Below the pieces are notes generated by a model. That model was not told where the DNA came from. It saw nothing but the letters and a program-made list of their open reading frames with translations, and made no database searches. This document shows, one piece after another, positions 1 through 64,000 of a stretch of DNA of 64,000 nucleotides. A program made the translations under genes and the position numbers. Source of the DNA: Craspedostauros australis (Eukaryota > Bacillariophyta > Bacillariophyceae > Mastogloiales > Achnanthaceae). Numbering within the stretch: the stretch's first letter is position 1; each line of letters begins with the position of its first letter. The stretch is taken from NCBI GenBank assembly GCA_026770025.1, contig JAMXDE010000027.1, forward strand, positions 310,001-374,000. The letters run 5' to 3'.

Positions 1-2484
1 GCAGACGAAGATGACCACAGGTTTGGAAATGGAAGTGAGCAAACGAACGTGCGAACAAGTGAGGACGCGTGCCGAGGAGGAAAGAAACCAACATCGGAGG
101 GTCGCTGTTGCCGTGCGAAGTCGAGAACAATGACGATGCATCATCGACGATGATTGTTGGGGCGGCGAAACGTGGTGGCACCACGAGTACGTCCATGGCG
201 CAAACCACAAGGCCTCAAAAAGTGCCCCAGCATTTGTCTTGTCTGTGACGGGGTGCTGGCGTCGTGAAGGCATTGCGGTGAAAAAGTCAGCCGTCATGGT
301 CATCTTGTGCATCGAGTCTTGCGCAGAAGATGGTGTACGTTCAGGCAACGCGTACCGCCACATCACGACTGCGCACGAGTGGCACGTAGTTGGACAACCC
401 AGGTCGTACGAGAGGTTCTCATTTGGTGGATGGTCATTCGTTGCTCAGGGCATCGGAGATCGCAAAAGAAAGGGACAAGGAGGAGGAGGAGAGTGATTCG
501 GCAACAAGAAGTCACCCAAGATGCTGTTCTGTGATGTCCTGTCGTGTCAACCACAACAGGAAAACAGACATGACATCTATCGTATCCCGCTGTATCGTTG
601 GGAGAGTTGATGCCACCGAGAAGGTGACGCTTTGTCGATCAAGACCGACATCGAGACGAGCCAGAAGAACAAGGAACGTGATGATGATTCTGCTCGGCAT
701 CGATGGCGACAGTTTGCACATTCCGCCCCCGTTCTGATTCCGTTTGACTCCTACTGTACTCGTGCTTCTCGACAATTTCCCTCTCCCTCTTCGTCGATCG
801 GCATCGTGATCGCCAACAGCATCAACAACATCAACAGGCATCGTCAACATGTCGATCATGTTTTACAAGCGCCATGTCACCGTTTCCAACTCTGCTCGGA
901 TCGTGGGAATGCTCCGCACATCTTTCTCATTTCACTTTCGCGACCTCTCGGGGTGTTGTTGTTGTTGACGATGACGACGTCGATGTCTTTCTTGGCGACG
1001 ACCTGATACTGTTGCTGCGACTGCGTGAACAGGTGTGCGAATTCCCATCTTCCTTGTTTCGCCAAAGACGGAGTTGGAGACCTGGGTTGTCTTTCGTGGA
1101 CTGCAACGGTCATTTCGGCAGCGTCGAATGTGTTCTTCAAAAGCACTTTTGCGCCCTCCTGTTGATGATGGTGTGTGGTCCCCCTTTCTGTCTTCTGTCG
1201 TGTGCATGGTGACTTCTGTCGTCTTCGGTTTGGCTCCGTCATCACCATCGGCGTCGTGCACCTCCTTCTTCTCATGGATGTTCTGCGTGGTCGTGGGGCA
1301 TTGTCGGCATCCTGGACAAAACGGACACGGCAACCGCAGCAAGGTACTTTTGCTGTTGCTGTCATTGACGCAGCCGTTTTCATTGTCATTGCTGTCATCT
1401 CTCTGGACAGCTTCACTCCATTCGTGACCTTTGCGCGTTGACAAACGCTGGCAGTCGTGCGGTATCAAGCCACCACAAGACACAGACATTCAGGAAGCAG
1501 AAACAATTCTCGATTCCGACAGAACAACTAACTATCGGAACGACTGACCAACCACAAGAACGCAATTTCCGTTTTTCGTGAGGAGCTCAAGGGATTGTGA
1601 CACGAAACAAAGGTTAATCGGAGCATCACCTCCCCTTGACGTTCGTGTCGCGAAGTTATGTGCAACGTATTGACACCTTTGTGCGACGTGCATCACGTGT
1701 TGAAGACTTAAGTATGCTGACGTCCTACAATGGCACTATCCGAAAATGCAATTGCAATGACAAGGTGTCAGTCACTTAGGTCCCGCCGAATGACAGATGC
1801 CAATTCAATGCGACGTTTGGATCTGCGACATTGGTTGAGCCAATCAGATGACGGATCGAAGTATTCGGGTATTCGTGACGTCAAGCGCAATGAGAATCAG
1901 AACTTCCCGAAGACCTGAAAAGAAATTCCGATGAGCGGATTGGAATTCTTGCTTCGATGTGATTGGTGCATCGAGTGCCGTTCCTCCGATATCGGTGTGC
2001 ACGATCAAAATTGTTCTGTTTGACTCACTTGACCACAGGCGATGGAGCAGTTTCATCGGCGTGGTGACTTGGTCGTTCGATTTTGTTCATGCTGCTTGGC
2101 GCGAGAAAACTGCTTGCACGTGGAAATGCCGTGTTGTTTGTGCTGCTGTGGTGGTTTCACGTGGTGGGACGAAGTAGCACAATAGCCAAGTGGAAGCAAA
2201 CAAACAGAGAGGACAGCCAGCACTTTTTGCGTGGAGAAACGAGCAGCAGGCACACAGAAATGCACCACGGATTCGGCTCTCCTTCCCATAAAATCAGAAC
2301 AACGCCAAAGTTACCCAAACGGAACTCACTCACACGCACTTTCACACGCAGTAACAGCACTACAAACTCCTACCAACTACCACTACAACTACACCCACAC
2401 GACCTCACAACCAACACAACCAACACAACCGATACAACGATAACGACGACAACAGCAGCAACGACAAGCACAACGACAGACAAG
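1..2484. other. Left-edge region without a defensible gene
   Basis: Several overlapping short open frames occur on both strands between about 240 and 1490, but none has a recognisable domain or clean start. The best minus-strand stretch is around 877-1416. It reads as a Gln/Asn-rich, charged segment that could be an exon, but its upstream sequence looks non-coding. Bases 1-150 are open on the plus strand and could be the tail of a gene starting outside the window, with only weak support. From about 2290 to 2484 the sequence becomes strikingly CA-rich with no ATG, which fits a 5' leader for the gene that follows. Confidence 0.4.
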
Positions 2485-3759
2485 ATGATGAGCAACAACA
2501 CCCACAGCAACGACAACATTGCCAGCAGCAACGCCAACAACAAGCGCACGCGCAGCACCAACCGCCGGAAGAGCAACAAGGGAAGAAAGAATGGACAGAC
2601 AAAGCCCACGTCAGCCTCAACTTCATCATCATCAATGTCTCTGCATCAGGTGTGCCTGACTGGCACCCTGCTGCTGTCTCTCGCAGCTCCGCTCACGGCA
2701 GCCTTCGAGGCCACGCACCCAGCAACCATGATGGGCAGACCAGCGCTGCACTCCAGCAGGCAGCATCGCATCGGCACCATCAACAGCGCCAACGCCCACA
2801 ACAACATCCACAACCTCAACTACGATCCACGCAGCAGCCTCATGCAGCTGAACTTCCGCGACTCATCGGATGGCACCATCTCTCCCTCAGCATCCCCCGT
2901 GGGAGCACCGATGACCTCTTCGCCTGTGTCGCACACATCGAAGGCACCTTCGAAAGCAGGCGGCTGGTGGACCTCACTCTTCTCCACGTCGGCAGCCGTG
3001 TCCTCCAACGAAGACACAGCGGCAGAAGACACAGCGGAGCAGGATGCGGTGGACGAGTACCTCGAGTTCCTCAACAGACGCTACCAGAGACTCCACAACG
3101 TCGAGGAGGAGGAAGAGGAGATGAACCAGCAGCCATTCAACGTCATGCAGTGGATCATGAACGGCCAGAACAGGAACGCAGCCCCAGCCACCGCGCGAAA
3201 GCAGAAGGATGCCCTCTACGTCCTCGGAGTGGCCGGCATGGCCTCCCAGAAGCTCCTCCAGAAGCTCCTCCGGGAGCAACAGCAGGAGGAACAGACGCAG
3301 GCCAAGCAACACGCGCTGCTCCAGAGGCAGGAGGAGAAGCAGCAGATGCAGCTGGCATCATCGCCGCTGTCCGGCTCAGCGCCAACAGGCCTGGCCGAGG
3401 CATCCGCCCTCCCCACCTACGCCATCTCCCTCCCGTCCGCCATCATCGACTCGGACGCTGCCGTCGTCTCCACCACGCACAAGATGATCAAGTGCATCCT
3501 CCCAGCTCTCAGAGCCATCTACATCGTGCAGCACAGACGCCAGGAAACTGTCAGGTTCGTATCACACAAGGCCCAGCTGTTTGCCAGCGCGGCTCTGAGG
3601 AAGGTTGTCCGCTCCGTTGCGAATGCGCCAAGAGCCACTCTCCTGTGGGGTGGCGGTAAGAAGAATATGATGTTGACTGTCGCCTTGACCTCAACTTTGT
3701 TCCTTTTGCTGGGACCTCTCGTTCGGGCCTTCCTCGCTGATGGACAATTCCTCAAGTAA
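2485..3759 (+). CDS. Candidate plastid-targeted protein, unknown function
   Basis: This intronless frame encodes 424 residues from the ATG at 2485. That ATG is the first after a CA-rich leader and has A at -3. A hydrophobic signal-peptide-like segment begins at the internal Met at 2635 (MSLHQVCLTGTLLLSLAAP) and ends in TAA followed by Phe. This resembles the ASAF-type cleavage site of diatom bipartite plastid presequences. The next 30 residues are rich in His, Ser, Asn and Arg with little acid, like a transit peptide. The middle carries the motif YLEFLNRRYQRLH, an acidic run, a Gln/Glu-rich coiled-coil-like stretch and a C-terminal hydrophobic helix (about residues 399-417). The true start may be 2635 (374 residues), because the signal would then be N-terminal, although its initiation context is poorer. 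Plastid location is inferred from the presequence; no enzymatic domain was recognised. Confidence 0.7.
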   Translation: MMSNNTHSNDNIASSNANNKRTRSTNRRKSNKGRKNGQTKPTSASTSSSSMSLHQVCLTGTLLLSLAAPLTAAFEATHPATMMGRPALHSSRQHRIGTINSANAHNNIHNLNYDPRSSLMQLNFRDSSDGTISPSASPVGAPMTSSPVSHTSKAPSKAGGWWTSLFSTSAAVSSNEDTAAEDTAEQDAVDEYLEFLNRRYQRLHNVEEEEEEMNQQPFNVMQWIMNGQNRNAAPATARKQKDALYVLGVAGMASQKLLQKLLREQQQEEQTQAKQHALLQRQEEKQQMQLASSPLSGSAPTGLAEASALPTYAISLPSAIIDSDAAVVSTTHKMIKCILPALRAIYIVQHRRQETVRFVSHKAQLFASAALRKVVRSVANAPRATLLWGGGKKNMMLTVALTSTLFLLLGPLVRAFLADGQFLK

Positions 3760-5408
3760 ACATCATCCCCTTCCCAACAACATCACGCATGGGGCGGAGC
3801 GACGTGGCTCTGCCCCTCACAGCTCTGCTGCTGTTGCCACACCATCATCAGTACTGAATGACCCAGGTCGGCGCCATGCGGAGAAACGGCTCTCCCACTT
3901 GCAGTTGTTGACCAACGCAAGTGCAATCATGGTCCGACGTCATCATTACGCAACACAATGCACCACTCGACATGGCAGCTAGCAGCTGGGATGCTTCGCA
4001 TGCGCTCTCCCATTCCACACTTACGATGCGCCCCCTATCGCCCAACCATGGCGCGGCTCTCACCCTGCCATGTCCGCGTCGATTCGCATCATTTCGAAAA
4101 GCAACTCAACTCGACTCAAACCACCACTAACAACAGAACAACAACAAAGACACAGTTCCAACCACAAATTAACCCATAAAGTAATAGAGACAAATCACAA
4201 TTCCGAAACTACAACCAACACCACCTCCTGACTCGCGCAACTTTCTCAGAAGCTACGGTGCAATTGCAAAAATATCCTCCCTTCGGTTTCGTGGCGAGTA
4301 CCCGTGTTTGGCACTATCCTGCAGCTGCATCTTCCCACGTCGCGCGGTGGTGACGAATCAGGCACAAGAGCATTGGCACTCGTGCTCTGCATGCTTCTTG
4401 CTGTGGCAGATGCTGGAAGTGCCGCATCTCCTCCAACCCGCTGTGTGCAACTCGCACCATAATTCCCACGCTGTCGTCCATCTCGCAGACGCACAAACAT
4501 GGATGATCGACTCCGCGTGGCTTCATCCTGTTCCTACGACGACAGCGCTCTTCCGCAACCACCGACTCGAATCTACTCGCATTGGTGTGCAAGGGATACA
4601 CACGCGCTGCAAGGTGCAAATTCTGGATCGACACTGATGATGTGACGCCGCATGACATCGATTGCACGTCATCATTCATCACAGTCCTTCTGGATCTTTC
4701 TTGTGAGATTCCGCTCCTTGACACGCTCCATGCTGACGTGTTTTCACGTTTCCGACATGACGCGATCCGAGAGTCACGGATCCAACAGAACAGACAAATT
4801 CAGTTTCTCTTTGGTACAACAATAGTGCTTTAAAACGGAGCTCGTACAGTCTACATGATCGAAAGTAGATGTGTTGTTGCCTTGCCTTGTAGGTTTTGCT
4901 GTCCTCGTGTTCGTTTTGGCAAAATACTCTCGCACAGTGGTGGTTCAGCAGGTTTCCATCTCCAACTCCACATCCACATCACCTTTTCCATTCCTGTTTT
5001 CTCTTTCTCTCATCATGACGGCGCGAGTACGCTGTCCATCGTGGTTCGTGCATTGTTGCGCCTGCATTGTGTGCTCTTGCGCTCCCGCAACATCATGGAA
5101 GACCCAATGAACGGAACGTACGAACCTCCCTCATGCGAGGATTCCACCGCGATTGATTTCCTTTCATTGCATCTCGCATTGTTTTGTTTTGTTCCGTTTC
5201 AGAGTTCATACTATTTCGTTCCAGTCTGTTGCGTTGTTCCTTTCTGTGGTCCCTCCAAATGCCATGTTTCATTGTGTGGACACCGTTCCGTTCCGTTCCG
5301 TTCCGTTCCATCCCATCCCATCCCATTCCATTCCGTTTCATCAATCTGGTCTTCGTGAACACTCACTCTATTGTGCTCGAATATCACCACAACCAAAAGA
5401 TCGCACGC
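3760..5408. other. Gene-poor intergenic stretch
   Basis: No convincing coding sequence was found in this 1.6 kb. Short frames on both strands around 4246-4833 lack recognisable domains, and each is matched by an equally long frame on the other strand. AC-rich sequence at about 4120-4200 is likely UTR or spacer. A pentamer microsatellite lies near the right end. Confidence 0.5.
5286..5340. repeat. Pentanucleotide microsatellite (TTCCG/TTCCA/TCCCA)
   Basis: Eleven consecutive pentamers are visible: TTCCG four times, TTCCA, TCCCA three times, TTCCA, TTCCG and TTTCA. The drift between variants is what slippage with point mutation gives. It lies just beyond the 3' end of the minus-strand candidate gene that follows. 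Confidence 0.9.
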
Positions 5409-5933
5409 TCATCGTTTCGAACGACCTTTCCCGCTCGACGGTTTTAGACCATCGTAGATCATGACGGCAAAGAGGGACACCACGGCGCCCGACACCCATC
5501 GCACGATCAGTTCGTGATGGATCTCCGGATAATCCCGATCCCAGCTGCGCAATTCCGAACGGATATCCATCTCGCGGCTCGTCCGGTCCATGTTCTGCTC
5601 CACCGCTCGCACGCCGCGCATCCACCAATTGGATTCTCCGGCACCGCGTCCCGGGGTCACAAGATCCAGCACAATCTCAATGGCCTTGTCAACGATCTTG
5701 GCAGGTTCGACCTGTTTTTTCGTTTCATGCCAATGCGTTTCGTTGCATTAAATTCCATTTCGTGTCCGCATTGCATCCAGCACAGAATCGAGTAGAGCGG
5801 TGTTGAGTTGCATGATTTCATGCGCATCCACCGGCGCAAACGGGTCGGAACCGTGATTCGCAAATCGAATCGAAACGCAAGAAGCATGGTGGAATTGATG
5901 ACGATGGTGTGCATTGCATTGCGTTTCAGTCAT
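5409..5933 (-). CDS. Small two-exon protein with a C-terminal membrane helix (tentative)
   Basis: The 3' exon (5409-5711, 100 codons) has convincing coding character. It holds helix-forming segments (AKIVDKAIEIVLDLVTPGRG, then a WWMRGVRAVEQN segment), a hydrophobic helix (WVSGAVVSLFAVMIY) and a basic end. A TAA lies upstream in frame, and an acceptor (poly-A then CAG) sits at 5712-5714. The proposed intron is 5712-5783 (72 bases) with a weak donor, GTGCTG. The 5' exon 5784-5933 reads SDPFAPVDAHEIMQLNTALL near its end, but its first 25 residues are His/Cys-rich and look less coding. The Met at 5813 or an unseen upstream exon may be the real start. A 150-residue tail-anchored protein of unknown function is inferred. 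The donor and start are the weak points. Confidence 0.4.
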
Positions 5934-7015
5934 ATTCACGTATGTGACGAGGGAAGGCATACGCTGATGTGAGAGAAGTGCAACGCAGCATCGCGCGAAT
6001 GTGATATCGTTGTGCCATATGCAAGCACCCTCACTTGGCAAAGGTAAAATCCTCGACCGAGGAATCTCTTGTTGCTTCACAGGAAGTGTCATAAATACGA
6101 GCATAGGACTCTCGTGGAATACAAGATGCGGATGTTATTGTACCAATCAGGCAACAGAAATCTGCTGGTAGAGGCATGGGAATGAACAGATAAACTCGAA
6201 GATGGCCCTTGTGCCAACGCAGCAATGACGCAACCAGCACAAACACACAGCGACACACCCTACGATGCTCGTACCTTGTTGACCGTGTACCAAAAACTGA
6301 TCTGTCCAACAATCCAGGAATCCATCTTTGCCTTTTGTGATCCTTTGTTGCTGTTTCTATCGTCAGTAACGTTGGAATAAGTATAATATGATCGATGGAT
6401 CAACGTAGTTCTTCTGTGGTCGTCGCCACCGTCGTCGCCAGGTTTTTGTGGATCGTGAGAGAATCGACGATCTTGGTGCGCTTGGTGTGTTGTTTTGGGT
6501 GTGTGACAACGATTCTTGGCGCGCGACATTTTCGGTTCTTTTTGAATTTCGTTGTTTTCGGTTGCTGCCGTGATCCATTCGACTAAGCACTAGCGTGCCA
6601 TACGAAAATAGAGTGGATGGAACTGTTTGCTCTTCTGCAGTTTGAAACAGCACAACAACGGCACGCGAGAGGACGCACATTGAAACGTGATTGTATGCTC
6701 TACCCTGTGCAGGCAAGTCTATGGATCAATTTCATGTTGTAGAATCATGCAGTATTTAATCATATGTATTGTGTAGTCCAGTTCACTTGCCTCGAGTGAC
6801 GCTGCGTATTGTGTAGCATGGCACACTGCAGTGCAGCGGACGACTGTTGTCAAGTGCGCATCTCGCGCATTTCGCGTCATGGGCGTACTGTGCAGTGCGT
6901 GTTGTATGATGTGTGTGTTTGTTGTGCCGAGTTCTGTAAAAGCTGTCATACTTCTCATACATACTCGTAGTGTGTTGGGCACAAACGTCGTGGACACGAT
7001 GGGTGTGGTTGCTCA
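5934..7015. other. Intergenic stretch without recognised gene
   Basis: Only short frames without domain signal occur on either strand. A GTGAGG donor-like site near 6033 and a CAG acceptor-like site near 5968 on the minus strand hint at a further upstream exon of the preceding candidate, but the reading frames do not join cleanly. Confidence 0.4.
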
Positions 7016-7928
7016 TCAAATGATGGAAGCCATCACTGCCATACCTCCTCCGATCATCATCATCAAGACGCCAAAGAATTCCAGCGTGGAGCTGTACCCA
7101 CCGTGGATGCGACTGGCGCTGGATGTGTCAGATCCGTTGCCGCGATTGAGGATGGGTGTGGGTTGGCTCGGTTTAACGGTGGCCGTCGTTGACGGGGACG
7201 CTGTCGGCGTTTGTGATCCTGTCGGCTCCATGCTATCCAGAGACGATGGCTCGGAAGACTGCAGGGCGGACGGACCTTGGGTTGGCGATTCGGAACGCTG
7301 AGCCTCCACGTACGTGCTGAACGTCTTGACCGTGGCGGATGTCACCACCCGCATGTACGTGATTTCGCAATCCATGCTCGAGTACCGCTGCTGCACGTGC
7401 TCCATCGCAGCATTCGTCACGAAGCTATTGACCTCGTCCGTTTCGCAGGTGCGTCCGAGGCAGGCAGGTTCGCTGCGCATCAGCAACACCAGCTTCATCG
7501 ACGACACTCGAGAGTTGCACACGGCCTGGTAGAAGTACTCGTAGTAGTCACCGCCGTTGTCTTCGCAAATCCTCAGCAGGTTGTGCTGGAGGTCCTTCTG
7601 GTAGTCAAGTTCGCAGTGCTGCTCCCTACCATTCTTTCGAGAATCGCAAAACGATCCTTGAGACGTCAGATCGACGGCCCGATCCACGATCGTTGCAACC
7701 TCGGCCTTGATGGCTGCGTCACGATTCATAACGTCGATGCCATCCATGCAATGTCCCGTGATCTGTACAAGTGTTCGCGAGTCGGGCGGCACAGCAGAAT
7801 GGTCAATCAAAGGGAAGGGAAGGAGTGGCATGTAAAGAAGTGAGCGACCAAAGCTAAACAAAGCACGATACCTCATCGTATTGTGATTCCGTCAACTGCA
7901 ACAGCAATAGCAACAACGATGGTAACAT
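7016..7928 (-). other. Eight-cysteine C-terminal domain and hydrophobic tail (alternative: separate small secreted gene)
   Basis: Exon 3 encodes 248 residues starting at ITGHCMDGIDVMNRD. Eight Cys are spread over roughly the first 150 residues, then comes a Ser/Pro/Thr spacer (PTQGPSALQSSEPSSL) of the same style as the giant repeats, and a terminal hydrophobic run (FFGVLMMMIGGGMAVMA) with almost nothing after it, as in GPI-anchor signals. Two readings compete. In the first, this is the end of the giant gene. In the second, an ATG at 7928 starts an independent 267-residue protein whose signal peptide is MLPSLLLLLLQ. That Leu run is also what a TTG/CTG polypyrimidine tract before a CAG acceptor would encode by chance. 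The phase-0 match and shared Ser/Pro composition favour the first. The longer frame from 7876 (MRYRALFSF) is an intron read-through. Confidence 0.65.
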
Positions 7929-10900
7929 CAACGCACTCGCCAACGGGCATCGGCATACTCGCACGGTCGAAGCCAAATTGCATCGGCACAATGAGGAAAT
8001 GACATCATTTCCACCATGGGTTTGCCATTTCAATGATATTTGGAGCCTTGCACGGCAGTTGCGCTACATCTCAGCGTTGCGGCCATTTGTTCACTTACTC
8101 CCAACTCATTCGTTGGCGACATCGTCTCAATACTTGGTCGAGCACTGGGTCCGTCGGTCGGCGTCTTGCTGGGGACGGAAGATGGCGAAACTGAAGGAGA
8201 ATCTGTCGTCGGGCTTTGACTGGGCAAAGATGACGGGGAAACCGAAGGAGAATCCGTTGTGGGCTCGTCCGTCGGGTTCGATGTTGGGTTGGACGTGGAT
8301 GGTTGGTCAGAAGGTGCAGCCGTCGGTTTGCTTGTTGGAACCTCCGAAGGGGCCGTTGTTGGAATCGACGTTGGTGATGTGGATAACACCGAAGAGGGAT
8401 TTGGTGTGGGTAGATCACTCGGGGCTGTAGTTGGGTTGGAGGAATCCTTGGTGGTCGGAGCCATCGTTGGCTCATCGGATGGTTGGGCCGTACCGAAACT
8501 ATTTGGTGCCGAAACTGGCTGTTCTAGATCGTCTGTTGTTGGTGTGGGCGATTCAACGTTTCCATTTGTCGGAGTTGGTGCCGATGTTGGTAGCTGGGAC
8601 TCATCTGTTGTTCCGGATGGGATCTTTGTGGGAGAATCAGTTGGATTCTCGGTTGGCGCGTCTGTAGATCCAAAACCTGTGGGCATTTGAGATCTCTCGG
8701 TCGAAGGTGGGTCGCTCGGCTGCTGGGTGGGATTCTGCGAATCGAATGCATTTGGCGCAGATATGGGTGGCTCAACGGTATTTGAAGGCGTGGGATCAGC
8801 TGAAGGCGAGATCGATGGCAATTGCGACGGCGTATCGCTATCTTCAAAAGCATTTGGCGCCGAGACTGGCTGTTCAACCTCCGTGGTTGGGGATGCTGAT
8901 CGAGACGGAGAGACAGTCGTTGATGGTGTCGCAGAAGGCATCGCAGATGATGTCTCAGTCGGTGTCTCAGACGGTGTGGTGGATGGTTGTTCAGTTTCAG
9001 TGGTTGGAGACGATGATTGAGACGGAGAGGAAGTCGTTGACGGTGTCGCAGATGGCATCGTAGACGGCGCCATGGACGGTGCGTCGCTATCTTCAAAAGC
9101 ATTTGGCGCCGAGACTGGCTGTTCAACCTCCGTGGTTGGAGACCATGATTGAGATGGAGATGAAGTCGTTGATGGTGTTGTGGACGGTGTCGCAGATGAG
9201 GTCTCAGTCGGTGTCTCAGACGGTGTCGTGGATGGTTGTTCAGTTTCAGTGGTTGGGGATGCTGATTGAGATGGAGAGGAAGTCGTTGATGGTGTCGCAG
9301 ATGGCATCGTAGACGGCGCCATGGACGGTGCGTCGCTATCTTCAAAAGCATTTGGCGCCGAGACTGGCTGTTCAACCTCCGTGGTTGGAGACCATGATTG
9401 AGACGGAGAGACAGTCGTTGATGGTGTCGCAGAAGGCATCGCAGATGATGTCTCCGTTGGCGTCTCAGACGGTGTCGTGGATGGTTGTTCAGTTTCAGTG
9501 GTTGGGGATGCTGATTGAGATGGAGAGGAAGTCGTTGATGGTGTCGCAGATGGCATCGTAGACGGCGTCATGGACGGTGCGTCGCTATCTTCAAAATCAT
9601 TTGGCGCCGAGACTGGCTGTTCAACCTCCGTGGTTGGGGATGCTGATTGAGACGGAGAGACAGTCGTTGATGGTGTCGCAGAAGGCATCGCAGATGATGT
9701 CTCCGTTGGCGTCTCAGACGGTGTCGTGGATGGTTGATCAGTTTCAGTGGTTGGGGATGCTGATTGAGATGGAGAGGAAGTCGTTGATGGTGTCGCAGAT
9801 GGCATCGTAGACGGCGTCATGGACGGTGTCTCACTATCTTCAAAAGCATTTGGCGCCGAGACTGGCTGTTCAACCTCCGTGGTTGGGGATGCTGATTGAG
9901 ACGGAGAGACAGTCGTTGATGGTGTCGCAGATGGCATCGTAGACGGCGTCATGGACGGTGCGTCGCTATCACCGAAAGCATTTGGCGCCGAGACTGGCTG
10001 TTCAACCTCCGTGGTTGGGGATGCTGATTGAGACGGAGAGACAGTCGTTGATGGTGTCGCAGAAGGCATCGCAGATGATGTCTCCGTTGGCGTCTCAGAC
10101 GGTGTCGTGGATGGTTGTTCAGTTTCAGTGGTTGGGGATGCTGATTGAGATGGAGAGGAAGTCGTTGATGGTGTCGCAGATGGCATCGTAGACGGCGTCA
10201 TGGACGGTGTCTCACTATCTTCAAAAGCATTTGGCGCTGAGACTGGTTGTTCAACCTCCGTGGTTGGGGATGCTGATTGAGATGGAGATGAAGTCGTTGA
10301 TGGTGTTGTGGACGGTGTCGCAGATGAGGTCTCAGTCGGTGTCTCAGACGGTGTCGTGGATGGTTGTTCAGTTTCAGTGGTTGGGGATGCTGATTGAGAT
10401 GGAGAGGAAGTCGTTGATGGTGTCGCAGATGGCATCGTAGACGGCGTCATGGACGGTGTCTCACTATCTTCAAAAGCATTTGGCGCCGAGACTGGCTGTT
10501 CAACCTCCGTGGTTGGGGATGCTGATTGAGACGGAGAGACAGTCGTTGATGGTGTCGCAGATGGCATCGTAGACGGCGTCATGGACGGTGCGTCGCTATC
10601 ACCGAAAGCATTTGGCGCCGAGACTGGCTGTTCAACCTCCGTGGTTGGGGATGCTGATTGAGACGGAGAGACAGTCGTTGATGGTGTCGCAGAAGGCATC
10701 GCAGATGATGTCTCCGTTGGCGTCTCAGACGGTGTCGTGGATGGTTGTTCAGTTTCAGTGGTTGGGGATGCTGATTGAGACGGAGAGGAAGTCGTTGATG
10801 GTGTCGCAGATGGCATCGTAGACGGCGTCATGGACGGTGCGTCGCTATCACCGAAAGCATTTGGCGCCGAGACTGGCTGTTCAACCTCCGTGGTTGGGGA

Positions 10901-13900
10901 TGCTGATTGAGACGGAGAGACAGTCGTTGATGGTGTCGCAGAAGGCATCGCAGATGATGTCTCCGTTGGCGTCTCAGACGGTGTCGTGGATGGTTGTTCA
11001 GTTTCAGTGGTTGGGGATGCTGATTGAGATGGAGAGGAAGTCGTTGATGGTGTCGCAGATGGCATCGTAGACGGCGCCATGGACGGTGTCTCACTATCTT
11101 CAAAAGCATTTGGCGCTGAGACTGGTTGTTCGATATCCGTGGTTGGGGATGCTGATTGAGATGGAGATGAAGTCGTGGATGGTGTTGTGGACGGTGTCGC
11201 AGATGATGTCTCAGTCGATGTCTCAGACGGTGTGGTGGATGGTTGTTCAGTTTCAGTGGTTGGGGATGCTGATTGAGATGGAGAGGACGTCGTTGATGGT
11301 GTCGCAGATGGCATCGTAGACGGCGCCATGGACGGTGTCTCACTATCTTCAAAATCATTTGGCGCCGAGACTGGCTGTTCAACCTCCGTGGTTGGGGATG
11401 CTGATTGAGATGGAGATGAAGTCGTTGATGGTGTTGTGGACGGTGTCGCAGATGAGGTCTCAGTCGGTGTCTCAGACGGTGTCGTGGATGGTTGTTCAGT
11501 TTCAGTGGTTGGGGATGCTGATTGAGACGGAGAGGAAGTCGTTGATGGTGTCGCAGATGGCATCGTAGATGGCGTCATGGACGGTGCGTCGCTATCACCG
11601 AAAGCATTTGGCGCCGAGACTGGCTGTTCAACCTCCGTGGTTGGGGATGCTGATTGAGACGGAGAGACAGTCGTTGATGGTGTCGCAGAAGGCATCGCAG
11701 ATGATGTCTCCGTTGGCGTCTCAGACGGTGTCGTGGATGGTTGTTCAGTTTCAGTGGTTGGGGATGCTGATTGAGATGGAGAGGAAGTCGTTGATGGTGT
11801 CGCAGATGGCATCGTAGACGGCGCCATGGACGGTGTCTCACTATCTTCAAAAGCATTTGGCGCTGAGACTGGTTGTTCGATATCCGTGGTTGGGGATGCT
11901 GATTGAGACGGAGAGACAGTCGTTGATGGTGTTGTGGACGGTGTCGCAGATGATGTCTCAGTCGATGTCTCAGACGGTGTGGTGGATGGTTGTTCAGTTT
12001 CAGTGGTTGGGGATGCTGATTGAGATGGAGAGGACGTCGTTGATGGTGTCGCAGATGGCATCGTAGACGGCGCCATGGACGGTGTCTCACTATCTTCAAA
12101 ATCATTTGGCGCCGAGACTGGCTGTTCAACCTCCGTGGTTGGGGATGCTGATTGAGACGGAGAGACAGTCGTTGATGGTGTCGCAGAAGGCATCGCAGAT
12201 GATGTCTCCGTTGGCGTCTCAGACGGTGTCGTGGATGGTTGTTCAGTTTCAGTGGTTGGGGATGCTGATTGAGATGGAGAGGAAGTCGTTGATGGTGTCG
12301 CAGATGGCATCGTAGACGGCGTCATGGACGGTGTCTCACTATCTTCAAAAGCATTTGGCGCCGAGACTGGCTGTTCAACCTCCGTGGTTGGGGATGCTGA
12401 TTGAGACGGAGAGACAGTCGTTGATGGTGTCGCAGAAGGCATCGCAGATGATGTCTCCGTTGGCGTCTCAGACGGTGTCGTGGATGGTTGATCAGTTTCA
12501 ATTGTTGGGGATGCTGATTGAGATGGAGAGGAAGTCGTTGATGGTGTCGCAGATGGCATCGTAGACGGCGTCATGGACGGTGCGTCGCTATCACCGAAAG
12601 CATTTGGCGCCGAGACTGGCTGTTCAACCTCCGTGGTTGGGGATGCTGATTGAGACGGAGAGACAGTCGTTGATGGTGTCGCAGAAGGCATCGCAGATGA
12701 TGTCTCCGTTGGCGTCTCAGACGGTGTCGTGGATGGTTGTTCAGTTTCAGTGGTTGGGGATGCTGATTGAGATGGAGAGGAAGTCGTTGATGGTGTCGCA
12801 GATGGCATCGTAGACGGCGTCATGGACGGTGCGTCGCTATCTTCAAAATCATTTGGCGCCGAGACTGGCTGTTCAACCTCCGTGGTTGGAGACCATGATT
12901 GAGATGGAGATGAAGTCGTCGATGGCGTTGCGGAAGGTGCCCTTGTCACATTGGTGTCTGTCGCGTTGATATCACTTGACGGAGCATCAGACGGCAGTGT
13001 CGATGGAATCTCAGTTTCGTTGGTGTCGCTTGGTGGAGCCTCTGAAGGCGTCGCTGACGGAACAACCGTCGTGTTGTTATCCGTTGTATTCTGCTCGCTT
13101 GATGGAGCCGCTGAAGGCATCGCAGATGGAATCTCAGTTGCATTTGCGTTGCTGGATGGCATGTCTGATGGCATCGCGGACGGGATCTCCGTTGCATTGG
13201 TCTCCGTTGCGTTGGTGTCGCTTGACGGAGCTGATGATGGAATCGCGGACGGAATTTCTGTTGCGTTTGGGTCCGTTGCGTTGGCATCGTTTGATGGAAC
13301 CGCAGATGGAATCTCCGTTGTGTTGGTATCTGTTGTGTTGATGTCGTTTGATGGAGCCTCCGAAGGCAACGTGGACGGGACCTCTGTGGCATTTGCATCC
13401 GTCAGATTGGTGTCGCTTGATGGCATCTCTGATGGTAGTGTCGATGGAATCTCTGTTGCGTTGTTGTCGCTTGACGGAGCAGTGGAAGGCATTGTCGACG
13501 GAGCAGTCGTTGCGTTGCTATCCGTTGTATTGGTGTCGCTCGACGGAGCTTCTGAAGGTATCGTTGAAGGAACAGCCGTTGTATTGGATTCTGTCGTATT
13601 CTGCTCGCTTGATGGAGCCTGCGAAGGCATCGCAGATGGAATCTCAGTTGCATTTGCGTCGCTGGACGTCATGTCTGATGGCATCGCGGACAGAACCTCC
13701 GTTGCATTGGTCTCCGTTGCGTTGTTGTCGCTCGATGGTGCCTCTGAAGGAATCATCGATGGAGCAGCCGTTGCATTAGAGTCTGTTTCGTTGGAATCAC
13801 TTGATGGAGCGGATGATGGTATCGTAGATGGAATCTCTGTTTCGTTGGTGTCCGTCGCATTAGTGTCGCTAGACGGAGCCTCCGAAGGCATCATCGATGG

Positions 13901-16900
13901 AACTGTCGTCGCGTTTGTGTCGCTGGATGGCATATCTGATGGCAGCACCGATGGGACCTCCGTTGTGTTGTTGCCATTTGATGGCGCAGACGATGGCACC
14001 GAGGACGGGAACTCAGTTGCATTGGAGCCCGTCGCATTGGTGTCGCCAGATGGCATCACAGATGGAACAGCCGTCGCATTGGTCTCAATCGATGGGACAC
14101 CAGAAGGCATCAACGATGGGACCTCAGTTGTATTTCCGTCGGTTGTGTTGTTCTCGCTTGGAGTAGATGAGAGCATCGCTGACGGGACCTCTGTTGCATT
14201 GGTCTCCGTCAAGTTGGATTCTCTGGAAGGCCTGTCTGATGGCATCGCAGATGGAGCAGCCGTTGTATTTGAGTCTGTAGTATTTTGGTCACTGGATGGA
14301 GCCAATGATGGCAGCTCGGACGGGGCCTCTGTTGCGTTCGAGTCTGTCGCATTGGTTCCAATCGATGGAGTCTGCGAAGGTATCATCGATGGAATAGTTG
14401 TTGCATTTGTGCCTGTTATGTTGTTGTTGGACGGAGTAGACGATGGCATCATCGATGGCATCGCTGTGACATTGGCGTCAGTTCCATTGGTATCGCTTGG
14501 CGCGGAGGAGGGCATGACGGACGGGATATCCGTTGCATTGACATTAGTTTCGTTGGTGTTGGTTGGGGAGCCCGAAGGCATGGTCGATGGCACCTCCGTC
14601 GTATTGACGTCAGTTGCGTTGACCTCGCTTGGTGCGACCGATGGCAGTGTTGATGGAATCTCCGTCGCATTGGTATCGGTTGCGTTGGTCTCGCTTGGTG
14701 CGGCTGATGGCGTCGTTGATGGGGTCTCCGTCGCATTGGCATCGGTTGCATTGGTCTCGCTTGGCGCATCAGAACGCATCGTTGATGGAATTGCCGTTGC
14801 ATTGGCATCAGTTGCGTTGGTCTCACTTGGTGTGGCCGATGGCATCGTTGATGGCACCTCCGTTGCATTGGCATCGGTTGCATTGGTCTCACTTGGTGCA
14901 TCAGAAGGCATGGTTGATGGCACCTCCGTGCTGTTGGGATCAGTTGCGTTGGTCTCACTTGGTGCGTTCGATGGCATCATCGATGGGGTCTCCGTTGTAT
15001 TGGTATCGGTTGCATTGGTCTCACTTGGTGCGTTCGAAGGCATCGTTGATGGAACATCCGTGCTGTTGGCGGTAGTTGAATTGGTCTCGCTTGGTGCGTT
15101 CGATGGCATGGTTGATGGAATCTCTGTGCTGTTGGCGGTAGTTGCATTGGTCTCGCTTGGTGCATCAGAAGGCATGGTTGATGGAATCTCCGTGCTGTTG
15201 GCGGTAGTTGAATTGGTCTCACTTGGTGCGTTCGATGACATCGTTGATGGCACATCCGTGCTGTTGGCGGTAGTTGAATTGGTCTCACTTGGTGCGTTCG
15301 ATGGCATGGTTGATGGCACATCCGTGCTGTTGGCATCGGTTGCATTGGTCTCATTTGGTGCATCAGAAGGCATGGTTGATGGCACATCCGTGCTGTTGGC
15401 GGTAGTTGCATTGGTCTCACTTGGTGCATCAGAAGGCATGGTTGATGGCACATCCGTGCTGTTGGCATCGGTTGCATTGGTCTCGCTTGGTGCGTTCGAT
15501 GGCATCGTTGATGGAACATCCGTGCTGTTGGCGGTAGTTGCATTGGTCTCACTTGGTGCATCAGAAGGCATGGTTGATGGAACATCCGTGCTGTTGGCGG
15601 TAGTTGCATTGGTCTCACTTGGTTCGACCGATGGCAGTGTTGATGGAATCTCCGTCGCATTGGCATCGGTTGCGTTGGTCTCACTTGGTGCGTTCGATGG
15701 CATCGTTGATGGAACATCCGTGCTGTTGGCATCGGTTGCATTGGTCTCACTTGGTGCATCAGAAGGCATGGTTGATGGCACATCCGTGCTGTTGGCGGTA
15801 GTTGAATTGGTCTCACTTGGTGCATCAGAAGGCATGGTTGATGGAATCTCCGTGCTGTTGGCGGTAGTTGCATTGGTCTCACTTGGTGCATCAGAAGGCA
15901 TGGTTGATGGCACATCCGTGCTGTTGGCGGTAGTTGCATTGGTCTCACTTGGTGCGTTCGATGGCATCGTTGATGGAACATCCGTGCTGTTGGCGGTAGT
16001 TGCATTGGTCTCACTTGGTGCGTTCGATGGCATCGTTGATGGAACATCCGTGCTGTTGGCATCGGTTGCATTGGTCTCACTTGGTGCATCAGAAGGCATG
16101 GTTGATGGAATCTCCGTGCTGTTGGCGGTAGTTGCATTGGTCTCACTTGGTGCATCAGAAGGCATGGTTGATGGCACATCCGTGCTGTTGGCGGTAGTTG
16201 CATTGGTCTCACTTGGTGCGTTCGATGGCATCGTTGATGGAACATCCGTGCTGTTGGCATCGGTTGCATTGGTCTCATTTGGTTCGACCGATGGCAGTGT
16301 TGATGGAATCTCCGTCGCATTGGCATCGGTTGCGTTGGTCTCACTTGGTGCGTTCGATGGCATCGTTGATGGAACATCCGTGCTGTTGGCATCGGTTGCA
16401 TTGGTCTCGCTTGGTGCGTTCGATGGCATGGTTGATGGAATCTCCGTGCTGTTGGCGGTAGTTGCATTGGTCTCACTTGGTGCATCAGAAGGCATGGTTG
16501 ATGGCACATCCGTGCTGTTGGCGGTAGTTGCATTGGTCTCACTTGGTGCGTTCGATGGCATCGTTGATGGAACATCCGTGCTGTTGGCATCGGTTGCATT
16601 GGTCTCATTTGGTTCGACCGATGGCAGTGTTGATGGAATCTCCGTCGCATTGGCATCGGTTGCGTTGGTCTCACTTGGTGCGTTCGATGGCATCGTTGAT
16701 GGAACATCCGTGCTGTTGGCATCGGTTGCATTGGTCTCACTTGGTGCATCAGAAGGCATGGTTGATGGAACATCCGTGCTGTTGGCATCGGTTGCATTGG
16801 TCTCACTTGGTGCATCAGAAGGCATGGTTGATGGAACATCCGTGCTGTTGGCATCGGTTGCATTGGTCTCACTTGGTGCGTTCGAAGGCATGGTTGATGG

Positions 16901-19900
16901 AATCTCCGTGCTGTTGGCGGTAGTTGCATTGGTCTCGCTTGGTGCATCAGAAGGCATGGTTGATGGCACATCCGTGCTGTTGGCATCGGTTGCATTGGTC
17001 TCATTTGGTTCGACCGATGGCAGTGTTGATGGAATCTCCGTCGCATTGGCATCGGTTGCGTTGGTCTCACTTGGTGCGTTCGATGGCATCGTTGATGGAA
17101 CATCCGTGCTGTTGGCATCGGTTGCATTGGTCTCACTTGGTGCATCAGAAGGCATGGTTGATGGAATCTCCGTGCTGTTGGCGGTAGTTGCATTGGTCTC
17201 ACTTGGTGCATCAGAAGGCATGGTTGATGGCACATCCGTGCTGTTGGCATCGGTTGCATTGGTCTCACTTGGTGCGTTCGAAGGCATGGTTGATGGCACA
17301 TCCGTGCTGTTGGCATCGGTTGCATTGGTCTCACTTGGTGCGTTCGAAGGCATGGTTGATGGAATCTCCGTGCTGTTGGCGGTAGTTGCATTGGTCTCGC
17401 TTGGTGCATCAGAAGGCATGGTTGATGGCACATCCGTGCTGTTGGCATCGGTTGCATTGGTCTCATTTGGTTCGACCGATGGCAGTGTTGATGGAATCTC
17501 CGTCGCATTGGCATCGGTTGCGTTGGTCTCACTTGGTGCGTTCGATGGCATCGTTGATGGAACATCCGTGCTGTTGGCATCGGTTGCATTGGTCTCACTT
17601 GGTGCATCAGAAGGCATGGTTGATGGAATCTCCGTGCTGTTGGCGGTAGTTGCATTGGTCTCACTTGGTGCATCAGAAGGCATGGTTGATGGCACATCCG
17701 TGCTGTTGGCGGTAGTTGCATTGGTCTCACTTGGTGCGTTCGATGGCATCGTTGATGGAACATCCGTGCTGTTGGCATCGGTTGCATTGGTCTCATTTGG
17801 TTCGACCGATGGCAGTGTTGATGGAATCTCCGTCGCATTGGCATCGGTTGCGTTGGTCTCACTTGGTGCGTTCGATGGCATCGTTGATGGAACATCCGTG
17901 CTGTTGGCGGTAGTTGCATTGGTCTCACTTGGTGCATCAGAAGGCATGGTTGATGGCACATCCGTGCTGTTGGCGGTAGTTGCATTGGTCTCATTTGGTT
18001 CGACCGATGGCAGTGTTGATGGAATCTCCGTCGCATTGGCATCGGTTGCGTTGGTCTCACTTGGTGCGTTCGATGGCATCGTTGATGGAACATCCGTGCT
18101 GTTGGCATCGGTTGCATTGGTCTCGCTTGGTGCGTTCGATGGCATGGTTGATGGAATCTCCGTGCTGTTGGCGGTAGTTGCATTGGTCTCACTTGGTGCA
18201 TCAGAAGGCATGGTTGATGGCACATCCGTGCTGTTGGTGTTGGTCGCATTGGTCTCACTTGGTGCGTTCGAAGGCATCGTTGATGAAATCTCCGTCGCAT
18301 TGGCGTTTGTTGCATTGGGCTCGCTTGGTGCGGCCGACGGCATTGTTGATGGACTCTCCGTGCTGTTGGCGGTAGTTGCATTGGTCTCACTTGGTGCATC
18401 AGAAGGCATCATGGATGGCGTCTCCGTCGAGTCAACATCAGTTGTATTGGCTTCGCTTGGTGTTTCTGAGGGTATCATGGATGGAACCTCCGTTGCATTC
18501 AACTCGGTTGCGTTGGCCTGGGTTGGACTGTCTGACGGCATCATCGATGGAATCTCCGTTTCATTGAAGTTCGTGACATTGGTGTTGCTTGGCGCGTCCG
18601 AAGGTATGGTTGATGGAACATCCATTGAGTTGGCGTCGGTTGCATTGATATCACTTGGAGCTAACGAAGGAATGGTCGATGGCACTTCCGTTGCATTGAC
18701 GTCCGTGGCGTTGATCTCACTTGGAGCTGACGAAGGTATGGTCGATGGGATCTCCGTTGAGTTGGTGTCGGTTGTATTGACTTCGCTTGGAGCCGACGAA
18801 GGCATCGTGGATGGGATCTCCGTTTCATTCGTATCGGTTGTATTGATCTCACTTGGTGAGTTCGAAGGTATGGACGACGGAATCTCCGTGATGTTGGCAC
18901 CGGTTGTATTGATCTCACTTGGAGCAGACGAAGGCATCGTGGATGGGATCTCGGTTGAGTTGACGTCGGTTGCATTGGTCTCACTTGGTGCAGACAAAGG
19001 CATGGTCGATGGGATCTCCGTTGCATTGACGTCCGTGGCGTTGACCTCGCTTGGAGCAGACGAAGGCATCGTGGATGGCACTTCCGTTGCATTTGTGTCG
19101 GTTGTATTGATCTCACTTGGAGCAGACGAAGGCATGGTCGATGGAACCTCCGTTGCATTGACGTCCGTGGCGTTGATCTTGCTTGGAGCTGACGAAGGCA
19201 TCGTGGATGGCACTTCCGTTGAGTTGGTGTCGGTTGTATTGACTTCGCTTGGAGTCGACGAAGGTATGGTCGATGGGATCTCCGTTGCATTGGTGTCGGT
19301 TGTATTGATCTCACTTGGTGCAGACGAAGGTATGGTCGATGGGATCTCCGTGCTGTTGGCATCGGTTGAGTTGATCTCGCTTGGAGCCGACGAAGGAATG
19401 GTCGATGGGATCTCCGTTGCATTGGTGTCGGTTGCATTGATCTCACTTGGTACAGACGAAGGAATGGTCGATGGCACTTCCGTTGCATTGGCGTCGGTTG
19501 CATTGGTCTCACTTGGAGCAGACGAAGGCATCGTGGATGGGATCTCTGTTGCATTGGTGTCGGTTGCATTGGCTTCACTTGGAGCAAACGAAGAAATGGT
19601 CGATGGGATCTCTGTTGCATTGACATCAGTTGCATTGACTTCACTTGGAGCAGACGAAGGAATGGTCGATGGGATCTCCGTTGCATTGGTGTCGGTTGCA
19701 TTGATCTCACTTGGTGCAGACGAAGGAATGGTCGATGGGATCTCCGTTGCATTGGTGTCGGTTGCGTTGATCTCACTTGGTACAGACGAAGGAATGGTCG
19801 ATGGGATCTCCGTTGCATTGGTGTCGGTTGCATTGATCTCACTTGGTACAGACGAAGGCATCGTGGATGGGATCTCTGTTGCATTGGTGTCGGTTGCATT

Positions 19901-22900
19901 GATCTCGCTTGGTGCAGACGAAGGAATGGTTGATGGAACATCCGTTGAGTTGGTGTCGGTTGCATTGGTCTCACTTGGTACAGACGAAGGTATGGTCGAT
20001 GGGATCTCCGTTGCATTGGTGTCGGTTGCATTGGTCTCACTTGGTACAGACGAAGGAATGGTCGATGGGATCTCCGTTGCATTGGTGTCGGTTGCGTTGA
20101 TCTCGCTTGGTGCAGACGAAGGAATGGTCGATGGAATCTCCGTTGCATTGGTGTCGGTTGCATTGATCTCACTTGGTACAGACGAAGGCATCGTGGATGG
20201 GATCTCTGTTGCATTGGTGTCGGTTGCATTGATCTCGCTTGGTGCAGACGAAGGAATGGTCGATGGAATCTCCGTTGCATTGGAGTCCGTGGCGTTGACC
20301 TCGCTTGGAGCAAACGAAGGTATGGTCGATGGGATCTCCGTTGAGTTGGTGTCGGTTGCATTGGTCTCACTTGGAGCAAACGAAGGAATGGTCGATGGGA
20401 TCTCTGTTGCATTGGCGTCGGTTGCATTGATCTCGCTTGGTGCAGACGAAGGAATGGTCGATGGGATCTCCGTTGCATTGGTGTCGGTTGCATTGGTCTC
20501 ACTTGGAGCAAACGAAGGAATGGTCGATGGAATCTCCGTTGCATTGGAGTCCGTGGCGTTGACCTCGCTTGGAGCAAACGAAGGTATGGTCGATGGAATC
20601 TCCGTTGCATTGGTGTCGGTTGCGTTGATCTCACTTGGTACAGACGAAGGAATGGTCGATGGGATCTCCGTTGCATTGGTGTCGGTTGCATTGATCTCGC
20701 TTGGTGCAGACGAAGGAATGGTCGATGGAATCTCCGTTGCATTGGAGTCCGTGGCGTTGACCTCGCTTGGAGCAAACGAAGGAATGGTCGATGGGATCTC
20801 CGTTGAGTTGGTGTCGGTTGCATTGGTCTCACTTGGAGCAAACGAAGGAATGGTCGATGGGATCTCCGTTGCATTAGAGCCCGTGGCGTTGACCTCGCTT
20901 GGAGCAAACGAAGGCATGGCCGATGGAATCTCCGTTGCATTGGTGTGGGTTGTATTGGTCTCACTTGGTGCAGACGAAGGAATGGTCGATGGAATCTCCG
21001 TTGCATTGGTGTCGGTTGCATTGGTCTCACTTGGAGCAAACGAAGGAATGGTCGATGGGATCTCCGTTGCATTGGCGTCGGTTGCATTGATCTCGCTTGG
21101 TGCAGATGAAAGTATGGTCGATGGGATCTCCGTTGAGTTGGTGTCGGTTGCGTTGATCTCACTTGGTACAGATGAAGGCATGGTCGATGGGATCTCCGTT
21201 GCATTCGTGTCAGTTGCATTGACTTCGCTTGGAGCAAACGAAGGAATGGTCGATGGGATCTCCGTTGCATTGGAGTCCGTGGCGTTGACCTCGCTTGGAG
21301 CTGACGAAGGAATGGTCGATGGGATCTCCGTTGAGTTGGCGTCGGTTGCATTGGTCTCACTTGGAGCCGACGAAGGCATCGTGGATGGGATCTCTGTTGC
21401 ATTGGTGTCGGTAGTATTGACTTCACTTGGAGCAGACGAAGGAATGGTCGATGGGATCTCTGTTGCATTGACATCAGTTGCATTGACTTCGCTTGGAGCC
21501 GACGAAGGAATAGTCGATGGGATCTCTGTTGCATTGGCGTCGGTTGCATTGACTTCGCTTGGTGCAGACGAAGGAATGGTCGATGGAACATCCGTTGCAT
21601 TGGAGTCCGTGGCGTTGACCTCGCTTGGAGCAAACGAAGGAATGGTCGATGGGATCTCCGTTGAGTTGACGTCCGTGGCGTTGATCTCACTTGGTGCAGA
21701 CGAAGGAATGGTCGATGGAATCTCCGTTGCATTGGTGTCGGTTGCATTGATCTCGCTTGGTGCAGACGAAGGTATGGTCGATGGGATCTCCGTTGCATTC
21801 GTGTCGGTTGCGTTGATCTCACTTGGTACAGACGAAGGAATGGTCGATGGAATCTCCGTTGCATTGGAGTCCGTGGCGTTGACCTCGCTTGGAGCAAACG
21901 AAGGAATGGTCGATGGAATCTCCGTTGAGTTGACGTCCGTGGCGTTGATCTCACTTGGTGCAGACGAAGGAATGGTCGATGGAATCTCCGTTGCATTGGT
22001 GTCGGTTGCATTGATCTCGCTTGGTGCAGACGAAGGTATGGTCGATGGGATCTCCGTTGCATTCGTGTCGGTTGCGTTGATCTCACTTGGTACAGACGAA
22101 GGAATGGTCGATGGAATCTCCGTTGCATTGGAGTCCGTGGCGTTGACCTCGCTTGGAGCAAACGAAGGAATGGTCGATGGAATCTCCGTTGAGTTGGTGT
22201 CGGTTGCATTGGTCTCAGTTGGAGCAAACGAAGGAATGGTCGATGGGATCTCTGTTGCATTGACATCAGTTGCATTGACTTCACTTGGAGCAGACGAAGG
22301 CATGGTCGATGGGATCTCCGTTGCATTGGAGTCCGTGGCGTTGACCTCGCTTGGAGCAAACGAAGGAATGGTCGATGGAATCTCCGTTGCATTGGCGTCG
22401 GTTGCATTGGTCTCACTTGGAGCAGACGAAGGCATGGTCGATGGGATCTCTGTTGCATTGACATCAGTTGCATTGACTTCGCTTGGAGCAAACGAAGGAA
22501 TGGTCGATGGGATCTCCGTTGCATTGGCGTCGGTTGCATTGATCTCGCTTGGTGCAGACGAAGGAATGGTCGATGGAATCTCCGTTGCATTGGAGTCCGT
22601 GGCGTTGACCTCGCTTGGAGCAAACGAAGGAATGGTCGATGGAATCTCCGTTGAGTTGGTGTCGGTTGCATTGGTCTCAGTTGGAGCAAACGAAGGAATG
22701 GTCGATGGGATCTCCGTTGCATTGGCGTCGGTTGCATTGGTCTCGCTTGGAGCAGACGAAGGAATGGTCGATGGAACATCCGTGCTGTTGGCATCGGTTG
22801 AGTTGATCTCGCTTGGAGCCGACGAAGGAATGGTCGATGGGATCTCCGTTGCATTGGTGTCGGTTGCATTGATCTCACTTGGTACAGACGAAGGTATGGT

Positions 22901-25900
22901 CGATGGGATCTCCGTTGCATTGGCGTCGGTTGCGTTGACCTCACTTGGAGCAGACGAAGGAATGGTCGATGGGATCTCTGTTGCATTGACATCAGTTGCA
23001 TTGACTTCGCTTGGAGCAAACGAAGGAATGGTCGATGGGATCTCCGTTGCATTGGCGTCGGTTGCATTGATCTCGCTTGGTGCAGACGAAGGAATGGTCG
23101 ATGGAATCTCCGTTGCATTGGAGTCCGTGGCGTTGACCTCGCTTGGAGCAAACGAAGGAATGGTCGATGGAATCTCCGTTGAGTTGGTGTCGGTTGCATT
23201 GGTCTCAGTTGGAGCAAACGAAGGAATGGTCGATGGGATCTCCGTTGCATTGGCGTCGGTTGCATTGGTCTCGCTTGGAGCAGACGAAGGAATGGTCGAT
23301 GGAACATCCGTGCTGTTGGCATCGGTTGAGTTGATCTCGCTTGGAGCCGACGAAGGAATGGTCGATGGGATCTCCGTTGCATTGGTGTCGGTTGCATTGA
23401 TCTCACTTGGTACAGACGAAGGTATGGTCGATGGGATCTCCGTTGCATTCGTGTCGGTTGCGTTGATCTCACTTGGTACAGACGAAGGAATGGTCGATGG
23501 AATCTCCGTTGCATTGGAGTCCGTGGCGTTGACCTCGCTTGGAGCAAACGAAGGAATGGTCGATGGAATCTCCGTTGAGTTGGTGTCGGTTGCATTGGTC
23601 TCAGTTGGAGCAAACGAAGGAATGGTCGATGGGATCTCCGTTGCATTGGCGTCGGTTGCATTGGTCTCGCTTGGAGCAGACGAAGGAATGGTCGATGGAA
23701 CATCCGTGCTGTTGGCATCGGTTGAGTTGATCTCGCTTGGAGCCGACGAAGGAATGGTCGATGGGATCTCCGTTGCATTGGTGTCGGTTGCATTGATCTC
23801 ACTTGGTACAGACGAAGGTATGGTCGATGGGATCTCCGTTGCATTGGCGTCGGTTGCATTGGTCTCGCTTGGAGCAGACGAAGGAATGGTCGATGGGATC
23901 TCCGTTGAGTTGGTGTCGGTAGTATTGACTTCGCTTGGAGCAGACGAAGCCATCGTGGATGGCACTTCCGTTGCATTGGCGTCGGTTGCATTGGTCTCAC
24001 TTGGAGTCGACGAAGGAATGGTCGATGGGACCTCCGTTGCATTGGTGTGGGTTGTATTGATCTCACTTGGAGCTGACGAAGGAATGGTCGATGGAATCTC
24101 CGTTGCATTGGAGTCCGTGGCGTTGACCTCGCTTGGAGCAAACGAAGGAATGGTCGATGGAATCTCCGTTGAGTTGGTGTCGGTTGCATTGGTCTCAGTT
24201 GGAGCAAACGAAGGAATGGTCGATGGGATCTCCGTTGCATTGGCGTCGGTTGCATTGGTCTCGCTTGGAGCAGACGAAGGAATGGTCGATGGAACATCCG
24301 TGCTGTTGGCATCGGTTGAGTTGATCTCGCTTGGAGCCGACGAAGGAATGGTCGATGGGATCTCCGTTGCATTGGTGTCGGTTGCATTGATCTCACTTGG
24401 TACAGACGAAGGTATGGTCGATGGGATCTCCGTTGCATTGGCGTCGGTTGCGTTGACCTCACTTGGAGCAGACGAAGGAATGGTCGATGGGATCTCTGTT
24501 GCATTGACATCAGTTGCATTGACTTCGCTTGGAGCAAACGAAGGAATGGTCGATGGGATCTCCGTTGCATTGGCGTCGGTTGCATTGATCTCGCTTGGTG
24601 CAGACGAAGGAATGGTCGATGGAATCTCCGTTGCATTGGAGTCCGTGGCGTTGACCTCGCTTGGAGCAAACGAAGGAATGGTCGATGGAATCTCCGTTGA
24701 GTTGGTGTCGGTTGCATTGGTCTCAGTTGGAGCAAACGAAGGAATGGTCGATGGGATCTCCGTTGCATTGGCGTCGGTTGCATTGGTCTCGCTTGGAGCA
24801 GACGAAGGAATGGTCGATGGAACATCCGTGCTGTTGGCATCGGTTGAGTTGATCTCGCTTGGAGCCGACGAAGGAATGGTCGATGGGATCTCCGTTGCAT
24901 TGGTGTCGGTTGCATTGATCTCACTTGGTACAGACGAAGGTATGGTCGATGGGATCTCCGTTGCATTCGTGTCGGTTGCGTTGATCTCACTTGGTACAGA
25001 CGAAGGAATGGTCGATGGAATCTCCGTTGCATTGGAGTCCGTGGCGTTGACCTCGCTTGGAGCAAACGAAGGAATGGTCGATGGAATCTCCGTTGAGTTG
25101 GTGTCGGTTGCATTGGTCTCAGTTGGAGCAAACGAAGGAATGGTCGATGGGATCTCCGTTGCATTGGCGTCGGTTGCATTGGTCTCGCTTGGAGCAGACG
25201 AAGGAATGGTCGATGGAACATCCGTGCTGTTGGCATCGGTTGAGTTGATCTCGCTTGGAGCCGACGAAGGAATGGTCGATGGGATCTCCGTTGCATTGGT
25301 GTCGGTTGCATTGATCTCACTTGGTACAGACGAAGGTATGGTCGATGGGATCTCCGTTGCATTGGCGTCGGTTGCGTTGACCTCACTTGGAGCAGACGAA
25401 GGAATGGTCGATGGGATCTCTGTTGCATTGACATCAGTTGCATTGACTTCGCTTGGAGCAAACGAAGGAATGGTCGATGGGATCTCCGTTGCATTGGCGT
25501 CGGTTGCATTGATCTCGCTTGGTGCAGACGAAGGAATGGTCGATGGAATCTCCGTTGCATTGGAGTCCGTGGCGTTGACCTCGCTTGGAGCAAACGAAGG
25601 AATGGTCGATGGAATCTCCGTTGAGTTGGTGTCGGTTGCATTGGTCTCACTTGGAGCAAACGAAGGAATGGTCGATGGGATCTCCGTTGCATTGGCGTCG
25701 GTTGCATTGGTCTCGCTTGGAGCAGACGAAGGAATGGTCGATGGAACATCCGTGCTGTTGGCATCGGTTGAGTTGATCTCGCTTGGAGCCGACGAAGGAA
25801 TGGTCGATGGGATCTCCGTTGCATTGGTGTCGGTTGCATTGATCTCACTTGGTACAGACGAAGGTATGGTCGATGGGATCTCCGTTGCATTCGTGTCGGT

Positions 25901-28900
25901 TGCGTTGATCTCACTTGGTACAGACGAAGGAATGGTCGATGGAATCTCCGTTGCATTGGAGTCCGTGGCGTTGACCTCGCTTGGAGCAAACGAAGGAATG
26001 GTCGATGGAATCTCCGTTGAGTTGGTGTCGGTTGCATTGGTCTCAGTTGGAGCAAACGAAGGAATGGTCGATGGGATCTCCGTTGCATTGGCGTCGGTTG
26101 CATTGGTCTCGCTTGGAGCAGACGAAGGAATGGTCGATGGAACATCCGTGCTGTTGGCATCGGTTGAGTTGATCTCGCTTGGAGCCGACGAAGGAATGGT
26201 CGATGGGATCTCCGTTGCATTGGTGTCGGTTGCATTGATCTCACTTGGTACAGACGAAGGAATGGTCGATGGCACTTCCGTTGCATTGGCGTCGGTTGCA
26301 TTGGTCTCACTTGGTACAGACGAAGGAATGGTCGATGGGATCTCCGTTGAGTTGGTGTCGGTAGTATTGACTTCGCTTGGAGCAGACGAAGCCATCGTGG
26401 ATGGCACTTCCGTTGCATTGGCGTCGGTTGCATTGGTCTCACTTGGAGCAAACGAAGGAATGGTCGATGGGATCTCCGTTGCATTGGCGTCGGTTGCATT
26501 GATCTCGCTTGGTGCAGACGAAGGAATGGTCGATGGAATCTCCGTTGCATTGGAGTCCGTGGCGTTGACCTCGCTTGGAGCAAACGAAGGAATGGTCGAT
26601 GGAATCTCCGTTGAGTTGGTGTCGGTTGCATTGGTCTCAGTTGGAGCAAACGAAGGAATGGTCGATGGGATCTCCGTTGCATTGGCGTCGGTTGCATTGG
26701 TCTCGCTTGGAGCAGACGAAGGAATGGTCGATGGAACATCCGTGCTGTTGGCATCGGTTGAGTTGATCTCGCTTGGAGCCGACGAAGGAATGGTCGATGG
26801 GATCTCCGTTGCATTGGTGTCGGTTGCATTGATCTCACTTGGTACAGACGAAGGTATGGTCGATGGGATCTCCGTTGCATTGGCGTCGGTTGCGTTGACC
26901 TCACTTGGAGCAGACGAAGGAATGGTCGATGGGATCTCTGTTGCATTGACATCAGTTGCATTGACTTCGCTTGGAGCAAACGAAGGAATGGTCGATGGGA
27001 TCTCCGTTGCATTGGCGTCGGTTGCATTGATCTCGCTTGGTGCAGACGAAGGAATGGTCGATGGAATCTCCGTTGCATTGGAGTCCGTGGCGTTGACCTC
27101 GCTTGGAGCAAACGAAGGAATGGTCGATGGAATCTCCGTTGAGTTGGTGTCGGTTGCATTGGTCTCAGTTGGAGCAAACGAAGGAATGGTCGATGGGATC
27201 TCCGTTGCATTGGCGTCGGTTGCATTGGTCTCGCTTGGAGCAGACGAAGGAATGGTCGATGGAACATCCGTGCTGTTGGCATCGGTTGAGTTGATCTCGC
27301 TTGGAGCCGACGAAGGAATGGTCGATGGGATCTCCGTTGCATTGGTGTCGGTTGCATTGATCTCACTTGGTACAGACGAAGGTATGGTCGATGGGATCTC
27401 CGTTGCATTCGTGTCGGTTGCGTTGATCTCACTTGGTACAGACGAAGGAATGGTCGATGGAATCTCCGTTGCATTGGAGTCCGTGGCGTTGACCTCGCTT
27501 GGAGCAAACGAAGGAATGGTCGATGGGATCTCCGTTGCATTGGCGTCGGTTGCATTGGTCTCGCTTGGAGCAGACGAAGGAATGGTCGATGGAACATCCG
27601 TGCTGTTGGCATCGGTTGAGTTGATCTCGCTTGGAGCCGACGAAGGAATGGTCGATGGGATCTCCGTTGCATTGGTGTCGGTTGCATTGATCTCACTTGG
27701 TACAGACGAAGGAATGGTCGATGGCACTTCCGTTGCATTGGCGTCGGTTGCATTGGTCTCACTTGGTACAGACGAAGGAATGGTCGATGGGATCTCCGTT
27801 GAGTTGGTGTCGGTAGTATTGACTTCGCTTGGAGCAGACGAAGCCATCGTGGATGGCACTTCCGTTGCATTGGCGTCGGTTGCATTGGTCTCACTTGGAG
27901 TCGACGAAGGAATGGTCGATGGGACCTCCGTTGCATTGGTGTGGGTTGTATTGATCTCACTTGGAGCTGACGAAGGAATGGTCGATGGCACTTCCGTTGC
28001 ATTGGTGTCGGTTGCACTGATCTCGCTTGGTGCAGACGAAGGTATGGTCGATGGAATCTCCGTTGAGTTGGTGTCGGTTGCATTGGTCTCACTTGGTACA
28101 GACGAAGGAATGGTCGATGGGATCTCCGTTGCATTGGCGTCGGTTGCATTGGTCTCACTTGGAACAGACGAAGGCATCGTGGATGGGATCTCTGTTGCAT
28201 TGGTGTCGGTTGTATTGATCTCACTTGGAGCTGACGAAGGAATGGTCGATGGGATCTCTGTTGCATTGACATCAGTTGCATTGACTTCGCTTGGACCCGA
28301 CGAAGGCATGGTCGACGGGATCTCCGTTGCATTGGAGTCCGTGGCGTTGACCTCGCTTGGAGCAGACGAAGGAATGGTCGATGGGATCTCCGTTGCATTG
28401 GCGTCGGTTGCATTGGTCTCACTTGGAGCTGACGAAGGCATCGTAGATGGCACTTCCGTTGCATTGGCGTCGGTTGCATTGATCTCGCTTGGTGCAGACG
28501 AAGGTATGGTCGATGGAATCTTCGTTGCATTGGCGTCGGTTGCATTGACTTCACTTGGAGCAAACGAAGGAATGGTCGATGGAATCTCCGTTGCATTGGA
28601 GTCCGTGGCGTTGATCTCACTTGGAGCAGACGAAGGCATCGCGGATGGGATCTCCGTTGAGTTGACGTCGGTTGTATTGACTTCGCTTGGTACAGACGAA
28701 GGTATGGTCGATGGGATCTCCGTTGCGTTGGCGTCGGTTGCATTGACTTCGCTTGGAGCAGACGAAGGCATCGTGGATGGCACTTCCGTTGAGTTGGTGT
28801 CGGTTGTATTGACTTCGCTTGGAGCCGACGAAGGAATGGGCGATGACACTTCCGTTGCATTGGCGTCGGTTGCATTGACTTCACTTGGAGCAGACGAAGG

Positions 28901-31900
28901 TATGATCGATGGGATCTCCGTTGAGTTGACACCAGTTGCGTTGACTTCGCTTGGAGCTGACGAAGGTATGGTCGATGGAATCTCCGTTGCATTGGTGTCG
29001 GTTGCATTGATCTCACTTGGTGCAGACGAAGGCATGGTCGATGGAATCTGCGTTGAGTTGGTGTTGGTTGCATTGATCTCACTTGGTGCCGACGAAGGCA
29101 TTATGGATGGGATCTCCGTTTCGTTGAAGTCCGTGACATTGATCGCACTTGGAGCCGACGAAGGCATCGTGGATGGGATCTCCGTTGCATTGGCGTCGGT
29201 TGCATTGATCTCACTTGGGGAGTCTGAGGGCATCCTGGATGGAATCTCCGTTGCATTGACGTCGGTTGCATTGATCTCACTGGATGCAGACGAAGGTATG
29301 GTCGATGGGATCTCTGTTGCATTGACATCAGTTGCATTGACTTCGCTTGGTGCAGACGAAGGTATGGTCGATGGAATCTCCGTTGCATTGGCGTCGGTTG
29401 CATTGACTTCACTTGGAGCAAACGAAGGAATGGTCGATGGAATCTCCGTTGCATTGGAGTCCGTGGCGTTGATCTCACTTGGAGCCGACGAAGACATCGT
29501 GGATGGCACTTCCGTTGCATTGGTGTCGGTTGCGTTGATCTCACTTGGGGAAGACGAAGGAATGGTCGATGGGACCTCCGTTGCATTGGTGTCGGTTGCA
29601 TTGACTTCACTTGGTGCCGACGAAGGTATGGTCGATGGAATCTCCGTTTCATTGACATCAGTTGCATTGACTTCGCTTGGGGCCGACGAAGGAATAGTCG
29701 ATGGGATCTCCGTTGAGTTGACGTCGGTTGCATTGGTCTCACTTGGAGCAGACGAAGGCATCGTGGATGGAATCTCCGTTGAGTTGGTGTCGGTTGTATT
29801 GATCTCACTTGGAGCAGACGAAGGAATGGTCGATGGAACATCCGTGCTGTTGGCATCGGTTGTATTGATCTCACTTGGAGCAGACGAAGGCATCGTGGAT
29901 GGGATCTCCGTTGAGTTGACGTCGGTTGTATTGATCGCACTTGGTGCAGACGAAGGAATGGTCGATGGAATCTCCGTTGAGTTGGTGTCGGTTGCATTGA
30001 TCTCACTTGGAGCCGACGAAGGTATCGTGGATGGGACCTCCGTTGAGTTGGTGTCGGTTGCATTGACTTCACTTGGAGCTGACGAAGGCATCGTAGATGG
30101 CACTTCCGTTGAGTTGGCGTCGGTTGCATTGGTCTCACTTGGAGCAGACGAAGGCATCGTGGATGGCGCTTCCGTTGAGTTGGTGTCGGTTGCATTGATC
30201 TCACTTGGAGCAGACGAAGGAATGGTCGATGGAACATCCGTGCTGTTGGCATCGATTGAGTTGATCTCGCTTGGAGCCGACGAAGGAATGGTCGATGGGA
30301 TCTCCGTTGCATTGGCGTCGGTTGCATTGGTCTCACTTGGAGCAGACGAAGGCATCGTGGATGGGATCTCCGTTGCATTGGTGTCGGTTGTATTGATCTC
30401 ACTTGGAGCAGACGAAGGTATGGTCGATGGGATCTCCGTTGAGTTAGCCTCGGTTGTATCGATCTCACTGGGTGCAGACGAAGGCATGGTCGATGGGATC
30501 TCGGTTGCATTGACATCAGTTGCATTGACTTCGCTTGGATCCGACGAAGGCATCGTGGACGGAATCTCAGTGACGTTGGTGTCGGTGTCAGTGATGTTGT
30601 TGTCGCTTGGAGTATCAGAAGGCATCATGGAAGGAACATCTGTCGTATTGGCATCAGTTGTGTTAGCAGCGCTTGGAGCATCCGAAGGTATCGTTGATGG
30701 AATCTCCGTTGCATTCAAATCGGTTGCGTTGATCTCGCTGGGAGCACCAGAGGGAAAGGTTGATGGTACTTCCGTTACATTGGCATCAGTTGTGTTGATC
30801 TCACTCGGAGCTCCAGAGGGCATGGTTGATGGGATAGTTGTCGCATTGGCATCAGTCGTGTTAGTGTTGCTTGGTGCATCAGAGGGCACCATTGATGGGA
30901 TATCTGTTGTTGCATTGAAGTCAGTGGCATTCGTCTCACTCGGAACGCCCGAAGGTATCATCGATGGCATCTCTGTTGCATTCGCATCAGTCGCGTTGAT
31001 ATCACTTGGAGCGGCGGAAGGCATCGTGGATGGTATCTCTGTTGCATTCGCGTCAGTTGCGTTGGTCTCGCTCGGGGCATCTGAAGGCACAACCGATAGG
31101 CTAGATGGTTGAGCCGACGGCAGCATCGACGGTTCTGTTGATGGAGCGATGGAAACCTGTGATGGAAGACCAGACGGTCCGCTGGATGGGTTCAGAGATG
31201 GAAGGTCAGATCCCGTGGATGGTTCTCCAGAGGGTGTTTCAGACGGGTCAAGCGATGGTTCATTTGATAGCAACGTTGGCCCAATTGAAGGCTCACTCGA
31301 AGGTCCATTCGAAGGGACCTCAGACCCCCTAGATGGTCGTTCCGATGGCATGATCGACGGATTTGCCGACGGTCTATCAGATACCTGCGATGGATGATCA
31401 GAAGGACTATCAGACGGCTGAGTAGATGGCCGATCAGACATCTGAGATGGAGTCAATGATGGGCCAGTTGATGGATAGTCCGATGGCATATCGGATGCGA
31501 TCGAAGGGCCTGCAGAAGGAACGGTAGATGGTTCCGTCGATGGCACCGCTGATACTTGAGATGGTAACAACGATGGCGCCACTGATGGATTGGCTGACGG
31601 CAAGCCCGATGACTGTGATGGTGTCATCGAAGGAGAATCGGAAGGAATTGATGAAGGCGTGTTCGATTGTTGCGATGGTTGGACCGAGGGTTCAGTTGAC
31701 GGACCTGCAGATGGAAAACCAGATGCTTGAGATGGCGCTTGTGATGGCTCAACTGAAGGATCTGATGACGGCACCTCAGATGCCTGCGACGGGACGGTGG
31801 AAGGCGCATTCGACGGGTCGCGAGATGGACCTGCCGATAGTTGGGATGGAAGCGACGAAGGCCCGGCCGAAGGGTCCGCTGAAGGAACGTCCGATGCCTG

Positions 31901-34900
31901 TGATGGCCCGATGGATGGTTCAGTCGACGGGGGAGCCGAAGGCAAATCCGATGCTTTGGATGGTTGATCCGAAGGTCCCATGGAAGGGTGAATAGAAGGC
32001 ACCTCTGATGCTTCTGACGGTTGGTTGGAGGGTGTTATCGATGGTTCGTCCGACGGTTCATCAGATGCATTGGACGGCATCGACGATGGCGAAGCCGATG
32101 GCGCCGTCGACGGCACATCAGACGATTCGGATGGTTGGTCAGAGGGCCCTACGGATGGGTCAGCAGACGGTACATCGGACGATTCGGATGGTTGAGATGA
32201 AGGTGCCGATGATGGATCCGCAGATGGTACATCAGAAGCTTCAGATGGCTGTGATGAAGGTTCTGACGATGGATCCGCAGACGGCACATCTGATGACTCA
32301 GATGGCTGCGACGAGGGTGCCGACGATGGATCCGCAGACGGTACATCCGATGACTCAGATGGTTGAGATGAAGGTGCCGACGATGGATCTGCAGACGGTA
32401 CATCAGACGATTCGGATGGCTGTGATGAGGGTGCCGATGATGGATCTGCAGACGGTACATCAGAAGCTTCAGATGGCTGTGATGAAGGTTCTGACGATGG
32501 ATCCGCAGATGGTACATCTGATGACTCAGATGGCTGTGACGAAGGTGCCGACGACGGATCCGCAGACGGTACATCAGACGATTCGGATGGCTGTGATGAA
32601 GGTTCTGACGACGGATCTGCAGACGGTACATCAGAAGCTTCAGATGGTTGAGATGAAGGTGCCGATGATGGATCTGCAGATGGTACATCTGATGACTCAG
32701 ATGGCTGTGACGAAGGTGCCGACGACGGATCCGCAGACGGTACATCAGACGATTCGGATGGCTGAGATGAAGGTGCCGATGATGGATCTGCAGACGGTAC
32801 ATCAGAAGCTTCAGATGGCTGTGATGAAGGTTCTGACGATGGATCTGCAGACGGTACATCAGACGATTCGGATGGCTGTGATGAAGGTTCTGACGACGGA
32901 TCTGCAGATGGTACATCAGACGATTCGGATGGCTGAGATGAAGGTGCCGATGATGGATCTGCAGACGGTACATCCGATGACTCAGATGGCTGTGATGAAG
33001 GTTCTGACGATGGATCCGCAGATGGTACATCAGATGACTCAGATGGCTGTGACGAAGGTGCCGACGACGGATCCGCAGACGGTACATCAGACGATTCGGA
33101 TGGCTGAGATGAAGGTGCCGATGATGGATCTGCAGACGGTACATCAGAAGCTTCAGATGGCTGTGATGAAGGTTCTGACGACGGATCTGCAGATGGTACA
33201 TCAGACGATTCGGATGGCTGAGATGAAGGTGCCGATGATGGATCTGCAGACGGTACATCAGACGATTCGGATGGCTGTGATGAGGGTGCCGATGATGGAT
33301 CTGCAGATGGTACATCAGAAGCTTCAGATGGCTGTGATGAAGGTTCTGATGATGGATCTGCAGACGGTACATCAGACGATTCGGATGGCTGTGACGAAGG
33401 TGCCGACGACGGATCTGCAGACGGTACATCAGACGATTCGGATGGCTGAGATGAAGGTGCCGATGATGGATCCGCAGACGGTACATCAGAAGCTTCAGAT
33501 GGCTGTGATGAAGGTGCCGATGATGGATCTGCAGACGGTACATCAGACGATTCGGATGGCTGTGACGAAGGTGCCGATGATGGATCTGCAGATGGTACAT
33601 CCGATGACTCAGATGGCTGTGATGAAGGTTCTGACGACGGATCTGCAGACGGTACATCAGAAGCTTCAGATGGCTGTGATGAAGGTGCCGATGATGGATC
33701 TGCAGATGGTACATCTGATGACTCAGATGGTTGAGATGAAGGTTCTGACGATGGATCCGCAGACGGTACATCAGACGATTCGGATGGCTGTGATGAAGGT
33801 GCCGACGACGGATCCGCAGACGGTACATCAGACGATTCGGATGGCTGTGATGAAGGTTCTGACGATGGATCCGCAGATGGTACATCTGATGACTCAGATG
33901 GCTGTGACGAAGGTGCCGACGACGGATCCGCAGACGGTACATCAGACGATTCGGATGGCTGTGATGAAGGTTCTGACGACGGATCTGCAGATGGTACATC
34001 CGATGACTCAGATGGCTGAGATGAAGGTGCCGATGATGGATCTGCAGACGGTACATCAGACGATTCGGATGGCTGTGATGAGGGTGCCGATGATGGATCT
34101 GCAGACGGTACATCAGAAGCTTCAGATGGCTGTGATGAAGGTTCTGATGATGGATCTGCAGACGGTACATCAGACGATTCGGATGGCTGAGATGAGGGTG
34201 CCGATGATGGATCTGCAGACGGTACATCCGATGACTCAGATGGCTGTGATGAAGGTGCCGATGATGGATCTGCAGATGGTACATCAGACGATTCGGATGG
34301 TTGAGATGAAGGTGCCGATGATGGATCTGCAGATGGTACATCCGATGACTCAGATGGTTGAGATGAAGGTTCTGACGATGGATCCGCAGACGGTACATCA
34401 GACGATTCGGATGGCTGTGATGAAGGTTCTGACGACGGATCTGCAGACGGTACATCAGACGATTCGGATGGCTGCGACGAGGGTGCTGACGATGGATCTG
34501 CAGACGGTACATCCGATGACTCAGATGGCTGAGATGAAGGTGCCGATGATGGATCCGCAGATGGTACATCAGACGATTCGGATGGCTGAGATGAGGGTGC
34601 CGATGATGGATCTGCAGATGGTACATCCGATGACTCAGATGGCTGTGATGAAGGTGCCGATGATGGATCTGCAGATGGTACATCAGACGATTCGGATGGC
34701 TGCGACGAGGGTGCCGATGATGGATCTGCAGACGGTACATCAGAAGCTTCAGATGGCTGTGATGAAGGTTCTGACGATGGATCCGCAGATGGTACATCAG
34801 AAGCTTCAGATGGCTGTGATGAAGGTTCTGACGACGGATCTGCAGATGGTACATCAGACGATTCGGATGGCTGAGATGAAGGTGCCGATGATGGATCTGC

Positions 34901-37900
34901 AGACGGTACATCAGAAGCTTCAGATGGCTGTGATGAAGGTTCTGACGACGGATCTGCAGATGGTACATCAGACGATTCGGATGGCTGAGATGAAGGTGCC
35001 GATGATGGATCTGCAGACGGTACATCAGACGATTCGGATGGCTGTGATGAGGGTGCCGATGATGGATCTGCAGATGGTACATCAGAAGCTTCAGATGGCT
35101 GTGATGAAGGTTCTGATGATGGATCTGCAGACGGTACATCAGACGATTCGGATGGCTGTGACGAAGGTGCCGACGACGGATCTGCAGACGGTACATCAGA
35201 CGATTCGGATGGCTGAGATGAAGGTGCCGATGATGGATCCGCAGACGGTACATCAGAAGCTTCAGATGGCTGTGATGAAGGTGCCGATGATGGATCTGCA
35301 GACGGTACATCAGACGATTCGGATGGCTGTGACGAAGGTGCCGATGATGGATCTGCAGATGGTACATCCGATGACTCAGATGGCTGTGATGAAGGTTCTG
35401 ACGACGGATCTGCAGACGGTACATCAGAAGCTTCAGATGGCTGTGATGAAGGTGCCGATGATGGATCTGCAGATGGTACATCTGATGACTCAGATGGTTG
35501 AGATGAAGGTTCTGACGATGGATCCGCAGACGGTACATCAGACGATTCGGATGGCTGTGATGAAGGTGCCGACGACGGATCCGCAGACGGTACATCAGAC
35601 GATTCGGATGGCTGTGATGAAGGTTCTGACGATGGATCCGCAGATGGTACATCTGATGACTCAGATGGCTGTGACGAAGGTGCCGACGACGGATCCGCAG
35701 ACGGTACATCAGACGATTCGGATGGCTGTGATGAAGGTTCTGACGACGGATCTGCAGATGGTACATCCGATGACTCAGATGGCTGAGATGAAGGTGCCGA
35801 TGATGGATCTGCAGACGGTACATCAGACGATTCGGATGGCTGTGATGAGGGTGCCGATGATGGATCTGCAGACGGTACATCAGAAGCTTCAGATGGCTGT
35901 GATGAAGGTTCTGATGATGGATCTGCAGACGGTACATCAGACGATTCGGATGGCTGAGATGAGGGTGCCGATGATGGATCTGCAGACGGTACATCCGATG
36001 ACTCAGATGGCTGTGATGAAGGTGCCGATGATGGATCTGCAGATGGTACATCAGACGATTCGGATGGTTGAGATGAAGGTGCCGATGATGGATCTGCAGA
36101 TGGTACATCCGATGACTCAGATGGTTGAGATGAAGGTTCTGACGATGGATCCGCAGACGGTACATCAGACGATTCGGATGGCTGTGATGAAGGTTCTGAC
36201 GACGGATCTGCAGACGGTACATCAGACGATTCGGATGGCTGCGACGAGGGTGCTGACGATGGATCTGCAGACGGTACATCCGATGACTCAGATGGCTGAG
36301 ATGAAGGTGCCGATGATGGATCCGCAGATGGTACATCAGACGATTCGGATGGCTGAGATGAAGGTGCCGATGATGGATCTGCAGATGGTACATCCGATGA
36401 CTCAGATGGCTGTGATGAAGGTGCCGATGATGGATCTGCAGATGGTACATCAGACGATTCGGATGGCTGCGACGAGGGTGCCGATGATGGATCTGCAGAC
36501 GGTACATCAGAAGCTTCAGATGGCTGTGATGAAGGTTCTGACGATGGATCCGCAGATGGTACATCAGAAGCTTCAGATGGCTGTGATGAAGGTTCTGACG
36601 ACGGATCTGCAGATGGTACATCAGACGATTCGGATGGCTGAGATGAAGGTGCCGATGATGGATCTGCAGACGGTACATCAGAAGCTTCAGATGGCTGTGA
36701 TGAAGGTTCTGACGACGGATCTGCAGATGGTACATCAGACGATTCGGATGGCTGAGATGAAGGTGCCGATGATGGATCTGCAGACGGTACATCAGACGAT
36801 TCGGATGGCTGTGACGAAGGTGCCGATGATGGATCTGCAGATGGTACATCCGATGACTCAGATGGCTGTGATGAAGGTTCTGACGACGGATCTGCAGACG
36901 GTACATCAGAAGCTTCAGATGGCTGTGATGAAGGTGCCGATGATGGATCTGCAGATGGTACATCTGATGACTCAGATGGTTGAGATGAAGGTTCTGACGA
37001 TGGATCCGCAGACGGTACATCAGACGATTCGGATGGCTGTGATGAAGGTGCCGACGACGGATCCGCAGACGGTACATCAGACGATTCGGATGGCTGTGAT
37101 GAAGGTTCTGACGATGGATCCGCAGATGGTACATCTGATGACTCAGATGGCTGTGACGAAGGTGCCGACGACGGATCCGCAGACGGTACATCAGACGATT
37201 CGGATGGCTGAGATGAAGGTTCTGACGACGGATCCGCAGACGGTACATCCGATGACTCAGATGGTTGAGATGAAGGTGCCGATGATGGATCTGCAGATGG
37301 TACATCAGAAGCTTCAGATGGCTGTGATGAAGGTGCCGACGATGGATCCACAGACGGCACATCAGACGATTCGGATGGCTGTGATGAAGGTGCCGACGAC
37401 GGATCTGCAGACGGTACATCAGACGATTCGGATGGCTGTGATGAAGGTGCCGACGACGGATCCGCAGACGGTACATCAGATGACTCAGATGGTTGAGATG
37501 AAGGTTCTGACGATGGATCTGCAGATGGTACATCAGAAGCTTCAGATGGCTGTGATGAAGGTGCCGACGATGGATCCACAGACGGCACATCAGATGATTC
37601 GGATGGCTGTGACGAAGGTGCCGACGACGGATCCGTGGACGGTACATCAGACGATTCGGATGGCTGTGATGAAGGTTCTGACGACGGATCCGCAGACGGT
37701 ACATCCGATGACTCAGATGGTTGAGATGAAGGTGCCGATGATGGATCTGCAGATGGTACATCAGAAGCTTCAGATGGCTGTGATGAAGGTGCCGACGATG
37801 GATCCACAGACGGCACATCAGATGATTCGGATGGCTGTGACGAAGGTGCCGACGACGGATCTGCAGACGGTACATCAGACGATTCGGATGGCTGAGATGA

Positions 37901-40900
37901 AGGTGCCGACGACGGATCCGCAGACGGTACATCAGATGACTCAGATGGTTGAGATGAAGGTTCTGACGACGGATCTGCAGATGGTACATCAGAAGCTTCA
38001 GATGGCTGAGATGAAGGTTCTGACGACGGATCCGCAGACGGTACATCCGATGACTCAGATGGCTGTGATGAAGGTTCTGACGATGGATCTGCAGATGGTA
38101 CATCAGACGATTCGGATGGCTGCGACGAGGGTGCTGACGACGGATCCGCAGACGGTACATCAGACGATTCGGATGGCTGTGATGAAGGTTCTGACGATGG
38201 ATCCGTGGACGGCACATCAGACGATTCGGATGGCTGCAACGAGGGTGCTGACGACGGATCCGCAGATGGTGCATCCGATGACTCAGATGGTTGAGATGAA
38301 GGTGCCGATGATGGGTCAGCAGACGGTACATCAGACGATTCGGATGGCTGCGACGAGGGTGCCGACGACGGATCTGCAGATGGTACATCAGAAGCTTCAG
38401 ATGGTTGAGATGAAGGTGCCGACGACGGATCTGCAGACGGTACATCAGATGATTCGGATGGCTGCGACGAAGGTGCCGATGATGGATGCGTGGACGGTAC
38501 ATCAGACGATTCGGATGGTTGAGATGAAGGTGCCGATGATGGATCTGCAGATGGTACATCCGATGACTCAGATGGCTGAGATGAAGGTGCTGACGATGGA
38601 TCCGCAGACGGTACATCAGATGATTCGGATGGCTGTGACGAGGGTGCCGATGATGGATGCGTGGACGGTACATCCGATGACTCAGATGGCTGCGACGAGG
38701 GTGCCGACGACGGATCTGCAGACGGTACATCAGATGACTCAGATGGCTGAGATGAAGGTGCCGATGATGGATCCGTGGACGGTACATCCGATGACTCAGA
38801 TGGCTGGGACGAAGGTGCCGATGATGGATCTGCAGACGGTACATCAGACGATTCGGATGGCTGTGACGAAGGTACCGATGATGGATCCGCAGATGGTACA
38901 TCCGATGACTCAGATGGCTGTGACGAAGGTGCCGACGATGGATCCGTGGACGGTACATCCGATGACTCAGATGGTTGAGATGAAGGTGCTGACGATGGAT
39001 CTGCGGAAGGCACATCCGATGATTCGGATGGTTGTGACGAGGGTGCTGACGACGGATCTGCAGACGGTACATCAGACGATTCGGATGGCTGAGATGAAGG
39101 TGCCGATGATGGGTCAGCAGACGGTACATCCGATGACTCAGTTGGCTGTGACGAGGGTGCCGACGACGGACTTCGTGATGGTACATCCGAAGATTGCGAT
39201 GGTTCTGCTGATGGACTTGTGGATGGAACATTCGACGCTTGAGACGGATGGTCAGAAGGTTGAGTTGACGGAATAGCAGAAGCTTGAGAAGGTTCTACGG
39301 ATGGATTCGTTGAAGGTATATCCGAAGATCGCGACGGTTCTGCTGACGGATTTGTCGATGGCACATCAGAAGCCCGGGACGGTGCTGCTGATGGATTCGT
39401 CGAAGGCGCCTCTGAGGCTTGGGACGGCTCTGCTGATGGACTTTCAGAGGGCATGTCGGATTCCTGCGATGGCTCTGCTGAAGGTTGTGTAGATGGTACA
39501 GCGGATGCTTGAGAAGGCTCTGCTGACGGATTCGTTGACGGTGCCTCAGACGATTGCGACGGTGCAGCTGACGGACTTGTGGACGGCGCATCCGACGCTT
39601 GCGACGGTTGATCGGATGGTTGCGCTGATGGTACAGCAGAGGATTGCGACGGTTCTGCAGATGGATTCGTCGAAGGTACAGCAGATGCTTGAGACGGCTC
39701 TGCCGACGGACTTGTGGACGGCACTTCGGATGCCTGAGATGGTTTTGCTGAAGGCTGCGAAGATGGCACATCCGAGGCTTGGGACGGCTCTACTGACGGA
39801 CTTGTCGATGGCACAGATGACGCTTGCGACGGTTGATCGGATGGTTGTGCTGATGGTACATCTGAGGCTTGGGACGGTTCTGCTGACGGATTGCTGGAGG
39901 GTACATCGGATACCTGAGACGGTTCTGCAGATGGGTTTCCGGATGGTACGTCTGATGCTTGAGAAGGCTCTGTGGACGGATTCGTTGATGGTACATCCGA
40001 CGCTTGCGACGGTTCTGCTGACGGATCTGCGGACGGTGCATCAGAAGCTTGCGACGGTTGGTCGGATGGTTGAGCTGATGGCACAGCAGAGGATTGCGAC
40101 GGTTCTGCAGATGGATTCGTCGAAGGTACAGCAGATGCTTGAGACGGCTCTGCCGACGGACTTGTCGACGGCACATCCGATGCTTGCGACGGTTGATCGG
40201 ATGGTTGCGCTGACGGCACATCTGAGGCTTGGGACGGCTCTGTAGACGGACTACCGGAGGGTACATTGGATGCCTGAGACGGTTCAGCTGATGGATTTCC
40301 AGATGGCACATTCGACGCTTGCGATGGCTCCGTTGAAGGCTGTGAAGATGGTACATCTGAGGCTTGGGACGGTTCTGCAGATGGGCTTGTCGATGGCAAA
40401 GCAGAAGCTTGCGATGGTTGTGCTGACGGATTCGTCGACGGTACATCAGAAGACAGTGATGGTTCTGCCGATGGACTTGCAGAGGGAACCTCGGATGCCT
40501 GGGACGGTTCTGCAGATGGGTTTGTCGATGGCGCAGCCGACGCTTGCGACGGTTGATCGGATGGTTGCGCTGACGGCAGAGCAGAAGCTTGAGACGGTTC
40601 TGATGACGGATTCGTCGACGGCACACCCGAGGCTTGGGACGGCTCTGCTGACGGACTTGTCGATGGCACACCCGAGGCTTGGGATGGCGCTTGAGACGGA
40701 CTCTCGCTGGTGGAATTGTCGGAAAGCTGCCGCGTCGCTGCATGCAGCACGCTGTCGTGATCTGAGGGCGGAGTCTTGTCCTCATCGATTGTGCGTTGCA
40801 TCACATGCTCATCGCCGCGGCCGCCATCATACCCCGACTGCTGTATGCCATCATCGATGGGTTCATCACGCGATGTCTGGTACCACACGCGGACCGACAC

Positions 40901-41035
40901 CAGCGCAAAGACGATGAGCCCGTACGCCACCAACCGGGCAGGCCGCGCATCGTTCCTTCGTTTCTGTCTGTCTTGCGTAGCGGGTGTTCGTCGTCGTCGT
41001 CGACGACGTTGAGATTGGATCTGATCGATGGCCAT
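7016..41035 (-). CDS. Giant mucin-like Pro/Ser/Thr repeat protein, membrane-anchored
   Basis: Exon 1 (41035-8099) is 10,979 codons without a stop. It opens with an Arg-rich cytosolic start and a signal-anchor helix (VAYGLIVFALVSVRVWY, about residues 35-51). Four repeat zones follow: 15-residue PSxxPSxxPSQASxx units (about residues 105-600), 19-residue units around SSDVPSADPSSAPSSQPSE (about 620-2960), 22-residue units with NATDxNATE plus PSTIPSSAPS (about 3310-9360), and 83-residue units with VEQPVSAPNAFEDS (about 9370-10800). Exon 1 ends in phase 0 at a GTAAGT donor. A 24-base exon (7895-7872) and exon 3 (7762-7016) add an eight-Cys domain and a hydrophobic tail, giving 11,235 residues. The repeats are acidic, nearly free of Lys/Arg, and I noticed no Cys in exon 1. 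I infer a heavily glycosylated surface or mucilage glycoprotein. If the splice is wrong, exon 1 would stop at 8030 as an 11,001-residue protein. Confidence 0.8.
7763..8098 (-). other. Two introns flanking a 24-base micro-exon of the giant gene
   Basis: On the minus strand, intron 1 runs from 8098 (GTAAGTG) to 7896 (pyrimidine-rich tract ending TTGCAG), 203 bases. The micro-exon 7895-7872 encodes LTESQYDE. Intron 2 runs from 7871 (GTATCG) to 7763 (TTGTACAG), 109 bases. All three exons join in phase 0. The in-frame stop at 8030-8032 and the TAG inside intron 2 lie in removed sequence. The sites were identified by eye. Confidence 0.65.
8640..12930 (-). repeat. 249-bp tandem array (83-residue units)
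   Basis: Units of 249 bp recur with starts at about 9079, 9328, 9577, 9958, 10207, 10588, 10837, 11086 and so on to about 12580. Each encodes 83 residues, including VEQPVSAPNAFEDS and two internal copies of a PSATPSTTxSPSQSASPTTE segment. Two 132-bp short units (about 9826-9957 and 10456-10587) have lost 39 residues between those internal copies. Larger blocks are also duplicated, for example three units (747 bp) between about 10828 and 12129. Confidence 0.93.
12950..31110 (-). repeat. 66-bp tandem array (22-residue, sequon-bearing units)
   Basis: About 18 kb, roughly 275 units of 66 bp, each coding NATD-x-N(A/S)T(E/D) followed by (I/V)PST(I/M)PSxxPSE. Three sub-zones differ in consensus. 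At about 18,600-31,100 the units are mostly PSTIPSSAPSEI/EV. At about 14,500-18,600 they are mostly ETNAT with STDVPSTMPS. At about 12,950-14,500 they are divergent, often lack one NAT, and use SSDTNAT. Higher-order periodicity is visible, with near-identical segments at 22615, 23143, 23539, 24133, 24661, 25057 and onward, spaced by 8, 6 or 9 units. Confidence 0.95.
31110..32150 (-). other. Irregular Pro/Ser linker between the 57-bp and 66-bp arrays
   Basis: About 350 codons of the giant gene where the PSxxPS rhythm persists but no unit is copied exactly. Words such as PSQASDVPS, PSMTPSQSS and PSDAPSETN vary from one to the next. It looks like an old, diverged 15-residue array, similar in style to the N-terminal zone. 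Confidence 0.8.
32150..39170 (-). repeat. 57-bp tandem array (19-residue units)
   Basis: About 7 kb, roughly 120-125 units of 57 bp encoding SSDVPSADPSSAPSSQPSE with limited substitutions (A/E before PSS, S/A in ESS/EAS). A 1,767-bp block of 31 units beginning near 33,12x recurs almost base for base near 34,89x, and a partial third copy starts near 36,66x. Confidence 0.95.
39290..40720 (-). repeat. 45-bp degenerate tandem array (15-residue units)
   Basis: Fifteen-residue units of the form PSTNPSAEPSQASDV repeat directly after the signal-anchor stem of the giant protein. At DNA level the 45-bp spacing is clear but copies have diverged more than in the neighbouring arrays, suggesting an older expansion. 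Confidence 0.9.
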
Positions 41036-41613
41036 TGCGCTTCACGTCAAGAGCATTCGTTGGAGTGTGAGTGTGTCCTCGTATTGGTGTGATGCGGAGT
41101 GAGTATTGCTATGATGCGGAGTGAGTATTGGTATGAATGGCTCCTCCACCAGGTTTTGTGCGGTTTCTTCGCCTTTTCCTTTCTCGATTCCGGAGACGCT
41201 ATCACATTCGACCCAATTCTCGTGCTTTCCAACCGAGTTATCGTCCAACTAAGTTTTGCGTGCAGCTAATTTGGGACATAAAGACCGAAACACTTAACCG
41301 ATAATGGTCTTGCTTGCGATGTGACACGATTGAACTTAGGATTACATAACGAGCGCAACGAGACAGATGACTCCACAAAATCCACGTTCTTGTTGTCAAG
41401 GTACGCAGTCACCAAGCTGCGCAAGATTTGTGGAGACCGCGGTTCCGCACTGATCAACCGCTTTCTCTCTGTGTTCGCATGGCTCTGTTCACACAACATC
41501 TCATCAACGGCAGCAACAATGGTGTCAACTCTCTCTCTCTGACAGCAACATGAAAAGGTAGTCCAAAAAATCGTATTATCATAATTCCATTGCATTCCAC
41601 ACCAGTGTTTTCT
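41036..41613. other. Spacer upstream of the giant gene
   Basis: These 578 bases separate two minus-strand genes. They should contain the promoter and leader of the giant gene and the 3' UTR of its upstream neighbour. No coding frame of note was seen. A 22-bp tandem duplication lies close to the giant gene's start. Confidence 0.5.
41090..41133. repeat. 22-bp tandem duplication
   Basis: The unit TGATGCGGAGTGAGTATT plus four bases occurs twice in direct succession, differing by one base, about 55 bases upstream of the giant gene's ATG on the minus strand. It would lie in the leader or core promoter. Confidence 0.85.
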
Positions 41614-44280
41614 CTAACTGTTCGGTTCTTCCTCTTCCATGACGACTTCGGGCTGCTTGACCTTGGGCCGCCACGATCGTCGCGCCGCGATGCTGCCATT
41701 GCCATCCGGTGAAATCCAATCATCCGGTCGGCTGTAGGCGCGCACCTTGTGCTTGTTGGGTTTGCGGCTCTCCTCGATGTACGCAAATTCTTCGCGCGCC
41801 ATCTGTTGCACGTGCTGCAGCATGCCCGATTTGTCCATGGCGGTCTCCTCCTCCTTCTGTCCCTGGATGAGATGGCCGTCGACGTCAAGCAGTTTCGCGA
41901 CGCGCCATGGGCGTGCTGTGTCATTTGGTGGATCGTCGTCCTGCGGCGTCGTCGACGACGTGGAGGCCGACGTATCTTCGCTGTCCGCCTCGCTGGGAAC
42001 GCCAAAGAGATGTTCCAGATTCGCCATCAATTCTTCGGGTCCATCGGCGATGATTTCGGATTCGTGGGCGTCCATGTCGTCGACGTTCCAAACGCGTTTC
42101 ATTTTCCACTTGCGCGGTTGCAGATCGTCATTGTCGCTATCGCTGGACGACCGGCTGTGGACGATTGGTGGGCCGCCATCATCATCACCATCATCATCGT
42201 CATCTGTAACTGCGGCGGCAACTCCATCACGCTTGTTGGACATAGCGTTGTCATCATCATTATCATCGCTGCTGCTGCCGCAACTCGCGCTGAGGCTGCT
42301 GGTGCTGTTGCGCGCTTCGGGCGGGATATGAATGGCGGTCACCCACACATCGGGTCGATTCTCCTTGGCCAATTCCAGTGTTCGCGGTGCCCGCAAGGAT
42401 GCATTGAAGCTGTCATCGTCGTCATCCGAGATGGAACAATCCGAATCAAAGCTGATATCATCGCAGCGACAATGTTTGACGCCGCTCGTCGATTGGCTGT
42501 CGATACTGTCATCTTCGGACTGCCGCGACGGCATGCCGGGCGCTTCGTCATGGTTCTCATTCGAATAGCGCCGACGATATTGGCGCGGCGGTCGATCGCA
42601 GGGTGCCGAATCCCCGGCCGCGAATCGATCGTGACCGCTCGTTTCAATGACGACGGGCAGCAGCAATCCATCCTTCTTTTCTTGCAAGGCGAGGAGGCTG
42701 GGACCGTCGTAGCGGAATCGGTAGTTGGTGCGGTTGGGCTTGGGTCGGCCGTAGATGAGGGCGCTGCCGGGTGGCAGCTTCTGTCCTTGCGGCAGCTGGA
42801 TGTCGTGGTAATCGTCAAAGAAGGGTCCGACGCTGGCGGCATCGTAAGTGAGGGAATCCTCATCTTCGGCCAGGCTGGAGACGAAGGTCTGCGAATCGCC
42901 TTCGCCGACGTGATGCAGGGGTCGGAGGCTGTCGAGGCTGATGCTGGCGCAGCTGCCGCTTGAATTGTTGCGTTTGGGCTGATAGTTGGCGCCGTCATTC
43001 TTGTGCTGTCGCTGGAATGCCGGCGCGATGTGGTGGGATGTCTGCTCCTTCTTCTCCTCCTGGATGGTGCTGCTGCTGTTGATCTTGCGTGGGTTGGTGC
43101 CGTGCTGGAAGAGGGACGGAACTTCATTGTTGGCCTTTTGAAAGCTGGCCTTCCTGGCTTGAACAAAATTGTGCTTTCGGAATTGGTGCAGGTCGTTGCG
43201 CGCACGCAGGTAGGATTGTCGTTTGACGGCATCGGTACTGGAGGCAGTGGGGCTGGTGGGAAGCCTCGCGTCCGTGTCCAGAGCAGCGACGGGAGGCCAA
43301 GTTCGTTCGAGGGGGTTGGGTTGAGACAGGGAATGCGGTCGCTGTCGCACTGCTTTGCGCGGAGTCGTCTTTTTGGCTGGCGGCGTTGCGTTGGGACTGC
43401 GCATCACGGCACTTGGAGCAGCAGTTTTGGCCGGGTGATGCGTGATACCCGTTTCCACGGCAGGTGACAGCGGCAACGGGGAGATCACGGACGATACGGA
43501 ACTGACATTGCCCACGATGGACGACAGTGAGGAGTTGCCCCGCTTGCTCTGGTAGTAGTTACAGGGCGAAGGGAAGGGCGCGTCGCTGGGAGTTGGTGAT
43601 TTGACGGATCCTAGGCACAGAGCAGTCCTGGGACTCACGACGGAAGGGCTGGATAACGATCTGTTGAACTGCTCCCGTCGTTCCAGATGTCGCCTAGCAA
43701 CCGCCGAGGCTGGTGTGGACGCTCTCTGCTTCGGCCTTTGTGACTGCTGCGATTGCGAATGCTGCGATTGCGACAGTGACTTTGATGGCTGATACGAACG
43801 CGGATGTTGGTTGGACATTGATTTGGCACTGGGCGATTGCGCAAAGGCGGCCGCGAATGCAGGCGGAAGCTGCTCCAATGCGCTGGATTCGCTGTCATCC
43901 GCTTCGTGGTTCAGTGGCGTGGTCTTGTACCGACTGACGAAGCGATTGCGCGACACCACCGCATTGAGCTTGTTGGGTGCCACCGGCGACAGCATGTCAT
44001 CGTGGTTGCTGAGGTTCGACAGGCTGGTGTTGCTGGTCGTGGGATCGTCGTCGCCAGCATGGTCCGCGCTTTTGGCAGCAGCAGCCTTGGCAGCAGTGGC
44101 CTTGACAGCAGTGGCCTTGGCAGGAGCAGTGATGCTCTTCTTGCGCACCTTGACCTTGCTGCCGCGCTTTCCTTTGCTCCTGTCATTGGTTTTCGCGGCT
44201 GTTTTCGTAGTTGAGGTTGTTGACCTCGAAGACGACGCTGGAGACGCCATCTTTGTCTGCACCACCACCATGCCGTGCAT
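41614..44280 (-). CDS. Low-complexity protein of unknown function
   Basis: An intronless frame of 888 codons. The N-terminal 80 residues are rich in Lys, Ala, Ser and Thr (KGKRGSKVKVRKKS, then Ala/Lys repeats), compatible with a nuclear or nucleic-acid-associated protein. The middle is Ser/Gln/Pro-rich and probably disordered, followed by acidic Asp/Ser runs. The last 120 residues look more structured, including ELMANLEHLFGVPSEADSED, then PWRVAKLLDVDGHLIQGQ, then a charged REEFAYIEES helix and SRPDDWISPDGNG. No known domain was identified. The start at 44280 is the first Met; Met-11 (MASPASSS) is equally plausible. It is transcribed divergently from the SIL1-like gene and lies 578 bases upstream of the giant gene on the same strand. 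Confidence 0.75.
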   Translation of the reverse strand: MHGMVVVQTKMASPASSSRSTTSTTKTAAKTNDRSKGKRGSKVKVRKKSITAPAKATAVKATAAKAAAAKSADHAGDDDPTTSNTSLSNLSNHDDMLSPVAPNKLNAVVSRNRFVSRYKTTPLNHEADDSESSALEQLPPAFAAAFAQSPSAKSMSNQHPRSYQPSKSLSQSQHSQSQQSQRPKQRASTPASAVARRHLERREQFNRSLSSPSVVSPRTALCLGSVKSPTPSDAPFPSPCNYYQSKRGNSSLSSIVGNVSSVSSVISPLPLSPAVETGITHHPAKTAAPSAVMRSPNATPPAKKTTPRKAVRQRPHSLSQPNPLERTWPPVAALDTDARLPTSPTASSTDAVKRQSYLRARNDLHQFRKHNFVQARKASFQKANNEVPSLFQHGTNPRKINSSSTIQEEKKEQTSHHIAPAFQRQHKNDGANYQPKRNNSSGSCASISLDSLRPLHHVGEGDSQTFVSSLAEDEDSLTYDAASVGPFFDDYHDIQLPQGQKLPPGSALIYGRPKPNRTNYRFRYDGPSLLALQEKKDGLLLPVVIETSGHDRFAAGDSAPCDRPPRQYRRRYSNENHDEAPGMPSRQSEDDSIDSQSTSGVKHCRCDDISFDSDCSISDDDDDSFNASLRAPRTLELAKENRPDVWVTAIHIPPEARNSTSSLSASCGSSSDDNDDDNAMSNKRDGVAAAVTDDDDDGDDDGGPPIVHSRSSSDSDNDDLQPRKWKMKRVWNVDDMDAHESEIIADGPEELMANLEHLFGVPSEADSEDTSASTSSTTPQDDDPPNDTARPWRVAKLLDVDGHLIQGQKEEETAMDKSGMLQHVQQMAREEFAYIEESRKPNKHKVRAYSRPDDWISPDGNGSIAARRSWRPKVKQPEVVMEEEEPNS

Positions 44281-44566
44281 TGAGACGGCACTCCGATTGT
44301 CACAATCCCACGATACTGTTGAGATTCCTTGGACTCAACTCAAACTGGATTGAACACAACTGGATTGAACACAAATGAGATGGACTCAAACCGGTCTCTC
44401 CGAAGGCCCTTCGTTGAAAAGTGTGGCGCCAATGACGCCCACAGATCCAGCCTCGAGCGATCCACTCAGCTACGCGGTGCTCGTACGTAATTTGTCCGCA
44501 ATTCTTTGCTGTCTTTGTCTTTCTGTCTCTGCCTTCTTTGCCTTGTTGATGATCTACTCCAACAGC

Positions 44567-44588
44567 CTCTCTCTCTCTCTCTCTCTCT
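44567..44588. repeat. (CT)11 microsatellite
   Basis: Eleven uninterrupted CT dinucleotides. They lie about 290 bases upstream of the minus-strand low-complexity gene and could be part of its promoter or leader. Confidence 0.95.
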
Positions 44589-45287
44589 GATACTTGCGTT
44601 GTTCCAATGCAGGTATTGTATAATATGAATGATGTTGCAGTATCGTGTTGCAGTAATGTGTTGCAGTAATGTATTGCAAATGAATGAGATCGGTCCTTTT
44701 TGGGGGTTGCTTTGGATGTTGAATGTGAGGTTGCGTGGATACGAATGTTTGGGTATCACAGTGATGATGATGTGTTCGTGCTTGTGTTCGTGCTTGTCGT
44801 GATGCTGCGCGCCTTTGCTGCCGCTCTCTTGTTGTGATGTTTCGGCTTCACTGGTGACATCGCTGCGAACCATCAACAGTAATAACAACGACAAACGAGG
44901 ACGCCTTCATTTTCTGTGTTGTCCTTCAGCGCGAGTAGTCGTAACTTACGTAGATTCAAGTTCTACCACTGCGAACAAGGAGAGACTGCATTGCCCCCAC
45001 CCAATCCCGCAAACAGCGATTTCACCGAAAACGCTCCATCTTGCCAAAAAGTACGCAAATGGGCACATGACGTGGGCTGGCGATCGAATACTGATGACGC
45101 ACTCGTGAAGGACGATTATGATACCTTCAATTAAAGCCCTTCCTGAATTGTGCCGTGATCCGGAGAAATAATGAATGTCTTCCACGTGGAGTCGTGCACA
45201 ACTCGTGACACGTCCACAATTCCAAACCCATCAACCAACGTTTCATTTTTCTTTGGGTCATCGCGACGCATGAAACAATGCTCAACC

Positions 45288-45347
45288 CATCACATCAGAT
45301 CACATAACATCGGATCACATCGCATCACATCGCATCGCATCGGATCA
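45288..45347. repeat. CATCR-type pentamer microsatellite
   Basis: A run of CATCA, CATCG, GATCA and related pentamers covers about 60 bases, 125 bases upstream of the SIL1-like start, probably in its promoter or 5' leader. Confidence 0.85.
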
Positions 45348-45471
45348 AAGGTGCACAGGCAACCACCCACGCATTGTTCTCACAATTGGATCTTCCATCC
45401 ATCTATTCATCCATCTATTCATGCGTACGTACAAACAACACACAACATAATCTCCTCGCACAAACAACACA

Positions 45472-46809
45472 ATGATCAAATCAACCCTCCTTCTCTGCTG
45501 TTGCGCCGCCGCCGCCGTCACGTTCGTGCAGGCCCGCGAAATCGAGGCAACCCAAGAATGGCAGCTCCTCGGCGACAATGACACCATCGCGGCAGGCATG
45601 CACGTGCGCATGGACATGACGACGGGTGAAAAGTGGGTCAAGCTTCCGGACGAGCAAGATACCTCGGCCGTCGCGACGATCGATGCGGAGACCGGCATGG
45701 TGGAGACGTCGCAGACCAGCGACAAGCCATCGTACGACTACGACATGATGCATCGCACGTTATCCAAGTTGCCGCAAGAAGAACAAGATCGATTCGGCGG
45801 ACTGCCGCGCAAGGAGACGATGTCACCTGAAGCACGCAAGATCTTCGAAGAGCGGTTGGCCGCAATTTGGAAACAGCGTCAGCAGGAATTGCTCGAATTG
45901 GAGACCATCGATCTACCCGAGGTCTTGAAGATGCGCATTCGAGACATTCGCGACTACTTGCAGGATCCCATCAAGGATCTGGTGGAGGTGCTCGAGGATC
46001 TGGAATACCATCTCAGCGATATTGATATGGCACGCGATTTCCACACGTTGGGTGGTTGGCCGTTGCTAGTGTCGCTGTTGCGCGATGATGCGCACGCGGT
46101 CAATGCGACGAACGTCACCAACAAACTGCGCATCCAACGATACGCGGCGTGGGCCATCGGAACGATGGTGAAGAACACGGGGGAATTCGCATCGTACGCG
46201 GTGGAATCCGTGGGACAGCACAACGCCATGGATCTGACGATGGCCTTGTTGCGCCAATCCAACAATGACAATGACGAACAACTGCGATTGCGAGAAAAGG
46301 CAATGTACGCCCTGGGCAGCATGCTGCGCGGCAATCGTCTGGCGCAGCTCCAGTTCTGCAATGCCAACACGCATGACATGCACGAGCTCTTGGCATCCAC
46401 ATCCGATCATCCCAAACTCATGCAGCGATTGTTGGCGCTGGCCGGCGACATCGTGTCGGACGTTGCGTGGGATCAAGAAGTCGAAGGATTGTCGGCACAG
46501 CAAAAGCAGAGCCAGGACAGTCTCATCACGCAGTGTTTCGCATCGCGGGAATGGTGCGACTTTGCGCACCGCATGATGACGATGCCACAAGCACCAACAT
46601 CAACGCCGTTCGTCGTCACGGCGCTGCAAACGACCAAGGCGCTGGCGCCGTACTGTTGGAAGGAAGACAAGTTCGCCAAGAAGCAGACCTTGCTGGATGG
46701 TATCCTCAATATTCGAGCGCGGTGGGGAGCCGATACAGGAGCTTTCGACGATGAGTACTTGGAGGAGTTGAATGGCATCGCTGACGGCGCAGTCGCTGCG
46801 TTGCAATAG
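45472..46809 (+). CDS. SIL1: SIL1-type nucleotide exchange factor for ER Hsp70 (BiP)
   Basis: The 445-residue product begins with a clear signal peptide (MIKSTLLLCCCAAAAVTFVQA, cleavage after about residue 21). Residues of about 150-420 form Armadillo-like helical repeats, with the family signature of a paired-helix region (LEDLEYHLSDIDMARDF, then LGGWPLLVSLLRDD), a YAAWAIGTMVKN helix and a KAMYALGSMLRGN helix. These match the Sil1/Fes1/HspBP1 pattern, in which such proteins release ADP from Hsp70. With a signal peptide the ER-lumenal Sil1 branch fits best. No KDEL-like C-terminus is present; the product ends in AVAALQ. It is intronless, and the CA-rich leader just before the ATG supports the start. 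Diatoms also have a second, symbiont-derived ER-like compartment, so a role there cannot be excluded. Confidence 0.82.
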   Translation: MIKSTLLLCCCAAAAVTFVQAREIEATQEWQLLGDNDTIAAGMHVRMDMTTGEKWVKLPDEQDTSAVATIDAETGMVETSQTSDKPSYDYDMMHRTLSKLPQEEQDRFGGLPRKETMSPEARKIFEERLAAIWKQRQQELLELETIDLPEVLKMRIRDIRDYLQDPIKDLVEVLEDLEYHLSDIDMARDFHTLGGWPLLVSLLRDDAHAVNATNVTNKLRIQRYAAWAIGTMVKNTGEFASYAVESVGQHNAMDLTMALLRQSNNDNDEQLRLREKAMYALGSMLRGNRLAQLQFCNANTHDMHELLASTSDHPKLMQRLLALAGDIVSDVAWDQEVEGLSAQQKQSQDSLITQCFASREWCDFAHRMMTMPQAPTSTPFVVTALQTTKALAPYCWKEDKFAKKQTLLDGILNIRARWGADTGAFDDEYLEELNGIADGAVAALQ

Positions 46810-47418
46810 ATGAATAGAGTAAACAACATTGAAATATTCTCTGTGCTGTACTATTAGAATAGTATGGACCATGGTGATCGTCCCTTTGTTGATGCTCTGC
46901 GGCAAGCAACACGATCTCGAGAGGGTTCGCAACACACACACGTTCTCTCTCTCTCTTGTGATGTCTGTATCCACGAATGAACAGTGATTCGTGCGGTAGA
47001 GCTCGAAGATGATGTAGATTAGACCTCGCAGGTATCAACTTTGGCGCGCAGAGTTCGCCACGAACATCACACAGCGAATGCGTTGCGGAACCCAATCCAA
47101 CAACAAGAACGCTGCGCACAAGAACATCGACCAACAGAGAAGACGAGTCCATGTGCTCCATCATCATGTGCTCAATCCAAGTGATGACAAGTACAACATC
47201 ACATCATAGCATTATCTATTATATCACATAATAGATCGTATAATATTATACTCGATTGCCAGTGGTGTGCATTGTGGTTGCAGACAGTCTGTTAGGTCGT
47301 ATAATATACTACAATACACTTGCATTGCGGAGACGTTGACTTTCAATCAGCAACAGCAACACATCTACAAGAACACAGTAGAGTGAGAATAGGAGAATAG
47401 CAGAGTTGAGAATACAAA
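46810..47418. other. Intergenic region between SIL1-like and C2 genes
   Basis: About 610 bases carrying the 3' UTR of the SIL1-like gene and the promoter of the C2 gene. The central part is AT-rich with two adjacent palindromes, listed separately. A GTATAATAT-like word recurs near 47300. No gene was seen. Confidence 0.5.
47214..47251. promoter_or_regulatory. Adjacent AT-rich palindromes
   Basis: ATCTATTAT (47214-47222) and its exact inverse ATAATAGAT (47228-47236) flank five bases. Two bases later comes a perfect 14-base palindrome, GTATAATATTATAC (47238-47251). They lie about 170-205 bases upstream of the C2-gene ATG. They could be a protein-binding site, a hairpin or a chance feature of AT-rich DNA; the regulatory role is inference. 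Confidence 0.35.
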
Positions 47419-48669
47419 ATGGCGAAACACAAGAGAAAGTCGAGCAAAGGGAAGGGCAAGGCCAAACGCGACAGCGGCATCACGCTGCAACGCTTCCAGA
47501 TATCCCTGTTCGCGGAGAACCTGCCCAAGACCTCATGGTTCAGTAAGCCATCGCCGTACGCCAAAGTTGAGGTGATCGGCGGACCGCAGGACGGCACGCT
47601 GCTGGGGCAGACGGAGGCCATCTCCAAGACGGTCAGTCCGGACTGGTGCGAGATCCTCTTCGTCGAGACGGCGCCCGAGATCAACATGCCGCTGCGCGTC
47701 ACGGTGTGGGATCAGCGCGGCGACGACAGTCTGGATCCCATCCTCATGGCCACGGCCGAATTCGAGGCCACGTCGGTCTACCAGTCGCAAGGCAAGAACT
47801 CCACCGAGGATATCGGCAAGCGGGGCAAGCTGCATATCCACATCGAAGAGTCCTTCGTGGGAGATCTGCGGGGCAAGATGAAGTTGCAGCTGCGGGGGTT
47901 GGATATGAAGAATGTGGAGGTACGCCTTTTCATCGTCATTGTGGTTGTCATTGCGGTTGCCATCGTGTTGCGCATGGTCCTCTGTCGCACTCGCAAGGCG
48001 CTTCTTCGATTGCTATTGCTGCTACGGCTGCTGCTGCCACTGCTATTGCTATTGCTGTGTATTTGGATGGTCAGACTTGGGCTGCGTCAAGAAAGGGGCC
48101 CATGATGTCATCTCTCATTCCGGCACCATCCCATTGCACCTTTTCTCACCAAAAACACTTCCTCACTCCGTCATGGCCAACGCCCATCGCTGGCAACCGC
48201 CTCTTTACCGACCTACCTACAGCCCGGACCATTCGGATTGGGCCGATCCGACCCCTTCTTCGAGATTGCCAAAAAGAATGCCGACCACCACATCGCCCAA
48301 GTCAATTGGAACGTCGTCTACCGCTCCGAACACATCGACAACAACCTCAACCCGTACTGGGACCCTACTGTCATCGACCTCGAAAAGCTGTGCTTCGGAC
48401 GCGAGGATTGGCCACTCAAGGTCTCGGTCTACGATCACAACGAAGATGGCAATCACGTTCTCATCGGCGCCTTCGAAACCAACATTCCGCATCTACAAAG
48501 TCGCATCTCCATCAAGGGCAATGCCGATCGTGATCAGGCCATCTTGCTGGCGCAGGAGGTCAAGCGCAACAAGACGTACGGTCTCCTCTGCGTGATCAAG
48601 GCCGAGCTCATAGCAGAAGGTGACATCGAGCATCCCCGCGTTGTCGCATCCAGCGTCATGAGAGGTTAG
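47419..48669 (+). CDS. Tandem C2-domain protein, copine-like, one intron
   Basis: Exon 1 (47419-47919) and exon 2 (48223-48669) join in phase 0 across a 303-base intron with donor GAG|GTACGC and acceptor CTACAG. The result is about 315 residues. After a Lys-rich start, a first C2 domain covers about residues 20-135 (KPSPYAKVEV, then VTVWDQRGDD). The second covers about 145-275 (KMKLQLRGLDMKNVE, SDPFFEI, NNLNPYWDP, VSVYDHNEDGNHVLIGAF). The second matches the C2B of copines closely and keeps the Asp residues of the Ca2+-binding loops. The first has Pro-Ser-Pro where a loop Asp is usual, so it may not bind Ca2+. Copines normally continue into a von Willebrand A domain, and none is seen here. A possible tiny GTTAGT...TTGCAG intron at the stop adds only low-complexity sequence. 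Likely role: calcium-dependent membrane binding. Confidence 0.8.
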
Positions 48670-49232
48670 TTTCGAAGGATATCAGCTTATTGTTTCTGTT
48701 GCAGTTGCATTGTCTGTGTGTGCGTGTGTGCGTTCGTGTGCATTAGTACGTGCATGTATGCATCCTCGTCTCTGGAGAGTATTGCAATTGCCATGACACA
48801 CATCATCTCATCTCATCACACTGATTGCTCAATTGATTTGGTACACTCTGCGCTACATACTCTTGTTCTGGACCGGTTTGTTTCGGAACAAGGAAGAGTA
48901 ATTCAGTCTTCGAGCAATGTGAGCGCAAGCAACCTCGTCATGCATCCGGTTGATTACAAACAATAGATGCAGGGGACAGGAGGACGATTATCACAACTGC
49001 TACGACCGTACTTGCATTGCGAAAGCTTGGGTGAACTCTCATTCTTAGTATCCTTTGGTATTATCAGTACAATTACAGTTTTACATTTGCTATTATGACA
49101 TGAATTAAGTCCATCACGTGGCAGTATTGGCACGAGATCTTGCTGTTTGCCGTTCGTACAAGATGGAGGACTTATATGTACGTGTAGCAGATAACGGGCG
49201 TACAGGCTCGTAGTAGAGTTCCATGAAACACT
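48670..49232. other. Convergent intergenic region
   Basis: About 560 bases between the 3' ends of the C2 gene and the HSF gene. The first part is rich in TG dinucleotides. No coding frame was supported; presumably both 3' UTRs. Confidence 0.5.
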
Positions 49233-51545
49233 TTACATCAACTGCATCAAAATCTGACTCAACACCGGCGGCGGCAGCTGATTCAAATAAAACTCGACGC
49301 GCTGCGTCTTGGCCATCGTCCTCCATTGGCATGCCGCGGAATGGGTCAGCAGCTGCAGCAGCGGCTTCGGGACGTGCGCCGCAAAATCGTTGTGCTGGCT
49401 CAGCACTAGGAATTTCAAAATGGCGATGCATTCCATCGTGATGGGCAGATGGTTGAGGCACTGCAGCAACATCGTGGCGTCCAGCTTGGATTGAGCATGA
49501 AAATGCTCGCAAGCATCGGCCGTCAGCGACGCCAACCGTTGGAAGGTCCTGTCGTTGGGTGCCTGCGGTTGCTGCGCGGCATGCTGCAGCAATTCCAGCA
49601 GCTGTTCCGGCGTGGCGAGGTTGGGCACGTGGCGTTGCGTATCGAAGTCCTTCGACGTGCGGCAGTCCTGCAGGATCGTGTCGATGATGCTGTCGGTCGT
49701 GGTGTTCATTGCGTCGTTGTTGTCCGATGTCGTTTCAGATGAATCGCTGGCGATGGCCTTGCCTTCATCCGACAGCGAGACGGTCGACGAGAATCGGCGG
49801 CCGTTGCGATTTTGCCGCACCATGTGACGACACAAGGTGCGGTTGCCCTTGACGAAGTTGGGATGCGCGTAGCATCCCTTGTAGAAACCCGTCGCGATGC
49901 GGACGAAGCCGTACAAGTTGAGCTGGCGCAGGAAGGACTTGAACTTGGTCTGTTTGAAGAAGAGCGGCAGCAGCTCCTTGACGAAACGATCGGGATCGTG
50001 CACCTGGAAGGCCCACTGGCTATCGGACGCTTCCATCTTCTGCCAGCCCATGATGGAATGGAACTGGGGCGTCGACTCCGCGACGTCGAGCATGTCGTGC
50101 AGTTTCCATGGGAATTTGCATTCCGACAGGATGAGCTCCTGCGCATCGGATTCCTGTTCTTGCAAACTGGCGCGACGTGGCAGCCGGTTGGCCAGCGAGG
50201 ACGCGTCGGACGGTGCCAAAGTGTTGGGCAGAATGACGACGGGCGCTTCGGGTGGATCGACGCGTTGCGACAGCAGGACGGAGAGGACGTTGGGCGACAG
50301 TTGGTTGATGTTCTGCGCGGCCAGGATCTGGTTGGCGGCCGCCAGTATCTGGATGGAGGAGATGCTGTCCGTGGCATCGCTGCTGGCGCTTCTGGAACGC
50401 TTGCGCGCATCGCGCAACGTGGCGATGTGGGACGAGACGGGGTTGCCGGTTTGCGCCAGTTTGGAGGAGGCCGCCGTGTGGAAGGACATCTGCAGTGCTT
50501 CGTCTTGCGTCGCGCGGGTTTGGGCGATGGCTTGTGCCGAATAGGAGGCAAGGGGCTTGACGGCGCCCGTGGTTTCCATGGCGGATGTGGCACTTGTATT
50601 GGCGGTGTCGTTGTTGGCGGTAGTGGTGGTAGTGCCGGGTGCTGCACTGGTGGTGTTGACTGCACCGCCACCAGCTGCACTGTTGTTCCCGTTGTTGCTG
50701 TTATTCCCAACGCGATTGATGCGATGCAACAGATCGGGATGCCCGCGCACAAAGTGCGGATGCGAGTAGCCACCCTTGTAGGGCGACCCCAACGTCGTGA
50801 TGCGGGAGAAGTTGTAGAGATTGAGCTGCCTTTGGAAGCTCTTGTACTTGGTCTGCCGGAAGTACTTCGTCATGATGCTGTTGACAAAGACACGCGCGTC
50901 GTGGACCTTGAAGGAACGTCCCGCATCCTGCCAGCTGACGACGTTATCGAACCCGCAGGATTCGGCGGCCTCGAGCATCTCGTAGAGTTTGCCTGGGAAC
51001 GTCATGGGCGACGAGATGACGGCGGCGGCATTGATGCTTTCTGTGGACTGCGGGTACATGGCTGGCGAGATGAGGGAGGCGGCCGCTCGGAGAATGGCGT
51101 CCTGACGTTGGTTGGAGGGTGGTGCTGCCGATGATGGCTTCGTTGGAGCGGCCGCTGTGGTCGGAGGCGCGGTGCTGCCTGTGAAGAAAGGTGCTGCAGT
51201 TGCGGACGATGGCGCTCCTTCGTTGCCATTGTGAATGGAGGAGGCGGGCGAGACCCAATGCGGTGATGGGCGTCGTTTTGTGTCCGCTGCTGGTGCCGAA
51301 GTCGCAGAAGCAGGTGGAGACGTGGAGGCAGGTGCTGGGAGGATGTGCGTCACAGGTGGTTTCTGCTGTGGCTTGGCGGTGGCTGGAGCACCAGACTTGA
51401 TGGGCTTCGTTTCGGACAGAATCATTGCCCTGGTGATCATGTCGAGGCCGCTCATTCGGCGCCGGCCGGGGGCGGGTGCGTGCTTCTGCTGCTGCAGCTG
51501 TCCGCCAGTGATGGCCTGCGCCGATTCGTGCTGATTGCCTGCCAT
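49233..51545 (-). CDS. Transcription factor with two HSF DNA-binding domains
   Basis: A single 770-codon exon. The first HSF-type winged helix spans about residues 183-276 (FPGKLYEMLEAAE, then KYFRQTKYKSFQRQLNLYNF, then YSHPHFVRGHPDLL). The second spans about 478-575 (FPWKLHDMLDVAE, then LFFKQTKFKSFLRQLNLYGF, then YAHPNFVKGN). Both keep the recognition-helix core FxRQLNLYxF. They are joined by about 200 residues of Asn/Thr/Ser/Gly linker and helical stretches. No canonical HSF heptad-repeat trimerisation region follows either domain. Canonical heat-shock factors bind inverted nGAAn elements as trimers; two domains on one chain could bind paired elements. Diatoms encode many HSF-like proteins, most without proven heat-shock roles. 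The product is expected to be nuclear. The ATG at 51545 is the first of the frame. Confidence 0.88.
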   Translation of the reverse strand: MAGNQHESAQAITGGQLQQQKHAPAPGRRRMSGLDMITRAMILSETKPIKSGAPATAKPQQKPPVTHILPAPASTSPPASATSAPAADTKRRPSPHWVSPASSIHNGNEGAPSSATAAPFFTGSTAPPTTAAAPTKPSSAAPPSNQRQDAILRAAASLISPAMYPQSTESINAAAVISSPMTFPGKLYEMLEAAESCGFDNVVSWQDAGRSFKVHDARVFVNSIMTKYFRQTKYKSFQRQLNLYNFSRITTLGSPYKGGYSHPHFVRGHPDLLHRINRVGNNSNNGNNSAAGGGAVNTTSAAPGTTTTTANNDTANTSATSAMETTGAVKPLASYSAQAIAQTRATQDEALQMSFHTAASSKLAQTGNPVSSHIATLRDARKRSRSASSDATDSISSIQILAAANQILAAQNINQLSPNVLSVLLSQRVDPPEAPVVILPNTLAPSDASSLANRLPRRASLQEQESDAQELILSECKFPWKLHDMLDVAESTPQFHSIMGWQKMEASDSQWAFQVHDPDRFVKELLPLFFKQTKFKSFLRQLNLYGFVRIATGFYKGCYAHPNFVKGNRTLCRHMVRQNRNGRRFSSTVSLSDEGKAIASDSSETTSDNNDAMNTTTDSIIDTILQDCRTSKDFDTQRHVPNLATPEQLLELLQHAAQQPQAPNDRTFQRLASLTADACEHFHAQSKLDATMLLQCLNHLPITMECIAILKFLVLSQHNDFAAHVPKPLLQLLTHSAACQWRTMAKTQRVEFYLNQLPPPVLSQILMQLM

Positions 51546-53439
51546 GGTGGGTTGTTCCAGGGGATGAGTTACGATGCGATGAGCTACTCTTGTATGATGT
51601 GATGCGATGTGATGCGATGGCGCGATGATGACACGATGGCGATCAACTATTTGTTCCTTGCTGGTCGCACTGTGGCTTCACTTGGAGAGACTTCTTCACT
51701 TGGATGGATGGGTACTGCCAATACTCTTTGCGATGTTGTCTCCTCTGTTTGCAGGTGTAGTAGTGGTGGCAGGCCGTAGAGCATTCAATTGGTGCGGTGC
51801 CTGTGATGTGATGTATAGAGAAGGAAATAATGGAATGAGATGGTGGGTGGATGGATGAATGTATGAATGGAATGAGGTGGAAGGCACCAATGAGATGAGA
51901 TGGGATGAACGAGAGTTGTGAAATGGGAGAAGAATGAGCGAAAGAAGTCCGCCGCCATCAATGCATTGTGCAGCAACTGTACCTAATGGTAGGCAACGAT
52001 GATGCAAGGAGAGAAGCAAGACGATCTGAGAACAATCACGTCACAGCGTGTTCTCTCCGTGCAAGTGGAAGTGGAATCTGGTGGAACCATCCTGATCGGA
52101 ACAAGAAGACGTCGACCGGACTGACGAACGCGCCTCACGACCGCCGCGGAGAGGTGTCAGGCGCAGAAGCATCGCAAGCAACGGCAGCAGGTCGGCCGAT
52201 TGGAGATGGTGCAAGCATCAATCAAGGCATCCCATCAGAGTGGACTCACGGTATAGAATAGAGTTGAATAGAGTCGAATGAATGGAAGGAGGGGTTGCAG
52301 TTGGTGTTGTCTCAACAGGTGCTTTTGTCGATGTCGTCGGAGAATGAGGATGTGTGTTGCTTTCGTTCCACGTTGCTGTGTTCTGTTTTGTCTCTCTGTT
52401 GATGTTGTCTCTGTTGTGGCTGTCTCCGTTGTGGTTGTCAAGGAGATGTCAATGTGGCTTCACTCCGACGTACTGATGCTTCCAATCCATCCAATCCGAC
52501 GCAGTTCAATCGAATGGAGTAGTTGCAGCATGTGATGGAGAGAGGAGTGTTTGGACTTCCGCAAGTGAATGCAATTGAATGTGTCAACGTTGCCAACAAG
52601 AGAGCGAGAGACGAATACGAAGACGAAGGAAGCAACGAAGGTATGATTGTATGGTCGAATGGGGGACTGATTGGACGGTGCAGAAACAGAGAGAAAGAAG
52701 AACAACAGTGACGCCAAAACAGCGAGAGGAGAAAGGCGGAAGACATCGCACTCCACACGAATACCTCGTACGTACCTTCCCTACTCCGCTCACACGGAGT
52801 GAGTGACAACATCAACGACAATCGCGACAACTCCCGAACCACACAAATCGCGCACAAGCAGAGAGAAGTGGAAGACGAAGAACCGATCTCAAGCCAACGT
52901 CATGCGCTGCAACACTCATGAAACACGATCAACCACACCAACGAACCCGGTGCGAATGGCGATTCTTCAACGAAAAAGGCTCGAGGCGAAGTTACTCCGC
53001 TGACATGTGTACCATGCATCTTTCTGATTGGATGAGAGCACCGAATGCGACAGTGGGCGCTTTCGCCATACTTAACAACCAGACATCCGATTGGATGACG
53101 TAGGACTATGTTCTCTTCGCGTCTTCGCCACATCACACCCTTTGGCTGACACCTCTCGGTCGAATGTTCGCGTCTTCGACTGCTCCGAACAAATACGGGT
53201 GCATGGCAAGACGCCAACAGTGAGCACCAAACGAATCCAAACCAAACAAATCGAACGAAGCAAGAGAGCGGGATGAGATCTTGTTTGTTCTGTGACAACA
53301 CACACTCTGATCTTCAAAGAGAAAGATCACAATTAATGAGGTCCGCGATCCAACCCATCCGCTCTGCTCCAATACAACTGACAACCCAAGCTAACCCAAG
53401 CTAACCCAATCCAATCCAAACCAAAACAAGAAAGCCACC
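51546..53439. other. Long divergent intergenic region
   Basis: About 1.9 kb between the HSF gene (-) and the Kelch gene (+). It holds GATGN pentamer repeats, a TAGAGT/AATAGAG-rich patch near 52255-52280 and a CCAA/CTAACCC-rich leader at about 53385-53430. Frames of up to 139 codons (52438-52857, -) show no domain and lie opposite other frames. I see no supported gene; regulatory sequence or non-coding transcripts are possible. Confidence 0.45.
51596..51620. repeat. GATGN pentamer repeat
   Basis: Five consecutive pentamers (GATGT, GATGC, GATGT, GATGC, GATGG) with further related words on both sides, 50-75 bases upstream of the HSF-gene start. Confidence 0.85.
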
Positions 53440-55791
53440 ATGGGAAAGAACAAGAAAGGAAAGAAGCAGGACGCCGAGAAGAAGGCAGCCTTGCAAGCCA
53501 AGAAGGATGCCAAACAGGACAAGAAGGCACGCAAGCGCCTCGCCAAGCAGCAGGGCAAGGATGCGGCCGCGATGGATGACGACGACGATACCGCCTTCGA
53601 CGCCGTCCTGCAGGCCTACAAGCGACAGGACACGAACAACACGGTCTCCACGACGTGGGAATCCATCGACGGCGCCTTCCCCTTGGCCAGGGCCAACGCG
53701 ACGTTGGAATGCTGCGTCGACGAGAAGAAGGATCATCTCTACCTCTTCGGCGGAGAGTACTTCGATGGCGTCGAGACGATCGTGCTGGACGACCTGCTGC
53801 GTTACGATGCGCAGAAGCAGGAATGGAAGCAGCTCGTCGGCGACGCCACGCAACGTCCCGCACCGCGCTGCGCCCATTCCTGCGTCGCCTACAAGCACAA
53901 CCTCTACGTCTTTGGCGGCGAGATGGCGTCGTCCGACGAGTATCACCATTACCGCGATCTCTGGAAATTCAACGTGCAGGACCTCACGTGGACCGAGATC
54001 AAGGCCCGCAATCCGCCGTCGGCGCGGTCGGGACATGCCGTGCTCGTCTGGAAATCCTACATGATCGTCTTTGGCGGATTCTTCGAGGCGGCCCGCGAGA
54101 CGAAGTGGTACAACGACGTGCACGTCTTCCATCTGCAGACGGAGACGTGGATGGATCTGCCGCCGCCGTCGCGGTTGGCCGCGCGTCCCGAACCGCGCAG
54201 CGCGTGCAACATGGCGTTGTTCGGGTCCGATAAGATCGTGTTGCATGGCGGTTTTTCCAAGCTCAAGACGGCCACCGTCGAGAGCAAGGTCCATTCCGAT
54301 ACGTGGGTGCTGCACGTGGCGCCGCTGTTGCAGAATCAACCGCCGACGTGGGAGCGGTGGATGTCGTCGTCCAAGGCGGTGGGCAAGGCGACGCCCAACG
54401 GACGGGCCGGCACGTCGTCCGTGTCCTACAAGAATCGCATGCTGGTGTACGGTGGTGTCGTGGATTCGGAGCATCATCATCACAAGGTGGAGAGCGTGTT
54501 TTACAACGATCTCATCGCGTTGGACACGGATCGGCGCAAGTGGTTTCCGCTGTCCGTCAAGCAGAAGAAGAATGCTGGTGGTCGTCGGCGGCGCAAGGCC
54601 AAGGGCGATGGCGATGGCGATGTGGAGGATGACAATAGCGATGATGACAACAACAACAACAACGACGGCGATGATGATGACGATGATAATTCTGACTTGG
54701 AATTAGAGGAGGATGCAGACGATGATGATCCAGACAACCAGCAGGAAGCAACGGGATGGGATCTCGATATGCTGCGCGCCAACATGTTTGCCTTCGTCGA
54801 TGGAGATGGCAACATCATTTACGAAAAGATCGAGGACGACGAGGAAGAAGATGGCAATGGTGGGGCTGATGCAAGTAAGAAGGATACTGCCACAGCGGAA
54901 GAACAGGAAGAGACCAAAGCCGACGACAGTGAAGAAGAAGAAGAAGAAGAAGAAAAGGAGGAAGAAAAAGAAGAGACCAAAGAAGAAGATGAAGACACCA
55001 AACTCAATACCGCCAACAACAAGACCGTCACAATCGTGGGATCCCCGCCATCCTCCAAAAAGATCACGGCGTCATCCGTCATGGTGATGAACAACGAAAC
55101 GAACCAACCCGAAGCCGTGGCGCGTCACGAACCATTGCCGCGCATCAACGCATCGGCCCTGCTGCAAGGTCACACGCTGTACTTGCTGGGTGGTATTTTG
55201 GAAGTCGGTGACCGCGAAGTGACGTTGGATGACATGTGGTCGTTGGATCTGAAGAAGCGCGAGGCATGGGACTGCCTCTGGGCCGGCACGATGCACAAGC
55301 AGGTATGGCGTGGTGCCGTCAATGATGATGACGATAGTTACATCAGCACGGGCAAGGAAGATGGCGATGACGACGATGATGACTTAGATGATGATGACGA
55401 CGAAGAAGGCGCGCCATCGTCCAAGACCAAGAAACGTTCGGGGCTGAAACAAGAAATAGCCGAACTGAACGTGAAGTACGGCCTCGACGATAGCAACCGG
55501 ACGCCCAATCCCGATGAATCCTTGGCCGAATTCTACTCCCGCACCAACCAGTACTGGAACGCGGAGGCCGCGTCCATGTTCCAAGATGGCGACAACGAGC
55601 TGTCCAACAAGGAGCTGAAACGACAAGGATTCCAACTGGCCAAGGACCGATTCGAAGAGCTGGAACCCGTGATGAGCCGGCTGTCGCAACTGAGTCTTTC
55701 CGGTGGCAGCAGCGGCGGAAAACGCGGCGACGGAGACGATGAGAAGAAATCGAAGAAGGACAAGTCGAAGAAGAAGAAGGATCGCCGGTAG
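53440..55791 (+). CDS. KLHDC4: Kelch-repeat protein, KLHDC4/Kel3 type, with DUF4110 C-terminus
   Basis: An intronless 783-residue product. The Lys/Ala-rich start (MGKNKKGKKQDAEKKAAL) is typical of KLHDC4/Kel3 proteins. Kelch blades begin near residue 96 (LYLFGGEYFDG), 155 (LYVFGGEM), 208 (MIVFGGFFE), 266 (IVLHGGFSK) and 335 (MLVYGGVVD). A highly acidic and Lys/Glu low-complexity insertion covers about 385-530. A further blade (LYLLGGILEVGDREVTLDDM) follows near 573, before the C-terminal DUF4110 region (TPNPDESLAEFYSRTNQYW, then NKELKRQGFQLAKDRFEEL). The last 30 residues are Lys/Asp-rich. KLHDC4-type propellers act as protein-interaction scaffolds; the molecular role of the family is poorly defined. 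The CA-rich leader with GCCACC before the ATG supports the start. Confidence 0.88.
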   Translation: MGKNKKGKKQDAEKKAALQAKKDAKQDKKARKRLAKQQGKDAAAMDDDDDTAFDAVLQAYKRQDTNNTVSTTWESIDGAFPLARANATLECCVDEKKDHLYLFGGEYFDGVETIVLDDLLRYDAQKQEWKQLVGDATQRPAPRCAHSCVAYKHNLYVFGGEMASSDEYHHYRDLWKFNVQDLTWTEIKARNPPSARSGHAVLVWKSYMIVFGGFFEAARETKWYNDVHVFHLQTETWMDLPPPSRLAARPEPRSACNMALFGSDKIVLHGGFSKLKTATVESKVHSDTWVLHVAPLLQNQPPTWERWMSSSKAVGKATPNGRAGTSSVSYKNRMLVYGGVVDSEHHHHKVESVFYNDLIALDTDRRKWFPLSVKQKKNAGGRRRRKAKGDGDGDVEDDNSDDDNNNNNDGDDDDDDNSDLELEEDADDDDPDNQQEATGWDLDMLRANMFAFVDGDGNIIYEKIEDDEEEDGNGGADASKKDTATAEEQEETKADDSEEEEEEEEKEEEKEETKEEDEDTKLNTANNKTVTIVGSPPSSKKITASSVMVMNNETNQPEAVARHEPLPRINASALLQGHTLYLLGGILEVGDREVTLDDMWSLDLKKREAWDCLWAGTMHKQVWRGAVNDDDDSYISTGKEDGDDDDDDLDDDDDEEGAPSSKTKKRSGLKQEIAELNVKYGLDDSNRTPNPDESLAEFYSRTNQYWNAEAASMFQDGDNELSNKELKRQGFQLAKDRFEELEPVMSRLSQLSLSGGSSGGKRGDGDDEKKSKKDKSKKKKDRR

Positions 55792-56211
55792 CATTGCAAG
55801 AAAAGTTGGTACTCTAACGATATACTATGATTTGTTTCTAGTTTCGTGTCAGTAGCATCCCCATGGCATCGCTTCGATTCGCAAGACCAAACAGAACGCG
55901 AAATGACCGTGAAGAATCCAAAAACGCCGCCGAAAGAAGGCCCAACCAGAAAAGGCGAAAACGTGCCAACCACTTCCCTCCATTCTCGCAATGTCCGTGT
56001 TGGTATCCTGTTGGTCGTGTGTGTGTGGATCATCTGCACAAGAGATGCAGAAGACCCCACACATTCCAAGTATTCTTCGAACACAAATCTATTCCAACAG
56101 CCTTGTGGAAGACACCAGCATTCTCGATCAGCACCTCTGCCATTGCCGTTGCCTTTGCCTTTACCTTTGCATCGAGCCCTCTTGGCCACCACTCAAGCGC
56201 AACCTCACAAG
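55792..56211. other. Spacer between Kelch and membrane-protein genes
   Basis: About 420 bases holding the Kelch-gene 3' UTR and the promoter and leader of the next gene. The reading frame of the next gene stays open upstream to about 55846, but that extension has no domain signal and looks non-coding. A TTGCC-type pyrimidine-rich repeat occurs at about 56135-56170. Confidence 0.5.
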
Positions 56212-57777
56212 ATGAGAACTGGTGGACGTCCAGCAGCACGAATAGACGGAATAGCTATACCCACACGAGAAAGGACTGCGACGGCGCCAAAGATGACGAT
56301 GCTGATGATCGTGCTGATGATGGCGCTGCTGATCCTGCCGTCCTCCGCATCAGCGACCGCGGACGCCGTGCGCCACCTGCAAACGTCCGAGTACGACGCA
56401 ACGGCCTACGAATGCGACTCCAACAACAAGGGGCTGTCCAGCTCCCCCACCAAGGTGCATGGCAACACCATCCGCATCTGCTTGGAGCCCTCCAGGGCAG
56501 CCATCAACAACGACGTCTACATCCTCAAGATCAACAGCTTCCGCTTCGTCAAGAGGGAGGAGACGGGCGGCGAGATCGTGCAGGACGCCGTCAAGAACGG
56601 TGCCGACGCCGACGGCTTCAACGACTTCACCACCATCACGTGCACCAACGGCGCCGAGCTCTGCGTCATCGAATCGCAGCTCGGCCGCAACTTCTACAAC
56701 ACGGACGGCCGCGTCACGGGATCCGGCGAGGTCGCCTTGCAGTTTGGGAAGGAGCGTCGCCATCTGCGCGTCCAATTGCGCCAAGCGCAGCAGCTGGCCG
56801 GCATCGCCGACGTCGAGATGATCTTCTTCGTCAGCAACGGCCGATCCGACACGCAGGAGAACATCGACGACACGAAGAACGAGATCAGCGACTTCTGGAA
56901 CGACTCCGAAACGCATATGCGCGCCTTGTACGTTCTCGTTTGCATCATCTTCTTCCTCATCTTGCTGTGCCTCTGTTTGGGTTGCTGTCTGTGGGAACGC
57001 TACTGCGGCCGCGAGGCGCGGAAGCAGGTCATTGTGGAGGAGGAACATCCGGACGAGCGCGACGAGTTCATCGACGATGATGGATACGGCGATCGCGGTC
57101 CGCCGCGCACGGTCTACGACGATCCCAGCTACAATCCTTACGACTACGATTCGCGGCCTGGAGATAACTCCGCGTATCCCGAAGAGGAGGACATGAGTTA
57201 CGCCAATCGTGATTACGACTACGAGGCCAACAACGTCGGGCATGATGATGAAGAGACCAGCGACGACGACGAAGACGACAGTAGCGAAGACGAAGAAGAC
57301 AGCAACGAAGACAGTAGCGACAGCGACATGGAATCCCAGGACGACGACAACGACACCAACGACGCAGGACAGATGGTCCCATTCCAACAGAACGACAACG
57401 ACGACGGTGCACCGGATGCCGCGGCCTCCGTTCCACCACAGGGGGACTCCATGGTGCCGTATCAAGAACAGGCCGAGACGCCCGCCAAGGCGAAGAAAAA
57501 GAAGAAACGCAAAAAGAAGCCGGCCAAGAATCCCGATGAGGATGATGCGGAAGAAGAGGTGGAACCTCCTTCCACTGCCTTGGTGGCCTACGATGCCAAC
57601 GAAACGGATACTGCTGCCGCTGGTGACGAGACTTCCAGTGCTCTGGTTGCTCACGAAGAACCCACAAAGAAGAAGAAGAAAAAGAAAAAGAAGAAAAAGC
57701 AGGTCGACGACGATGGTGACGACGGCAACGGTGAAGGTGAAGGCGATGGACAGCTCGTCAACTACGAAGAAGAGTAA
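56212..57777 (+). CDS. Single-pass membrane protein with Cys-containing ectodomain and charged cytosolic tail
   Basis: From the ATG at 56212 the product is 521 residues. A signal peptide-like core (MTMLMIVLMMALLILPSSASA) lies at about residues 28-48, and the ATG at 56293 is an alternative start. The ectodomain (about 50-235) has four Cys (near 68, 90, 144, 151) in a pattern of TIRICLEP, then TTITCTNGAELCVIES, then VTGSGEVALQFGKE. A transmembrane helix follows (about 238-260, with a Cys-rich end LCLCLGCCLW). The cytosolic tail of about 260 residues is Asp/Tyr-rich, then very acidic, with two Lys clusters (KKKKKRKKK and an 11-Lys run) between acidic stretches. The layout resembles families of diatom-specific type I membrane proteins, some linked to the cell wall, but I cannot assign it to a named one. 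No catalytic motif was seen. Confidence 0.75.
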   Translation: MRTGGRPAARIDGIAIPTRERTATAPKMTMLMIVLMMALLILPSSASATADAVRHLQTSEYDATAYECDSNNKGLSSSPTKVHGNTIRICLEPSRAAINNDVYILKINSFRFVKREETGGEIVQDAVKNGADADGFNDFTTITCTNGAELCVIESQLGRNFYNTDGRVTGSGEVALQFGKERRHLRVQLRQAQQLAGIADVEMIFFVSNGRSDTQENIDDTKNEISDFWNDSETHMRALYVLVCIIFFLILLCLCLGCCLWERYCGREARKQVIVEEEHPDERDEFIDDDGYGDRGPPRTVYDDPSYNPYDYDSRPGDNSAYPEEEDMSYANRDYDYEANNVGHDDEETSDDDEDDSSEDEEDSNEDSSDSDMESQDDDNDTNDAGQMVPFQQNDNDDGAPDAAASVPPQGDSMVPYQEQAETPAKAKKKKKRKKKPAKNPDEDDAEEEVEPPSTALVAYDANETDTAAAGDETSSALVAHEEPTKKKKKKKKKKKQVDDDGDDGNGEGEGDGQLVNYEEE

Positions 57778-58097
57778 ATCGGCAATGCATCAACGTAGGC
57801 ACTGCGAGGAGACAGGTGTGCTGCAGCATAATACGAACCAGCGCAGCAAGATGAAGCACAACAACAGAGAGCTCGCAAGCATTATAATAATAGTATTGGG
57901 AACAAATTCACAAGTCATAGTCTTCAGCACGCTGATGTTCACCATCTCATCCGCAGCAGGTAGCGACACAGGATCATTGGCGACATGCGGGACTCTGCGC
58001 ACGTGTAATTTCACTTGCAATCGTTCTCTATGTACCATAATTATGCACATACCTAACGAACTTATGAGTACTCTCGTGTTGCGTCTACGCTTTACAT
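57778..58097. other. Convergent intergenic region
   Basis: About 320 bases separating the 3' ends of the membrane-protein gene and the cyclase-phosphodiesterase gene. Nothing but presumed 3' UTR sequence was seen. Confidence 0.5.
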
Positions 58098-61000
58098 TCA
58101 CTGCATCGTGATCGAATCCGTCGAATCCTGGCGCCCGTCGTCTGCTGCAACAAAATCATGATACCGTTGCACCATCTCATCCACGATCTGCTTGCCGCGC
58201 ATCTGCCATTCGTCGCGGTTGCTGATCGCGTAGCTCAGACATTCGTTGCTGGCGTTGCCGAACACTTCGCAGCGCACCATCTTCTGGGCGATGGGGATCA
58301 CGACGTCGTCGAAGAACTTCAATTCGTTCTCGTACCACGATGTGGCAGGGTCGTTGCTCTTGTTGTTGCTTTGTGCATTGTCATCGGATGGCGTGTTCTC
58401 GTGCATGCGGTCCGTCGCGTAGATCTCGTACATTTCATGAAACAGTTTCTCGTTCCATTTGCGGTAGACGTGCCAGTCTGTTGGAGCGTGATGGTGGTGA
58501 GGGGTGGGAGGCATGATGAATCCGAGCAGGCACGATAAGGAGACAAGCAGCAAAGAGCAAGATTGGTACCGTGAGCGAATCATGGCACTGTACTCGTAAA
58601 CACTTTATCCACCACAGCTCACAATCACCAACGCAATACGGAACTTACGTTGCATCGTGTGTGAAACATCCGCGGCCTGCAGGATCAGCTCGATGATGAT
58701 CGTTGCCTTGGGGTTGCCATGATGATGGCCGTTCAATTCCACTTCCCACGAATTGGTGTCCGGGAACATCTGCTCCCACCGGCTCTCTCGCAGTCGTTGC
58801 AAACTTGGGTCGAACAGATCCGTTGCCAAAACGCAGTTCACCACGAGCTGGCGGAAACGTCGCAACTCCACGCTGGTGGGGCAGATGCAGGTGCGGAAAT
58901 CTTCGTACCGATCATCCATCAGCAAATCCCATGCCAGGTCGATCGACTTTTGCTCCGTCACGCTGCGATGACCGTACAGCTCGGCCACATCAGGATCTTC
59001 CTTGGCAACTTGGTAATTGGGGACCCCGGTGTGATCCGCGTCGTGAATCAGCGCGGAAAAGATGATGGCGAACTGTGTGAGCGGATCCGAATTGATGCCG
59101 TCCGTTCGATGGTGCAGATCCATAGCGTCCGTCATGTCCAGCTGGCATTCGTTGACGACGACGCGGTTCAAGAACTTGTTAGCGGACATGGTCACGTGGC
59201 TGGCGTGGTCGAAGTTGTGATAATGGTTGGCGTCGTGGTACAGTTCTGCGATAGTGGCGACGTAGTCTCGGATCTGTTCCATGACCTTGGGACTCAGGTC
59301 GACGTACTCCGGATCGGTTTGCTCCACAAACACGCGGCGGTTGAAGCCAGGCATTTTCAGCGCTGTGACGTATTCATCGCGTATTGTGGAATCCACCGGC
59401 TTTTCCAGCAACGATGGCACCTCGCCGATCGCGAACGCACGCTGGCTGGCGGTGGAGACGACGCGTCTGGACAGAACGAACTTCAGACTCTTGGCAAGCA
59501 GATCCGTCTGCCACAGAACGGAACGATCCTGTCGTGATCCACCCGTCATCGATGTGGTCTGGAATGTTGTCGAGAGGTTCCCGGAATCCATGGTCACCTG
59601 ATCATGGCTGCTGTGACCGCCTGAAAGATGATCTGCGCTGTCGTTCTTCAAGCCCCAATCGATGCCGGAATTCTTCATATCACCGCTCATTTCTACATCA
59701 TACTCATTCAGACTCCATGACGATGAGTTGTGGCTTGGCGATGCGATGGAAATGCTGTGATCCTCAGTGTTATCATGTTCCTGTGCACTGGTGTGAGAGG
59801 AAGCGGCTTCGACCACGCGGTGCTGACGTTGGCCCAAATTTCGACCCGAGCTATGCTCCATCGCGAAACGAATCTTCTTCATCCGTTCATCGTTCACATC
59901 AGCATTCGTGTTGGCACTGGGTTTGTCATCCACCTTGCCACTAGCAACATTCTCTGCTGTGGTTGATGCTTGCAGACTGTGGTCATCGCTGTCGTCATTT
60001 TCTTCGATGGTGCCAATACCGCCAACACGAACACCATCAGTACAATTGCCACCACTCGTGGAATTGGCGGTGATAGCAAAAGTCCCAATATCGTCATGTC
60101 TGTCAGGCGTGATATCGACCTCTACGATTTGCTGCGCATCGGCCTTGTTGTGTTCTCCCTTGCTGTCGCTGCCAGACCGGCCGGCCTTTGGATTCTCCAA
60201 GTTCTTGGCTTGGAAGGGCCGCGATGCAACCCAGTACGTCTGCACCGTGCCTTTTCCCTTGGCCTTGACCAGATCTTCCCTTCTTCGAATCCATGCACCC
60301 TTTCCCAAAAAGATCAGCTCGTTGGCTGTTGCTTGTGAGATTTGAATCCGATGACGTTCCCCGGTGCTTTCCATGCGACTTGCCGTGTTCACGGTGTCAC
60401 CGAACAGCTGGAAGCGCGATCGTTCTCCGCGCAACACGCCAGCGGTGACAGGCCCGGAATGCATACCGAACCTCATGCAGAGATCCCCTGTGTCCGGGCC
60501 CAATTGGACTTCCAGATCGCGAGTGATCTGAGTCAGCTTCGCGCGGCATTCCAATGAGAATTTGACCATGCGCCAGGCGTGATCGTCTTGCTCCACCGGC
60601 AGCCCTGTTGCCGCGACGTAGCAGTCACCGATGGTCTGAATAGGCGGGCACGGCAAATGATTTTCAGTGGACGTACAACGGATATTACATTGGGCAGGCG
60701 CACAATGACGAATGAAATCAAATGAATGGCACGGCGGGATGTGAGACAACGTGCGCGGAAGTACGAACATCAACCACACGCACTGTCATCCACCGTCACA
60801 AAGTCATGACCCTCAATTCCACGCCCCGAATTCACGTACCTCGACCTTGAACACCGATCGACGCTTGGCCATCTTGTCAAAGTTCCGATACACGGCCTCC
60901 AACAGCACGAAGACTTGCTCCGGTTCACGTTGCGAGCTCCAGGACGTGAATCCGCTGATGTCCGCAAACAGGACCGTGACGTGGGGGAACAGATCGGCAA

Positions 61001-63608
61001 TGGGTTTTCTGCGTCGCTCCTCTGATGTGGTCGTCGTATGGGAGTTGTTCCGCCGCACCATCCCATTCGTCAAGAAGTTCTGAATGCGCTCCTTCTGTTT
61101 GTGCAGCATGGGTTGGACCGAATTGAGCGCATTGGTATTGCTGTTCGTGCCGTTGTTAGTATTGCGCAGATTGCGGAAGGAATGTCGATTTGCTTGAGAG
61201 TGGTTGGAGATGGAGAACAGGCCGTTCATGAGGTTCGTCGTTGAACCACGCTGGCGCGGTGATCGATTTGGGGCCGTCGGTGGCCGTGGTGAGGTTGCAG
61301 GTTCGCTGGACACAACCTGAGTCTCTGTCGCATCGGGTTTGCTCTCGATATCCCCGCTGTTATTTGGCGAGCCGTAGCTGTTGGTCTCGTCCTGCGTCTT
61401 GGAATGCTCGTCCTCGCGCTCGTCGAGATTGGACTCCAAGTCAATACTGCCGCCTTCATCGATGGGCTCATGCTCCGCCAAGCTCTCGAGTCTGCGTCCA
61501 TTTTGCAGCGTGTTGGTGGCAGATTTATTGCCGGCCTGCAGTTTGCGCGGTGAGAAGAATAGTTTCATGCGTCCCGTGGCTCGACGCGATTGCTCGAGCA
61601 TGCGTTCCATGACGGCGGCGGGGAACATGGAGGATAGGATTGCACGCGATTCCATGGCGGATTGCAGGATCTTCTGTTGTCTCTTGCGGATGCAGCAGTC
61701 GTACGTGAGGAAGAGGATGATGATGACGACGAAGAGCAATGCGAGCGCCACGGCCGCGTATGTTGGCGTGTCGGTGTAGTAGGACGATTCAGTGGATGAT
61801 GTTGGGTGCAAGGTGATGATGTGCGGACATTCATCGTTTCCGTTGGTGTTACGGAAGGGAATGTGCGGAACCGGCGACGCCGAACCTTCTGGTGCCGTCC
61901 ACGACGTGAGGTCAAACGTGAGCGTCTCATCATTATCAACGTCCACACGGGCGGATGCACCAAGATAAATGACTTCCTCGTTCTGGCGCACGCGAAACAC
62001 TGCCGCCTGTTGCATCGTCGCACATGGATTTTGGATCCGGACGATGAACTCGTCCTGCACTGCCTCAGTCTGCTGCAGCATGGTGGACCAATCGAAGAAT
62101 GTGACGTAGTATCCCACCACGACCCGTGGACTCTGCTGCTGAATGGTTTGGAAGATGGGCGTCACCAACTGCCCCACCAGCATGCGAGCCGTGCCGTCGG
62201 CCGATCGATCCTGCTGCTGCAGCACGTCGTCGACGATTTGAACCGTCGCGGCTTTGGCAACGTCGTGGAGTTGCGGATCCAGCACGATTTCTTGGGACAT
62301 TGTGGTGGTGTTCAGATTGTAGTTGACCCATTGCGACAGCGCCGGCGACATCTGCCAGATGGGCGTCAGGGATCGTGACGATTGATTTGGAATCCTTTGT
62401 TCACCGTGAAAGATGGTCGGCGAGATGGAACCTTGCGGCAACCACTGCTGCACGTTCGTGACGGTGAAGTCCTCGTAGAGAGAGCGATCCGAGTCGTTGG
62501 GCACGACCGGCAGCAGCATGAGATTGATGACCTGCGCCGACGCCCGCACGATGTCGGCCTGGACATCGAAATCGGGCAGCACGACGCTCGGCCACGCGTT
62601 GGTGGTATCATGGCCGGTCGACAACGTCGTCTGTATCGACAGAGCCTCGAGGGCGCGGAGCTTGGATTGCAGGTTGGTCTGCATCGAATGCGATAGACTT
62701 TGCTGCTGCGCCTGGATGGTGTCTTGGTAGTGATCGTTTTCGTAGTCCCGCAGAACCCGGTACAAGACGAAGGAGGATGAAGCCCCGAGCATGACAAATA
62801 GAGCGATCATGGCCATCTTGAACCAGCGCACGGCCTGCGTCTCGTCTTGGGCGATATTTTCCTTTTCGAACTCGGGATCGTTGCCGAATTGGAAGGAGGA
62901 GGAACTGGACTTCTGGTTCATGGCGCTGTTGTTGAACGCGGCGTGGTTGCCAGCGTGGTTGCCAGCGTGGTTGCCAGCGCGGTTGTTGGTGCCGACGTCG
63001 CCCGTCCTGGATGGAGATCGGCCACCAGCAGCATGCAGGCCGTGCTGCAGATGCTGCGCCTGGTTGTCCTCGGCCTCCTTCTGCAGTTCCTGCTGCAGCT
63101 CGAGGATGGAGATGGATTCTCCGCCGAATCTGCCCTTGCGCGCCTTCCTGCCTCTCCTCGCGTTGCCGTATCGCGTCGTCGAGCCGTGCATGATGATGCT
63201 GCTGGCATCCATGGCGGCCAGATCCGACAATGACAGCTCTCCCTCCAACGAGTCCTTAGAGTAGTCCATCTCGGAGCCTTCGGTGGTGGATGATGCGCCT
63301 GTTGGGGGTGTTCTGGTGCGGCGCGTGCTCTTGCTGTTGTGGCCGCTGCTGAAGCTGAAGTTGAAATTGGAGTGGCGGCTGTGGCTGCAGCTGTGACTAT
63401 GGCCGTGACTGTGACTTTGGATGTGACTATGGATGTGGCTGAGACTGTAGCTTTGGTTGTTGATGTCGTCTTCCTGTTGTTGTGACTGTTGCTGTTGTTG
63501 CTGTTGTTGTGGCTGTTGCTCTTGTCCTTGTTGTTGTTGTCCTTGTTGCTGTGGCTCTTGACGGTCATGATGGCCACCAGAATGGGGGGATTGATGTCCT
63601 TCCATCAT
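58098..63608 (-). CDS. Receptor-like nucleotide cyclase fused to 3',5'-cyclic nucleotide phosphodiesterase
   Basis: Three exons: 63608-60840, 60635-58649 and 58477-58098, with introns of 204 and 171 bases (donors GTACGT and GTAAGT, acceptors TTCAG and AACAG). Joining gives 1,711 residues and restores family motifs across both junctions (FKVE|TIGDCY and HTMQ|HWHVYRKWNE). The order is: Gln/His/Ser-rich cytosolic start; membrane helix about 265-287; extracellular sensor-like region to about 616; membrane helix about 617-639; a disordered linker; a class III cyclase domain about 875-1070; and an HD-type PDEase domain about 1380-1660 (YHNFDHASHV, then HDADHTGV, final metal Asp near 1578). Metal Asp 883 and 927 and the catalytic Asn-Arg pair (about 1006, 1010) are present. 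The fusion could make and destroy the same cyclic nucleotide. Glu 923 at the purine-specifying site points to cGMP, although the partner position is Gln 999. Confidence 0.9.
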
Positions 63609-63881
63609 AGCCGAAACACTTTGTCCATGGACTCACTCTGTGGAGGTGCGAGAAGTATAAAACGGTATAGTCGTTCCGATAGAGCAATAGCAATACTAAA
63701 CCGGTAGTGTGATGTTGACTGCTCTATTCCTCCCTCGTTGATGGATCTATTCCTTTCGGTCTGCCCAGCGTCTCCGTTTTTTGTGTCCCTGTCCAACCTG
63801 TCACCAGGACGATTCTGCTGTTGCGTCGCACTTCGCCCTTCTGCTTCCACCTCTGCCCTGCAACACTCTGTGTCGAAAGTA
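63609..63881. other. Spacer upstream of the cyclase-phosphodiesterase gene
   Basis: About 270 bases between two minus-strand genes. They should hold the cyclase promoter and leader and the 3' UTR of the upstream neighbour. Confidence 0.5.
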
Positions 63882-64000
63882 TCACGAGAACACCAAGGGC
63901 GGGCGTTCCTTCGGCGTGGTTTGCTCCTTCCTCGCGTTCTGGTTCTTCTTGGTGCCGATCTGACTGTTGTTGGCGGTATCGTCGATGCCGATGCTGCGGT
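63882..64000 (-). CDS. C-terminal end of a gene cut by the window edge
   Basis: Read on the minus strand from the right edge, the frame encodes RSIGIDDTANNSQIGTKKNQ, then NARKEQTTPKERPPLVFS and a TGA at 63884-63882. Third codon positions are mostly C or G, as in the well-supported genes here. The competing plus-strand frame has less coding-like composition. Only about 39 codons are visible, so no function can be named. It could also be the last exon of a spliced gene. Confidence 0.42.
   Translation of the reverse strand, partial: RSIGIDDTANNSQIGTKKNQNARKEQTTPKERPPLVFS

Follow-up and report, generated by a model that had tools for sequence, protein, structure and literature searches.

What does a 33-kb reading frame built largely of repeats encode, and does its product belong to a kind of protein already described? 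The question is raised by a minus-strand locus within the window, the 64-kb stretch of DNA analysed here, whose host is probably a diatom (the neighbouring genes fit one). A preliminary description had proposed a single polymer of about 11,200 residues and roughly 1.1 MDa with a 33-kb first exon, and this size was borne out. The open reading frame at 8030-41041 has 11,003 codons. Its first in-frame ATG lies at 41035, with a stop directly upstream, and from there the frame runs unbroken for exactly 10,979 codons (41035-8099), the number originally claimed, to a phase 0 donor at 8098 (GGA followed by GTAAGT). The acceptor, TTGTACAG before ATC at 7762, keeps the phase and opens a further 248 codons, which end in a stop at 7016. 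The predicted product of both exons has 11,227 amino acids, a mass of 1.118 MDa and an acidic pI of 4.05. On this sequence evidence, the locus is probably one intact gene, with a single unbroken frame and a predicted intron. Scans for tRNAs and Rfam families gave 0 hits, and a literature search on a cyclase fusion found nothing. The features are as follows.

8099..41035, minus strand: coding portion of predicted exon 1, 32,937 bp or 10,979 codons, ATG at 41035; the part used for selection tests
40682..41035, minus strand: unique N-terminus, 118 aa, basic RRRRRRR and then a hydrophobic segment, RLVAYGLIVFALVSVRVWY; putative signal anchor or long signal peptide
39166..40681, minus strand: 15-residue array, 33 units, consensus QASDVPSTNPSAEPS
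32107..39165, minus strand: 19-residue array, 123 units, consensus SSDVPSADPSSAPSSQPSE, 0 Lys/Arg
31070..32106, minus strand: diverged link outside the listed tandem arrays, with PS still spaced by 4 and 7
14573..31069, minus strand: 22-residue array (putative N-glycan module), about 250 units, 248 of them in register, 5,499 residues, consensus ETNATDANATEIPSTIPSSAPS
12938..14572, minus strand: link of irregular sequence, 545 aa long and rich in sequons (48)
8836..12937, minus strand: 83-residue array, about 16 copies (16.4 by TRF; 14 units above threshold; two steps of 127 residues), with 18 copies of the motif EQPVSAPN[AD]F
8099..8835, minus strand: PT-rich tail; two SAPN-F motifs, both diverged
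7763..8098, minus strand: predicted intron, 336 bp, donor GTAAGTG, acceptor TTGTACAG
7016..7762, minus strand: predicted exon 2, 248 aa and a stop codon, comprising a domain (7274-7762) that holds every one of the protein's 8 Cys, a Pro/Ser/Thr linker and a hydrophobic C-terminal segment reaching the stop

All four of the repeat formats initially reported (15, 19, 22 and 83 residues) were found, but three of them are variants of a single xxPS lattice. The 15-, 19- and 22-residue formats have in common a grammar of PS at every fourth residue plus a linker, which the 83-residue format follows only partly. The chain had also been described as built almost wholly of Pro, Ser and Thr. The arrays are indeed rich in these residues, but the wording is loose, as together they make up 54.8% of exon 1.

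The 15-, 19- and 22-residue arrays are under purifying selection in the minus-strand frame. Third codon positions in these arrays are about 2.6 to 16 times more variable than first and second positions, and pN/pS between nearest units is 0.249, 0.043 and 0.384, respectively; the value for the 83-residue array, taken over 12 distinct units, is 0.476. In the 19-residue array, 70 DNA variants among the 123 units correspond to just 11 protein variants. Nonsense changes number 0 in three arrays, against 25-30 expected under a neutral model, an expectation that is about halved if reciprocal unit pairs are counted once. Because repeat copies share ancestry, such counts are not independent, and comparing nearest neighbours lessens this dependence without removing it.

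Two long plus-strand frames face the arrays, and we rejected both as coding. The frame at 31996-39276 has a pN/pS of 4.4. The other, at 12903-31112 (6,069 codons), is a shadow that shares its wobble positions with the gene. Across the 15-, 19-, 22- and 83-residue arrays, the wobble-sharing antisense frame has pN/pS values of 0.309, 0.073, 0.407 and 0.417, the last slightly below that of the gene frame, and it contains 16, 42, 0 and 34 stops. The stops in three of the arrays mean that this frame cannot be the gene. It stays open opposite the 22-residue array because a stop there requires a Tyr, His or Gln codon on the minus strand, and only 5 such codons occur in 5,499 residues. Since pN/pS barely separates the two frames, the strand assignment rests on continuity and on the antisense stops.

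The protein had been called mucin-like, which suits its PTS-rich tandem repeats but overlooks the 22-residue block. The whole protein has 553 N-glycosylation sequons, 551 of them N-X-T, and 502 fall within this block (170 +/- 11 in 500 composition shuffles), with 0 in the 15-, 19- and 83-residue arrays. In register, 490 of 496 sequons are intact, and the 248 units comprise 144 DNA variants. Strikingly, the Asn and Thr columns of the sequons carry 47 synonymous and 7 nonsynonymous changes (pN/pS 0.042), whereas the free middle columns carry 15.5 and 42.5 (pN/pS 1.23; Fisher p about 1e-10 for the difference, on rounded counts). This contrast points to selection for N-glycan sites. In other words, predicted N-glycan sites are kept by selection, next to a conserved Pro/Ser lattice, while neighbouring residues drift. 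Residues other than Thr occur at 2 of 496 positions in the two sequon Thr columns, compared to 13 of 248 in a Thr column outside the sequons. The preference for N-X-T over N-X-S is weaker as proof of selection, because Thr-to-Ser change is rare at that outside column too (1 of 248); for this reason we place the weight on the contrast within the sequon. Nearly half of the sequon spacings (244 of 501) are 5 residues, and sites so close together may not all be occupied.

Hydropathy places hydrophobic segments near both ends of the protein, from which we infer secretion. The segment at the start, first described as a signal-anchor helix, is present but borderline (KD19 peak 1.72 at residue 33), and could be an anchor, a cleaved signal or neither. 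At the other end, the hydrophobic segment of exon 2 suggests a GPI signal or tail anchor. Exon 2 gave nothing above the cut-off in Pfam (E up to 1; best SUKH_6, E 0.2), a best PDB match of E 0.65, and no relatives among viral (IMG/VR) and prokaryotic (GTDB) contigs; its AlphaFold prediction is poor (pLDDT 47 for the whole exon, 48 for the first 157 residues). Exon 1, split into four chunks, was scanned against Pfam at E up to 0.1. The chunk holding the 15- and 19-residue arrays (31114-41035) matches the PT disordered repeat PF04886 at 241 bits (cut-off 26.2; E 4.4e-73), best over the 19-residue array; the three other chunks, including the 22- and 83-residue arrays, do not match, and the PT-rich tail scores 24.8 bits, under the cut-off. 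Membership of the PF04886 family implies no function. Pfam found no vWD, cystine-knot or SEA domain in exons 1 and 2, although the fold of exon 2 is poorly predicted, and no beta-helix, vWD or GDPH module, although Pfam may have no GDPH or beta-helix model.

Taken together, the gene probably encodes a surface-anchored or secreted megamucin in the form of a glycan bottlebrush. The predicted product has the look of a genuine glycoprotein of megadalton size, fit to coat the cell or to form an adhesive strand, in that its predicted sugar-attachment sites are kept while their neighbours drift. The N-terminal hydrophobic segment would take the chain into the ER, where oligosaccharyltransferase would put N-glycans on the 22-residue array. 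O-glycans or proline hydroxylation could modify the Pro/Ser/Thr lattice and, with the acidic linkers, would give a stiff, hydrated, protease-resistant chain. One end might be fixed at the cell surface by the Cys domain and end segment, while the shaft, with a contour length of about 2.8 um at the mucin value of 0.25 nm per residue, would project as a polyanionic bottlebrush serving as coat, lubricant or adhesive strand. The hydrophobic ends and acidic, PS-rich chain are thus consistent with the mucilage, adhesion or coat function suggested at the outset. Passages of PMC7773692 report oligomannoside N-glycans in P. tricornutum, a diatom, and describe microalgal O-glycosylation as poorly known, with an O-glycan account that covers green algae. 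Mucin-type O-glycans in a diatom are therefore an assumption.

The gene model itself could be wrong in two ways. The repeat protein might end at the stop at 8030, where the unspliced frame terminates (KYH, then stop), leaving a separate small gene at 7016-7876 whose ATG at 7876 would open the exon 2 frame. We consider this improbable. The score of codons 7763-7876 is -0.48, lower than that of any of the 94 windows taken from nearby open reading frames (the same frames that trained the score), and exon 2 as its own gene from that ATG was rejected on this basis. The predicted intron scores negative in all six frames, whereas 7019-7762 scores +0.22 in frame and negative in the other five. The in-phase donor at 8098 is a full GTAAGT, a sequence that occurs 4 times on the minus strand across the window but never within exon 1, and the P/S/T-rich linker of exon 2 resembles exon 1. 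Alternatively, the locus may be an inflated or mis-joined assembly, or a repeat array that is not expressed. Exact duplicates of 1,514 and 1,301 bp within the gene may stem from errors of assembly or have arisen very recently. Counter to this, the 19- and 22-residue units are diverse at the DNA level, the frame is never broken and pN/pS is well below 1; we consider either case very improbable.

Other explanations accept the gene but give its product a different role. One is a force tether, a long elastic shaft that would leave the cell and connect the membrane side with the substrate of a diatom that glides, its basic N-terminal tail lying in the cytoplasm. Against it, the usual effect of disordered glycan brushes is lubrication or repulsion. 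Arguing for such a tether are the hydrophobic segments near both ends, the basic tail and a micron-scale length greater than the raphe thickness of 300-500 nm given in the relevant part of PMC11420354, where giant diatom proteins are proposed as transducer and adhesive. A transmembrane complex, given no name there, is drawn between myosin and EPS strands in a portion of PMC13056149. However, the sawtooth force curves of diatom adhesives are ascribed, in a passage of PMC3821603, to modular proteins, and Pfam scans found no folded module in this product; we regard the tether as quite unlikely. No more credible to us is a role in the silica wall, where the acidic, PS-rich chain would belong to the organic matrix of frustule or girdle. 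Repetitive sequence with abundant Pro, Ser and acidic residues is common among diatom wall proteins, and the pI of 4.05 fits this pattern. Silaffin-type biosilica proteins have Lys-rich clusters, however, and such clusters are absent here because Lys accounts for only 10 of 10,979 exon 1 residues. The hydrophobic C-terminal end also suggests membrane anchoring, and dense N-sequons are not a known feature of wall proteins.

Returning to the bottlebrush reading, its closest counterparts are diatom surface proteins. Craspedostauros australis has the surface polymers CaTrailin4 (~900 kDa) and Ca5609 (>1 MDa), and the mucin-like surface glycoprotein CaFAP1, as given in parts of PMC11420354. Like CaTrailin4 and Ca5609, extracellular adhesive trail proteins of about 1 MDa and about 2 um in length, our predicted product is a micron-scale giant; unlike them, which are called modular, it has a low-complexity PS and sequon shaft, and Pfam found no domain in it beyond the PT disordered repeat. 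CaFAP1 is set alongside by its described mucin-like character only, and CaTrailin_4 has a predicted beta-helical fold resembling an ice-binding protein, according to a section of PMC10713564. Because ~1 MDa and mucin-like diatom surface proteins are reported in that part of PMC11420354, the class is already known. The early suggestion of something rare and undescribed thus narrows, the more so as the 15- and 19-residue part matches the Pfam PT repeat. What looks new is the N-glycan module. No algal protein with N-sequon tandem repeats appeared among the literature matches listed, which is weak evidence of absence, and 220 residues of the 22-residue array had no relatives in the viral collection IMG/VR.

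Animal cell-surface mucins such as MUC16 have huge PTS tandem-repeat ectodomains, very large exons and a membrane anchor near the end. The product resembles them in having Pro/Ser/Thr-rich tandem repeats over most of the chain, a very large exon and a putative anchor near the end. It differs in that Pfam finds none of the mucin domains, such as SEA or vWD, and half of its length is dominated by N-X-T sequons. Fish hyosophorins, tandem repeats of egg cortical granules with one N-glycan each, also combine repeats with N-glycan sites (predicted in our case), but are far smaller. More speculatively, and with little confidence, we raise the possibility that the protein stands for a structural class of its own, that of dual-glycan megapolymers. 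Its N-X-T array of 5,500 residues, maintained by selection, would form a specialised N-glycan bottlebrush ('N-mucin') flanked by acidic PS shafts free of sequons, and one end of the polymer, or both, would be anchored. Were the host a gliding diatom, this polymer could supply the tether still missing between membrane and substrate.

Identification of the polymers behind diatom gliding, sticking and surface fouling is only beginning. A Man9GlcNAc2 glycan weighs 1.88 kDa. If the sequon array were occupied, the N-glycans on a single molecule could number up to about 550, with a sugar mass roughly equal to that of the protein, and its synthesis would tax the ER pathway to an unusual degree. With 43 Lys and Arg in the 10,979 residues of exon 1, such a megadalton chain would be nearly invisible to trypsin-based proteomics, which may be why proteins of this kind have been missed: predicted tryptic pieces reach 3,114 residues, and 22 of the 54 peptides are 7-35 residues long.

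The longest open frame in the window (8030-41041, minus strand) runs for 11,003 codons without a stop. Within it, the giant repeat gene starts at its first ATG (41035), directly preceded by an in-frame stop, and exon 1 continues for 10,979 codons to a consensus, phase 0 donor, GGA/GTAAGTG, at 8098. An acceptor in phase (TTGTACAG/ATC, at 7762) leads into exon 2, which comprises 248 codons and ends with TGA at 7016. The predicted splice from 8098 to 7762 would yield a product of 11,227 residues, 1.118 MDa and pI 4.05, and the preliminary description was accurate in its 10,979 codons to a splice donor, about 11,200 residues and about 1.1 MDa.

The hexamer GTAAGT occurs only four times on the minus strand of the 64 kb and never within the 32.9-kb exon 1. 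The codon score of exon 2 is +0.22 in its own frame and negative in the other five, and the predicted intron is negative in all six frames. We rejected exon 2 as a separate gene with its own ATG: 7763-7876 would then be coding, yet its codon score of -0.48 lies below every one of 94 windows from neighbouring ORFs (5th percentile 0.124, 50th 0.347), which are favoured by the score because they also trained it. At 0.22 and 0.127, exon 2 and the N-terminus fall in the lower half of the neighbouring-ORF range.

The predicted protein opens with 118 unique residues that include a stretch of basic residues and a hydrophobic segment (hydropathy peak, KD19, 1.72). Four arrays with diverged links follow, then a PT-rich tail and exon 2.

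Repeat arrays of the giant gene, N- to C-terminal
40681-39166, minus strand: 15-residue array, 33 units
39165-32107, minus strand: 19-residue array, 123 units
31069-14573, minus strand: 22-residue array, 248 units in register
12937-8836, minus strand: 83-residue array, about 16 units

Variability within the arrays is concentrated at third codon positions: 0.455 versus 0.099 and 0.095 at first and second positions (15-residue), 0.248 versus 0.015 and 0.021 (19-residue), 0.254 versus 0.096 and 0.078 (22-residue), and 0.081 versus 0.023 and 0.017 (83-residue, 14 units). Comparing each distinct unit with its nearest neighbour, we obtained minus-frame pN/pS values of 0.249, 0.043, 0.384 and, from just 12 distinct units, 0.476 for the 15-, 19-, 22- and 83-residue arrays. 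We counted 210, 154 and 544 changes in the first three arrays, enough to create about 25-30 stop codons under neutrality; none was observed, and the chance of this stays below 1e-5 after halving the counts for reciprocal pairs.

On the question of strand, the pN/pS evidence is less one-sided than one ratio implies. The minus frame shares its wobble base with one antisense frame, in which pN/pS is similar (0.309, 0.073, 0.407 and 0.417, the last slightly lower than its minus counterpart); the remaining four frames exceed 0.8 in all arrays. However, this antisense frame contains 16, 42 and 34 stops in the 15-, 19- and 83-residue arrays (none in the 22-residue array), which makes its low ratios a reflection of the minus-strand code. 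No frame except the minus one stays open across all four arrays. Two plus-strand frames opposite the arrays, 12903-31112 (6,069 codons) and 31996-39276 (2,426 codons), were judged on pN/pS and antisense stops to be shadows of the minus-strand gene. The longer one belongs to the wobble-sharing frame and is open opposite the 22-residue array because stops there require Tyr, His or Gln codons, which account for 5 of 5,499 residues.

N-glycosylation sequons (N-X-S/T) number 502 in the 22-residue array and 48 in the link after it (12938-14572), with none in the other three arrays; composition shuffles of the 22-residue block yield 170 +/- 11. The four formats (15, 19, 22 and 83) of the mucin-like giant described previously hold, but the sequon array of the 22-residue format had been overlooked. 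Of the 553 sequons across the protein, 551 are N-X-T, both N-X-S lying outside this array. Among its 248 units the two sequons retain Asn in 245 and 247 and Thr in 247 and 247, and their middle residues vary (commonest residue in 203 and 142). Counting changes per column between distinct units and their nearest neighbours, we found 47 synonymous and 7 nonsynonymous changes in sequon N and T codons (pN/pS 0.042), 15.5 and 42.5 at middle residues (1.23), 68 and 22 in PS columns (0.137), and 124.6 and 217.4 in the other columns (0.516). A residue other than Thr replaces the non-sequon Thr 15 in 13 of 248 units, versus 2 of 496 for sequon Thr (p 3e-5, with copies that are not independent). This pattern is what selection for N-glycosylation sites, together with selection on a P/S lattice, would leave, and we regard these sequons as predicted N-glycan sites.

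PS dipeptides are spaced 4,4,7 in the 15-residue format, 4,4,4,7 in the 19-residue format and mostly 4,4,14 in the 22-residue format; the link at 31070-32106 retains spacings of 4 and 7. Given this common lattice, the three formats did not arise independently. We infer that the 22-residue format may be this lattice with its linker lengthened to carry two sequons. Spacings of 4 make up 82 of 162 in the 83-residue array, the others being 6, 12, 13 or 26. The motif [EQ].P[VI]SAPN.F (8099-12937, minus strand) occurs 18 times there and twice more, in diverged form, in the tail. No aromatic residue other than the motif's Phe is present in the 83-residue consensus, and we speculate that the motif may be a binding element. 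Exon 2 holds all eight cysteines and ends in a hydrophobic segment (KD19 2.06) that reaches the chain end, resembling a GPI signal or a tail anchor. Pfam, PDB, IMG/VR and GTDB contigs contained no recognised relatives of exon 2, and structure prediction gave no trustworthy fold.

Judged from sequence, the giant protein is most likely a secreted or surface-anchored glycan bottlebrush a few microns long; coat, lubricant and adhesive strand are not distinguishable at this level. The diatom Phaeodactylum is described as adding oligomannoside N-glycans, in a source that terms microalgal O-glycosylation poorly known (PMC7773692). Since surface proteins of comparable size are already reported from diatoms (PMC11420354), and one account of gliding still draws the myosin-EPS strand connection as an unnamed transmembrane complex (PMC13056149), a membrane-to-substrate tether is worth testing, although only as a lead.

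Two internal segments are duplicated exactly, one of 1,514 bp (33081/34848, 19-residue array) and one of 1,301 bp (22557/24075, 22-residue array). They suggest recent block duplication, and therefore array length polymorphism, or alternatively a local error of assembly. A large part of the remaining sequence has diverged enough for long reads to distinguish copies.

Judged by the genes around the giant locus, a diatom host is likely. Immediately upstream of the giant gene lies an 888-residue low-complexity ORF (41614-44280, minus strand) with no Pfam match to E 0.1. The ORF at 45472-46809 (plus strand) matches HEAT and Fes1 only weakly, below cut-off, and has no PDB match at E 0.001; our guess is that it may encode a SIL1-like ER nucleotide exchange factor. 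A receptor-like gene at 58605-63608 (minus strand) has an adenylate/guanylate cyclase domain spread over two ORFs, followed by a cyclic-nucleotide phosphodiesterase domain, and is apparently split by an intron (GTACGT...CAG by eye). Such fusion is a diatom trait; a literature search for it as such returned no match. Kelch repeats and DUF4110 occur within one ORF at 53440-55791 (plus strand). A single ORF at 49233-51545 (minus strand) carries two HSF-type DNA-binding stretches (Pfam, E 8.8e-42), a family whose expansion has been described for diatoms (PMC7335047).
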